From Mactra quadrangularis (lineage: Eukaryota > Mollusca > Bivalvia > Venerida > Mactridae): a DNA stretch of 64,000 nt. The stretch spans positions 30,583,919-30,647,918 of the forward strand of contig CM046306.1 of assembly GCA_025267735.1 (NCBI GenBank). The letters are read 5' to 3'. Positions 1-64,000 of this stretch are shown here, piece after piece. The position numbers and the translations under genes are program-made. The stretch's first letter is position 1, and every line of letters begins with the position of its first letter. The notes beneath the pieces are model-generated. The model had not been told where the DNA came from. It did not search any database and saw only the letters and a program-made list of their open reading frames with translations.

Positions 1-257
1 TTGTAAAACATCTTAAATTTCATAAACGTATTTTACTTTTTGTATTCGTAAATTCACATCATTAGCTCCTTTTTATACTGAAATAGTTAGATACATTTTA
101 TTTATTACTATTTGTTGAATTCTAAGTTTTGTTTTACAATTTTGCTAACTGACATTATTATTATTATAATTCATATTTAATATCAGTCTTTGCAGAACGT
201 AACAAAGATACTCAGAACAAATGTTAGATAATTATGATTTTCATTACGTCTTGGAAA

Positions 258-553
258 GCCGCCCGGCTAGCTCAGTTGGTAGCACGCAAGTCTACTGATC
301 TAGGGGTCGTGGGTTCGATTCCCGGGCGGGGCATACTTTCGTGGAGCTTGGTCATGAAATTACTTCTACGACCATTCTCCTCCTACTAATGATTTTCAAT
401 TATGTAGGACAGTTGTCAGTCACTGACGTAAGCATGCGCTTAGTAGTTGGTTAACAGCTAAATCCAGAGATTTAGTCTTTCCAGGAGAAGTGACCGCCGT
501 TATATGACCTATATACAATGTGTTGCTACGGCGTTAAACCCAACAAAACAAAT
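258..553 (+). mobile_element. tRNA-derived SINE, family A, with TSD
   Basis: The head resembles a tRNA: an A-box-like tagctcagttggtag at about 269 and a B-box ggttcgattcc at about 312. A tRNA-unrelated body follows and ends in acggcgttaaaccca plus a short A-rich tail. A perfect 9 bp target duplication, tcttggaaa, flanks it at 249-257 and 554-562. A second copy with the same body lies at about 42400-42705, which shows this is a SINE and not a working tRNA gene. The acceptor arms do not pair well. Confidence 0.88.
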
Positions 554-605
554 TCTTGGAAATTCAATTTTCTACCAATTGTAAATCGTTTTTTTATAAT
601 TTTAC

Positions 606-988
606 GGACAACTAGTTGGTCCCATAGACAATTGGTCCCATGCAATTTTGGCAGGGGTAAACAATTGGTTCCATCCAGTTTTGCCATGCTGGACAACTGG
701 TCTCTCGTGAATTTGACAGGGGTGGACAACTGGCCCCATCTCAGTTTGACATGTGAAGATAAAGGTCCAACCTCGCTCAATAAAGTCCAATAATTAGGTG
801 GTCAGTAGAATCAATTATAATAGTTTGCATAAAGTGATAATAGTTTCTTTTGATTAACTAATAATGGGACTTAATTGAGCGATGTGGTACCTTTATCTAG
901 TGGGGCATAGGGCTAGTTGTCAAGCCTTGCAAAACTAGATGGGACAATTTGTCGATCCAGGTTAAAATGGTATGGGACTAGTTGTCCT
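606..988. repeat. Inverted-ended repeat with internal minisatellite
   Basis: The left end (ggacaactagttggtccca) and the reverse complement of the right end (ggacaactagtcccatacc) match, so the block has inverted termini. Inside, at 606-780, a degenerate unit of roughly 45 bp built on 'acaattggtcccat' and 'ttttggcaggggt' is repeated about four times. Open frames here follow from the repeat unit and show no coding signature. Probably a decayed foldback or MITE. Confidence 0.55.
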
Positions 989-1957
989 ACATTCTTTTAA
1001 CCGTGTTATTTAGCATTTTATATAAGATTGGTGTTTCTCCATAAAAACTAAGCAGTGTATATTTTGTGTTATTATTGTATAAAATAATGTAAATTTGCAT
1101 TTGAATATGTAGATTATTAGATATATTTGATTTACGATATTTTATCAGAGAATTGAACTTTAGGAGAACAACGATAAAGCTTCACTTTATATACATCAGT
1201 TAGATGATTATGATTGTGTTGATGTTTTAAATTTCAATGATATATTTTGTTTAGTAAGAAGTCCATACTTCAATTAAGTGAACATTGTTATGTTTATAGG
1301 ACTTTGTATGTTTTGTATGTAACCTCATATAAATACATGTATATTTTTATTCATTTATTTTAGTTGAGTATGAACTGTTAAACAACCATTTGTCAGTAAC
1401 CCTTAGGATATAGTTCTCATGTGAATGGCTTAGGGGTTCTCAGGACCCTCTTGTTTGATATACATATTTTATAACCTTTAACTTGTTTGGACATGTGTGA
1501 AAGTAGATATATTTTCACCTTAATATGCCAGGGCTATTTCAAGATACTCTAATTTCAATACTAATTGACTGACTGATTTGCAATTTGATCAAGTGTCGTA
1601 GCGTGACTCTTTCAGAAAAACAAGTTGAGCCCCGATCCCAGTTACCATGTGATAGGTAAAATAGTAAGGTGCAATACAAAATTCCTTTGTGTAAAATTCT
1701 TGTACTTGAGATTTATACCGCAGCAATCTCCATTGACAGATATGCTATTAACCACTGTCGTAGGATATCACGACATCGCATGGGGAAAATGTTCAGATTA
1801 TCTTTGTGTGGACTCATTAGTGCATAGCCTTTATCTAGGCAAAAAATCAGAATTTCTATTGTTAGGTCAAGTTTTCTAAGGTATTATGATGATGCATGTC
1901 ATTTACAGATTGTGATTGGATGATTTGTTGACAGTTGCATCAAGGTTATTATAGTAT
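989..1957. other. Unannotated AT-rich intergenic DNA
   Basis: No convincing coding frame, RNA gene or clear repeat was found. An 84-codon frame at 1625-1879 (+) has no recognisable motif and looks like chance. Confidence 0.5.
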
Positions 1958-2103
1958 ACACTTATTTCATGGGTGTTTCCCGAGGTATCAGGGACAACTT
2001 AAGAACTGTTGCCCGAGGCCGAGGGCAACAGTTCTTAATGTTGTCCCTGATACCGAGGGATAATAGTTTTGACTGTTCCCCAAACACCCATGCAATAAGT
2101 GTT
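1958..2103. mobile_element. Foldback MITE / long hairpin
   Basis: Nearly the whole segment folds on itself. Inner arms of about 38 bp (1983-2020 and 2021-2058: gaggtatcagggacaac ... gttgtccctgataccgag) meet almost without a loop. The outer ends (acttatttcatgggtgttt and the complement of aaacacccatgcaataagt) also pair. It lies directly against a second inverted-ended block. Confidence 0.75.
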
Positions 2104-2552
2104 TTATTACCTAATGCAAGTACAGATATAACATGGCAATAAAGATAGTTTCAGAAGCGGATGACATTACGTGTGCTTAGCGAGTCCCGATTCTCAGCAA
2201 AAGTTCGAGAACCCTCTCTTCAATGTCTTCAAACCGTGGCATATCGTAGATATTTTCAACAGAATTTACTTTTTTTCTACTTTTCGTTTGGTAACTCTAA
2301 AGACGCTTGCAATGATTTCGCTCATTGGACGCTTGGAGTTTTTTAATGCGGTTACTTCCCTTGGCACTGCACTCTACGAAACAGTTCGCACGTGAGGGCA
2401 ACAGTTCGCACGCGCGGGCAACAGTCAAAACTGTTTCATGCGCAGTGGCGTTGCGCAGTAAAACGTAACAGGTTTAATCCGGTTTCACTCAGAACAGTTG
2501 AAAAACAGTTAAAAATAGCAAATTGACATTTATATAGAGCATTAGGTAATAA
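2104..2552. repeat. Inverted-ended repeat block next to the hairpin
   Basis: A perfect 14 bp terminal inverted repeat encloses it: ttattacctaatgc at 2104-2117 and gcattaggtaataa at 2539-2552. Inside, gggcaacagt occurs twice near 2397-2440, echoing the same word in the adjacent hairpin, so the two blocks may be parts of one composite element. No coding signal. Confidence 0.55.
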
Positions 2553-2606
2553 TAGCATATGTTATTTGGTCAAACTCCGAGTAAACAGTTATTTCATATG
2601 TGATTT

Positions 2607-2668
2607 GGGAACAGTCCAACTGTTGGCCGGAGGAGGAGGGTATAGTGTTTTGAACTGTTTCCCAAGGA
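2607..2668. repeat. Small imperfect hairpin
   Basis: gggaacagt near 2607 pairs with aactgtttccc near 2655. It shares the aactgtt word with the preceding foldback elements and may be a fragment of the same family. Confidence 0.35.
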
Positions 2669-2881
2669 CGTAGGTATAGAAATTTCAGCAATAGAGCAGT
2701 AAACATTGAATATTTACCTTTACTTAAATGTAGATTAGTTTAGGCATAGATTGACAGACATCTATTACAATGATCCGATGTCTGTTTAGTTTAAATAAAT
2801 TCTTTTTGTAGCTCTGTTTCTACCATTTCGTTTACTTTTATCACCCAGTCAACGCCATGTTTAATAACTAATAGCATTATA

Positions 2882-5283
2882 CGCTCATATTCAATAAGAT
2901 GGAACATTTAATGTTCCATGAGTTACTGAGTAAATACGAATAGACTGTGAATTGAATTGAAATGCAAAAGTTGTATGCTGTGTGTGGGCATTTGGGACAA
3001 AAAAGATTTTTGAAATATACACAAGTATGTGTTCATACTGGTCTCATAAGTACCCCAAAATGTAACATACGTTACTGTCGCCATCTCAATTTTCTGACTT
3101 TGAGCGCAGACTACGAAGAATAGGCACATAAGGTAGTCTTAATGCACTTGTTTTTTAACACATACAACGTTCCTGTATGTAAGAATAAGATTTTTATCTT
3201 GCTCCTCAGAAATATAAACTTACACACAGCTCTTAAACTTTGTCGCCAAGAGTGTGGAAACATACGTGACCGTGAAAAAGGTCCATTTTTTTAAAATTTC
3301 AAAACGATATTATAATTGTAAAATATATAAAATCATAAGATCAGATATGAATATACATGAAATAGAAACGATTGTCATTAAGTATTCACAGGCATTTCAA
3401 TAATCATCACATTTTACCAAAATTTTCGGGTAGACTTTTAAGAATGAAACATACGTGACCATGGTTTTTCAACTAATGGTAAATATCTTAGTTGAATTAA
3501 TATTTTCTAATTAGTCACTCTAATGAACTCTTCATTTTATGATAACTACTTTTGTCATTGCTCAGGATTGTCTAGAGATACTGCTGTCTAAAGTATCAAA
3601 TGTAACATACGTGATGTAACATACGTTACCGTTAAAATGATAAACCGATCTTACAATGTGGCAAAGGGTTAAATGAAGACATTATCTCATTGCAAAATAT
3701 ACGACATCATCAACCAAGCAGAAAAAAACTTGAAATTGCGTGCCTCTCAATGGCGTTGACAAATTAATGAGTCTGAAGATTTTTTTAACCATTGCATGCA
3801 ATGTAAGCATAAAATCCTACATAGCAATACTCAAATAAATGCTTTTTGCAAATTATTTGCTACTTCAATACTTACTAGATGTTAACAAATCTGATTTATT
3901 CGTCCTTTTTCGCTTCTTTTTCAATAAGACATGGTTTTGTGAATTGAAACATACGTTACGTTTGGTAACGTATGTTTCATATGAAATGTATCTTAGTTGA
4001 TGATTGTTAGTTTACTTGTTTCACTATGTTTCGCTTATTTTTTGAAACTTCGAACGTTCAAGTCCTGATTGTTTCTTTTATATCCTGTCTTTAAGTGTAA
4101 AGGAACACAGGACGTCAGTCAAATTCAACAGCAGCGAAAAAACCTTTATAAACATACGTTACCACAGGCTGTTGTAATTCCTGACGACACAGACAACATA
4201 TATCAGAATTCATTTTTGTCAAAGATGAACTAGAATACGTCGCGGAAGATTTTGTTGCAGAACTATTTAAGGGAACATGGCACATTGCTACAAATCGATA
4301 ATGATAAGGAAGCAAACACATCGATCATGAAACAGCGCCAACCTCTCATCCAATGGCAAACCTATGAGGCTGTAATTTGGGTGACAAATGATTTGTTTTA
4401 TGAAATAAGTGTGCCAATACCTAATGGAATGTCTGGGAGAATGTTGCAATGTTTATTTCAATTGTATATTTAAGTGAATTACTATGTGAACTTTAAATAC
4501 GATTTAACTGTTTTGATTTTTTGAGACTAATTCGTAACCTTTTTACCTCTTAATTTTAAATTTGTTTTTACTTAATTTTGAAGGCAAACCTATTAACATT
4601 ATATAGATATGACATAGTACATAGAAAATAGTAAGTGCTACCATTTAAATTTTTAAACTGTTGTACTGGGTGTGACTGATAACACTGGGATATGATAGTT
4701 TAAACAGTGTTGTTGTAACATACGTTACTAACTAGTTATTTCTTTAGACGTTCATGATTATGAATTTTTCAGTGAGTAAAGTATACAAACTATTAAAATG
4801 TATTCAGTAATGTTGATTTTTACGGCCATTGTACTTTAGTTCCCTTTGAACTTTGTTCCAAGTTGGAAAGTCATTGTATCAAGGGTCATTAATCTAGTTT
4901 TGTAATTTGCATACGTTGTTCAAAGATTTAAGACATATTTGAGCAATTTTGTGTTCTGAATTTATCGTTTTGAAGTATGTATTTCAAGTACGATCCCCTT
5001 GCCTTCTTATAATTGCTTAAATCATAGACAAACATACAAAACCAGACCAAGAATATGCGTTTTATTAGCGTGTTCCGTAAAGAAACATACGTTACTATAG
5101 AAAATATGTGCTTGTATTCAAATATGTGTAAAATTTTATTTAGTCCGAGATTGTTCAAACCCTTGCATAATATCAAGCCTCATACATACAGCAACTTGTA
5201 AAATCAGTCAAAACAAAAATTGACAGAACTTTATTTTTTGCATTTTTCAAATCTTAATTGTCCCGTCTTATTGAATATCAGCG
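2882..5283 (+). mobile_element. E1: 2.4 kb TIR element with ~185 bp-periodic motif array
   Basis: The ends are 27 bp inverted repeats beginning CGCT-ATATTCAATAAGA (2882-2908 and 5257-5283; 23 of 27 match). TATA flanks both ends (2878-2881 and 5284-5287) and is a candidate 4 bp target duplication. Identity continues for three more bases outside (cat/atg), so the boundary could shift slightly. Inside are ten copies of G(T/A)AACATACGT(T/G)A(C), mostly spaced by about 185 bp or multiples of it. No long coding frame: open frames on the minus strand (2923-3129, 4115-4321, 4928-5176) all read VTYV through the motif, but they are short and unlike any family I know. Probably a non-autonomous DNA transposon; superfamily not assigned. 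Confidence 0.75.
3062..5095 (+). repeat. Dispersed GTAACATACGTTAC motif array of E1
   Basis: Copies start at 3062, 3257, 3446, 3602, 3616, 3946, 3965 (inverted), 4149, 4715 and 5082. A degenerate copy (gcatacgttgtt) is at 4909. The best copies are dyads, GTAAC-N4-GTTAC, as expected of a dimeric protein-binding site. 3602/3616 form a head-to-tail doublet. 3946/3965 form an inverted pair with a 5 bp loop. Between copies the DNA shows no obvious repeat. Confidence 0.85.
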
Positions 5284-7029
5284 TATAATGAGGTAGTATA
5301 AAATGGTTTTAGTTGATAATGGACAGTTTTCAGAAATCAATGGAGTCAGCTGGTTGAAAGACTAGACACTCACTGTATAGAATAGATCGTGATAATTATT
5401 GTATAATTAAACTCTCTTGGGCAAGGTAACAGTCGCGAGTATTACAATTGACTTATATTGACCAAAAACCCATCCAATTGTTTCGTTTCATTAGTCACAT
5501 TAATATTTTGTCCACAGTTCTGTGTAATTGACATTTATCTAAAAGCGTTCATACAGTTAATTTGAATAGTCACACTGGAAATATACTTTTATATTGCTTT
5601 GAGTGACCTAGAAAAATCACAAGAGAGAAAAATGTGCTGAAGGTTTGAATAATTTAGTCAGTTCAAATCGAATAGCATTTTGTTTCGATTAACACACGAT
5701 TGGAGGCGGTACGAGTATTTGGATTATGGTGTTGCTGCCATTTTGAATGAGGTAAATATTATTAAAGTATTTTTAGTATAAAATGTTGTAATTATACCCG
5801 ATATATAAAAGTTTGGATGATTCTAAAATAAACTAAAACAACAGATACTATTCTACAAACTGTTTCTTAGCGTAAAATAGAATTGTCTTCAGTACGAATC
5901 GAAAAGTTTGCGTAAACAGATAAATCTTTTTCTTTCATCTTTTTATAAATCTTGCTTTTTGTATGGAGTAACTATGGCACATAAAAATATAACTCAAGTT
6001 ATAAAACAATCGTGTTCCAACATACAGCCTGTCGTATATATGTAGAGCAACAACTCGTATACGATAATGTGTACGGGGTCGTTTCATTATCAATTGTGTT
6101 CGTTGACAAAACATATTATTGAATTTTAACGAATTTAAGAACTCTAGTGCAACTTTGTATTGAATTTTTAGAATAATTTAAGATAGTTTGGAATGACAAT
6201 GGGCACTTCATGACTAGGAGCCTAATTTACCTTATATATGTTTATCAGATTTTGGTAAATTGATCTGGTATGTTTTGTCTAGGTGTTGTCTATGTTATCT
6301 TCGCTTTTACTTATGTCTTCAAAATGAATAATAATCACATATGTATTTCGAATAATATTTATTTAGATGTTGTTTTTACTAAAATTCATGCAAATAGACG
6401 TTTGTTTAGGTCCTCGTACTTGCAGTGAAAGCAAGTTTAGCTTTGATTTCGGCGTTTGATTCTTAGTAATGGTTTGTCAAGTCTGTCAATTTATCTATTT
6501 TTCCAGAATGAAGTTGTCTGTTTCTTGAAGAAGAGTCAATTATTACTGATAGAAAATAAAGCATGTTCAGGGAAGTAGGTTAGATGCACCGGTGGTCTAC
6601 ATATCTAAATAGGTGTTGATTCCAACACAGGAATTGTAACTCCTGCTTAATTACGCCTAATTTACATGTTTCAGACTGTACAGTGAATTTTGTTCAAAAG
6701 ATGTACATTAGCCATAAGGTTGAAAAGAAAAGAATAACAGTTAATCTGCACTTTAAAGATAAAGATTATATTAAGTATTCTTTTATATACACTGTACATG
6801 TTCAACGGACTTGAACTCTTCTACAGTAAATCGTGATCACCAAAATCACTTTAAAGAAGAGGACACTCGCAGTATTCATTTGCAACTTTGTGAAGTGGAA
6901 CAACCGCAGATACATTTTCTTGCTCAAGGAAAAATAGCACTATTGGTGAAATTCAAACCTGTAACATCTCCCTAACTTAGCACTCACTGTAACATTTGAC
7001 CATTTTACTGCACTGGACACAAAATCAGT
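5284..7029. other. Upstream region of the channel gene
   Basis: AT-rich, with no long reading frame and no clear mobile element. At about 5738-5751, 'attttgaatgag' followed by gtaaat resembles an exon end plus splice donor, so a 5' untranslated exon of the downstream channel gene is possible but unproven. No TATA box can be assigned with confidence. Confidence 0.35.
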
Positions 7030-8340
7030 ATGATAATTTTCAGTGCCCGGAATGTATTGTATGCAACGATACTCGTTGCATGGCTTCCAATGGTATGTCA
7101 TTGTCAGACTATAAAAAATGCTAGTGATTTAATTGATGATTTGTTAACAAGTTACAAGCCTGTACTGAGACCAGTGATAAATCAGTCAGAGACTGTAATT
7201 GTAAATGTATCAATGGAACTATTGTCAATTATTGAATTTGATGAAGTACAAGGAAACCTTCATGTAAATGGATATTTGATATTAGACTGGATTGACCAGA
7301 GAATGACATGGGATCCAACAAGATACAATGGTCTTACGTCAATTATGATCGAAATCAGCAAAGTATGGACGCCATTAATAGTGCATACCAATACTATTAA
7401 AAAGACAGAGAAGATTGGATCAGATGATCCTTGGCAATTGATAAGATATGAATCATCTGGCAAAGCACAGTATTATCCTGGTGGACTATTGTCCTCGTCC
7501 TGTACAGCAGATGTCACTTACTACCCTTTTGATAGTCAAACTTGCTATATACAGTTCACATCTTGGGGAAGTCCATCAACTGAGCTGCAACTGATTCCTG
7601 TAACAGATGGGGTATTAACCAGTATTTTTTCTCCAAATGGTATATGGACTCTAAAATCATCTAAGACGACTTCAGCTTTTGAGAATGCTGCAATTTATAT
7701 TTATCTCACATTAGAACGACAATCTCGATTTGCCATTTTTAATGTAATACTCCCTATTGTTTTCATGACAATTCTAAACACTTTAGTATTTCTTATACCT
7801 ATAGAAAGTGGGGAGAGAATCTCATACAATATTACAATGTTACTGGCTGTAGCTGTGTTTCTTACTTTAGTTGGTGACAACTTACCAAAAACATCAAGTC
7901 CAATGGCAATATTTAGCTACTACCTTGTGACTATTCTTACACTGTGTGTATTATTTGCTGTTGCAAATATAATAAGTTTGCGATGTTATTTTGCAAACGA
8001 TAAAGAAATCCAAGTTCTGTGGAAGCGATTGGTACAAGTTTCGAAATTAAGGATATATCGTAGGCATAAAGCTACAGTTAAGGTGCAGACAAGCACAGAA
8101 TGTGAAAGCAACAAGAGAAAAGATGATCTGTTTATTGTAAAACAACACAAAAACTCGAATCTTCAAACTGAACCTGATGTAGGTGAGGAAACATACACTA
8201 CTCATGATACTGCAACCAGTGATGGCCTTATTTCATGGAAAGAGGTTAGTCATGCCGTCGACAGAATTAGTTTCTTGACCTCAGTTATTTTTACGATTCT
8301 CACAACTACTATATTCTTAGTCGTCATCTATGTCGGTTAA
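7030..8340 (+). CDS. Cys-loop ligand-gated ion channel subunit (nicotinic acetylcholine receptor-like)
   Basis: This 436-residue protein has the full pentameric-channel layout. A hydrophobic signal peptide covers about residues 1-25. The ligand-binding domain has a WxD-x-R-x-xWxP-like stretch (WIDQRMTWDP, 87-96) and a canonical Cys-loop, C158 to C172, with YPFDSQTC. M1 lies at about 233-257, M2 at 262-285, M3 at 294-320, a basic cytoplasmic loop at about 320-410, and M4 at 413-434. The M1-M2 linker SGER and M2 resemble cation-selective nicotinic channels. The loop C region (about 207-222) lacks the adjacent cysteine pair of alpha subunits, so it may be a non-alpha subunit or bind another ligand. 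The whole frame is uninterrupted, so it is one exon or a retrogene-type copy; bivalves are known for expanded receptor families of this kind. The start is the first ATG, just before the signal peptide. An acceptor-like ttttcag inside codons 3-5 leaves open a spliced start. Exact ligand unknown. Confidence 0.93.
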   Translation: MIIFSARNVLYATILVAWLPMVCHCQTIKNASDLIDDLLTSYKPVLRPVINQSETVIVNVSMELLSIIEFDEVQGNLHVNGYLILDWIDQRMTWDPTRYNGLTSIMIEISKVWTPLIVHTNTIKKTEKIGSDDPWQLIRYESSGKAQYYPGGLLSSSCTADVTYYPFDSQTCYIQFTSWGSPSTELQLIPVTDGVLTSIFSPNGIWTLKSSKTTSAFENAAIYIYLTLERQSRFAIFNVILPIVFMTILNTLVFLIPIESGERISYNITMLLAVAVFLTLVGDNLPKTSSPMAIFSYYLVTILTLCVLFAVANIISLRCYFANDKEIQVLWKRLVQVSKLRIYRRHKATVKVQTSTECESNKRKDDLFIVKQHKNSNLQTEPDVGEETYTTHDTATSDGLISWKEVSHAVDRISFLTSVIFTILTTTIFLVVIYVG

Positions 8341-8733
8341 ATGAATAATATATCAATTTGGAACCGCACTAACTCAGAAAAACAAATGACTTAGTATAGA
8401 CGTTGATAAGATGTTGGACCCCGACGTTGGATCAACGTTGGATTTGAAAGGATTTTGGACCTCGGATTCTGCCTTTGATTAAACTGGTTGATTAAACTTT
8501 TTACAAATTTCAATCTACTGTATTTCACTGTCATAATAATGGAGGCGACAATCGTGACAATCGAGACACGAGTATAAAATGCTTACACCAAATACAGTAT
8601 AAGTATTTTCATACAAGTGTTAATTTCTAAGTAAAGACAAAACAATCTTTGTGTTTAACCTAATTTATTCAATTAACTGAAAGTGTAAAGAAAATAATTA
8701 AATCAATTCAAAATACATGTATAATTTTTTGAA

Positions 8734-8739
8734 AATAAA
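8734..8739 (+). promoter_or_regulatory. Candidate polyadenylation signal of the channel gene
   Basis: An AATAAA lies about 395 bp after the stop codon, inside AT-rich DNA where the hexamer is common by chance. It is a plausible but unverified 3' end. Confidence 0.3.
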
Positions 8740-10409
8740 ATTGCAAATAATAATGTATGGGAAACAAGACATTTTCTTTTTAAGATAGAATCGAAGATGC
8801 GAGGATATAGTCTTATTCAATGTTCCTAATTTGAGTCCTAATGATCGCGAAAGTGTTGTCAAATTTCAGCTTGTCCCAAGTGTAACACTTTGAACGTGGC
8901 ATTTTTTTTCTTTTACGTCTAATGTTAGTGTTGTGGTGAGTAGTTTTAATGTATAAATTGATGTGGAAAAAATGTCATGCTTATGTAGTTCAAATTGTCA
9001 TTGGTATTATGGTATATCATGATTTTGTATATTTTTAAAGTACAATTACAAAAGTTTGATTGATATTTTTGGATTTTGGAAAATAAAAAATGGCGCTTTA
9101 AGTAAGCAGTCGCTTCATACGTGAATACATTTTATATTTAACAGAAATATGCTACTTTTCCTTTTTAAAAATAAAATGATGCTTATAAAGATAAAAAAAC
9201 ACCATGCCAACTTTTAAGTGTACAATTGTCTTTTCATTCAAACTAAATGCATATGTACTTAGCTGTTAAAAATTGAAATTGATTTTTGTTTAAGGTTTTG
9301 TAATAACTGAAACTATAGTAAACAAAGTAAACATTCATCTTAAACAAATACTGCAATATATTATATAATACTTTGTATAAAAAAACTCGAATGAAACAGA
9401 TTTATTCAATAAATGAGAAGGACATGCTAAGTTATGCATATCAAGTGGATGGTCGAAAACAAAAGTTAAACATGTTTTTTTGTACGTACGAGTCCTTTTA
9501 TCTATACAAAAAATGGAAATAAAAATATATTAATCAGTTAACTTTCAGAGGATAATTGTAATAAATATATAAAAAACGTTAAATTACTCGATTAGTGAAG
9601 ATATATATCCTAACTTTAATTGTATGTGAAAAGGTACTGTTTTGTACTCATTCAGTAATTCATTAAAGCGTCGATACATTCCTAGAAAGGAGCTTAGAAC
9701 TTATTATCCTCATAAGCCATTTAATAAGGATGGTAAATCTTAACACTGATTATTATTCCTGTCCAACTGCTGACCGTCATATGACCTGTTATATAAAAAG
9801 ATAATCGAGGTGCTTTGAGTACAAATTGAGTTTCGTGAACCACGAATAATGCATTTACAAACCTAGCTAAGACAAAACAGTTTTGATGCATTGTATCAAA
9901 GTTGCAATGTGTTCTCATTTATGTATTGCTTTGCATAAAATAACAACAATCATTGTTTAATCGTTAATAAAATGTAAACGTTATACAAAAGTCAATATAA
10001 ATTTAATCTGACAAAAGACTCTAAGGTGATGTTTTTATTACCTTTCTTTCTATTAAATATAGGAATTCTTTTTAGAGATGAAATGTTCAATAGCCCGACA
10101 ATACAAACGTTCGCGTACTTTTTGGTGCCTGTTTGTGTGGATTGTTTATTCTACTAATTAGTTGATATGCAGATACAGTAAATGCATTTTGACAATTTGA
10201 ATGTATTCTAGTATATTGAGTACTGCATTGATAATAATATAATTTGTATTTATATATTTGGAGTTGAGCTATAAATCAAACCTAAGTAGAATGGACAACT
10301 TCAATGACTTGTATTTGTGTGTTTTATTAATTTCTTAATTATAGGTTCTTGTAAAATGAACCATAAACGCATAGAAAGACTGTTGGGAGAAAACAAGTAA
10401 ACAACAAGA
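8740..10409. other. AT-rich intergenic DNA
   Basis: No supported gene, RNA or mobile element. The 65-codon frame at 9721-9918 (-) has no family signature. Confidence 0.5.
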
Positions 10410-10503
10410 TAGACCAATGTCACAAAGTTTAATTGGATTGTTAGAAGATAATACAAGATAGACCAATGTCACAAAGTTTAATTGGATTGTTAGAAGATAA
10501 TAC
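10410..10503 (+). repeat. Two-copy 47 bp tandem duplication
   Basis: 'atagaccaatgtcacaaag' and the next ~27 bases occur twice in direct succession, from 10410 and 10457, with almost no differences. This implies a recent slippage or replication duplication. Confidence 0.85.
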
Positions 10504-10549
10504 ATCTGTACCAATTGTTCAGATAATACAATATAATACAATGCCATGC

Positions 10550-10747
10550 CATAAAATACAATACGATGCGATACGATACGATACGATACAATACGATACG
10601 ATAAGATAAGACACGACACGACACGACACGACACGACACGACACGACACGACACGACACGATACGATACGATACGATACGATACGATACGATACGATACG
10701 ATACGATACGATACGACACGATACGATACGATACGATACGATACAAT
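10550..10747. repeat. Pentanucleotide microsatellite (CGATA/CGACA)n
   Basis: About 40 units of acgat, with an inner block of acgac (about 10605-10655). Long minus-strand frames reading RIVSY or RVVSC repeats are by-products of the pentamer. It lies at the 3' end of the LINE relic, where the reverse transcriptase frame stops resembling its family. Confidence 0.95.
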
Positions 10748-10784
10748 TCAATACAATATACAAATACGAGTTCCAACAATTTAA

Positions 10785-11712
10785 ACACCAATATTGAAAG
10801 ATTTTATATACAAAGCTGTGTCATTTATATATAAATTTAACATTAGTGGAGAGAAGATAAACCCTTGTCTTAAACCACATTTAATATCAAACCATTCAGT
10901 CATGTACTGATTCACTCTAACACATGATGAAACATTGGAATAAAGACTTTTAATTGCTGGAAGCATATTATCTTCAATACCTAGAGAAAAAAGTTTGGAC
11001 CATAATTTATGTCCGTTAATATATAACAGATTTTTCCCATATCGAGGGTGCAATACCCCTTGTAAAACAGACATTAAAAAGAGATTGAAGATACATAGCT
11101 GTAGCATCAGATTTTAAAACCTCACTAGGTATACCATCAATACCACTGGCCTTACCTAACTTGGCATTATAGATAGCTTTTTTTGACTTCCAATCAGTTA
11201 AATTTTTCATTAAATGATAAAAAGTTTCGTTAACGGAGTCTACAAAAGTTATATCAATAGAATCATTGATATTTGGGTTTTTTAAAAAGAGAGCAAAAGT
11301 CATCCCTCCATTTCTGAAAAATATCTGTTACAGACTCCGAAGCACAACCACCAGTCATTCTTACAGACATTGGAAAGAGCTTAGACATTGAATTGTCTAT
11401 ACCATTTTTACCAAAAGATTTTCAGAAATTATTTGGATCCTTATCACAGCTGTGAACTATTTTATATACCAATAAAACGTTTAGAACGCTGTACCTCACG
11501 GTCAAACTGCTTTCTTATTATATAAATAGATTTCAAATTTCTTTTTATGTTAGCATTCTTACAGGACAACCAGGATCCTTCTGCATCAACAGTTTACTCC
11601 ATAATACAGAAAAATCATCATTCCACCATGGTTTACTGACCCTATGGCGTTTATTTTTGGTACCAATGCTGATAACTTTATGCTGTATAACATCATCCAT
11701 ATTATAAACTTC
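10785..11712 (-). pseudogene. Non-LTR retrotransposon (LINE) reverse transcriptase relic
   Basis: Minus-strand fragments carry LINE hallmarks. Upstream, around 11580-11700, a stretch reads KPWWNDDFSVLW, typical of the linker before the RT domain. The frame 11016-11303 has KASGIDGIPSEVLK and SIWEKSVIY (RT motif region). The frame 10781-11107 has SLYSNVSSCVRVN and GLRQGFIFSPLMLNLYIND, the conserved core near the catalytic site. The frames are shifted, and joining the two would skip the segment normally found between them, so I infer an internal deletion of roughly 90 codons near 11030. The endonuclease and the catalytic FADD-type box are missing. It is dead and cannot move by itself; the clade is not assigned. 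Confidence 0.85.
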
Positions 11713-11827
11713 TTCATTCGTTTAAACGCCTATTTCTATATTACATATTCAATGGCGTTGTACAAAAAGATAAATACATGTAATAACAATAATAAATAAG
11801 TAAAAACCCTCCATCACAAATACATAA

Positions 11828-12032
11828 TGAATATACAATTACACAAAACAAAACAAAATTTATCACACATTATGTTATATAGTGTGTTTGTGTATTTTGT
11901 GTTTTTTGTATGGTTTTTATTGAGTTTTTATATTTCAAGTTTATTGGAACTACATCATTCACATTTCATGATTTTACTTAATTTTACATTTGTTTTTTTT
12001 ATTATTTGATATTGAAAGTTGGTGTCCTGAAC
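11828..12032 (+). repeat. Direct repeat copy 1
   Basis: The words attacacaaaacaaaa, tatttcaagtttattgg and catgattttacttaatttt recur in the same order at 12455-12712. The two copies differ by small insertions and many substitutions. No coding function is evident in the 60-codon frame inside. Confidence 0.7.
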
Positions 12033-12200
12033 CGTATAACATGATGCTACTGTTAACCGAACATGTCCTGAACAGTGTAACATAACGTCATTGATAATTA
12101 AACATTTCCCTACAGGTGTCGAAACATCACCTTTAAGGGGCCCTTAATACATCCCCTAAGGCGTCGAAACATCACCTTTAAAGGGACCCCTTACTTTAAG
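12033..12200 (+). repeat. Short repeats around 'tgtcctgaacagtgtaacat'
   Basis: Here gtcctgaacagtgtaacat is followed by two copies of gtcgaaacatcaccttta (12118 and 12162). The first word returns at about 13066-13085, on the other side of the foldback element, as if one older repeat had been split by later insertions. Confidence 0.55.
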
Positions 12201-12428
12201 CAGTAATGCAGTCATATAAAACATGCTATTATATTTCAAAATAGTGTACACCATGATTCATAAGCCTTATCAATATTACTTTGTGGTCTTAAACCTTATT
12301 CATTCTGATCCACTTTTTTCAAAAACCTTAGACAAAACAAAATCATGCAGCATAAAATCATTGGGAATCTTAGAGAGATTATACTTTTATATGACCAAGA
12401 AAAATGATCATCCTGTATACATAAGTAC

Positions 12429-12441
12429 CCCCCCCCCCCCC
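12429..12441 (+). repeat. Poly-C tract
   Basis: A run of about twelve C's in very AT-rich DNA, immediately upstream of the second direct repeat copy. Confidence 0.9.
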
Positions 12442-12454
12442 ACCATAGATATGT

Positions 12455-12712
12455 ACAATTGAATTACACAAAACAAAATAAAATCTATCACACTTTATGT
12501 TATATAGTGCCACCTTAGGACTAACCGCACTGACTGAAAGTCCTTTTCTGAAGTTATTTATGTGTGTTAGTGGTTATGTGTTTAAATAATGTAATGTTTT
12601 TTATTAAGTTTTTATATTTCAAGTTTATTGGAACTTATTATTCACAGTTCATGATTCGACTTAATTTTTACATTCGTTTTTTTATGTGATTACGAAAGTT
12701 TATGTCCTGTAG
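12455..12712 (+). repeat. Direct repeat copy 2
   Basis: Partner of 11828-12032, with the same order of words. It carries an extra stretch of about 80 bp (12510-12600) that is absent from copy 1. Confidence 0.7.
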
Positions 12713-12726
12713 CGTGTTCAATTACA

Positions 12727-13015
12727 CAAAACGTTACTGAACGTTACATAACGATACATTCGGAACTCCTCGGCAATTAGCTGCGAATAACCTAATCTTA
12801 TACACAAATATGCGATCGTTAAGGCAATGAGTGATGTTTCAAAATTTACGGACTAAAAACGAAACATCACTCAATGCCTAAACGATCATATATTTGTTTA
12901 CTTTAACACCTGTAGTTTCAAAATAGCGTCTAAATATATCCGAGATTATTCGCATTGAAGGGCCGAGGAGTTCCGAATGTATCGTTACGGAACGTTTTGT
13001 AACGTTCGCGGTAAC
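12727..13015. mobile_element. Foldback MITE (~290 bp)
   Basis: The outer arms of about 70 bp pair: acgatacattcggaactcct on the left equals the complement of the right end. Inner arms around gaaacatcactcaatgcc pair as well, so nearly the whole element can form one hairpin. A half copy lies at 35150-35283. Confidence 0.85.
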
Positions 13016-13106
13016 TGAACGCAGGGCTGGACAGTATAGCATGTTGCTATTGTTAATCGGACTTGTCCTGAACAGTGTAACATAACGCCACAGTGGTTGT
13101 TAACCA

Positions 13107-13352
13107 GTGATGCTTTTCACAAAAAATCTTACGAAAAAGATCTTCGTAGGTCAGTTTCATATAAATAGCTCTGCAAAGCCAGACGGATAATAAGCATAAC
13201 TATGATATGATAATCAAAAGGTATACACAATACTACACAATTTGTATTATATTTAAAATCGATAAGCCAAAAATTAAGCGTATTATTAATAATTCTTGCT
13301 TTTGACTTACGAAGATTTATTTCGTAAGAATTTTTGTGAAAAGCACTACAGA
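13107..13352. mobile_element. TIR MITE (~245 bp), 'gcttttcacaaaaa' family
   Basis: Terminal inverted repeats of about 45 bp: gcttttcacaaaaaatctta on the left and its near-complement on the right (taagaatttttgtgaaaagc). A second member lies at 38702-38946. Confidence 0.85.
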
Positions 13353-13727
13353 CGGTTAATTCACTTCATAAATAATTTACAGTAACTACATGAAAAATTC
13401 AGAAATATCGCATGATAGAGTACAAAAACGTTTCTAAAATGTGCATATTCACCGACATGAAGCGTACATGTATGTGCAGTCGGCAAAATTTGGGTGTTGT
13501 CATAGAATGTCTATTATTAACACAGATCATGATTAGGTAAAGATCTTTTTAGAAATAATTATTATATAGATAAATGCGTTTGAATAAACACTTTAAAGTG
13601 TAGAAAGGTAACGTATAAACTTAGTTTTACATAGTTTCGTTCACGCCATGAGTCGTATACAGGCTCCAGTAATTTTGTGGAATTTTACCTTCAAGAGCTT
13701 TCTGATAAATTCAGCAAGACATTTACT

Positions 13728-14019
13728 TAAAACCCGGGTAGATGGTGCAGTTAGTAGCGCGCCGGGATTTGGAATCTCGTGTCCCGAAGGGGGTACGGGT
13801 TCGAGTCCCACCCGGGGAGGTTATATCCTTCCATGAAAATTTGACAATAATGTTAATTTTCCTCCATTGATTAGATAATATGGAGAAATTTCCGGCCTTG
13901 TGGAAAAGTAGGTGATTACTGGTAATAGACAAGGATCCAAGAAAGCTAGGTTAGGTGCGTTGGACGCCGTAAAATGATGTAATGTGTTGACACGGCGTTA
14001 AATCCAATTTAAAAAAAAC
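13728..14019 (+). mobile_element. tRNA-derived SINE, family B
   Basis: The tRNA-like head has an A-box-like gcagttagtagcgc and B-box gggttcgagtccc. The body contains ttccatgaaaatttgaca and gaaagctaggttaggtgc, and the tail is acggcgttaaatcc plus an A run. A 9 bp duplication, acatttact, flanks it at 13719-13727 and 14020-14028. The family recurs at least seven times in this window. Confidence 0.92.
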
Positions 14020-14198
14020 ACATTTACTAGTAATTTAGCTGAAAGAAGTTTCTTAATTAATTAATTACTTAATTTCAATTGTTTTATGGCGTTTTTGAGA
14101 TTGGCAATTTTCTGGATCATTGTGTGAAAATCTACGTATATTGATTGAAATTCAGTCGCAACTTCCTGTATACGCACGATTTGTTCCTTTCCTGTGAG

Positions 14199-15398
14199 TC
14201 ATGTCCTTCTTGTTAATTTACGCCACAAATGTTGTACGGCTCTAATAAGTGACGCTCGAAAGTCAGGAATTACAGCCGCGTATAACACTGGATTAATGGC
14301 CGAATTTAAATACAATACAAAGAACAATGTTAAGGAAACGTCCCTGTTCGGCGTACCATTGAAAATATGGTTCCTTGTTAAAACCATGACTACACCAGGT
14401 AGTAAACATACGTTCAAAAAAAGAAGAACAAGTCCTATTAGTACGAACGCTTTTCTTAATCGCCTAGTTGTCAAAGTATCGGGCGATAAACGTGTAATTG
14501 AAGACCTCGCATTTGGAACAGCTGCTGTAGTTAAACACGAAGTGGCTCTAGTAGTCTGAAACATGCTACGAGCATCAGAAGCATTTAGATGTGGAGTAGA
14601 TATTTGTTCTGTTAGTTGTGTCTCATTCTTCCATGTTGATGTTGAAGCATGATTGGAGGGTTTAGTTCCTGTTTCTGATATATTGCTAGCATCTAGTGGT
14701 GTAGATGGCACGTGCAATGAATTAGATGTAACAGTTCTATTTCTGTTTGTTTGAGGTTGTGGACTTACTTTAGATAAAGAACAATATAATGCCACATATA
14801 TAGCGTTTATAAGAACAAGAGGAATTAGAAATGCTCCTCCAAGTGCAATATTCAAAGCTGCATGTACATTATTTCCATATAATGAAAAGACGGTGCAAGT
14901 CGAACTTTTGGCAAAATTAGTTAAATCACTGTATAGGAAAGCAGATGAAGTACAGAGCGTGGTACTTACGAACCAAGGCACAACAAAAGTAGCAATAGTG
15001 ATTGCTTTATTCAAAGACTTTCGAATATGAACCTTTTTAATAGTTAAAAAACGGAACAATGAAATACCGAATATCATTAATAGAGATGCCGACTGTACTG
15101 TTATTGAAAATGTCAGAATAGCTGCACATGCAACGAAGCTGTTTCCAATGCCTTCTGAATCGGTTAGTGACAATAAGATGCTAGCCAGTCCAGCTAACGT
15201 ATCGTTAGCGCTAAGACAAGATATCTGTCGAGAAATTACTTTCATGGTATCACTTTTTCGAAATGTAACAATAATAAATGCTATCAAATTTAGTAATATT
15301 ATAATACATCCTATCGTCTGGAACATAACTGGAGCATATGCTGAAAACTGAGCGGCTTGAGCTCCTCCCGTTTCATTATCTGAATGATTACTACTCAT
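14199..15398 (-). CDS. Class A (rhodopsin-like) G protein-coupled receptor, orphan
   Basis: A 399-residue seven-helix receptor in one uninterrupted frame. The start chosen is the ATG at 15398 (MSSNHSDNET); the frame stays open upstream only by way of a TTG. N-terminal NHS and NET are glycosylation sequons. Residues counted from this ATG: helix 1 has N37; helix 2 D66 (LSAND); helix 3 starts near C91 and ends LFRF, keeping the arginine (R116) but not the usual D/E-R-Y; ECL2 C168 can pair with C91; helix 5 has P193; helix 6 has CLLP, lacking the usual tryptophan; helix 7 ends NPVLY (369-373), followed by a PDFRASL helix 8 and a basic tail. The third intracellular loop is long (about 105 residues), rich in Ser/Thr/Asn. 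The ligand cannot be named. An adrenergic or peptide-receptor annotation by similarity would be weak. Likely an intronless lineage-expanded receptor. Confidence 0.93.
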   Translation of the reverse strand: MSSNHSDNETGGAQAAQFSAYAPVMFQTIGCIIILLNLIAFIIVTFRKSDTMKVISRQISCLSANDTLAGLASILLSLTDSEGIGNSFVACAAILTFSITVQSASLLMIFGISLFRFLTIKKVHIRKSLNKAITIATFVVPWFVSTTLCTSSAFLYSDLTNFAKSSTCTVFSLYGNNVHAALNIALGGAFLIPLVLINAIYVALYCSLSKVSPQPQTNRNRTVTSNSLHVPSTPLDASNISETGTKPSNHASTSTWKNETQLTEQISTPHLNASDARSMFQTTRATSCLTTAAVPNARSSITRLSPDTLTTRRLRKAFVLIGLVLLFLNVCLLPGVVMVLTRNHIFNGTPNRDVSLTLFFVLYLNSAINPVLYAAVIPDFRASLIRAVQHLWRKLTRRT

Positions 15399-15413
15399 TT
15401 TGTAATCTATCAA

Positions 15414-16156
15414 TGTGTCGATAATCCATGTGTTTAATTATCATAGACGATAGCACATTTTACAAGCACCAATCAACATATCCACATTGTTTCAATTACT
15501 GTCACTATAGTTGGATGTCACAAACATTACGAAATATTTTCCTTTCTGGTTACTTTGCGATGGTAAACTACGGTTTAATAGGAGATAAAAAATTCATGAA
15601 ACTATTTTGTCTGTCTTGTCTATGTTTTTTGTTTTATCTCATTCAAATGTCATGAACATTATTATTTTCATTCAAATTTATGAAGCCTCATTATATATAT
15701 GTAATTAAATATCTATATTTACCATTACATATCCCTTACATTGAGTAATTGCATCGTCGTTATTATGGTATTGGCTTTTTATTATGGAGAAATGGGTTAC
15801 TCCTATTACGAAATGGCCATCGGATTTATTCGAAACTTCTGTAGTCTGTCTGTTTAGAAGCCGTATTTCAGTCAGATAGTAAAATGTTGGAACCATTCTT
15901 TTTCTGGTTTCTGTGGTTGGCTTTCCCACCACAACATGGCTAATGGGTACAGGCGTATCACAACTACGGACTTTAAGGTTACTGTTTAAATGAATGACGT
16001 CTACATCAATCATTATGGTCACAATTTTTATCTTCTATCCGCATACAAGCATTGCAAGCAGGCGCGAACATCTCAGAGAGCTTATGTCTCCCTTTGCTCC
16101 TTAACCACTGCCAACACGTAAATCACGTGACGCTAGTAATACCATGTGACATAAAA
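15414..16156. other. GPCR upstream region and unassigned frame
   Basis: No clear mobile element. A 105-codon minus-strand frame at 15705-16022 has no recognised domain and normal intergenic composition; it could be chance or an isolated exon. At 16123-16133 a CACGTGAC word (E-box) precedes a candidate exon. Confidence 0.35.
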
Positions 16157-16182
16157 TGGCGACCACAAAGAAACACCACGGG
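16157..16182 (+). other. Possible first coding exon with splice donor
   Basis: An ATG in good context (ataaaATGGCG) opens MATTKKHHG and reaches a donor-like GGGTAA. About 25 bp upstream is ccatgtgac, and further upstream tcacgtgac. This looks like a short first exon behind an E-box promoter, but no second exon could be found, so this is a hint only. Confidence 0.2.
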
Positions 16183-16290
16183 TAACATTTGCGTGTAAAA
16201 AGTAATTCGTTATTTTTACAAATTGTTAATTAAAACTATTATTTTTTGTCTTTATGTACTTTGAACATCATAATTTACTACGAGAAGACC

Positions 16291-16312
16291 AGGGATTTTA
16301 TATAAAATCCCT
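16291..16312. repeat. Perfect 22 bp palindrome
   Basis: Agggatttta followed directly by its complement. It abuts the left end of the adjacent inverted-repeat element and may belong to it. Confidence 0.8.
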
Positions 16313-16319
16313 GAAAAAG

Positions 16320-16688
16320 ACTCAATTAGGGACTTTTGTCAGTAATATTCCCCTGATAAAATCTGAAACAATCCAATTGGTAAGTAGGTCCTTGCAGTCG
16401 GAATCCTCGGATTTTATCATTGAAGTCCTATGTAAGGATAACAAAATATTTCATCTAATGTCTTTCTCCTTCCACAGAAGTGGTGAAATTTAGATAGTTC
16501 TTTACCCTAAAATAACTTAGCTTAAATTTCAAACAAATTAAATGATTTACAAAAAAAGTCATTTAAGATTAATTTTGGCAAATTGACATTGAAAAGTAAG
16601 GGTAAAATCCGAGTAATCCAACTAATTGGACCTACTTATTTGAAAAGTATGCAAGGGGAAATAACTGACTAAAGTCCCTTATTTATAG
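16320..16688. mobile_element. TIR MITE (~370 bp)
   Basis: The left arm (agggacttttgtcagtaat, then aagtaggtcc, then ctcggattttat) matches in order the complement of 16590-16688. The arms are about 90 bp long with small gaps. No coding capacity. Confidence 0.75.
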
Positions 16689-17080
16689 AAAGTATTAAAA
16701 TGTAAAAGAAAAGGTGAAATAAATCGCTTTTCTGATATGGAATAAAAAATGTAGCAATTTTCTATACTGAAAAAAATACGTGTGGTAAAAATATTCTTGT
16801 GTTACAAAATAAATCACACACTACGATATTTTATAAATGGTTGCGAGAGTTTGCACTCACGGCGGCTACAGCAGTAGGATCAATCTTACTGCCTTACTGC
16901 ACGTCAGCAGTACATTAACGGTGCATCATTAAGATATTGTCAGCAATGAGAAGAAACCCACAGCAGTAAAGATTAAATGTATGGGGAATTGTGTCATGCT
17001 ATATTCCGAACTGTTACTTGTATGGATGATTTTTGAATTGTTATCGTCCAATGGGAAATGATATTGCTATAAATTTATAT
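16689..17080. other. Intergenic DNA, nothing assigned
   Basis: AT-rich. A short GC-richer patch at 16850-16925 (ggcggctacagcagtagg ... cacgtcagcagtac) contains a repeated cagcagta word but no recognisable feature. Confidence 0.35.
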
Positions 17081-17517
17081 TAGGGCTGCTGTGAGTATCT
17101 AAGTACTCGGATATTCGCGATCTCGACCAGAAAATCGAGTACGAATATTCGTCACGTCAGAAATCATCGGATCGCGATCTATTTTTGGAAAAAATGAAAG
17201 AACATTGTTAGCTTAATAAACAATAAAAACGAGCCGCACTACTAATGAAAATTTTAATTTATGTAGGGACAAAATTTCGATTGATACACAAAATATTATC
17301 ACTGAAAATGTCCATAAAACGTCTAGTAATAGAAATGTTTGGAGTACATTGTTTTCCATGTAGTAAAAGCTTTTGTAATTCTTCACTTTTTTTAGTTATA
17401 ACTTGTATTTCTGTATGTTTCTTCATTAACAAGTGAGTCGCGGTTCGATTCGTGAATCGTTACGCATGAATCGTGGTTCGGATCGGATCGCCACTAGCTC
17501 AACGATCCACAGCTCTA
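17081..17517. mobile_element. Non-autonomous hAT-type element with 8 bp TSD
   Basis: Ends tagggctgctgtgag and (complement) tagagctgtggatcg form short inverted repeats of the hAT style. A perfect 8 bp duplication, atttatat, flanks it at 17073-17080 and 17518-17525. The 8 bp duplication and TAGGGCTG-like end are established hAT features. The interior has no transposase; the 63-codon frame at 17245-17436 is unremarkable. Confidence 0.85.
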
Positions 17518-18091
17518 ATTTATATTTACTTAGACTTTGATCTTACGACTTACGTCAACCGTGTGCCTGTGATTATATATAAATATTTTCACATTGGAAA
17601 GGCGAATATTGTTAATTGATATGAAATTTGACAAACATGTAGTTACATCATCAGGATTATTTACAATAACCTTTTTGTCATTCAGTAATTTGTTATTCTT
17701 AAAGTCTTTTATAACTCATAAAACCGTGGCGGCAAAATTAACAACTGTTTCCCATTAGGACAAAGACTGAACTGACTATAAGAGAAACGAGAGGGTTATG
17801 CCGTAACGGTTCAAATTAATCATTAAATCAGACATCTCGGATGACATAATGATAATCACAAGTTATAATTACAGGTTTTTAATGAAAAATAACAATTTAA
17901 GGGAGACATCTGTAGTAATATTAAAAATTAATTTCAACATGATTGTCAGATTAACCTCCCTTTCAAAAACAAAACTAACAGAATTTGACTCGGTCACATG
18001 TAAAACTCAGTCCCTAACGCGTAGCCTTGAAATAAAACAACTATGCAAATTAATATTACAAAAAAAGCTAACTATAGCACGACCCAAGCAT

Positions 18092-18160
18092 TCTCGTACC
18101 CCGAGGTTATCAAGATTCTCGTATCCAGAATCTTGATAACCTCTGGGTATGAGAATGAGA
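18092..18160. repeat. Near-perfect hairpin (~31 bp arms)
   Basis: Cattctcgtaccccgaggtt ... and aacctctgggtatgagaatg pair over about 31 bases around a loop of about 5. It could be a tiny foldback element or a transcribed hairpin precursor. Two copies of the neighbouring MITE classes have similar design, so a mobile origin is preferred. Confidence 0.75.
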
Positions 18161-18588
18161 TTGGACAGGTTCGAGCATTCCATGAAAATTCGGTTATACT
18201 GTGGATTTTCCTGTATTGGAAAGGTATAATTTTATGAAGAAGTTGTCGGCCTCCTTGATTAGTAGGCCAGTATTGTGCACGTTGCTAAAGTTAGCAAAAA
18301 TATTTTGCTAGCGAAAGTGGCTACAAGTTGCTATTTTGGCTAGCAAATTTTATAGGGAATAGTAAAACATTAATTTAGTCCTAAAACGAGGAACCACAAC
18401 GAGTTATTAAACTTGGAAAGTCCATTTGTCGAGGCCATGTGTCAGGGCTGATATCTAGAGCTAAACCGATTTGGCAGGGTACTGGCATATACCGCGCGAG
18501 AGGTTTGACCTAGGGCTATCACGTGATCATAGTGGCTACCCTTGGAAAATTCCTTTGGCTTGGGCCACATACCACTAGATGTCGGTAT

Positions 18589-18783
18589 TTAGCTTTTTCC
18601 ATAAAAATCAGTACTCTAATGGGTCATGTTCAGGGCTCGAATCTCGAGTTAAAGCTATTATATATTATAGCATCTAGCGATGTTATTTAGCTTTTTCCGT
18701 AAAAATCAGTACTCTAATGGGTCCTGTTCAGGGCTCGAATCTCGAGTTAAAGCTATTATATATTATAGCATCTAGCGATGTTT
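18589..18783 (+). repeat. Two-copy tandem repeat, ~98 bp unit
   Basis: Agctttttcc-taaaaatcag through catctagcgatgtt occurs twice, from about 18591 and 18689, with only two or three substitutions. The unit contains the short palindrome gctcgaatctcgag. Confidence 0.85.
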
Positions 18784-19059
18784 CTATGTGAAACATAGAT
18801 AGCGTCTAAGACGTTGTTGATATAGAGCAGAAACACAGATAGCGTACATGGCATCGTTGATTAAATAGTTAACGAAATAAATAATTCGTCTATTTATCGT
18901 GTTTCAAATTACTGCATGTGTTTGCGCCTCGATTCACCCTTGTTAGAACTAATGGTTAACGTATTTGTTTTTCGATTTGCCCACAGAAATTTCGCATCTG
19001 ATAGGGAATCGTAATAATTTGGGGACGAATTGAGACATTTTTATCATTTACATTAATTC

Positions 19060-19480
19060 CTAACCAACTTTTAATAGTCTGGATTACCTGCCCCTTACCA
19101 CTATCGTTATCGGGTCAGGCAAACCGTAATAATGCCCCCCTTAGTCATTATTCAGGTAACAAAATTTTCGTTTACATTTTCTTAATCTTGCACGATCATT
19201 TGCTGACGATAGTAACTTTAATAGGAGTATATAGGTAATTCGATTTTGTTTGATTGCACGTACATATAGCGAACGATTAACCCAAAAAACATGTCTCAAA
19301 GTGAACACAATTCGGACGAGGATTGGTCTCGTTAGAATTTCGGATACTTTATTTAGCATAAATATAACCGAACAACACAAAAATATAGCCAGTAAAATTC
19401 TTGAACAATGATCATTTGATTTAAACTTGTGTAGTAATGCTCACGTGAAAACAATTATCCAATACCTAATTAATTTCGTA
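19060..19480 (-). repeat. Older dispersed repeat, empty-site copy
   Basis: This block matches, in reverse orientation, 34770-34925 plus 33600-33825. Shared words include accactatcgttatcgggtc, tgctgacgatag, tgattgcac and acaattcggac. In the other copy a TIR element interrupts the match; here the site is uninterrupted (aactttaatagg near 19213-19224). Coding meaning unknown; frames inside are short. Confidence 0.75.
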
Positions 19481-19639
19481 CATAGGGCGCGGCCATTATC
19501 CGACTGGGACCAAGACAAACCAAATTTGGGTGCGAACAAATTGACGACAAATTGTGTGACGTTTTTGCTTGCACAAAATTGTACCCAAAGTAATTGGGCT
19601 GCGATAATTGAGAACGATTTGTGAAATTTTATAAGGGAA

Positions 19640-22600
19640 CGTAATGTATGAGGACGAATTAATTCTAATCGTCCACAAAAATTGCGTACAAAATAAGGAG
19701 CTAAAAGTTTCGAGATCGAATGCTAATATTAAGATCCATCCCTCAGAAATTTCGATTCACCCCACAAGAATTTCGTTTCAAATGAAGAAGTGAAAAGTTC
19801 TGAGGACGCAAAAGCAAATACCGATTCGCTCCTCAGAAAATTCGCACCCAAATAAATGAGCGAGAAGTTCCGAGGACGAACAAAATTTCAGTTCGCTCCT
19901 TAGAAATTTCATACCCAAAAAAGAAGCGGCAGTTTCGAGAACAAATAAATATTTCGATTCGCCCCAATAAAAAATTCGTACCCACCAAAATTAAGGAGCG
20001 AAAACTTCAGAATGAATGAAATTCTGATTAGCCCTGCAGAAATTTTGTAGCCCAAATTGAGTGGTTAAAAGTTTCCAAGACTAAAAGAAATTTCGATTCG
20101 CCCCACAGAAAATTCGTAACCAAATGAAGGAGCGAAAAAAAGACGAGAAAAAAATCAATTTTACTACACATACTGATTCGTACCTAAAGAGATCAAAATT
20201 CCGTGAAAGAAATTTCAATTAGCCCTACAAGAAGTTCGTACCTAAATTAGAAAGCGAAAACTTAAAGGCTAAAAAGAAAATTATGATTCGCCCTACATAA
20301 ATAAAGGGGTGAAAAAGGAAATTTCTATTCGCCCATACATTTTGTACCTTTGTGAAGCGAAAATTCCCGAGGACAAACAAGGCTATTTTGATTCGCCCCA
20401 TATGAAATTCGTACCCAAAATAAGGAGAGAAAAGTTCCGAGGACAAGAAAGAAATTTTTTATTCGCCCCACAGAAATTTCGTACCCCACTAAAGGAGCCA
20501 AAATTCAACTTTAACTTGGATTCACTCCTCAGGAATTTCGTTCCCAAAGAAATATTCCGTGGTAGAAATGATATAATAAATTTCAATTCGCCCAACAAAA
20601 CTTTCGTACCGAAATTAAGGAGCGAAAAGTTCAGAGGACGAAAATTGTACAGTAATTAAGAAACGAAATGTTTAAGAGGACAAAAGAGTTATTCCGATTA
20701 TAGTTTTCGCTTCTTAATCTGGGTACGAAATTTATGGGGCGATTCCTCCTAAAAACCCAAGAACGAAATTGAAATTTCGATTCGCACCACAGAAAATTCG
20801 TTCTTGGATTAAGGAACTAAAGTTCAGAGGACGTTTGATTCGCCCCCACGGACAATTCTTACCCATAAGGGAGTTTTAAGACGAAAAAGGAAATTTCGAT
20901 CACCCCCACAAAAAATTCGTACCCAATAAAGAGCAAAAATTCCAGAATCGAAATTTCCATTATCGTTTTCTGAACTTTTTGCTCCTTTATTTAGGTACGA
21001 AATTTGTAAAACGATTCGAAATTTCTTACATCCTTGGGTACGAAATTCGGTCTCTAGAATTTTCACCGCTTCAGCGATTTTGTAGGGCAAATCGAAATTT
21101 CCTTTCTCGTTCTTGGAACGTTTCGCTCCTTGAGGTACAAATTTCTGTGGTGCGAATTGAAATTTCCGTTCGTCCTCGGGATGTAAACGATAAAAATGTC
21201 TCAATTCGTCCCTAAAGTTCGTTTCCCTATAGAATGCAAAATTTCCCGGTGGGCAAATCGAAAATAAATATATTACTTCGTTCTATACAAGGATGAATCG
21301 AAGTGCAAACACATGCAGAAATTTTGGACACAAACTTCAATTTGCTCCACAAATAATCGAACCCAAATTAAGGAGCGAAGAGTTCAGAGGACGAAAATTG
21401 TACAGTAATTAAGAAACGAAATGTTTCAGAGGACGAAAGTTATTCGATTTTAGTTTTCGCTTCTTTATCTGGGTACGAAATTTATGGGGCGATTCCTCCT
21501 AAAAAAACCAAGAACGAAAATGAAATTTCGATTCGCACCACAGAAAATTCGTTCTTGGATTAAGAAACTAAAGTTCAGAGGACGTTTGATTCGCCCCACG
21601 GACAATTCGTACCCATAAGGGAGCTTTAAGACGAAAAAGGAAATTTTGATTACCCCCACAAAAAATTCGTACCCAATAAAGGGCGAAATATCCAGAATCA
21701 AAATTACCATTATCGTTCTCTGAACTTTTTGCTCCTTTATTTAGGTACGAAATTTGTAAAGCGATTCGAAATTTCTTACATCCTTGGGTACGAAATTCGG
21801 ACTCTAGAATTTTCACTGCTTCAGCGATTTTGTAGGGCAGATCGAAATTTCCTTTCTCGTTCTTGGAACGATTCGCTCCTTGAGGTACAAATTTCTGTGG
21901 TGCGAATTGAAATTTCCGTTCGTCCTCGGGATGTAAACGATAAAAACGTCTCAATTCGTCCCTAAAGTTCGTTTCCCTATAGAATGCAAAAATTCCCAGT
22001 GGGCAAATCGAAAATAAATATATTACTTCGTTCTATACAAGGATGAATCGAAGTGCAAACACATGCAGTGATTTTGGACACAAATTTCAATTTGCTCCAC
22101 AAAAAAATCGAACCCAAATTAAGGAGCGAAAAGTTCAGAGGACGAAAATTGTACAGTAATTAAGAAACGAAATATTTCAGAGGACAAAAAAGTTATTCCG
22201 TTTGTAGTTTTCGCTTCTTAATCTGGGTACGAAATTTATGGGGCGATTCCTCCTAAAAAACCAAGAACAAAAATGAAATTTCGATTACCCGAACAAAAAA
22301 TTCGTACCCAATAAAGAGCGAAAAATCCAGAACCGAAATTTCCATTATCGTTCGTTGAACTTTTTGCTCCTTTATTTAGGTACGAAATTTGTAAGGATTC
22401 GAATTATCTTACATCCTCGGGTACGAAATTCGGTCTCTAGAATTTTTTTGTAGGGCTATTCGAAATTTTCTTTCTCGTTCTTTGAACGTTTCGCTCCTCG
22501 AGGTACGAATTTTTGTGGAGCGATTTGAAATTTTCGTTCGTCCTCTGAATGTGAACGATAAAAATGTCTCAATTCGCCCCTAAAGTTCGTTTCCCTATAG

Positions 22601-22960
22601 AATGCGAAATTTCCAGGTGTGCAAATTGAAAAAAATATACTACTATCTAAACAAGGATGACTTGAGGTGCTAGCAGTAATTTTGAACACAAATTTAAATT
22701 TGCTCCACAAAAATTCGTACCTCAAGGAGCGAAACGTTCCAAGAACGAGAAAGAAAATTCGAACCCAAATTAAGGAGTGAAAAGCTCAGAGGACGAAAAT
22801 TCTATTCGTTTGGATGCGAAAAAACGAGAAATAATGGTGATATTTCGATTTGCCCACCAATTCCATATCTAATTAATTGGTATAGGAAACCTGAAGAACG
22901 AATCGAAACATTTGGATTCACACCTAGAAATTTCGAACCCTTTTTAAGTGGGTACTATAA
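19640..22960. repeat. Complex tandem array (60-70 bp unit) with ~752 bp higher-order repeat
   Basis: The basic unit reads roughly 'gattcgccccacagaaa', 'ttcgtacccaaattaagg', 'agcgaaaagttc', 'gaggacgaaa', in both orientations. From about 20641 a composite unit containing inverted and direct copies repeats at 20641, 21394 and 22145 (periods 753 and 751); the third copy is shortened. Open frames on both strands (for example 20824-21204 and 21568-21954, minus, containing FAPQKFVPQGAKRSKNE) exist because the unit lacks stops. I do not read them as genes. Confidence 0.9.
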
Positions 22961-23535
22961 GTCCAATGCAAATCCAACATTTCCATTCGACTTCAGATAT
23001 ACCCATTTTAATAAATAAAAAACCCAGTCTTTCAAAACATGTAATGGGGCAACAAACATCTCAAGGACAAAATGTCCGAGACACTTGTTAAAAGGGAGCA
23101 GGCCATAATTATATCATGTACAAGAAATTGGACATTCTGTTGATTCTTCAAGTTTTCTGTAAAAACCATTGAACCCATGTAACATCGACCAGCTTGACTG
23201 TTAGATCATTTTGATGAATGTGTTAGTCCAATACAATCTGAAATGAGATGTAAGAATATTTCATGAAAATATAAAATGTCAGAATATAAAACAGCAAAAT
23301 AAAAACATGTAGAACATCTAGGAAATTTTAAGAACACATTTTTATTTGAACGTGTTGTCCAAAAAAGAGCATTTTCTCTCATGGTAATTCTACTTTTGAA
23401 AACTCTGAAATTACTTGGTAAAAAAAAATTACCATCTAATTTTAACATGATTTTAACAATACTTTTACTGTAACAACAAAATTTATATGAACACATTTAA
23501 ACACGATCGAAATGAGTGGGTTACATTTTAACTAT

Positions 23536-24489
23536 GGTGGCATATTATTGCCACCAGATAAGTGTATTATTAACAAATTAATTATGTGGTTAACTAATTT
23601 TAAGTAGTTAATTAATTACGTAACTAGTTAACCACTTAACTAACTAGTTATTTTAAGTAATTATCTAGTTACGTAACTACAAAAAACTACTTATACCAGT
23701 AAGCAATATTTAATAAAGAAACGAAACAAGTAATTGCTTATTTATAAATAGCATTGTTTTGCTCTATTGTAAAACTGATACACAGTCAGACAAACCATCA
23801 AAGCAAAACGCAATTGATTTATAAGTGGTAACAGGTTAATTAGTTACGTTACTAGATAATTACTTTATTTACATGTATTTATTTATTGGAGTTAACGCCG
23901 TGTCAACACAATTTTAGGTCATTTTACGACGTCCAGCACCTAACCTAGCTTTCCTGGACCATTGTCTATAACCAGTACTCACCTACCCTTCCACATGGCC
24001 GGAAACTTCTCCATATTATCTAATCAATGGGGGAAAATCGACATAATTGTCAAATTTTCATTGAAGGGTATAACCTCCGCGGGCGGGATTCGAACCCGCA
24101 CCCCCTCGGGAACGAGTATCCAAATCCCGGCGCGCTACCAACTGCGCTATCAACGGGTTAAATTACTTAATTAACGTTATTTAAAAGGTTACGGTAACTA
24201 GTTTATCACTTAATACTTATCCGCAATATCACTAACTGGAATGCCTTTATCTAATAACGTAACTAGTTTGTCACTTAAGTAACAAGTTTAGTAAGTGATA
24301 CTATATAACTAGTTAACCAACTTCCATTGAGCCGATGAAAAAATACAAAAAAAAGGCAGTTGTAGGCACTAACTTGCATTTATCTCTTGTTATGATCACT
24401 ATTTCATTGAAAAATCTAGTTAGATAGCTAGTTAACTTCTTGATTAACATGTTAATTATAAAGTTATCTAGTGGCAGAAATATGCTACC
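23536..24489. mobile_element. TIR MITE with TAACTAGTTA-type internal motifs (SINE inserted)
   Basis: The left end ggtggcatattattgccacc is itself a small palindrome. The complement of the right end (ggtagcatatttctgccac) matches it, and similarity runs on for about 60 bp (agataa..., attaacat.ttaat, gttaact). The interior is full of taactagtta-like palindromic words. It carries a family B SINE (23880-24160). A relative starts at 35394. Confidence 0.75.
23880..24160 (-). mobile_element. SINE family B copy
   Basis: Inverted copy of the family at 13728: (aaat)n tail at the left as tatttatttattgg, then the body, then the tRNA-like head with B-box gggattcgaaccc and ctaccaactgcgctatc at the right. 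Confidence 0.9.
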
Positions 24490-25069
24490 CGGTTATTCTC
24501 ATTAGATAGGTCCATCTGGGTTTGTGAAAATGTGAAAAATCAACTTCATACAAATCAGTTGTAAATGTTTTGTTCGTAATTATGCATGTATCAGGGATGT
24601 TAATCTAAGTTTCTGGATGCATAACTATCTTATTTCCAGTGCTATGACCATATGAAGAGGATAAGGTGTAAAAATTTGACTATTCGTTTTTGATATCTGA
24701 TGCTGTACCCTCATTGAAGACAATAAAGGTGTATTCACAAATATGTACTTTCGTACCAAATAACTGATTTGGTTTTCAACAAGTATACATATCTTTGTCT
24801 AGAAATCAAAAATACGTCTTGAAAGGCTTATTTGTTAAGCCATTACTCTGCACTGAACTTTGGGAACACTTTTCTATACTAATGATGAAATCAACAGTGT
24901 AATCATTGGTGACAATCCATTTGTTTTCTATTATTTGTGGGTGTCATAATGATAACTTGCTGTTTCTTATACTTAACTTTGATCATTGTCAATACAAAAA
25001 ATGTTCATATTACCTGTGTTAAGCTGCATACTTAGACGGTATGTACATGTAAAATGAACAAGTGCAATG

Positions 25070-27116
25070 GTAACGGAAATTTTAGACTGATTATGTAGGT
25101 TTAAAATATCGTCAAATCCCTCAAGACTTAAATTGAACCAACAAATGTGTTACTTTTAAGTTGCATTTTATTGCTTAGTCACGCAGCTAACATGAATAAA
25201 GCGTAATCTTTTTCATATCATTTGTTCTTCATAGGAAAACTGCTTTATTACTAATATAACAAACACGTCATAAATTTGAAAACTTTAATGAGTTTGATGA
25301 ACAGATGACGACGTTCAGTTGAAACATTAGAAATTAAGACTTTAATTAAGCATAGGGAATATTATAACTCGGTAAAAAGCGCTTATCGGCAAAAAAAACA
25401 ACACCATAGTAACGGAAATTTTGTTCACGGAGAATTCTGCCTCCTGATATTGTTTGATCTCTGCAACAATATTTAACCAAAATGACGTTTATTTTAATTC
25501 AATAAGCTGATGTACTTTTACATATTTATATATTTATATTGAAATATAAAAAGGGTATAGAGGGGGTTCTACGGTGCCTGGATCGCTCACGAGAGCACCA
25601 GATTCTAAAGGCATCTGACTCGCAATCTTTTAACACATTCATATTTAGCTGTAAAAAATTGTGACCTTGAGTTCACAATGCAAAAAAATAAAGCACTGGG
25701 CCATACAATTAAAGAAATTATTTTAAATATTTCTTTACATAACTCCATGTTTATTCTTGTTACCCCTGGGTAGGGCCAATATTTAATCTGATGACCCCTG
25801 GGGAGGCGTCAATATTGACCCCAGTGGCAAAATCTTTGTCGATGACCTTTATTAGTTGCTTTGCGCAGAAGTTCGTAACTATCAGCTTTAAATATTTGGC
25901 AATACTATTTTTTATAGTACATTACATATTTTTATTATATTTTTAAAAAAATTGTTGACGGACGACGGACAAACACCGATCAGAATAGCTAACCTATAAC
26001 AGTTCGTGCTCCGATGAGCTAAAACGTAAAAAATCTGCTATAAGCTATTGTCTAATGGTATTTGGTGAACTTGTTTCAGACTTCTACGAGTCTGTTATTG
26101 ACCTTTGGTAAAAATAGTATTGACTTGAATCCATTTTCAAACTTACCATGCTGTTTTATTACTTACAAAAAAATAAATATCCGTTACCACATAGTAACGG
26201 AAATTTTTTACACTTATAATATCTGAGTGTCGTATTTTTATCATTTCTTGGCGTTAATCAATATTTCAATTTAAAGTCATGTGTCTGCTCGTAGGTAATA
26301 ATTTATAATAAGTACATTATTTTCAGCAAAACATATAACTAACATCGCAATTAGTAAAGGTACTGTAGACTTAAAAAAATCTTCATAATTAAGCTATTTC
26401 TCCATCATTTTACACACTTTATGATGTACTATTTAACCACGAGGCATTTTGAAGTCATAAATGACGTAAATATATGATGTACTGATTGGCGCTGTGTCCC
26501 TGCGAAAAGAAATATGATTTATACACCAAACGTGGTAACGGAAATTTAAATAACGGAAATTTTAAATTCGTATTGAAATTACGTCGTTTGAGCTCTACCG
26601 TGTTATAAACGATGAATTATTCGATCATATATAAACAGTTATAGTCAATTGATGTATCAATCGCCATTATACCATTTCGATGTAACTGGTATTTTCAATA
26701 ATACCGGTAACGGAAATTTTGCTTATTTACTTTTTATTGACCCCTTTCACATTTGTCATTTAAATATTTTTTTATTTCATACATACCACAGGTTTTTGTC
26801 AATTTGTTTAAGAATCAATGGAACTAAGATAACTTTTACACGTTCCTTTTTATTCTGTGTTGATATTTTGCTTTCCAATCAAGCTGTAGTAGATACGGTA
26901 TCGGAAATTTTATGAAAAGTATAAAATCTGGCGACATGCACTCTGCATTAGATATTTAAAATATGTCTGACTTACTGTTTTATGGAGCCTTTTAAATACA
27001 AATTTCAATCGATTACCAATGTATATGCATGCAAATTTAACTCTTTCAGTGATCGTGTTCTCTGCAATTTTATTGCAAACAACACAGGGGTGGACTGGCG
27101 ACAGTAACGGAAATTT
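25070..27116 (+). repeat. Dispersed GTAACGGAAATTT motif array of E2
   Basis: Copies start at 25070, 25409, 26194, 26535, 26550 (lacking the first G), 26707, 26898 (gtatcgg variant) and 27104; a partial inverted partner (ccgttac) lies at 26181-26187. The 26535/26550 pair is head to tail. 26181/26194 is an inverted pair. Confidence 0.85.
25556..26043 (+). mobile_element. Dispersed molluscan-type repeat inserted in E2
   Basis: It begins near gggttctacggtgcctgg. It contains two related words (gttacccctgggtagggcc and gatgacccctggggagg) and ends with ttgacggacgacggacaa, caccgatcagaatagct and gagctaaaacg. Such 'gacgg' tails followed by a gctca-type end are common in bivalve repeats. Ends are approximate, and E2 motif spacing is stretched across it, which fits an insertion. 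Confidence 0.6.
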
Positions 27117-27299
27117 AAAATAAGGGTCTAAAATGGTGGTTACGACTTTATTAATAGTCCGATTTTTGTCATTTTTATGCACAATCATTGGACATCTATT
27201 AGGCAATGGACGAAATACTAAAAAGTATTTTCTTACTTACTAACATTGAGTTATGTATTATTTTGTCCGATGGACCTATCTATTGAGAATGACCGTACC

Positions 27300-29370
27300 A
27301 CATTTGACAAATTCAGAATTCATGATAAGAAAAATGGTTTACTTACATTGATGTTAAAGTGATCTTGTAGTACTGGTAGCCATAGTTACGATTGATTAAC
27401 TGAAAAGAAAAAGAAATGGTGTAAAACAAACAAGTAATGCATAATCATATAATACAAAAATGGAAAAATAGAATTACAATAATATATACAATACAAGTAT
27501 AAGTATAAATATCAAAATAATTTATATAATAATAATATAATATAAGAGAAAATTAAAATAAAATAAATGAACATCAGGATAGATTTCAAAGTAATGCCAA
27601 AACCCTCCCCCCAGCCACGCCATATGACCAATGCCCCATTCGTAATGTTTCGGTGGTCTCGAATGTCAATGCAGTATAACCGGAAATATCCTGGCCAGTT
27701 ATATATAAGTTTCCTTAAAGTTGTATGCTAGAGCTTTGAATGTAAAATCCCAATCTGTGTCAGTCTTATAGGAATTCAGTTTGGTTTGGAGGATGCAGTT
27801 TGAAATGTTTGAAATGCAGAAAAGGACTAACAAAAATAAGGGGTCTAACTGATGGACGGACAGACAAAAAGTGATCACAAATGAAGTTCACAGTGAGCAT
27901 ATTTCTTTTTGCGCAGTAAGTTCATTCAGAACAAGAAATTAAGTTCAACATTTTTTTTATCTTAAGTCCCATATCCATGAAGGGTATTCTGTATGCATAA
28001 TATAACTCTGTACAAAACAAACAAGTATACATTAACTGGACTAGATATTATGACTAGCAAGATGACTAAAATTGAACAATGTACGGAAATTGAACTTTGT
28101 ATAGATCAAAGCAGACGTATTGATTTCCTAGAAAGATTTACTGATCAACATAGCAAGTAATAAATTAAAAATTCAGCATTTTATATGTATTACATGTATT
28201 GGTAAGAAGATCTCAAAAGTATAATTGTTTTTCTTGTAATTTGCAATTGAGACCATCAATCTTTTTGTATGGATTTGATTCATTACATAACTTGAGATTT
28301 CAAAAATATTTGATTAAACATGTTAACAGGATTACCTCCCTTGTATATGAAAATATACTAATTTTAAATATGTCCATTAACAGTCTGTGTATATATTATT
28401 TAAATGTCTAACATGCTGGAAAGTTTATAAACGGTATGTAAAAACTAGTTTAACTATTTCAAGAAATTTACAGCGGCCATAAAAAACTTAAAACATTGTT
28501 TTGATTAGGGGTTGTTCACCTTGAAATTGACAACATGTATTATACTAGTAATGTTTGAAATCAATGCCTTAAGCAAGGATGTTAAAAATGTCAACTTAAT
28601 GAGCACTGTTTATATTAACTGTAGAGACTAAACACAGGATAACGGTTAATACATAATCATTCGATTTCTTTAATTTATAAAATTACCATTGTAAAAACCA
28701 TTGTAACACTTGTGCCATGATTTTGTAAATAATCGTTCTTACAACTACTTTCTATGTAACCTATTTAGTTAAAATTGGGAGGATGCATCATTTAAGCTAT
28801 GTGACACATTAAAACAGAAAATGCCTCCAAATATTGCCACTTGACAATGAGGCCAGTTTTAGATCAATACTTAAAGCTATTTTACTTAGTTTATTTTCAT
28901 GAACACATGATGGTTAATTAATAAACTGTGTAAAGTGCAATAGAATATTTTATAATTTTTTTTTGCACTTTATAGGTAACATGCATTTGTATTTATTACA
29001 ACCTCAAAAAAATATAATAACTAAATTCATTGTTTTGAATTTAAAAGCTTAATACTTAAAAACCAAATTAAATCACAATGAAGTAATATATACTAACAAG
29101 TCATCCAGTCACAAACAGTTTTACCAGTTATTAACCTTTATCTAAAGTAAAAAATGTAGTAAACAAAGCCATGTGCATGTGTAACATCACTATCATATAA
29201 TAAATATTGCTATATTGCTATATTCATGATTATTAACTATTTCCCAATATAGCCAATAAATCACATGACACTCAATACCCTGTACTGACTGTAAAACAGC
29301 TAAACAAGTTCATCTCACATTACCAGTAAAAATAAAATATTTGAATATGACTTCACCATGCAAATGATCA
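27300..29370. other. AT-rich intergenic DNA
   Basis: No supported gene or mobile element. Small frames (for example 28199-28411, +) lack family features. Confidence 0.45.
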
Positions 29371-29374
29371 TAAT

Positions 29375-30545
29375 TATGGCAAGTGGTTGTTAAATTTCGT
29401 TAATTTGTACAAATATGTACAGTATATAATATATGTAAGAGCACCCTAGCCAGATTCACATGATATATTTCAGTACCACAGTAACTGTTCATTGAACAAT
29501 TTTACATTCAATCTAGCAGTCTAAACAGTATAACCATCCTGGAAAACATGGTCATATACCTCTAGATTGCTTGGATTGAAACTCCTTTTATATCCAATTT
29601 TCTAGCATCATTAGTGACAACTACTATACATGTAGGAGCACCCTAGCCAGATTCACATGATATATTTCACTACTACAGTAACTGTTCATAGAACAATTTT
29701 ACATTCAATCCAGCAGTCTAAACAGTATAACCATCATGGAAAACATGGTCAAATACCGCTAGATTGCTTGGATCGAAACTCCTGTTATATCCAATTTTCT
29801 AGCATCATTAGTGACAACTACATATATTTTAAAATTATCATAAACTAATTTTGCAATTAGAGTTGGTTTTTTTAGTCAAAAGTTTCCAATCATTCTGGTG
29901 ATTCTTTGTTAAATTTCATCAATATGTACCAATATGTACAGAATATATATGTAGGAGCACCCTAGCCAGATTCACATGATATAATATAATTCACTTCTAT
30001 AGTAACTGTTCATTGAACAATTTTACATTCAATCCAGAAGGCTGAACAGTTTAACCATCATGGAAAACATGGTCAAATACTGCTAGATTGCCAATGGATC
30101 AATGCTCTTTATTATATCTCATATTTTAGCATCATTAGTGACAACTACATATATTTTAAAATTATCATAAACTAATTTTGCAATTTGTGTTGTTTTTTTT
30201 AGTCAAAAGTTTCTAATAATTATGGTGAGTTTTTTTGTTAAATTTCATCAATTTGTACCAAAATGTACAGTATATAATATATGTAAGAGCACCCTAGCCA
30301 GATTCACATGATATATTTCAGTACCACAGTAACTGTTCATTGAACAATTTTACATTCTATCTAGCAGTCTAAACAGTATAACCACCCTGGGAAAAATGGT
30401 CATATACCTCTAGATTGCTTGGATCAAAACTCCTTTTATATCCAATTTTCTAGCATCATTAGTGACAACTACATATATCTTTTAAAATCACTTAAATTAA
30501 TTTTGCAATTGGTGTTTGTTTTAGAATCAAAAGTTCCTACAGGTA
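29375..30545 (+). repeat. Long-unit tandem array (~320-332 bp)
   Basis: The word gagcaccctagccagattca begins units at 29439, 29636, 29955 and 30287. The units also share gttcat-gaacaattttacat, agcagtctaaacagtataac and ctagcatcattagtgacaac. The first unit is only 197 bp because about 125 bp of its end is missing. Copies differ by a few percent. No coding role apparent. Confidence 0.92.
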
Positions 30546-30928
30546 ATGATGTAGATGTAAGACAACTTGTTTTGTGAGATACATTCAGTTTAGGTATGAC
30601 AATCATGCATTTTAATAAATAGCATTATACATGAGCAATGATTTCATACAGCCAGGCTTAGATTACTAAAATTGTACTTTAAAATAAGGTTGAAATGATT
30701 TAGTACATACAGATTAATGCTCAGACTAGATGACATTGAAGTAATCACTTTACTTGATATGATTTATATAATAACTCTAAGTTTGATCTTATCCGTCTAC
30801 TGAATATGAATATAGCTAATTATTGCAATACAACCTCGCTTAAACAACACCCACTGGGAGACTTAAGAATGTCGCTATTAATGCCTTTGCATTGCAAAGG
30901 TTAAAATCAAATAAAAACAAGTAAATCT

Positions 30929-31212
30929 GTGAGCTAATGCTCACTAGTGATACCCCCGCCAAAATCTAAAAATATGCGACAAACAGGAAGTAGATGAGCA
31001 AGGAGCATAAAATCGCTTTACACCACATGGGACTATAGGATGAAGCAATATGCAAAGTTTCAGGCTGCTGCATGGTATAGTTGCTGAGAAAACTGTGACG
31101 GAAATTTTGTAACGGACGGACGGACGGACGCACGCACGCACGCACGCACACACGCACGCACGGACAAGGGTAAAACAGTATACCCCCCTCTTCTTCGAAG
31201 CGGGGGTATAAA
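30929..31212 (+). mobile_element. Short dispersed element with (ACGG/CACG)n and 3' hairpin
   Basis: The ends carry atacccccgc (30950) and gcgggggtat (31200-31209) as inverted repeats. A run of acgg then cacg units (31115-31165) is followed by a hairpin (tatacccccctcttcttcg / gaagcgggggtata). This architecture recurs in bivalve genomes as a non-autonomous repeat. The name is not assigned here. Confidence 0.7.
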
Positions 31213-31704
31213 TATGCCAAAGGGAAATGTCAAAAGCTGTTATTGTGCAGAGGATTTGTTCTGGGGAGATGATGCTTCAATAACCACTGATAACACACTT
31301 AGCAGTAATATTACATTATAATGTTAAATTCGATAAGAATAAATATATGAAGGGTTGAACATAGTTGGCACTATATAATGTTTAAAATGGTTTTGTGCAA
31401 TTCAAGTCCAGAAACTTAAATGTCAGATATTCTTCAGCAGTTTTTACAGATTAAAACGACAACTGTCTAGCATAACATCATTTTATATGTCAAGATATAT
31501 AAATTATTCATTTCATTTAAATTATCAATGTTTTTTCATTATTGTTCATCAACTATTCATATGTTATTCTTTACAAATGATCTTTATGATGTAATTAAGG
31601 GAAGTATTATCATTTACTTTGTAATTATTAATATTCTTTCATTAGATTGTATAGAATATCAATTTTATAACCTCATGTTACTTAGATATTAAATTTTATT
31701 TGTT
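31213..31704. other. Intergenic DNA
   Basis: AT-rich, no supported features. Confidence 0.4.
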
Positions 31705-31860
31705 GTTTTTTAGTTGGGATTAATGCCGTAGCAAAACATTGTATAGTTTGTCCACCTACTCACAGTGGCTAAATCTCATGGTTTAGCTGTCAATCAACTA
31801 CTAGGAGCATACTTAATCAGTGACTGACTACTGGCCTACATGATTTAGAATCAGTAAATG
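31705..31860 (-). mobile_element. SINE family A fragment
   Basis: A minus-strand remnant of the family at 258: tail complement (gttgggattaatgccgtagc), then ggctaaatctcatggtttag and catgatttagaatcag in the matching order. The tRNA-like head is missing. Confidence 0.7.
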
Positions 31861-32562
31861 ATGATTTTAATAACATTCCCTTTATGCACAACTATACATC
31901 TTCAGTGAGAGTTTCAGAGAGAACTTTAAGAAAATAGTTGAAGTAGTGAATGAAGAGTTATGTGCACAAGATATTATGGACAGATGAACGGAAGACCAGC
32001 ACCATAACATAATAGGACAGTTTTTTAAACGGGCATATCATAAGAAGCTTGTTTTATATCTGTCAGTGAACGTCGATTATGTCTAATATACTCAAGATAT
32101 TAAATCCCCAACTAAAAGCTATGTAAGGCATCTAAATAATTCTACAGATAGTTTTATTTGTTTCTACAAGTATTTCTAAACTTATAACCATGTTAGATAT
32201 TTCAATAATGTCAACATAGACTTTTTATGGACACAATTTTAAAATATATCCTACTTTCATATGCAAGGAAGGTAATTACTAGTAGTCTTGTTAAAAGTTT
32301 TTGTCAAAATTCATTTATTTGTAGACATTTGCCAAATCAAATGCTATAGAAAGATTACTTATGTCCTACCAATAACAGACTATTTTATTCCTTTAAAACC
32401 AATTAATGCGTTCAAACAAAGTAGTTAAGATAAAAACCTGTGGCTGTTTTCAAAAAAACTCATGTGATTCAAATCATTGTAAGTATGAAGCAATTACAAA
32501 CATTCATAACACCATTATTTTCTGGTATGCCTAGTACAAGACTATCAATTCAAAATATTCTA

Positions 32563-32868
32563 TTTATTTATTTTATTTTATTTATTTATTTATTGGAGTT
32601 AACGCTGTGTCAACACAATTTTATGTCATTTCACGGCGTCCAGTGCACCTTACCTAGCTTTCCTGTACCCTTGTCTATAACCAGTACTCACCTACCCTTC
32701 CACATGGCCGGAAACTTCTCCGTATTATCTAATCAATGGGGGAAAATCGACATAATTGTCAAATTTTCATGGAAGGGTATAACCTCCACAGGTGGGATTC
32801 GAACCCACACCCCTCAGGCACGAGCATCCAAATCCCTGCGCGCTACCAACTGCGCTATCGACCCGGGT
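32563..32868 (-). mobile_element. SINE family B copy with 14 bp TSD
   Basis: Full inverted copy: ttta-rich tail at left, tRNA-like head (ctaccaactgcgctatcg) at right. A perfect 14 bp duplication, ttcaaaatattcta, lies at 32549-32562 and 32869-32882, as left by LINE-type integration. Confidence 0.95.
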
Positions 32869-32984
32869 TCAAAATATTCTAAAATTATGAAGAATATAAT
32901 ATAATTCTGAACATCATGTTGTAATTGTGTTTTTATCATACTAACATCTTCATCTAAAATTACATACCAATGATAATATCATCA

Positions 32985-33169
32985 TTATTATAATCATGAT
33001 CTTTATTATTATTGTTATTGTTATCATTATCACCATTAGAATAATTATTATCATCATTATCATTGTCATCATTATCATTATCATTGTCATCATTATCATT
33101 ATTATTGTCATCATTATCATTATTATCATTATTATTATCATTATTATTATTAAAATTTTTACCATTATC

Positions 33170-33200
<31 letters not shown>

Positions 33201-33300
33201 ACATTATCATCATTATCATTATTATTAACATTATTATTATCATCATTATTACTGTTATTATAATTATTATCATAATTATCATTATTATTATTATTATTAT
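32985..33300. repeat. Trinucleotide microsatellite (ATT/ATC)n
   Basis: About 315 bp of attatc-type triplets. Long frames of Ile, Asn/Asp or Ser/Leu on both strands are by-products. Confidence 0.97.
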
Positions 33301-33825
33301 ATACCAAGCTTCTTACACACTTTTTAATGTACATTAACATGTTTAAAAGTACTGTACATTATAACAAAATAATGGTACATGTACAATATTTAAAAAAACT
33401 TTTTAAAAAACTCTTTAAAAAATGATATCAATATTGTACTGGTCACCAATTCACAGATGTTGTTAAAAATACTATGGTTTTTTTCCTAGGAAGTTTTGTG
33501 AAAAGGCCAACTGGATTATGCCTTTTCTGGTTCCAAGTTGTACTATGAGAGGTAAAAGTATGTCAGGCAAAATATGATAATGGCTGCGCCCAATGAATTA
33601 GGTATTCGATGATTATGTTTTCAAATGAACATTAATTTTTCTTACTACACAGGCTTAAATCAAAGGATCATTAAATTAAGTATCCCAAATTCTAACGATA
33701 CTAATACAGGTCCGAATTGTGATCACTCTAAGACATGGTTTTCTGTTAATCATTCGCTAAATATATGTGCAATCAGAAAAATCGAAATCATTACCTATAT
33801 ACATGTAGTACCGAACTCCTACTTA

Positions 33826-34769
33826 GGCCATGCCATATCGGAATTATGTTAAGCGTCCGTGTGCGTGTAGGTTTTAGAGTCCTCAACCAAAATAAACAAG
33901 AGCACCGCTGGGTGGAGCATTATATGCCTGAAAGTGTTGTTTTTTTTAGTTAAGATGAAACATTTGTAAGACATGAGAATATTTCAGATGAATATCATAT
34001 TATGAATAATTGTGGAAAACAAAGTAGAGAAAAAAGTTTTAAGGTAATAGTGACCTTGACCTTTGACCTTGTGACCCCAAAATCAATAGGGGTCTTTTAC
34101 CCGATATGGACAATCATCCTATGAAGTTTGAATATTGTGGGCCAAATGGAACTTCAGTTATGCTCCGTAAACTGTTTTCAGTTTTATGGTAATAGTGACC
34201 TTGACCTTTGACTTTCAAGTTTGTGACCCCAAAATCAATAGGGGTCTTCTACCCGATATGGACAATCATCCTATGAAGCTCGAATATTTGGGCCAAATGG
34301 AACTTAAGTTATGCTCCGGAAACCAAATTGCTAACGTACGGACGGACGGATAGACTGAAAGACGCCAGGGAGTAATACATAATATGTCCGAAATTCTTTC
34401 GGGCATATAAAAACAAAATTGTTGGTAACATTTTCTTAAATAATTCCTATGTTACCGGTTCAATACGACAATTTAATTCAGGGAAAATTGAGTTCGGCAA
34501 CGACGTTATTCATCTTTAACAATTTATCATAACAGCGACATTAATACAATATACATTTTACGTAAAAAAATCACTAGTCATTTTATATTAAGTTCAGACC
34601 ATTGTTTCATATTACAATGATGTTATTCCATTGAAAAAAAAAAGAATAATGCATTGTTTTTGTCATAAAAATATTTGGTTTTCGTTATCTGCTTGTGTGT
34701 TTTTGTGAATAGGTACTTAGTTTGTCAAATTTGAGTTGACGCTTAACAGAATTCCGATTTGGCATGGCC
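33826..34769. mobile_element. PIF/Harbinger-like MITE with TTA target duplication
   Basis: Inverted ends of about 32 bp starting ggccatgcca-atcggaatt (two mismatches). TTA lies on both sides (33823-33825 and 34770-34772). A 3 bp TTA/TAA duplication and GG-starting ends are the PIF/Harbinger pattern. No transposase. It carries a further repeat at 33893-34412. Confidence 0.8.
33893..34412 (+). mobile_element. Nested 'acaagagcacc' repeat with tandem unit
   Basis: It begins acaagagcaccgctggg and ends in ggacggacgg, then a hairpin (tatgtccgaaatt / tttcgggcata). Inside, aatagtgaccttgacctttg through atgctccg is present twice about 144 bp apart (34047 and 34191). This is a widespread molluscan repeat type. 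Confidence 0.7.
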
Positions 34770-35149
34770 TTAAGTTCTATCGTCAGCAAACAATCATGCA
34801 AGATTAAGAAAGGTAAACAAAAATTTTGTTACCCAAATAATAACTAAGGGGGGGCAGCCATTATTACGGTTTGCCTGACCCGATAATGATAGTGGTAAGG
34901 GGCAGGTAATCCAGACTAGACTATGCCATCACATTCAGAACATCCTCGACCTTTTATGAATGAATAATCTTGGAAGGATTCGTGGGGGTCTTCATTGGAT
35001 TTTGGTGATTTTACTACCTACGCGAGGCAAAGCACGAAACGGTTACGCAAAATAGTTCTTATAGTATACACACAGATCTTTGTCTATACAGAGTTATTTG
35101 TTTTAAATTGAAACAAATCTTGTTTATCGGTATCATTGAACTGTGTAAT

Positions 35150-35283
35150 TTTAAATTTACGGATTAAAAACGGAACTTCAGTCATCGCCTCAACGATTGT
35201 GTATTTGTTTACATAGTTTCAAAATGGCGCCTAAGTATGTCCGAGGTTATTCGTAGCGAATGGCCGAGGATGTTCCGAATGTA
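35150..35283 (+). mobile_element. Half copy of the 12727 foldback MITE
   Basis: Shares ttacggattaaaaacgga, cgattgtgtatttgtttac, gtccgaggttattcg and gttccgaatgtat in order with the right half of 12727-13015. The left arm is absent. Confidence 0.8.
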
Positions 35284-35393
35284 TGCCATCAATTTGATTC
35301 TGCATTACAGACATTTCAAACTGAAGGGGAAAAGAATGATTTCATGATTTCATCACCAGATTTTGTCTGGAGATATTCTCTACAGTGGCATAT

Positions 35394-36310
35394 TTTTGCC
35401 ACCATATAACTACATAATTAACATGTTATTTAAGTAGCTAACTATTACATAACTAGTTAACTACCAAATTAACAAGTTCATCATATGGTAAACTAATTAC
35501 ATCACTAGTTTTTCTATTACATTAATGATCACAACCGAAAATAGATGTAAGTTACTACATACAACTGCCATTTTTGTATTATTTCATGAGCTTTATTTTA
35601 AGTGATTAAGTGGTTACATAACTAGTAAATCACAACTTATCTGTAAATAGAAATTGCCCAAAATCTAAAATACGCATATTGCACCATTGTCATGCTTACT
35701 CCTAGCTCTGACTTTATTTATTTATTTATTGGAGTTGACGCAAATATCAACACAATTTAGGTCATTTCAAGGCGTCTAGAGCACCTAACCTAGTAGCTTT
35801 CCTGGACCATTGTCTATAACCAGTACTCACCAACCTTCCACAAGGCCGGAAACTTCTCCATATTATCTAATCAATGGAGGAAAATCGACATTTAATATTG
35901 TCAAATTTTCATGGAAGGGTATAACCTCCCCGTGTGGGATTCGAACCCGCAACCCCTCGGGCACGAGAATCCAAATCCCGGCACGCTACCAACTGCGCTA
36001 TCCACCCAGCTCTGTGACTGTATAAATACAATGTAGCAAAATCAATTTCGTTTAGAGAAAAGTGATAACAGGTCATCTATCTATGTAACTAGTTATCCAC
36101 TTAACATTAAGCTTGTGAAATAATAAAAAATGGCAGTTACTTGCATTTATACTGATACAATCTTAAAAATGTATTGAAACAAAACCCTAGAAACATAACT
36201 ACATGTAGTTAAGTCATAACAAGACTTGAATTCACAATTCAATAAACATGTCAATTATATAGTTCTCATGTTATCCTGAGCTAGCTATAATCAATCTAGT
36301 CGATTTAATA
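35394..36310. mobile_element. Second member of the 'ggtggcatatt' TIR family
   Basis: The left end gtggcatatttttgccacca and the following attaacatgtta ... ataactagttaac match 23536 onward. The right end is decayed and the limit is approximate. Shared interior words include ggcagtt...acttgcatttat. It is interrupted by an independently inserted SINE. Confidence 0.6.
35713..36009 (-). mobile_element. SINE family B copy
   Basis: Inverted copy, with ttatttatttattggagtt at left and ctaccaactgcgctatcc at right. An agctctg duplication flanks it (about 35703 and 36008). The duplication differs from that of the SINE in the related MITE at 23880, so the two insertions are separate events. Confidence 0.88.
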
Positions 36311-36940
36311 TTACAGCCCTTGAAACAATCCTACATAAGTAGTCCAACAAAATAGAGCACCAATCACAAGAATTAGTTCCTTACACAGGGAACACCTGTG
36401 ATGATATACATGAAATAGACCTGGTGATGATATCATGAAATCATAACTTATCTAGCTCACAGTATAATTTAACAGAATTTAACCAATCTCATTAAAGTCA
36501 GATTACATGCATCTCACTGGCCTGCGGCCTAGTTTGTAACTAAAAAACTTATCACAGTCCTACAATATCAACATAAGCTTGATCATTATAAATGAATACA
36601 CATTTATCTAATACTTTGAATTTTTGTCTAATTTTTAGTGTTGAAAGTTTGGGAATTTCAATCACAAGGACAAACAGGCTGAACTTATAATCTACAATTG
36701 AGGCTAATCTTTTAAGTGTGTACCATCCTGAATAATAATAATGGCCACAATTACTATCATGCTTCTATTACAAGAAACTCAAAATTTGATGATATTGGTA
36801 GTTCAAGCTCTAGTTAACATTGTTGGACTACATCTCCATGCAGTCAGTCTCCATGAACATAATGTTTTTATTAAAAAAGTTTAAGTGTGGTTTAAAGTCT
36901 GCATCCATGTACAAGTTCAGCCAACTTAACAATTTCATAC
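36311..36940. other. Intergenic DNA
   Basis: Nothing supported beyond AT-rich sequence. Confidence 0.4.
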
Positions 36941-37300
36941 TTTAACCCCCGATCATTGAAATCCTCTTCAAGCAGCTGATTCCACACAGTACCCATTTAC
37001 ACCTGAGTTGAACTTGAATGGAACAACTGTAGGTAAATGTCTTGCACAAAGAAATTAACAGTAATCAATTTTGTCATTTCTGTGTCCTGATCAGATATTG
37101 TAGCTTGAACATGAATGTAATGAGATTGGTATTCAACTGGTAGGCTATAACTGTGAGCCAGATCCCCATACATCCCCCAAACAAAACTGAAGTAAAGTTT
37201 TACCAACACAGATTGCAATAGTGAAGTAATTCTCCAACATGCAACTTGCCAGAATTTTATATATAACTGACTAGTCAACTGATCCATCAACACTACTGCC
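36941..37300 (-). repeat. Decayed SINE-like repeat (family C body?)
   Basis: ccgatcattgaaatcc, acccatttacacctgagttg, gaacaactgtaggtaaatg and tcttgcac recall in order the words of 40861-41093 (ccgatcattgag, atttacactcgggtgaag, gcaatggcaggtaaat). The tRNA-like head is not recognisable. A 101-codon minus frame here is probably not a gene. Confidence 0.4.
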
Positions 37301-37886
37301 ACCGAAACTTCCCACCCCCTTCCCCCCTATTGGTCATATATTGTAGCTACAAATTTTGAGTTTTGAAATCTATCCCAACTTTCTTAAAATACATGACTTA
37401 TTTAGATAACTATATTAAAGACATAGAACTATAAAAATAGTGAACACAGTAAAACATATGTCCAAGTCAAATATTGTCTATTACATAAAGATAAATGTGT
37501 ATCTAAAATGTTGGTAGTTGGCTTTTTAACTAATGTTAAATGTCATGAAGGGTTCTACAGAAAAAGCTGAGAATTTCACACATTGAAAAGGGGAAAGTTG
37601 AGAAACTGCACAAAATTATATTTGGTCCAGAAAATATTGCTTCTAAAGTTATATGTTGCATTGAGAATACAGGACTGTTAGGGAAAATGAAACAGTCTTG
37701 TCAGTCCCCAGGGCTGTGTGGTATTCTCAGCTTCTACTAAATGTAATTTACATGCATTACAAATCCCCTTTCATGATTTTTACTACAGTACTGTCCAGCT
37801 AATGTGACTATCTAAATGAAATGTTAAGAATTTTAACATATATAAATATTACAAGTAATAAACAACCCCAGTTGTAATAAAAACTT

Positions 37887-37970
37887 TTGAACAAGGCCAG
37901 AAACTTCTCTGTATACTGTATTAATGGAGTAAACTGACATTTTTGTTACATTTTCATGGAAAATAAACCT
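37887..37970 (-). mobile_element. SINE family B fragment
   Basis: Only the middle of the body remains: caaggccagaaacttctctg through acattttcatgga, with both the tail and tRNA-like head missing. Confidence 0.75.
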
Positions 37971-38044
37971 AACAAACAAACAAGAGCATTTTACATGAGA
38001 TAGTCCCATTAGCAATTTATTAAGTGTATTAATCTTATATGTAT

Positions 38045-38250
38045 GCTGGCTGATTTATGCCAATTGTCATATTTTCATTTCTTTGCCGTGAAAATTAGAA
38101 AATCGGAAAAACCAAAGATACCTCAAATTAACAGATTGTTGTATATTCGTGTTTTCATTTTTTCTAATCTTTGCAGCAAAGAAACAAAAATACAACAATA
38201 TATGCGACAATATGACTAATAAAATGTTTCATGGCGTAAATCAGCCACCA
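38045..38250. mobile_element. Short TIR MITE (~205 bp)
   Basis: Left tggctgatttatgcca and the complement of the right end (tggctgatttacgcca) match. Inner words tttctttgc..gaaaattagaaaa and tttctaatctttgcagcaaag also pair, giving a long hairpin. Confidence 0.8.
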
Positions 38251-38701
38251 TATATCTGATATATAGTATATATATTGCACATCATGTACAGTTTGGTACT
38301 TCACTAGTTCACAGTATCATATGAAAATTTACTCCAAATAGCCTGAATAAGTACAATAACTAATGAATGGATGCTGTAAAACATGACTTTAGGTTTTAAA
38401 ATTTTATTTGAAATTGTTCACAAGCAATGATTCAGATATTATAGAATTTATTAAAATGCAAACAACTGTGTGTACTAAATTTCACTGAAAATTATTTTTT
38501 GTGTGACAAACATTAAGAATAGAAACAAATGCATATTTCATTTTGTTTTTATTTTAAAACAATTATCGGTCAGATCTTATAGATTTATACACTTAAAAAG
38601 TACTGTAGCAAGAAACAGTGTTAGTATTCTACAACTTATACCTGAATATCAGCTTCTCATCTCTGTTCCAGAGGAAGATTCAAAGTAACATATCTAGTAT
38701 G

Positions 38702-38946
38702 TAGCTTTTCACAAAAAATCTTATGACAAAAATCATTGTAAGTCAATTTAAGCAAGAAACATTCTTAATACGGTAATTTTCTAGACAATCAATTCCAAAT
38801 ATTTTTGAATTAGGTAGAATATTGTATACATTGAGTATTATAAAAATATTATCATAGTTATGTTAATTATCCATCTGACTTTGAACAGCAAATTTGTGAA
38901 ATTGACTTACAATAAATTTTTATAAGATTTTGTGTGAAAAGTTGCA
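38702..38946. mobile_element. TIR MITE, second member of the 13107 family
   Basis: gcttttcacaaaaaatctta at left and taagattttgtgtgaaaag at right. Same length and interior words (ggataat/ttatccatctgactttg) as 13107-13352. Confidence 0.85.
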
Positions 38947-39423
38947 TCATTTTTTAACCTGGAAGTAATCAGATTCTGGATTCAGGATTTAGGAGAATCT
39001 TAATCACCTCTGGGATCAAAAATGATGTGGATGTACTCATTTAAACAGGTTAATATTAATAAACTTTATGTCAAGGGATTAACAGATAAATGTTATTAAC
39101 TTTCACAAGTTTTTAGATTTTTCAAATTCTCTCAGATATTATACACATTTGCACTGGGTTAAAATACTAGTATTCATACTTGGTATTTCCATAGATATTT
39201 AAAAAAAAATTTTTAAATATGAGAAAGAAATGTTTCCCATTAAGCCCTTGACATATGTTTTCCTTGGATTAGATTGAATGAAAGTCTACAACTCCTTACC
39301 CACCATTTACTTTCACAGAAATATTGTACCGATATCGATACATTGCATACCAAATAAAGAAAACACGTTATCAACAAGCTGGACTATATTGAAGGAATAA
39401 TTTTCACTAGCCTAAATATATTT
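38947..39423. other. Intergenic DNA
   Basis: No feature supported. Confidence 0.4.
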
Positions 39424-39695
39424 TTAGACGCCGTATCAACACAATTTAGGTCATTTCACGGCGTCCAGCGCACCTAACCTAGCTTTCCTGGACCATTGTC
39501 TATAACCAGTACTCAACTACCCTTCCACAAGGCCAGAATCTTCTCCATGTTATCTAATTAATGGAGGAAAATCGACATTATTGTCAAATTTTCATGGAAG
39601 GGTATAACCTCCATTGGTGGGATTCGAACCCGCACCCCCTCAGGCACGAGTATCCAAATCCCGGCGCGCTACCAACTGCGCTATCGACCCGGGTT
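39424..39695 (-). mobile_element. SINE family B copy, 3' truncated
   Basis: Begins within the tail (agacgccgtatcaacac) and lacks the tttatttatt run of other copies. The tRNA-like head at right is intact (gattcgaacccgc, ctaccaactgcgctatcg). Confidence 0.88.
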
Positions 39696-40343
39696 AAGAC
39701 TATAAATAGATAAGAATACTAAATATTATAGATTGTATGTACCTACATGTATACAAATAGGCTGTGTTAGGAGTGATAGACTTAAAATAAGAATGTGGAA
39801 ACACTAATATATTCAAATAAGTCCATTTAAACAACAGAAATTTCCATTTGACAGCAGTCTAGCAGAGACTGATCAGAATTTCAATTTAAAATATAGTCCA
39901 ACAGAATCAACCTGAGCTTGACCTTTATGCAAGAAAATATTAAACTCAGTATTTACAGGCTATTATTGTCCTTGTTTGTAAATCGTACTTTATCGGAAGC
40001 TTTGGACAAATAAACGTGCTGAACAATTAATGTTGTTTTCATAAGAATAAATACTTTGAAACTGTGCCATAATATTGCTGACTTACTTGTTTCCCCAAAA
40101 ACTTATGGGTCCAAAATTAAATGAACAATAACATGCCACTTTTAATAAATTGATTTATTGTCACATCGGTTGTTAATGACACGTGTATAACCGTATACAC
40201 GCATACGGAAACTCACGATTTAATGTAAGTGAAGTGTGTAATTACTATTATTAGGGAGTTCAAGCTCAGGTTAATTCTGTTGGACTATACTAACTTCATT
40301 GCCATCATTAATATCTACACCATTAAATAAAGGCATGGGAATA

Positions 40344-40706
40344 CAGTGCCCACCAAAAGTTTGAAGACCTTTTCAATTTTTAAGCCTGTTACATAGTATC
40401 AAAATTTTATCACCGTTGGTTTTTAAAATACTTTTACTTTTGTTTACTTTTTTGCTGATGTGATTTGTTGTTGAGACAAACAAAGTAGATAAAAAATCAA
40501 TGTTATAGAAAAAATACATTGAACTTGGTTTTTGAGGCTTTGGGATTTCAGATGCTGAATCTTTAAATATGATGCATTCATGAAATTTGTTTTCATTTTA
40601 TCACTAACCATATAAAATATATTTTTTTTAAATTTGGTTCTACCAAAAATTGAAATATATGAATTTTAATTATTTTTATTCGTCCCCAAACTTTTGGTGG
40701 GCGCTG
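40344..40706. mobile_element. Tc1/mariner-type MITE with TA target
   Basis: Inverted ends cagtgcccaccaaaagttt and (complement) cagcgcccaccaaaagttt, with TA on both sides (40342-40343, 40707-40708). The CAGTGCCC-type ends plus TA are typical of Tc1/mariner relatives. About 363 bp, no coding frame. Confidence 0.88.
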
Positions 40707-40860
40707 TATTTTCAAGTAAAGATTATACCTTATCCCAAAATTATCAGATGCAATATTGCATCAATTTGCAAGCAAACTGTGACAAAGTAAAGTTAAAAGT
40801 TAAAGTTAAAGATTTTTAAAGTCTATTTTATAGTATTTGGTGACTGTTCAGTTGACTCTT

Positions 40861-41093
40861 GACATTAACTTCCCCGATCATTGAGTCACACACCAACTGT
40901 TAACATAGGGCACAGATTGCAGCCACAGCATACAGTGCATGACCCTAGCATGTATCTATTTACACTCGGGTGAAGTAAAGCAATGGCAGGTAAATTTTTT
41001 GCTCCAGGTAATTAGCAGGCCTCTAGTGGGATTCAAACCCAAGACCTCTCGATTCCTAGGCGCATATCCTACCACTGGACTACTGCTCCTACA
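40861..41093 (-). mobile_element. tRNA-derived SINE, family C
   Basis: The minus strand reads a tRNA-like head with tagtccagtggtagg (A-box) and tgggtttgaatccc (B-box), then a body ending near tgactcaatgatcgggg. It is distinct from families A and B. Confidence 0.7.
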
Positions 41094-42399
41094 TAAGAAT
41101 GACAAGTTTAACATAGGTATTCCACACTAAAATTACATCTTTTCCTCCAATTTTTACAAATATATAGCTTGTTCATATTGACCAGAAACAAATGAATACA
41201 AATAACGTTTAGTATCAACTCTGTGACTAACTTATCTAACAAAAATAAATGAATGATATTGTAATTGTAAACCTAGTCTCGGGTCAATGTGAGTAAACTA
41301 TTACAAGATTAAAGTTCCGACAAAAATAAATACGTTTTGTATATTCAATAAGCTTGAATGTAAAACAATGAGAGTTCATGACAGATTATTACAGAAAGCA
41401 ACTAAAAAAAAAACAAACATTAGATTTCATTTGTACAATGAAAAAGATTCTTTTTAACTAAAAGCAAAACCGATGAAAAAATGTAAGCATGTGTTTTCGA
41501 TAATTTAGAAAGTATTAGAACCAAAATCAAAACCAGAGCCGCCGAAATGACTCAGAGTACAAAAACTACAATAATTAGGTTCATGCAACAGCTATGGAGG
41601 AAAAGATGTTTGCACGAAGGACTTTCTCTCTCTCTGTTAATTGTAAATACTGTTAGAATTTAGTCGACATTTAAAATTTTATAAATCATATAAGAGTGTA
41701 TAAAGTACAGAGTAAAATGAAGAAACATTTTACTTATTTTAATTCAAATGTAAAGGCAATTATGGTATTTTTTATATGGAATACATGTTGTACATTATTG
41801 ATTTTTGTTCCACATGCAATGAGTAGAGAAAAAAGTCCAAACTATCTAACTATATTCTAAACTAATCTAGCCAACTACCAGACTTCAATAAAAAATGAAG
41901 GCTAGCCAGTTTTACACCAAACCATGAGAACTTGCAACATTAATGAGTACTCTTGTGCCATTACCTTAAACATATACATTTGCATATAGCTTTACATGAG
42001 TAGACAACAATTACAGTACCAATTAACCTGCAAGTGCACCATATATTGGATTGGTAAAAAATGGCTAACAAATATTTCAATGAAGCCAGATTCATGGGAA
42101 AATGATCACTTTAGATATCCAAACTATTCTTTGGATCTGTAAAGTAAACATTTTGATATAAGGGGTCAACATATATCTCTATCTAATGACAGTATTGACT
42201 TGGCAGAAAAAGATTTAGGTAAATGTAAAGTTCTTAGCTTATTTTTCTTCTGTCGATGTGCTGATCCAATTAAAGACTTGTCGTCTGATTTCTTTCTTCC
42301 AGTTGGTCATGACATTAGTTTATGTTGTCATCCTTAAAACAAATAATTTAAGATTTATCAAATGAAACCACTTACTAAATTTAATCATATACAAGCCAC
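41094..42399. other. Intergenic DNA
   Basis: AT-rich with no supported gene. Confidence 0.4.
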
Positions 42400-42705
42400 C
42401 CCACTATATATCAGTTGCTAGCATGCAAGTCTACTGATTGAGGAGTCATGATTTCAATTCCCGTGCAGGATATACATGTACTTTCATGGAGTTTGGTCAT
42501 AAATTATTTTCTCCTGACATTCTTCCTCCTACCACTGATTCTTAATCATGTAGGAAAGTTGTAAGTCACTCATGGAAGTATGTGTTTAGCGAGTGGTTAA
42601 CAGCTAAATCTAGAGATTAAGCCTTTCCAGATAAGTAGGTTGACTGACTGCCTTGATATGACCAGTGTAATGTGAGGCTACGTTGCTTACCCAAACAAAC
42701 AAAAA
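42400..42705 (+). mobile_element. SINE family A, degenerate copy
   Basis: Matches 258-553 along its length (gcatgcaagtctactgat, ggagtttggtcat, cagctaaatctagagatt), but the A and B boxes are damaged (tcatgatttcaattccc). Confidence 0.85.
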
Positions 42706-45359
42706 CACATGACAAGTACAATGAATGAAAGCTTTTACCTCATCCTACATCAATAGTAAAGCTGGAAATTGTTCATCGAACATATCTATTTCTTCAGCTT
42801 TTGCTTTTCTCTTCATTTTATTCTAAAATAATAGTTAACAATAATAATACACTGTAACTTAAAGCCACTATATGAAGATATATTTGTTATCAGTACAGTA
42901 GGCTTGAAAACTCTTTTACAATCATGAAGTTATCAAACTATATCATGTTTTGAAGACACAATGAACAGTTCATACCATTCTGCTTTCTAAAGTTAAGTTT
43001 AACAAAGTGTCCATTTCTTAAAAAAAATGGGGTACTGCTATAAGAGCACACCATATTCAATTATACGATAATGATCAATATACCTGATCCACAATACCGG
43101 GTAGTTTTGGAGCTCAATTATGTCATTGGGAGTAAGTTTTTCTATAATAAGACTTCATCTTAAACATACCGTGACCAAATCTATTGTTTCAATTTTTGAC
43201 GACCAAATTCTACATTGGGTTTCATTCTACTTTCACTTTAAAATGCAATAAATAACATATATATATTTAAGCAATACTTGCATTTATTTAAAAATCTTGT
43301 TCATTTGAGGTGTTTGAAATAAATTAATGTCTATTTTCTTTGCAGTCCAAAAACTATAACTTTTGATAATGGGGCTTTAAGTTGACTACTAAGACAAGAT
43401 TTACATTCAATTTGTTGCTTGTTTTGTAAAAAAAAATGTCGAATTGAATCACACTCCAGTCATTTCAATCTTTTGACATGGGATATTCAAGGGAGTTAAC
43501 TCTATATTAAACTACCAGGTATACAGTGTCAAACAATCTATGTTGAGTTATCTTCTTAACAAATGATACACAAAAATTCTACACTTACAATTTTATTGAT
43601 TCTGTACTACAATAACATTGTCATCTTTATCTATTGACTGACTATATTCTTTTTCTGATGAAATCTGTTCACTGGCTATGACATACTGAAAATTTATAAC
43701 AAGTAAAGTTTTACAAACATTATGATTTTTATCATGGTACATTAAAACTACAAGAATAATTTAAGGAGAATTTACATAAAAAAATGTTAGTACAATGGTT
43801 TGACTTTGTATTGCAATAAACAGACACATCTCTAGGCCTCCCCCCCTAGGAAATTGTTCTCGCTACATTTGCTAAGGTACATTTTGCCATGTTTTTGGTG
43901 ATAATTTGGCCACTGGTTGTATGCTAATTACACAACAAAAATACCGTTTGTTCCATTCCATTTTTATGAAATCTGCATCCTATTTCTCATGTGTTTTTGG
44001 CACTTGATTTTGATTTCTGGAAACCAGGTTACACACATGGGTAAAGTGCGTAATGGCAGATACGCGTCTGATATATCAACTTATTCAAAAAGTTCCAATA
44101 TGACAAAACCGTATTCAGTATAAATACAGCACTAAATAATTGTATAAGAAACAGTAACTTATCTTATGAATCTTGTTATCTTCCTTTACCAGGGATGGTT
44201 CTTGAATTACAAGCTGATTCCAAGGTGAATTTTTGTAACTGAAAACGAAACCAACAACAGGTGAATTTTTAACATAGGGCATCAATCTAACAAAAGATGT
44301 GGCTAGCTTTCAATAACAGGAATGAATGAATATAGTCAGAAATATTCTATAATTATATCCATTTAACAACAAGTGATTAATATCTATCAGAGATTCCAAA
44401 GAGTGCTGGTCCAACAAACCTGACGGTAAATTTCCATTAGGTCCAAAATTCTGTCATAGCTGGTCCGAAAGTCCAGTTCAATTTCTTTTTTTTAAATTAA
44501 AATCCTGACAAGTATCAGCTATTTTATCAAAATTCTTGATAAGTATATGGAACCTATTTTGTGTTTGTCTTCAGTTAAAAGTCAAAATAATTTATAATGG
44601 CCGAGTAGCGTCTAAACAGTCATTTGTCATGACGTATGGAATTCCCATAATTAATCCAATTAGTAGTAAAAATTGTTGTTGATAAAGGTGCAAAAATCTG
44701 TTATTTTGACGATTTCTTCAGTCCAACAAAACCTGATTCTGTCCAGTGATTCTTCTTTAAGATCACTGGACCTAATGTCTAGTAATGTCAAAACACTTTA
44801 CGGAATGTCTTTATATATCTATGCTCTTATTTTCTAGGCCACACACACTAAATAAAAATTACTTTGATTACATAAAATCAAGTACTAAGAAACCACACTA
44901 CAATATTGTGGACTAGTGTGTTTCTCCCATAAACAGATGAGTCTAAAATCTAAACCTTGATTTCATTCAAGACTTGTGATCTATTTCAAAATAATTATTT
45001 TTAATTTCATTGCTGGATCTAGTGATTTCATCATAAGATGAAAGAGTGTTAAGTAAATAGTTTCATACCTTTGCCCTTTTGTTGCTGACCACAAACAAAG
45101 TTCATCCACCAATCCACTAAGGCTACTGCATTGGTCAGTACTAACCACAATGTGATTCTTTCTTTCTTGTTGAGGCAGCTCGTAACCCTGAGAAGGGAGG
45201 CAATTTCAGGTGCTGACCCTTGCCTAAGGGGAGCCTGGAGACAACTGTGGTAAAGGGCAGCCTCACTTTCCCACATCCACATTGGGATGCCACAGATGGA
45301 TGCAGTTTAAAGTCATACCCAGGACTAATAGAACACAATACAGAACTGCAAAAATATAA
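42706..45359. other. Intergenic DNA without supported genes
   Basis: Short frames only. At 45050-45310 (-) two overlapping frames of about 75 codons lie in a GC-richer patch (ggtgctgacccttgcctaag ...). They have no recognisable domain and may be an isolated exon or a repeat. Around 44410-44780, ggtcca/ctggac words recur in both orientations without clear boundaries. Confidence 0.35.
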
Positions 45360-45547
45360 ATACACCAAATTATTTTTTTTATTAATTTAATACAAGTAAC
45401 TCCATAAAATAAATTTACATCATCACAATTCGCAAAATTTCATGGACAGGAATAACTACCCTGGGAGGGATTTTAACCCATTCCCTTTCAGGAAACCAGA
45501 TTTGCAAGCCCAGCGTGTTACTAATGTACCAACTGCATTTCAGACCC
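45360..45547 (-). mobile_element. Diverged SINE (tRNA-like head at right)
   Basis: ttcatggacaggaataac, ccctgggagggattttaaccc and accaactgcatttcagac follow the family B plan, but with heavy divergence. Confidence 0.5.
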
Positions 45548-45629
45548 AAGACAGTCATGGATGTCTGCTCGTAAATATTTGAGAATTATTTTTATAAAAA
45601 GTAAAGTAAAATTTATTTCGCCATTTAAA

Positions 45630-45925
45630 ACTCAAGTCTATAGCACAGTTGGTAGTGCGCCGGGATTTGGAACTTGTATCCCAAAGGGGGTATGGGTACG
45701 AATCCCACCTAGGGAGGTTATACCCTTCCAAGAAAATTTGACAATAAAGGCAATTTTTCTCCATTGAATAGAAAATATGGATGTTTCTGGCCTTATGGTA
45801 GGGGAAGATGAGTACTGGTTATAGACAAGGGTCCCGGAAAGCTAGGTTAGGTGCCCTGAATGCTGTAAAATGATCTAAATTGTGTTGACACATGGTGTTA
45901 AACCCAGTAAAAAAATAAAAAATAA
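45630..45925 (+). mobile_element. SINE family B copy
   Basis: Plus-strand copy: agcacagttggtagtgcgcc, then gggatttggaac, B-box gggtacgaatccc, body, and tail tgttgacacatggtgttaaa with an A-rich end. Confidence 0.9.
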
Positions 45926-46303
45926 AAATTTTAATTTAATTCAATACTCAATTTTATGGGCTTTTTGGTCCATGTGCAGAAGGTACCAACAAAATTTGTA
46001 ACACATTATTGCTGAAAAGCATGAAATGCAGACAAATCCTTTTTGTTCTATGTAAACATATTATTATTGTGACAATGGAAGTTTGTTTGTACTGCAGGAA
46101 ATAAACGAACAATTTGATTTCAAGATATAGTCTATTGTCAATACTAGTTAAAAAAAAAATTACAAAAATAGAGAATGGAAAAATACCACAAATATTTCCT
46201 GTGCTTACATTTGATAATCAAATAAATTAATAAAACTGTGATACAGTGATTAAATTAAACAGTAGATATGAATAGAGAAAGAAATCATTCATAATATTTA
46301 TAC

Positions 46304-46489
46304 AGTTTAACTCGGATATAACACAGTCGGTTATAACATACACTCGGTTACAACAACATACCATCTTTTCTGGCCCGTTTTTCATCCCGATATATAATAT
46401 ACTTAGTATGCTATATGGATATAACATACCATGGTTATATCATACCTTTTTCTATGGCCCAGCGAGTATGTTATATCCAAGTTTTACTG
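46304..46489. mobile_element. Short Tc1/mariner-class MITE with empty site in copy 2
   Basis: Inverted ends cagtttaactcggatataa and (complement) cagtaaaacttggatataa, with TA on both sides. The other duplication copy has the uninterrupted site (atacttataatgtgaatt near 49657-49674). Size 186 bp. Confidence 0.95.
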
Positions 46490-46739
46490 TAATGTGAATT
46501 AGAATTCTGAAACTAGTCCGAAGTACATAAAAGTAAATAACAAAAAAAATCAAACAATGAAAGGGGCCAAACACCAGCTTGCGCCTCTCCTATGCACCAC
46601 CTAATTATAATAGTTGAACTGTTTAGAAACAGAGGCAGGGTGAGTATTTGTCACCAGATAAAGAATAAAGAGTCATGGCTAAGATACAACTCTTAAGGTG
46701 TTCAGGGCTAGATCCTGGCTAGCTGTTGACCATCAACTC

Positions 46740-48460
46740 TGAGAATGGGAGGTGTATAGAGCTATATCCTGGCTAGCTGTTGAGCATGTATGAGAGTGAG
46801 AAGAGTACAGTGCTAGATCCTGGCTTAGTGTTGAGCATGTATGAGAGTGAGAAGAGTACAGTGCTAGATCCTGGCTAAGTGTTGAGCATGTATGAGAGTG
46901 AGAAAAGTACAATACTAGATCCTGTCTTAGTGTTGAGCATGTATGAGAGTGAGAAGAGTACAGTACTAGATCCTGGCTAGTTGTTGAGCATAAATGAGAG
47001 TGAGAAGAATACAGTGCTAGATCCTGGCTTAGTGTTGAGCATGTATGAGAGTGAGAAGAGTACAGTGCTAGATCCTGGCTTAGTGTTGAGCATGTATGAG
47101 AGTGAGAATAGTACAGTGCTAGATCCTGGCTAGCTGTTGAGCATGTATGAGAGTGAGAAGAGTACAGTGCTAGATCCTGGCTTAGTGTTGAGCATGTATG
47201 AGAGTGAGAAGAGTACAGTACTAGATCCTGGCTTAGTGTTGAGCATGTATGAGAGTGAGAAGAGTACAGTGCTAGATCCTGGCTTAGTGTTGAGCATGTA
47301 TGAGAGTGAGGAGAGTACAGTGCTAGATCCTGGCTTAGTGTTGAGCATGTATGAGAGTGAGAAGAGTACAGTGCTAGATCCTGGCTAAGTGTTGAGCATG
47401 TATGAGAGTGAGAAAAGTACAATACTAGATCCTGTCTTAGTGTTGAGCATGTATGAGAGTGAGAAGAGTACAGTACTAGATCCTGGCTAGTTGTTGAGCA
47501 TAAATGAGAGTGAGAAGAATACAGTGCTAGATCCTGGCTTAGTGTTGAGCATGTATGAGAGTGAGAAGAGTACAGTGCTAGATCCTGGCTTAGTGTTGAG
47601 CATGTATGAGAGTGAGAATAGTACAGTGCTAGATCCTGGCTAGCTGTTGAGCATGTATGAGAGTGAGAAGAGTACAGTGCTAGATCCTGGCTTAGTGTTG
47701 AGCATGTATGAGAGTGAGAAGAGTACAGTACTAGATCCTGGCTTAGTGTTGAGCATGTATGAGAGTGAGAAGAGTACAGTGCTAGATCCTGGCTTAGTGT
47801 TGAGCATGTATGAGAGTGAGGAGAGTACAGTGCTAGATCCTGGCTAGCTGTTGAGCATGTATGAGAGTGAGAAGAGTACAGTGCTAGATCCTGGCTTAGT
47901 GTTGAGCATGTATGAGAGTGAGATGAGTACAGTGCTAGATCCTGGCTTAGTGTTGAGCATGTATGAGAGTGCGAAGAGTACAGTGCTAGATCCTGGCTTA
48001 GTGTTGAGCATGTATGAGAGTGAGAAGAGTACAGTTCTAGATCCTGGCTAGCTGTTTAGCATGAATGAGAGTGAGAGGAGTTCAGTTCTAGATCCTGGCT
48101 AGCTGTTGAGCACATATGAGAGTGAGAGGAGTATAGTGCTAGATCCTGCCTAGCTGTTGAGCATGTATGAGAGTGAGAAGAGTACAGTGTTAGATCCTGG
48201 CCTAGTGTTGAGCATGTATGAGAGTGAAAAGAGTACAGTGCTAGATCCTGCCTAGCTGTTGAGCATGTATGAGAGTGAGAAGAGTACAGTGAGAGGAGTA
48301 TAGTGCTAGATACAGGCTTAGTGTTGAGCACGTATGAGAGTGAGAGGAGTATAGTGCTAGATACTGGCTTAGTGTTGAGCATGTATGAGAGTGAGAGGAG
48401 AATTTAGCTAGATCCTGGCTGAGTGTAACTCTGAGAGGTGAACAAGGCTGGATCCTGGCT
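46740..48460 (+). repeat. 51 bp minisatellite, expanded array
   Basis: The unit starts gagcatgtatgagagtgag, then aagagtacagtgctagatcc, then tggcttagtgtt. Because 51 is 17 codons and the unit lacks stops in some frames, long frames arise on both strands; the 229-codon minus frame at 46733-47422 reads SHSHTCSTLSQDLALYS repeats. A 510 bp (10-unit) higher-order copy is visible: the rare variant gaaaagtacaatactagatc sits at 46902 and 47412. Confidence 0.95.
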
Positions 48461-49388
48461 GATGAGTAAAATTGTTGTGCATATTATCATACTTTATGGT
48501 TTTATGATAAAGATTGTTTGAAGATAAATGTTTGATTAAAGACAAACAGGTGCCATTGTTTAAAAGTTATTGTATGGCAATGTAAGTCAATAATCATTGA
48601 AGTTTTTGCTACAATGTATCAGGTATGAGATTTATTATGACCACGGTGTTGTATGTTTATATAGTAATATACATTGACTTTGTAAGTTCAAGACACAACA
48701 GAGTTAACGGGCGTTAACTGTACAACATTGTTATACAGTAGATAGAAAACTCAAAGCCATCGTATGACCAGCTTTACACCTCCAAGGAGGCATAAGACCT
48801 ATTGTACACCCATTGAAATTATTCATTTGATGTGCTAGAATCCACAATTTTATTGGTGTGGAAAGGTTACACTATTGATACCCTATACCAGTATCTGTAA
48901 CCTTAATTGACATTCAAGTTTAAACAAAGTATTTGATTTGCATAAAAATACACTTGGTTCTTTACTTGGTGGTGATTAACTGAGTTTTGACAAATAAAAA
49001 TTTTAATTTAGGCAATGCACATCAGGCAAACAAAATCATTGGATGTTCAAAACAATGGATGGTGTCAATCACAAACAAAATCTTAGTATTACTACAAAAA
49101 AAACATTTACATCAGAAATTATCAGCAACATGTGTCTTTTCTTGTAAATTTATCATAAATATATAATTGACCTGCTTGTATTTTTTTCATATTGTTAATG
49201 ATATATTTTTATCTGCTTATAGGCCACAATAAATGGTCAAGCATATAATGTTATCAATTAAATGGGTATAATGTTTTATTATAAAATGGGTGTAATGTTT
49301 TATTATAAACCTGATACAAAGGAGATAACACAAACTAAGTTAACATTGTCTTGTACTGATAATGTTTTTAACTGTACTGTTGTATATA

Positions 49389-51225
49389 TGCAGACAAATC
49401 TATTTTGTTCTTTGTAAACATATCATTATTGTGACAATGGAAGTTTGTTTGTACTGCAGGAAATAAACGAACAATTTGATTTCAAAATATATTCTATTGT
49501 CAATACTACAGTTAAAAAAAAATTACAAAAATAGAGAATGGAAAAATACCACAGATATTTCCTGTGCTCACATTTGATAATCAAATAAATTAATAAAACT
49601 GTGATACAGTGATTAAATAAAACAGTAGATATGAATAGAGAAAGAAATCATTCATAATACTTATAATGTGAATTAGAATTCTGAAACTAGTCCGAAGTAC
49701 ATAAAAGTAAATAATAAAAAAAATCAAACAATGAAAGGGGCTAAACACCAGCTTGCGCCTCTCCTATGCACCACCTTATTATAATAGTTGAACTGTTTAG
49801 AAACAGAGGCAGGGTGAGTATTTGTCACCAGATAAAGAATAAAGAGCCATGGCCAAGATACAACTCTTAAGTTAAGGTGTTCAGTTCTAGATCCTGGCTA
49901 GCTGTTGACCATCAACTCTGAGAGTGGGAGGTGTATAGAGCTATATCCTGGCTAGCTGTTGAGCATGTATGAGAGTGAGAAGAGTACAGTGCTAGATCCT
50001 GGCAAGCTGTTGAGCATGTATGAGAGTGAGAAGAGTACAGTACTAGATCCTGTCTAGCTGTTGAGCATGTATGAGAGTGAGAAGAGTACAGTGCTAGATC
50101 CTGGCTAGCTGTTGAGCATGTATGAGAGTAAGAGGAGTACAGTACTAGATCCTGCCTAGCTTTTCAGCATGTATCAGAGTGAGGAGTTCAGTGCTAGATA
50201 CTGGCTTAGTGTTAAGCACGTATGAGAGTGAGAGGATAATTTAACTAGATCCTGGCTGAGTGTAACTCTGAGAGGTGAACAGGGCTGGATCCTGGCTGAC
50301 AAATTGTTGTGCATATTATCATACTTTATGGTTTTATGATAAAGATTGTTTGAAGATAAATGTTTGATTAAAGACAAACAGATGCCATTGTTTAAAAGTT
50401 ATTGTATGGCAATGTAAGTCAATAATCATTGAAGTTTTTGCTACAATGTATCAGGTATGAGATTTATTATGACCACGGTGTTGTATGTTTATATAGTAAT
50501 ATACATTGACTTTGTAAGTTCAAGACACAACAGAGTTAACGGGCGTTAACTGTACAAAATTGTTATACAGTAGATAGAAAACTCAAAGCCATCGTATGAC
50601 CAGCTTCACACCTCCAAGGAGGCATAAGACCTATTGTACACCCATTGAAATTATTCATTTGATGTGCTAGAATCCACAATTTTATTGGTGTGGAAGGTTA
50701 CACTATTGATACCCTATACCAGTATCTGTAACCTTAATTGACATTCAAGTTTAAACAAAGTATTTGATTTGCATAAAAATACACTTGGTTCTTTACTTGG
50801 TGGTGATTAACTGAGTTTTGACAAATAAAAATTTAAATTTAGACAATGCACATCAGGCAAACAAAATCACTGGATGTTCAAAACAATGGATGGTGTCAAT
50901 CACAAACAAAATCTTAGTATTACTACAAAAAAAAAACAACATTTACACCAGAAATTATCAGTAACATGTGTCTTTTCTTGTAAATTTATCATAAATATAC
51001 ATTTGACCTCCTTGTATTTTTTTCATATTGTTAAATGATACATTTTTATGTGCTTATGGGCCACAATAAATGGTCAAGCATATAATGTTATCAATTAAAT
51101 GGGTATAACGTATTATTATAAAATGGGTATAATGTTTTATTATAAACCTGATACAAGGGAGATAACCCAAACTAAGTTAACCTTGTCTTGTACTGATAAT
51201 GTTTTTAACTGTACTGTTGTATATA
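49389..51225 (+). repeat. Segmental tandem duplication, copy 2 (1.8 kb)
   Basis: Same order as copy 1, with a much shorter minisatellite and no MITE. It ends near ctgtactgttgtatata (51209-51225), where copy 1 instead runs into copy 2. Confidence 0.93.
49880..50305 (+). repeat. 51 bp minisatellite, short array in copy 2
   Basis: About seven units of the same repeat, against more than thirty in copy 1. Confidence 0.95.
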
Positions 51226-51650
51226 AATGTGTCTTGCAGAGTAACATACGAGGAATATTTCAGTAAGTGCATTAACATATCAAGTTCCAGGCTGTTGTTA
51301 ACCAAATTGTTAATGTAGGTTTTGCAACCTTGACTGTAACAAATCTGGCAAAGAGGGAGATGGAGTAGTGAAACACAGAACATGAAGGCAACATTGTAGT
51401 AAATGACCATTAAGAGATTCTAACAGCCGCATATGGCAGCTTTTAGTCTATTCACTTTGCATGATATTAGCTTTTAAATTTTCAAATTACAAGTAAGGCT
51501 TGCTGCAGACCCACAAGTGCACAATGTTTACTATCTTTGTTGAGGCCATTTTGGTGATCTAGGGTGAATTTTGACAAGAACATGTTGACATCATAACAGA
51601 TGGGCATAATTCCCAATAAATAACTAAAACAAAACAACTATTGATAAATC
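51226..51650. other. Intergenic DNA
   Basis: No supported features. Confidence 0.35.
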
Positions 51651-51654
51651 CCAA

Positions 51655-51970
51655 ATAAGCAAGTAGTACTGATGAATTTGAACAAATTTAAATATTGTAG
51701 TACAAAGGGACATAATTGCAAAATAATTTGTCGAGAATTACCTCCCTTAAAATGTCATGTAGATGTAGCACTGATAAATAAATATACCCTTTTCAATAGA
51801 ATATTTTTATAATTACTAATGATAACTCAATTTAAACAAAATTTTAATCTTAAATATTAAGTTATAAAGGGACAAAACTTCAAAAATAATACATCTAGAT
51901 TTACCTCCCTTAATATTTATGTACATGTAGTAACGACAAATACTTATGACAACATAAGTACATTTTGTAT
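51655..51970 (+). repeat. Diverged two-copy tandem repeat (~163 bp)
   Basis: aaagggaca-aa-t-caaaa-aata, ttacctcccttaa and atgta-atgtag occur twice in order, with acctccctt at 51740 and 51903. The units are old and diverged. Confidence 0.55.
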
Positions 51971-52530
51971 ATTGATTAGTATTGAAAAAACTCTATTCAG
52001 AAAAAAACTTGCCTCATATTTTGCAATTTGTATAGAGTAAAAGGTTAATTACTAATAAAAAAAATCATCCAAATTTATGTCCGTTCACAGTATGGTTAAT
52101 AAAGGTCCTATTGAATAGGTATACCAACTTTCAAAAAATAGGTAGGATAGTGTTGAAGATTAAGACTAATAAAAAAAACTTTAACCTTACAAGCAATGAC
52201 AATGCTGATGCCGAAGGATAAGCTCTAATTTTTTTTGAAAAATCAAGCTTTATAATTAATAAAATGCTGCAGGTTCTAAATGTTTTAGTGGTCCGGTTAC
52301 ATGTATGAAATTGTGCACATATTGATTTAGATCTTCTGAAATGATTCTAATAAATATATAAACAATAAGTTGTCAAATAAGATATCATAAGAAGAAAGCT
52401 TGATACTAGTTAAACATAGGATCACCAGGGACACCCAGAATTAATAAGTACCACAAAATTATATGCAAACTTTTTAACAATCAGGGGGAGCTAACTCAAT
52501 GTGTCCACCATTGTATAATTAATTATCTAT
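51971..52530. other. Intergenic DNA
   Basis: AT-rich, nothing supported. Confidence 0.35.
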
Positions 52531-52818
52531 ATTGGGTTTAACGACGTGTCCACACTATTTTAAAGGTTACTTCACGGCGTCCAGAGCACTTAACTTATCT
52601 TTCCTGGACCCTTGTCTATAACCAGTTCTCACCTTCCCTTCCACAAGACTGGAAATTTTTCCATATACCGTATTAATGGAGGAAAAATGAAATTTGTCAA
52701 ATTTTCATGAAAGGGTATAATTAACCTCCCTGGGTGGGATTCGAACCGGTACACCTTTCGTGACACTAGATTCAGGAAATCCAGGTGTGCTACTTAAATA
52801 TGAGCTCTGACCTGGGAT
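52531..52818 (-). mobile_element. SINE family B, degenerate copy
   Basis: attgggtttaacgacgtgtc at left (tail), body words cttgtctataaccag and caaattttcatgaaagggt, then a damaged head (gattcgaaccggtac). Confidence 0.85.
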
Positions 52819-53189
52819 AAGCAACTCCTTAATGTTTTAAAAAAAGTAATGCAATACAAAATCTTTAATTCTAGTAAGTACTATTTGGTTTCTCAATACT
52901 TATTACTTATGCTAAGCAGTTTCAGACAATCAATGTTTTGTTGATTGTAATAGTACCAATACAATATCTAATCAGACCTGAAAATAAAAATGTTGGATAA
53001 ATCAAATGACAATACTCAATAGCTTACCATTTATCTTGTTAAGTATTGCACTACAGTAGAAACTCTGTGGTAAGGCTGATTTTAAATAGATGAACATCAA
53101 TAAGTCACATAGCTAACAATATCTAGATGTCATACACTGGGTTACCATTTATTCTACCAAATTCAACTGACCAAATCTACATTAACATC

Positions 53190-53350
53190 TGAAAAGATGA
53201 TAAAAGAATAACTATTAACATCAAACCCCATATTCTTTTTTCAAATTTGAACCCATTGTAACCTAATAAAATCCATTGTCTGATCAGATTTGAACCCACA
53301 ATCTCTAGACTCTAGTCATAAGACCATACTCTACTATGTCACCATAAAAT
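53190..53350 (-). mobile_element. Probable tRNA-derived SINE fragment
   Basis: The minus strand reads agtatggtcttatgactag ... gtgggttcaaatctgat, a B-box with tRNA-like spacing. No clear tail. Confidence 0.45.
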
Positions 53351-53364
53351 CTAGCTTAGTGGTA

Positions 53365-53610
53365 AGAGAGTATGAGTGCCATATCATACCTCTGCTACAT
53401 ACACCAATGACTCCTAAGCTGAATTTGTCCTCAGATTCTTGGAGCATGATCGTCTGTGGCAATTCTGAGGGTACAATCATGTTTCTAGTAAAATATTTAC
53501 CTTGGACACCAATTGCAAATCCTTATAAATTCATTGTCCAAACTGAGATGCGAACACACAACCTCAATAGTCGTAAGCAGACACTACCATGTTGCTATAT
53601 AAGTTAGCTT
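53365..53610 (-). mobile_element. Probable tRNA-derived SINE, other family
   Basis: The minus strand reads catggtagtgtctgcttacg, then gttgtgtgttcgcatctcag (B-box-like), followed by about 180 bp of unrelated body. The 105-codon plus frame here is not supported as a gene. Confidence 0.4.
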
Positions 53611-53699
53611 GAACGAACAGACATGAATTAGGAATAAAGGAATTTTGTCAGCATCGTGGCTCAACCATGTGACTACCACGATTCTTTCATTGTCTCTCG

Positions 53700-53900
53700 C
53701 TTCAGAGGCAGATCCAGGATTTTTTTTCTGGTGGGGTCCAAACTTTTTCTAGAGGGGGGGTCCAAACTTTCGAACCACAAACATATTTTAATTTTAAACA
53801 TTTTGCAGAATAATGCAACTAGGGGCGTAGCAAGAGCTTTTTTATGTGTACACAGAACTCTAGGGGTCAAGGGCATCCCCTCCCCCCGAATTTGTTTTTT
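53700..53900. repeat. Low-complexity / dispersed repeat fragments
   Basis: ggtccaaactttt and gggtccaaactttcg form a short tandem. aggggcgtagcaagagc and cagatccaggatttttt resemble the ends of dispersed repeats common in marine invertebrates. Boundaries unclear. Confidence 0.35.
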
Positions 53901-54757
53901 CTGTAGATCATCTCAGGAGAAATTCGACAACTTTACGGAAAGAGTTAGTATAATTCATTCCGGGCACAAACATAGGAAGACATTGGTACCAATTATAATT
54001 AATTTCCAACCAGCGTTTAAGAATTATAAAGACTGAAGTCAAATACAACGAATTTTACCCGTAAACTCAACTCACAAGTCCCATTGAAATGTAACTTGAC
54101 GCAAGAGTATTAAAATATAACAAACAGCTTTGTTTTACACACAAGTTTTATTGCATTTTTAGCGTTTGTAATTTTACGATTTCTCTGGATCAATACGTAC
54201 GCAGCTGCATACTCTGCATACTGGTAGCTACACACCTGGCAACATATTGATAATAAAAACTACATAACCATTAAATATATGTTTAGCACCCAGAGGAATT
54301 GCTTCATGCTACTTAAAAATGACTTACAGTTTGTCAACCAGTTCCGATTATGAACCAGTTCCGGTTAACTTTTTTTGTACGAGAGGTTTTGTGAAAATAA
54401 TATCAGACAGATAATAAAAACAATTGGTCCTTTGAATAGAACACCCTTTTAGCTTCACATTATTAAATTTTCATTTTCGAGGAACAGTTTACATTCTGTC
54501 AAGCGCCTTAGGACCTAGACGACTAGGGACGCTTGCATTAAAAATTGGGCGACGCCGGTCAATAACTGTACACATATCGTATTGTAAAATCCTCAAAGTA
54601 CTCTTAAATGAAAAAAATCAAATTGCAATATGTTCTTCTATCATTACTTTGTTTTCAGGAAAAATCATGAGCAAATATCCATGCATTTTGTTAGGGACAC
54701 TGTTTTGCAGAGACACGTGTTTCAACCAGTTCCGAATCAGCTGCGCGTGTGCACATC
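53901..54757. other. Intergenic DNA
   Basis: No gene supported. The word aaccagttccg occurs at about 54338, 54353 and 54723, perhaps a degraded repeat. Confidence 0.35.
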
Positions 54758-55946
54758 CAGGGCTTTTTCAGGGGGTTTTGGGAAAAAGGCCCCTGCCCAA
54801 ATTGGGAATTTTTAACGCAGTAAATAGTCAGATTTGGGAAAAAATATCGACAAATCCAACCAATTTGAAAATTCCATAATTTAATTTTTCTGCATTAAAT
54901 CTTTATACAGTATGCCTTGCTTTGGTGTCTCTGAAGGTGTTGCAGTGCCCTTCAAAAGTTTGTTCAGACAATTCAGTAAGGTATTCATTGCAAATTCTCT
55001 TGAATCCATTACTTTTTATGATTCTTATTTTGATTGAACTTTATTACTTGCTTAAATTACTTAAATTCCATGCGCTCTTTACAAGTAAAATAATATGAAA
55101 AAATGATAAGTTTTTTTTATCTTCTAACATAATGAAATATGTCTGAGACCTTGAATTATCTAAAACATTCTTGTGCATCCCTGGTAAGTTGGTAACCAAT
55201 GTTACAGTATTGAAATATACTGCACAATGGGTTCTGACAAGGTGTATTGGAGTTAAATCAAATAATTTTGTAACTGTTTGATTTAAAACACAAGCAGATC
55301 TGTCAGACGAAAATTCTTAAAACTAAACCAGTTAAGATGCTGTTGACAAAAAAGAAAATCACTGTTGTTTTGGGTTTATTTTGAGAGCACTCGCACGAAA
55401 ACGGAATCAAATTTTTGTTTGTGTCGCTCCCTGAGGCAACACTCGTTTATTCGAGATGAAAGAATATAAACAAATATTTATTTTATAACAAACGCGGATC
55501 AAAAATGTTTCAAACAAATTAGCGATCTCGCGGGGTCGCGAAAATATATGACAATATATCGTAATGGTTCGTGTGATTTCATTTCAAACAATAGAACATA
55601 AGTTCGTGCATTATAAACTTAAAACGGCTATTAAAAGGTAAATTGATGACAAAATTGTTAGTTTTGACAGTTATTTTATGTTGAATAACCCGCAGTGCGG
55701 CGAAAAAAATTCACTAATGTTTTTCACGGATAGCGGATTTCACGGGTCACCGATCAAAAGTAAACAAACGATCCGCGAAAGTTGAAATCTCGTGATTTCT
55801 TTTGTAAATTTCAAAGGCATCTTGTTCAAAGGAAATTATTCAACGAGATTGGGAATTTTTTTCTTGAAATTGGGAAAAATGGTCGTTATTTGGCATTGGG
55901 AACGGGGCCGAATATCGGCCCCGTGAGATAGGCTGAAAAAGCCCTG
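54758..55946. mobile_element. TIR DNA element (1.19 kb) with candidate 5 bp TSD
   Basis: Both ends read cagggctttttcag inward (14 of 14). Behind them, word pairs such as ttgggaa/ttcccaa continue the symmetry loosely. Acatc lies on both sides (54753-54757 and 55947-55951). The CAGGG end recalls hAT elements, but their duplication is 8 bp, so the superfamily stays open. No transposase frame. Confidence 0.8.
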
Positions 55947-57540
55947 ACATCGTATAATGGGGGTCGATTCAAAATGATTTTGAGGATCTGTTAATTGTTT
56001 ATTTTTTCATTTTAATCTTAATTTGTTGAATTTACACATGGCTTCTATTGTTATAAAGATGTTTCATGTTAGTATCTAGAATAGTGACACAAGTGCCAGT
56101 ATTTAAGGTATCTTAAGATTTTAGGTATCAACATTAGAAAACACTGCCATTCCTTAACACCAGACTAATAAACACCTTTTTTAATCTTAGTCAAAGTAAA
56201 AAGATATATTTTATTGAAGTTTGACTTTGTGAAGGACCTGTATTTTGCCAGTTGACTCTTTTTGTAATTTGCTCTAACATATTTCAACTCAGACTAGGAA
56301 TAGATATCTAACAAATTTTACCCAGCATTCATTGCAGCTGTCAATTAGGTATTATGCAACATTTTATATAGATCTTATCTGATGTCAGGATCTCAAAGTT
56401 CTAGCACTCAGCATGGTGTCTTTTTGACTCTTTGATTCACATATTTTTCGGTATATATTACTTAATATTGTCTGGATTTTTGCTTTGACCAGCTAAGTAT
56501 TACATAATGAATACACTAAAAGTTATTTCAACCAATGTCCAAGTCAACTGGAGCTCACCAGGGTATCTTTGTTCCACCCAAAGGTTATGTAATACCAATA
56601 GGCACCTAGAGGGGTAAATCTATTGTAGATTTATGGTACTGAAAGGACAAATTATATAGAAAATATTGACTTAGTAGACTAATTTTATAGCCTTTAAATA
56701 TTTAAATGTTTTAAAATTCTTTTAAATGATTATTGACATGGTTATAGGCAAGTTTAAGGGTGCTATTTCCTTAGTAACCAGAATACTATATTTAAGTAAG
56801 CTTATGTATATTGTTATTTTGCTTGATTTAGTCTATTTACTGGCTATTAGCATTTTAACTTTTAAAATGGTTTTAACTCATCAAAATCACATTTTCGCTG
56901 TTTCTCAAGATAAGTTATCTATCAATATGTTTATTTTGATCGGTATGATCTATAGATGAATAATATGTGCTTACTTTTGTAATAATATTGTTTATTAAGA
57001 GTTTATAAGCAATTAGATGATTTTATTGATCAAAATCACCTTTTTACTATTTTTTAAGGTAGAATAGCCATCAATAGGTTAATTTTATTCAGAAAAGTGT
57101 ACAGATCAATAATATGTAGTTTGTTTTGCTTGAATGTTGATTTTTAAGATTTTATAACAAATATTCATCAAAGTCATCATTTCATTATTTCTTAAGATAA
57201 AATATTCATCCATAGGTTCATTTTAATCAGAATGATGCACAGATAATGAAAATGTAAATTATATTTTGATATTGTTATATTTATGAAAAATTAACAATTT
57301 TCAATGGCTTATTGATTATCAATATTAGATTAACTAAGATAAGAAAATATCATTTTCTTTATCTTTAGAGTAATATTGTCAAGTTTAGTCTCTTTTTGTA
57401 GATAATGATATGCTGATTTCACTGATAATCTTGAATTTTAGATATCATTTATAGTTTTTGAATTATCAATCAAAAATGATTTTGTACTTTTTACATAAGG
57501 AATTTAGAGGTTACATAATACAAAACCTTTGAAGCTTGAA

Positions 57541-57715
57541 TGACTCATATGTCCAGTCAGTAGGCGGGGCTTATCAGCATCTAACATTTGTCAATCAACT
57601 TTTCTTAATTGGTGACAGCCAATTAAAATGTAATTAGAATTGGAACTGACCAATCAGGCGACACCTGTCTTTGTCTTATAAACTGATGCACAGCCTGATT
57701 TTGGCACTCTGCTGC
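57541..57715 (+). promoter_or_regulatory. LTR promoter region
   Basis: In order: tgactca (AP-1-like, ~57541), ggcggggc (GC box, ~57563), two ccaat words (gccaatt ~57617, accaatcagg ~57648) and ttataaac (TATA, ~57676), then a likely start about 30 bp on. Inference from motif order; not tested. Confidence 0.55.
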
Positions 57716-58331
57716 TTTCTCTTAGTTCCAAAAAGTATTCTTCTACGTTATTGCAAAAGCAATAATTAATTAATTAATTATGGGTTAGTTATTGATATTT
57801 GATTTTAGTTTAGTTCTAATTTTGTGACTAGATTCTAAATTCTATATTGGAAATGGACAGGCAAGCCGGTAAATATGTATTTACTTATAACTTATTTTGT
57901 TTGAAATGTTGATTATTACTAAGAAATAGTTGTTTTTTACTACTGCAGAGTCATATGCAGATTATGACTTAGTTTTAATATAAGGTATTTTTGACATTGT
58001 TTACTTTAGTTAAGACTCTGACATAATTTGGGTATTAATGTAAATATTTGTATATATTTTTGCTTTCCTATCTCACTTGTTTATATCTCACTTATATTTT
58101 TTTTGTCTTATTTTTGTCTTTTCTATCTTACTTATTTTATGTTATGTTAAGTTCATTTTTGCCTTATCGTACTTGCTTTTTAACGTTTTCGCCTTCAAGT
58201 TCATTTTTGTATTTTCTATCTTACTTATTTTTATCTTACTTGGTTTTTAAAGTTTTCACCTACAAGTTTGTTTCCGCCTCATGATCTTACTTGTATTATC
58301 TTAGTTTTCACTTTTGGTTTCATTATTCAAA

Positions 58332-58337
58332 AATAAA
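58332..58337 (+). promoter_or_regulatory. LTR polyadenylation signal candidate
   Basis: aataaa about 650 bp after the TATA box, placing the R/U5 boundary near 58355 and leaving a U5 of about 345 bp. Confidence 0.4.
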
Positions 58338-59466
58338 TTTAGTAGCAAACCAGGTGTTTTCATTATTTAGATCTTAACTCAGAGTTCCTGAACTTGCCGT
58401 AAATCCCTGAACTTCTGAACGCTTGCGGTGTGCACGTTCCTTCAGGAGCGCGTACGCATCGAACGTTGCTGAAGTTAGGCATTTGCAGTTGGCAGTTCAT
58501 ATTCACATTTCATCTGAGTATTTGTCTCAATACTCTGCGGGCTGTGACTATCCCGTACAAGTTAGTCACTGGTGTCATCCTGACGAACCGCTAGTTAAAA
58601 AGAAACTAGCACCTAGTTGAACTTAGAATTAACCGACATATCGAACAAAAAAGGACCCAGATCCGAGGCAGAGAGAGAGAGCGGGGTTGGGTACGCCACA
58701 AATTGGTGTCAGAATCGGGATCTGAGGCATTTAAATGATTATTTGAAATTATTTTTTGTCGCCAGAATTTAAAAGAGTTGATTTTAGGTTCATTTCTTTT
58801 AATTTTTACAGTTTTGTGAAATTTTTAGAAATTACATAATTTAAATTGTTTTATGTCGCAAAAGTATTTTTGATATTTTATTTAGGTATTTTCGCATTTA
58901 AGTTACCCAAATTTATGTCAATTTTTCAATGTCACCAATATCTTATATATGTTTTAATTACTAGCAAAATATTGAAGCATTTATAATAATTTTATTACTG
59001 TTATCTAAATTCTGCATCTTTATTGTCAGATTGTTATACCAGTAACATTGAATTAAACAATTTGGGATTATTTTTGTGCAAATTTCTTGTCTCACTGAAT
59101 TGGAGCTGAATAAGAAATTTATTAAAAGAAATACTTAAATTTGGTATCATAAATTTTAGACATGTGTTTGAGAGCAAATGCTTGGAGATATATCCAAAGA
59201 GTAAAAATTAGGGTTAAGTCTGTTTATGTGCAAATTTTGTAAATTTTGTTTGAATGTCCGTTTCTGTTTGACAGCTCAGATCACATGTGAATTGCCAGAA
59301 AATTAGAGCGTTATTTTTGTTATTTGTTTGTGAAAACTTTTTGTTGGTGCATTTTCTATTATTTGAAAAAATTGGGAAAAGTACTTTTGGAAAACATTTT
59401 GAGAACATTGCTGGACAGATAATAATTTGACAATTTCTTGAGATTAAGTATAGCAAGAACCTTTGT

Positions 59467-60231
59467 CGACCGGCAACTAAGGTTATCATTGGCTCTGCTA
59501 TTTGTTTGCGATAAGTTTGATAGGCTGATAAAGAAATCTAGGGAGCCCGGCAATTAAGGGCACTGGCTTTCTATTATCTTTTGGCTATTATTAAAAGTGA
59601 ATTTATATATGCTTCAATTGTTCACAGCTAATAATATATACAGCCGCATTAAAATTGTCATTTTGATTTGTTTAATCATTGATACATATTGAATACATTC
59701 TTGCATCTTTATATGTATTGATATATCTTATGTATATTATTGTTAAAATGCTTTCTGCATCATAAGGTCACTATTTTTAAGTTTTGTTACTTGTTATCAA
59801 AGCACTGAATGTCCTTGTTTTACTGATATTAGATTTGGATTGTAGTAGTAAATTTGATTTAACCAGTCTGATAACCTATAATTGTGTGAATACTTGCGAG
59901 TTACCCAGCAATTAAGGGTACCAGGAGTGTTTTACACTACACTGCACGTCGTTGAGTATAAAATAGTAAAGCATTTATACCCTCTGTATAAATACTTGCA
60001 TAATTAGTTAAATTTGATGACCCGACTTAATCAAAGTACTGTAAGGCCTAGTTTATCGTTTTATTAATTATTGCTTATAATTAGTAAATCTTAGATTGCT
60101 ATAATTATTTCTTTCCAAATTTTGTTTAAACTAAGCTACTTACTTAAGAATAACTAAAGTGAACTTTATTACTTAGTGTCTTTAAGGTTATTTACATTGT
60201 TAGATACTTTTGAGTTCCCGGCAATTAAGGG
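59467..60231 (+). repeat. Dispersed CCCGGCAATTAAGGG motif
   Basis: Copies at 59546, 59904 (one change) and 60217, plus a weaker one at 59467 (gaccggcaactaagg). Flanks are unrelated, apart from gag upstream and -tac- downstream. Confidence 0.75.
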
Positions 60232-60309
60232 TACAGAAAGTGATTCTAGCAGTTAATTTCTACATAAATAAGAACCTAAAGCTATTCTATAGTATAACTG
60301 ATTTTATCG

Positions 60310-61475
60310 AAAAATAAAGAAACCAAGATGTCATATACTGCCCCAGTGATGTTTTACTTTTCCAGAGATGTATCAACATTGTTCCAGTGATGTCATACAT
60401 TATTCAGTGATGTCACAAATTGTTCCAGTGATGTCATATATTGTTCCAGTGATGTCATATATTGTTCCTGTGATGTCATACATTGTTCCAGTGATGTCAT
60501 ATATGTTCCAGTGATGTCATACATTGTTCCAGTGATGTCATATATTGTTCCAGTGATGTCATACATTGTTTCAGTGATGTCATACATTGTTCCTGTGATG
60601 TCATAAATTGTTCCAGTGAGGTCATATATTATCCAGTGATGTCATACATTATCCAGTGATGTCATACATTGTTCCAGTGATGCCATACATTGTTCCTGTG
60701 ATGTCATATATTATCCATTGATGTCATACATTGTTCCAGTGATGTCATATATTGTTCCAGTGATGTCATATATTATCCAGTGATGTCATACATTGTTCCA
60801 GTGATGTCATATATTGTTCCAGTGATGTCATACATTGTTCCAGTGAGATCATATATTATCCAGTGAAGTCATATATTGTTCCTGTGATGTCATAAATTGT
60901 TCCGGTGATGTCATACATTGTTCCAGTGATGTCATAAATTGTTCCAGTGAGGTCATATATTATCCAGTGATGTCATACATTATCCTGTGATGTCATACAT
61001 TGTTCCAGTGATGTCATACATTGTTCCTGTGATGTTATATATTATCCAGTGATGTCATACATTGTTCCAGTGATGTCATATATTGTTCCAGTGATGTCAT
61101 ATATTATCCAGTGATGTCATACATTGTTCCAGTGATGTCATATATTGTTCCAGTGATGTCATACATTGTTCCAGTGATGTCATACATTGTTCCAGTGAGA
61201 TCATATATTATCCAGTGATGTCATATATTGTTCCTGTGATGTCATAAATTGTTCCGGTGATGTCATACATTGTTCCAGTGATGTCATATATTGTTCCAGT
61301 GATGTCATATATTATCCAGTGATGTCATATATTGTTCCAGTGATGTCACAAATTGTTCCAGTGATGTCATATATTGTTCCAGAGATGTCATACATTGTTC
61401 CAGTGATGTCATACATTGTTCCAGTGATGTCGTATATTATCCAGTGATGTCATATACCGTTCCCGTGATGTAAGA
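60310..61475 (+). repeat. 21 bp minisatellite (~50 copies)
   Basis: The unit is ccagtgatgtcatacattgtt, often shortened by 2 bp (attatcc). Higher-order repeats of about 331-352 bp are visible (for example cctgtgatgtcataaattg at 60881 and 61233). Minus frames reading MYDITGT are by-products. Every unit has tgatgtca, one base from a CRE/ATF site. Confidence 0.95.
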
Positions 61476-63358
61476 TTTATTTCCGGTAATTAACTGACAT
61501 TGTGTAACCTACTTGAACTGACTGATTTGCTATACAAATTCAAGTAGTTGTGTTTATACTTAAGTAATTAATGGTATGAAAACTCTAGTAAATGCATACC
61601 AGTGCTTTAATAAGTTAATTGTATGTACATGTGTGATTTTGAACTGTAACCAGTGAATCGGAGCAGACTAGACCAGATGTTGACAGAATTTATTGTATAT
61701 TGTTACTTGCAGAAGTGGTGTATTTAGCTAAAGAACATTTCGGACTTCTTCAGGAGAACATTCTGTGTATTGCTAGTGCAACATTTTGTAGTGTGTTGTT
61801 TTGAATGTTAAACATGTATGGACAATGAATTGTGAACCTTTGATATTTGTAATGTGTTGTTTTTGTGATTAGTTTTTGTTTCAGATTGACGAATCTGCTG
61901 TTTTATATATCTGTGTTCATGTATATGTAGATCGAACACATATCTACATCGGACAGGGTATATGTTTTTTTTTCTTTTGTTGCAGATATCATGTTTGGGG
62001 CATATTGGGTTATGTCCCTGCACTGTATGGGTAACATCGGGTTATATTCATAGCATAGTCCAAAAGTTACATGCTGTATAGCACTGTGTTGCCTACCCAG
62101 TGACAGGTTGGATGCTGTTTTAAAGTAATAAAGTACGGCCGATTAGTAAATGTCTTCTCGTATAGAAACATTTGTAATGTATTATGGTCATAGGCAGGTC
62201 GAACACTTACCCGTCTGGTATGAAATCTTGGGATTGTTTATGCTTTGGTCCGATTGATATATGTAGCGCATGCTTAGCAGCATAATATTGAGTGTTAAAC
62301 CCGGCAACGGACATGAATTGTTCAAATGTAGTTTTTAAATTGTTATTTAAGTCAACATCTAACTGTAAATTGTAAGTTTTGTCATAACTAATTTTGGTTG
62401 ATTCCATCAGTCTATTTGATAATTTGAATAATAGTGATTGTACTATGAAGTCTATGTTTTTGCTCCGACACTGTCTTTCATTGTAGGGATATGAATAGAT
62501 TTTCTCATGTGTTGAGTTGCCTTTGATTCATGCGTATAGATTTGACGTGTTTTACTCATGTGTTAAAATGTGTCATAGGATTCATTACTTTGACATTTTT
62601 GTGATGTATGTCTTAAATTTGTATTTTTAAAGTAACGTATGTAGAGTAATGTTTGCTTTATTTATACTTTCATATTTGCTAAGTCTCTTGTGTTGAGATG
62701 TTTTTTGTATTTTTGTGTCAAGATTTTTGTGTCACACAAGATTTGTTGTTGAGATATTTTTGCAATATAAGGCTTAGAATTCTCGTGTGTAGTTTGAGTA
62801 ATGTGTTTTACTTAAGTATTTGTTCAGTCTCTTTCTTTGAGATGTTTTTGACATATGTGTTGAGGTTTTTAAGATTCATTACTCAGGTAATTTGTAATGT
62901 GAGTCTTGGATGTTTACGTGTTTAAGCTTAGGTAATTTATGTTTGCTTAAGACTTGTTTATTTTCATGTGTTGAGATATTTTGTAGTATAGATATGTATA
63001 GTGTGCTAAGATTTTTAGATAACATACTATTCATTTTTTAAGGCATTACTTTTGTGTCATTTTTTCATTTTAAGTGTATATATGTGTACATTTGTGACCA
63101 GTGATTTTTCTTCTGGTCATTTCAATTATCTTGTATTTGATTTTTGTAAGTACTCTGCTGTGAAGACATTTTATACTTAGGTAGATAATTCATAGTTAAA
63201 GAAGTGTAGCTTTGTGCCTAAATATATTGTTTTGATTAGGATTGAATTAATAACAATGTGTACTGGCCTAATACAGCTCTATTGTGATTTAAAGGGAATT
63301 CCGAGGCGGAATTGAATGCTTACATGGGTGTCAGCATTCTTTTCGAAAAAGGGTGCAG
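61476..63358 (+). other. Distal internal region of the LTR element
   Basis: T/G-rich, no conserved coding frame. The section 62460-63060 has loosely recurring tgtgttgagat / tttgtgt words. Confidence 0.5.
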
Positions 63359-64000
63359 TGTGAAGGACCTGTATTTTGCCAGTTGACTCTTTTTGTAATT
63401 TGCTCTAACATATTTCAACTCAGACTAGGAATAGATATCTAACAAATTTTACCCAGCATTCATTGCAGCTGTCAATTAGGTATTATGCAACATTTTATAT
63501 AGATCTTATCTGATGTCAGGATCTCAAAGTTCTAGCACTCAGCATGGTGTCTTTTTGACTCTTTGATTCACATATTTTTCGGTATATATTACTTAATATT
63601 GTCTGGATTTTTGCTTTGACCAGCTAAGTATTACATAATGAATACACTAAAAGTTATTTCAACCAATGTCCAAGTCAACTGGAGCTCACCAGGGTATCTT
63701 TGTTCCACCCAAAGGTTATGTAATACCAATAGGCACCTAGAGGGGTAAATCTATTGTAGATTTATGGTACTGAAAGGACAAATTATATAGAAAATATTGA
63801 CTTAGTAGACTAATTTTATAGCCTTTAAATATTTAAATGTTTTAAAATTCTTTTAAATGATTATTGACATGGTTATAGGCAAGTTTAAGGGTGCTATTTC
63901 CTTAGTAACCAGAATACTATATTTAAGTAAGCTTATGTATATTGTTATTTTGCTTGATTTAGTCTATTTACTGGCTATTAGCATTTTAACTTTTAAAATG
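63359..64000 (+). mobile_element. 3' LTR, first 642 bp (continues beyond the window)
   Basis: Identical, as far as I can read, to 56228-56869. The remaining ~1.83 kb and the target duplication lie outside the window. Confidence 0.93.

Follow-up and report, generated by a model that had tools for sequence, protein, structure and literature searches.

A conserved site layout with family-private half-sites in a group of DNA transposons of Mactra quadrangularis

The window analysed here, a stretch of 64,000 nucleotides of Mactra quadrangularis contig CM046306.1, contains two elements bounded by terminal inverted repeats (TIRs). E1 (2882..5283, + strand, 2402 bp; family motif AACATACGTTAC) has the TIR CGCTSATATTCAATAAGA at both ends and a 4-bp target duplication, TATA (left 2878..2881, right 5284-5287), and its copies include L011, L013 and L070, among others. 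E2 (24490..27295, - strand, 2806 bp; family motif AATTTCCGTTAC) has CGGTYATTCTCAWTAGATAG at both ends, a 4-bp duplication reading TACC on the + strand (24486..24489 and 27296-27299) and copies in L057-L075. The original prediction had located both elements exactly, with repeats starting at 2882/5283 and 24490/27295. TIRs of the group begin with CG, and both were present in 22 of 25 elements, the TIR strings for this test having come from members of the same set. Among these 22 elements the 4-bp duplication was exact in 14, had one mismatch in 3 and more in 5, and its sequence varied (TATA, GGTA, TTTA, ATTA, TACG, ATGA, TACA, TAAT, TAAA, AATT, TTCA and ATGT, with TTAA once). Non-autonomous copies retain the sites and encode nothing, and no autonomous partner of E1 or E2 was identified. 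The group combines TIRs and a duplication of fixed length with an RNase H-like transposase catalytic core, predicted from modelled relatives, as is characteristic of cut-and-paste DDE/D transposons; judged from sequence, both E1 and E2 belong to one such group as non-autonomous members.

E1 carries ten sites and E2 nine. In E1, site 1 (3064..3075) and sites 2 and 3 (3259..3270 and 3448..3459, both AACATACGTGAC) lie on the + strand, followed by a head-to-tail doublet on the same strand at 3604..3629 (AACATACGTGAT at 3604-3615, AACATACGTTAC at 3618-3629), an inverted pair at 3948..3976 (3948-3959 on +, 3965-3976 on -) and three more + sites at 4151..4162, 4717..4728 and 5084..5095, which are 1121, 555 and 188 bp from the right end. 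E2, read on the - strand, has site 1 at 27104..27115, site 2 (AATTTCCGATAC) at 26898..26909, site 3 at 26707..26718, a head-to-tail doublet at 26535..26561 (AATTTCCGTTAT at 26550-26561, AATTTCCGTTAC at 26535-26546), an inverted pair at 26176..26205 (26194-26205 on -, 26176-26187 on + as AATATCCGTTAC) and two more - sites at 25409..25420 and 25070..25081, 919 and 580 bp from the element's right end, with no site near 200 bp from that end. Of the non-motif words said to match in place, TGTCGCCA is a real second box, found on the + strand of E1 at 3076..3083 and 3241..3248 and on the - strand of E2 at 27096..27103 and 26929..26936, that is, at fixed places within the elements (194 and 359 in E1; 192 and 359 in E2). 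TGAAGATTTTTTTAA was rejected as a conserved word: it is common to E1 and E2, yet it is inexact in the E1 copies L011 and L013 and not exact between the two family consensus sequences. A single ACATACGTTAC lies at 62632-62642, outside any array. The spacing looks nucleosome-like: gaps run from about 155 to 205 bp or are multiples of this, and the two TGWCGCCA boxes are 165-167 bp apart.

Counted from the left end, the gaps are 182, 195, 189, 156, 14, 330 and 17 bp in E1 and 180, 206, 191, 157, 15, 341 and 18 bp in E2. Their summed difference of 29 bp was matched by 1 of 200,000 gap permutations and by none of 200,000 uniform placements, and once tandem arrays had been masked by hand, no dispersed 8- to 11-mers of the window clustered more strongly than the two motifs; with permutation, placement and cluster results all against it, a chance origin of the arrays was rejected. 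The predicted common left layout of three singles, a doublet and an inverted pair is borne out by these gaps, and the elements are colinear up to the inverted pair, but to the right of it the sites do not match one-to-one; strict colinearity on that side was rejected, the distances from the right end agreeing only partly. We also rejected a recent nested insert in part of E2: of 15 E2-type copies with both sites, 13 have a spanning gap of 728-781 bp (the other two 643 and 1592 bp), which makes it a family feature. The two 12-mers AACATACGTTAC and AATTTCCGTTAC differ at three positions (3, 4 and 6) and match at 9 of 12, contrary to the claim that CGTTAC alone is common. Nor is the motif uniform at every site, as had been supposed: site 2 is off-consensus in both elements (GTGAC in E1, GATAC in E2), as are E1 site 3 (GTGAC) and the inverted copy of E2 (AATATC). 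The first copy of the doublet ends in T in E1 and E2 alike.

A search of the 979-Mb genome from which the window comes turned up numerous copies along with four additional families. This brings the number of families to six, each with a private 12-bp site that reads AACATA, AATTTC, TACATA, CATGTT, TATCTA or AACCAT and then CGTTAC. When genome copies were aligned by position, as had been proposed, every family showed a single private motif at the positions held in common. Across 58 loci, exact half-sites were those of the own family in 338 cases and of a foreign family in none, a count that omits L001-L009 and 16 of L026-L055 (the same places being covered by longer sequences). The mixing of motifs that had been named as counterevidence is absent from exact halves, but L078 is a degenerate chimera in which two lineages are joined. 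With one mismatch allowed in the half, E2-like sites occur in L010, L012, L015, L016 and L017 (one each) and L020 (two), F4-like sites in L013 and L064, and E1-like sites in L067 and L074. As to the choice of loci, L010-L025 were taken via the E1 motif among places listed on contig C1, L026-L055 and L056-L075 via CGTTACTGTCGCCA, and L076-L079 via KCGTTACTGTCGCCA (4 of 7 matches); L080 and L081 are the only two chosen independently of a motif. L003-L006 fall within L021, and L002 (with three additional near-copies of the motif), L007, L008 and L009 are E1-motif matches off the layout. L001, a contig from a viral collection with an E1-type doublet, was rejected: by our estimate chance alone would give about one such doublet in that collection, and it has only 4 matches at ≤2 mismatches; two motif scans of the viral contig collection gave nothing useful.

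The first seven sites hold their places in four families. The spacing that was expected to be kept between families is kept, 33 of 42 pairwise gap differences being ≤4 bp, and the other nine are 9-13 or 22 bp, roughly one or two turns of DNA, a pattern noticed post hoc, for which the value of 0.002 uses a threshold chosen after inspection and is not a fair test. Summed over the four families, the layouts disagree by 145 bp; the lowest value among 100,000 permutations was 1323. Sequence between the sites no longer aligns across families, flank similarity being at chance (mean z 0.37 in 30 comparisons). Two E2 subfamilies differ at 1 of 108 positions within sites and at 345 of 1945 outside them (p 4.5e-8); by these counts, the sites are better conserved than their surroundings. 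Apart from the one doublet and the inverted pairs, sites are mostly spaced 150-340 bp at fixed places, and they spread across the non-coding parts, away from the ends as well as near them.

A transposase-like gene adjoins the array in three families. Family F3, a deletion derivative, carries a piece of this gene between its left and right arrays, where such pieces are the only long conserved coding sequence, and relatives of the piece are predicted by modelling to contain a DDE/D integrase/transposase core. Families F5 and F6 were found upstream of intact relatives of the F3 gene, where sites had been predicted (the upstream regions of 2 of 124 gene matches were read); at these loci, selected by the gene only, the inverted pairs are spaced as expected and carry new private halves, and in F5 the last site begins 43 bp before the ATG of a conserved MGK start. 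Transposase open frames lie, among other places, at C4:33506128, C9:13745274, C16:36885364, C5:22978442, C16:39206386 and C1:7925109. With the transposase pieces, Pfam gave nothing above cut-off. A PDB sequence search gave no useful match, and Foldseek gave none at E ≤0.001. Among the best 50 matches of the structure comparison, Mos1 and Metnase are the only eukaryotic transposases, the absence of others being uninformative.

Several known groups invite comparison. Kolobok and piggyBac elements have a TTAA target duplication, whereas the duplications here vary. Sola elements make a 4-bp duplication, as is found here, and have a DDD/E-type transposase; comparable site arrays are not known to us from that superfamily. 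VANDAL elements of Arabidopsis are of the Mutator kind, and En/Spm belongs with CACTA. Sola occurs in bivalves, with Sola1 elements of about 5.4 kb on average (PMC10294476), and was compared here by description (PMC10294476, PMC4455052). That no described family behaves in this way, as had been claimed, is too strong, because VANDAL motifs are described as changing together with the VANC anti-silencing proteins (PMC5735166) and a CACTA case has been discussed (PMC2613891). VANDAL elements are likewise related DNA transposons of one genome with differing short motifs repeated in non-coding parts, which related element-encoded proteins read, the reader here being putative; in contrast, VANDAL motifs sit in changing tandem repeats whose places are not kept (PMC5735166), while here there are no such repeats, single sites hold position and spacing, one half of each site is constant, and there are TIRs and 4-bp duplications. 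In CACTA elements, a TNPA-type protein binds many short subterminal motif copies, direct and inverted, and two soybean subfamilies have motifs that differ with a part in common, for which coevolution was suggested (PMC2613891). Copy number, orientation and the shared part are alike, but CACTA elements have CACTA ends, a 3-bp duplication and subterminal motifs, unlike the CG ends, 4-bp duplications and dispersed sites with a layout kept between families seen here. Thus, VANDAL/VANC and CACTA are partial precedents, and none was found for the retained geometry; a literature search on transposase/site coevolution returned nothing related.

On balance, we favour a reading in which this array of fixed geometry is bound by a protein that the elements encode, most probably the transposase of roughly 850-890 aa itself, and in which one half of that protein's specificity has changed repeatedly. 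Such a protein would read a constant core, CGTTAC, together with a changeable half, and would load on the array in its fixed, helically phased geometry, thereby pairing the two ends and/or controlling its own promoter. A shift in which half a lineage's protein prefers would leave mobile only those elements whose sites had followed suit; each lineage would in this way come to be served by its own transposase alone and be shielded from the parasites of the others. The 338 to 0 count of half-sites, the four-family layout, the constraint on sites, the position of the F3 gene, the core models and the inverted pairs of F5 and F6 point to this reading; against it stand some 10-13 sites over 2-3.5 kb, which is unusual for a transposase alone, the chimera L078, the missing autonomous partner of E1 and E2 and the Foldseek result.

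A separate element-encoded regulator, VANC-like, might instead read the array and keep the element unsilenced or transcribed, in place of a transposase that reads it to pair the ends. This is unlikely, though less so than the other rivals: VANC proteins bind short family-private motifs in the non-coding parts of VANDAL (PMC5735166), sites here occur all through such parts, and CpG observed/expected is 0.91 in E1 and 1.02 in E2 versus 0.70 in the window, as if unworn by methylation, or young. However, the F3 arrays flank no long conserved coding sequence other than transposase-like pieces, with the caveat that F3 is a deletion derivative, and the fixed single sites are unlike the tandem repeats described for VANDAL. 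A host DNA-binding protein that recognises the sites, and that the elements exploit, would suit the retention of the sites in non-coding, non-autonomous copies, but we consider it improbable, since six private halves coexist in one genome, each present at every site of an element or almost every one, which a single host factor would not require.

The original prediction had offered a change of specificity or homogenisation within lineages, and the former is the better account. Homogenisation, by gene conversion or other copying without any change of recogniser, would explain why sites are nearly identical within an element while their surroundings drift; it seems a shade more improbable still, because flanks of sites in the same element are unlike (identity 0.27-0.33; 0.30 for flanks from different elements) and single-position quirks, such as the T-ending first doublet copy of E1 and E2, are kept across families, and a copied tract would need to end at 12 bp every time. 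Simple retention from a common ancestor, with the layout a neutral leftover and the motifs drifted apart, is hardly credible: although TIRs, duplication and layout make the families surely related by descent, sites resist change where surroundings differ by 17.7%, gaps agree to ≤4 bp in 33 of 42 comparisons where flanks no longer align, and independent drift would not yield the same new half at every site of an element.

For the transposase group as a whole we advance, tentatively and at somewhat short of an even chance, a modular recognition code, with a constant CGTTAC contact and a re-programmable half, in which the helically phased geometry of the array outlives all alignable sequence and the half has been re-coded at all sites at least five times within one genome, leaving lineages mutually exclusive. 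If true, transposons would have their own version of a key-and-lock code that keeps shifting. It has long been asked how the specificity of a DNA-binding protein can change when some ten sites have to change along with it; here a single genome shows at least six outcomes built on one common site scaffold. Because related transposase genes lie next to the altered sites, the residues that set the half could be looked for by comparison and checked in binding assays. Such a system would offer orthogonal transposase/site pairs and would let relatives be recognised through site geometry after sequence similarity is lost.

E1 (2882-5283, plus strand) and E2 (24490-27295, read on the minus strand), two related non-autonomous elements with inverted repeats starting CG and flanking 4-bp duplications, contain no open reading frame of at least 120 aa. 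Each carries an array of dispersed 12-bp sites, composed of a family-private half and the constant core CGTTAC: ten sites with the motif AACATACGTTAC in E1 and nine with AATTTCCGTTAC in E2. The original prediction that their spacing matches was borne out, as the first seven gaps from the left end (182, 195, 189, 156, 14, 330 and 17 in E1; 180, 206, 191, 157, 15, 341 and 18 in E2) agree with a closeness reached once when the gaps were permuted 200,000 times and never when sites were placed at random 200,000 times. The two motifs had been thought to share CGTTAC only; in fact the 12-mers differ solely at positions 3, 4 and 6.

Elsewhere in the window, a short inverted-repeat element (12703-13033) holds CGTTACTGAACGTTAC and CGATAC words in its arms, and satellite-like tandem arrays lie at 46703-48426 and 49882-50233 (unit 51 bp in both), 60327-61471 (21 bp) and 29429-30539 (about 197/327 bp). 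By eye, two long ORFs have the look of a Cys-loop receptor (7030-8340) and a seven-helix receptor (14199-15413), and two weak tRNA matches on the minus strand (24076-24156 and 32792-32857) are possibly tRNA-derived SINEs.

Copies were sought in the 979-Mb assembly containing the window, where ACATACGTKAC occurs 2985 times versus 1800 for the reversed control, and CGTTACTGTCGCCA, the site 1 core with its adjoining box, 316 times versus 1. Thirty loci cut out via CGTTACTGTCGCCA comprised 22 of E2 type, 7 of E1 type and one new family, F4 (L043; longer version L056), with CATGTTCGTTAC at the same places as other families' sites. Another family, F3 (L014), came from a cluster located with the E1 motif and has sites TACATACGTTAC, the TIR CGCCCAAAATCACTAA and the duplication TACG. 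Both TIRs were present in 22 of 25 elements examined, with a 4-bp duplication that was exact in 14, had one mismatch in 3 and more mismatches in 5. One internally deleted E1-type copy of 1337 bp (L064) has retained the TIR at each end and is flanked by an exact 4-bp duplication.

Counted from the left end, sites start at 182, 377, 566, 722, 736, 1066 and 1083 in E1, at 180, 386, 577, 734, 749, 1090 and 1108 in E2, at 182, 378, 570, 728, 743, 1062 and 1079 in F3, and at 184, 390, 581, 738, 753, 1081 and 1099 in F4, the last being inverted in each. The summed disagreement of these layouts is 145 bp, against a minimum of 1323 in 100,000 permutations and 1965 in 100,000 uniform placements, and between sites the families have no clear sequence similarity (30 comparisons; mean z 0.37, range -1.68 to 2.31). 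Distances from the right end are 188, 555 and 1121 in E1, 580 and 919 in E2, 203, 580, 927 and 1098 in F3, and 202, 563, 709, 730 and others in F4. Pairwise gap differences on the left side are at most 4 bp in 33 of 42 cases and 9-13 or 22 bp in the other 9; the sorted steps above 4 bp, including the gap to the second pair, are 10, 9, 11, 11 and 10, a pattern spotted post hoc in few steps that suggests tolerance of whole helical turns between sites. The layout also includes a second box, TGTCGCCA, found twice in E1 (194 and 359) and in E2 (192 and 359) but once in F4 (196); F4 has in addition TGTCGCCG at 31 and none near 360. Since both F3 copies (194 and 361) read TGACGCCA and those of E1 and E2 TGTCGCCA, this second word may also have switched together between families.

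Across 58 loci (23 E1-type, 30 E2-type, two F4 and one each of F3, F5 and F6), counting sites whose core deviates at no more than one position, 338 match their own family's half exactly and 0 match another family's. Given this family make-up, independent switches number about five, not 58. Mixture of two motifs within one element, which the original prediction had named as contrary evidence, is absent among exact halves. If the half may deviate at one position, 10 of 38 elements contain sites that look foreign, few in all, including E2-like ones in six L010-type copies. L078 departs from the rule in a different way. It is a chimera in which an F4-like left part, comprising the terminus and site 1 (CATGATCGTTAC), passes at site 1, in CGTTACTGTCGCCA, into an E2 body that includes site 2 (AATTTCCGATAC) and carries a deletion starting at site 3.

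For two loci on contigs C9 and C16, picked by gene and without the motif, the position of the inverted pair was estimated upstream of an open frame, and the two upstream regions (581 and 501 bp) were then fetched. At the C9 frame (48% identical), family F5 has an inverted pair, TATCTACGTTAC and TATCTACGTGAT, with a spacing of 17, then, 346 bp beyond it, TATCTACGTTAC and TATATACGTTAT, followed by ATGGGGAAATCACGG, whose ATG lies 43 bp past the start of the last site. At the C16 frame (44% identical), F6 has AACCATCGTTAC inverted at spacing 18, with AACCTTCGTTAC and AACCATCGTTAC in the same direction 358 bp beyond the pair; the equivalent distance is 335 bp in F3 and 348 bp in F4. Chosen by gene rather than by motif, these two loci link array and transposase more strongly than any other evidence here. 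A transposase-like coding fragment between the F3 arrays has 124 matches in the same genome. Many of these are near-identical, either at about 34% identity within 856-aa frames or at 30% with seven internal stops in common, which gives the impression that two more transposase families expanded recently.

The sites change less than their surroundings. Two E2 subfamilies differ at 1 of 108 positions inside sites versus 345 of 1945 outside (Fisher p = 4.5e-8), and sites lie in 7 of the 13 identical runs of at least 18 bp. Between E1 and fam2, an L010-type group with an E1-like array, the figures are 6 of 112 and 260 of 1900 (p = 0.009); five of the six in-site differences are fam2 departures from the motif, and the sixth falls where E1 is also off-consensus. 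No CG-type TIR was seen in the fam2 copies, so the sites may, on this one comparison of sequences, be kept only where CG-type ends are kept. In fam2 (L010, L012 and L015-L024) and in L025, the array has decaying sites and is embedded in a larger repeat that lacks ends of the CG type; a different mobile element may have captured it. The fam2 copies compared with L018 have tandem repeats of about 180 bp on the right, L024 excepted; oyster Helentrons are reported to carry satellite-like repeats (PMC7492417).

Array, geometry, private halves, constraint on the sites and a gene adjoining the array are shown here at the level of sequence, and we infer that the transposase, or another element protein, would bind the sites. 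The constant core and the variable half would be recognised by different parts of that protein, and the geometry would serve a complex spanning several sites. The relative P0048, from Dreissena, begins MGKSWVEIQKAYRERQK, resembling the MGKSRAQ that follows the F5 array, and beyond this start has, by eye, basic and probably coiled-coil stretches, a candidate DNA-binding part. The main rival is that the array serves a separate, VANC-like anti-silencing regulator. The CpG content of E1 (0.91) and E2 (1.02), compared with 0.70 for the window, would fit such a role, or simply young elements. As for the superfamily of the transposase, the 4-bp duplication and DDE/D core point to Sola as a candidate, and bivalves have Sola elements (PMC10294476). 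Judged by its nearest relatives, the transposase itself probably belongs to a bivalve host.

Jointly switching motifs had been regarded as undescribed, a claim that goes too far given the VANDAL and soybean CACTA precedents. VANDAL families are likewise marked by private motifs that related VANC proteins recognise, although these motifs lie within changing tandem repeats (PMC5735166). Two subfamilies of soybean CACTA elements have differing subterminal motifs that nevertheless share a part, as here, and coevolution with the binding protein has been suggested (PMC2613891). Within the portions of these papers and of the open-licence literature covered, a layout outlasting sequence, with one half-site constant and the other re-coded across six families within a single genome, was not found for VANDAL, CACTA or other elements.
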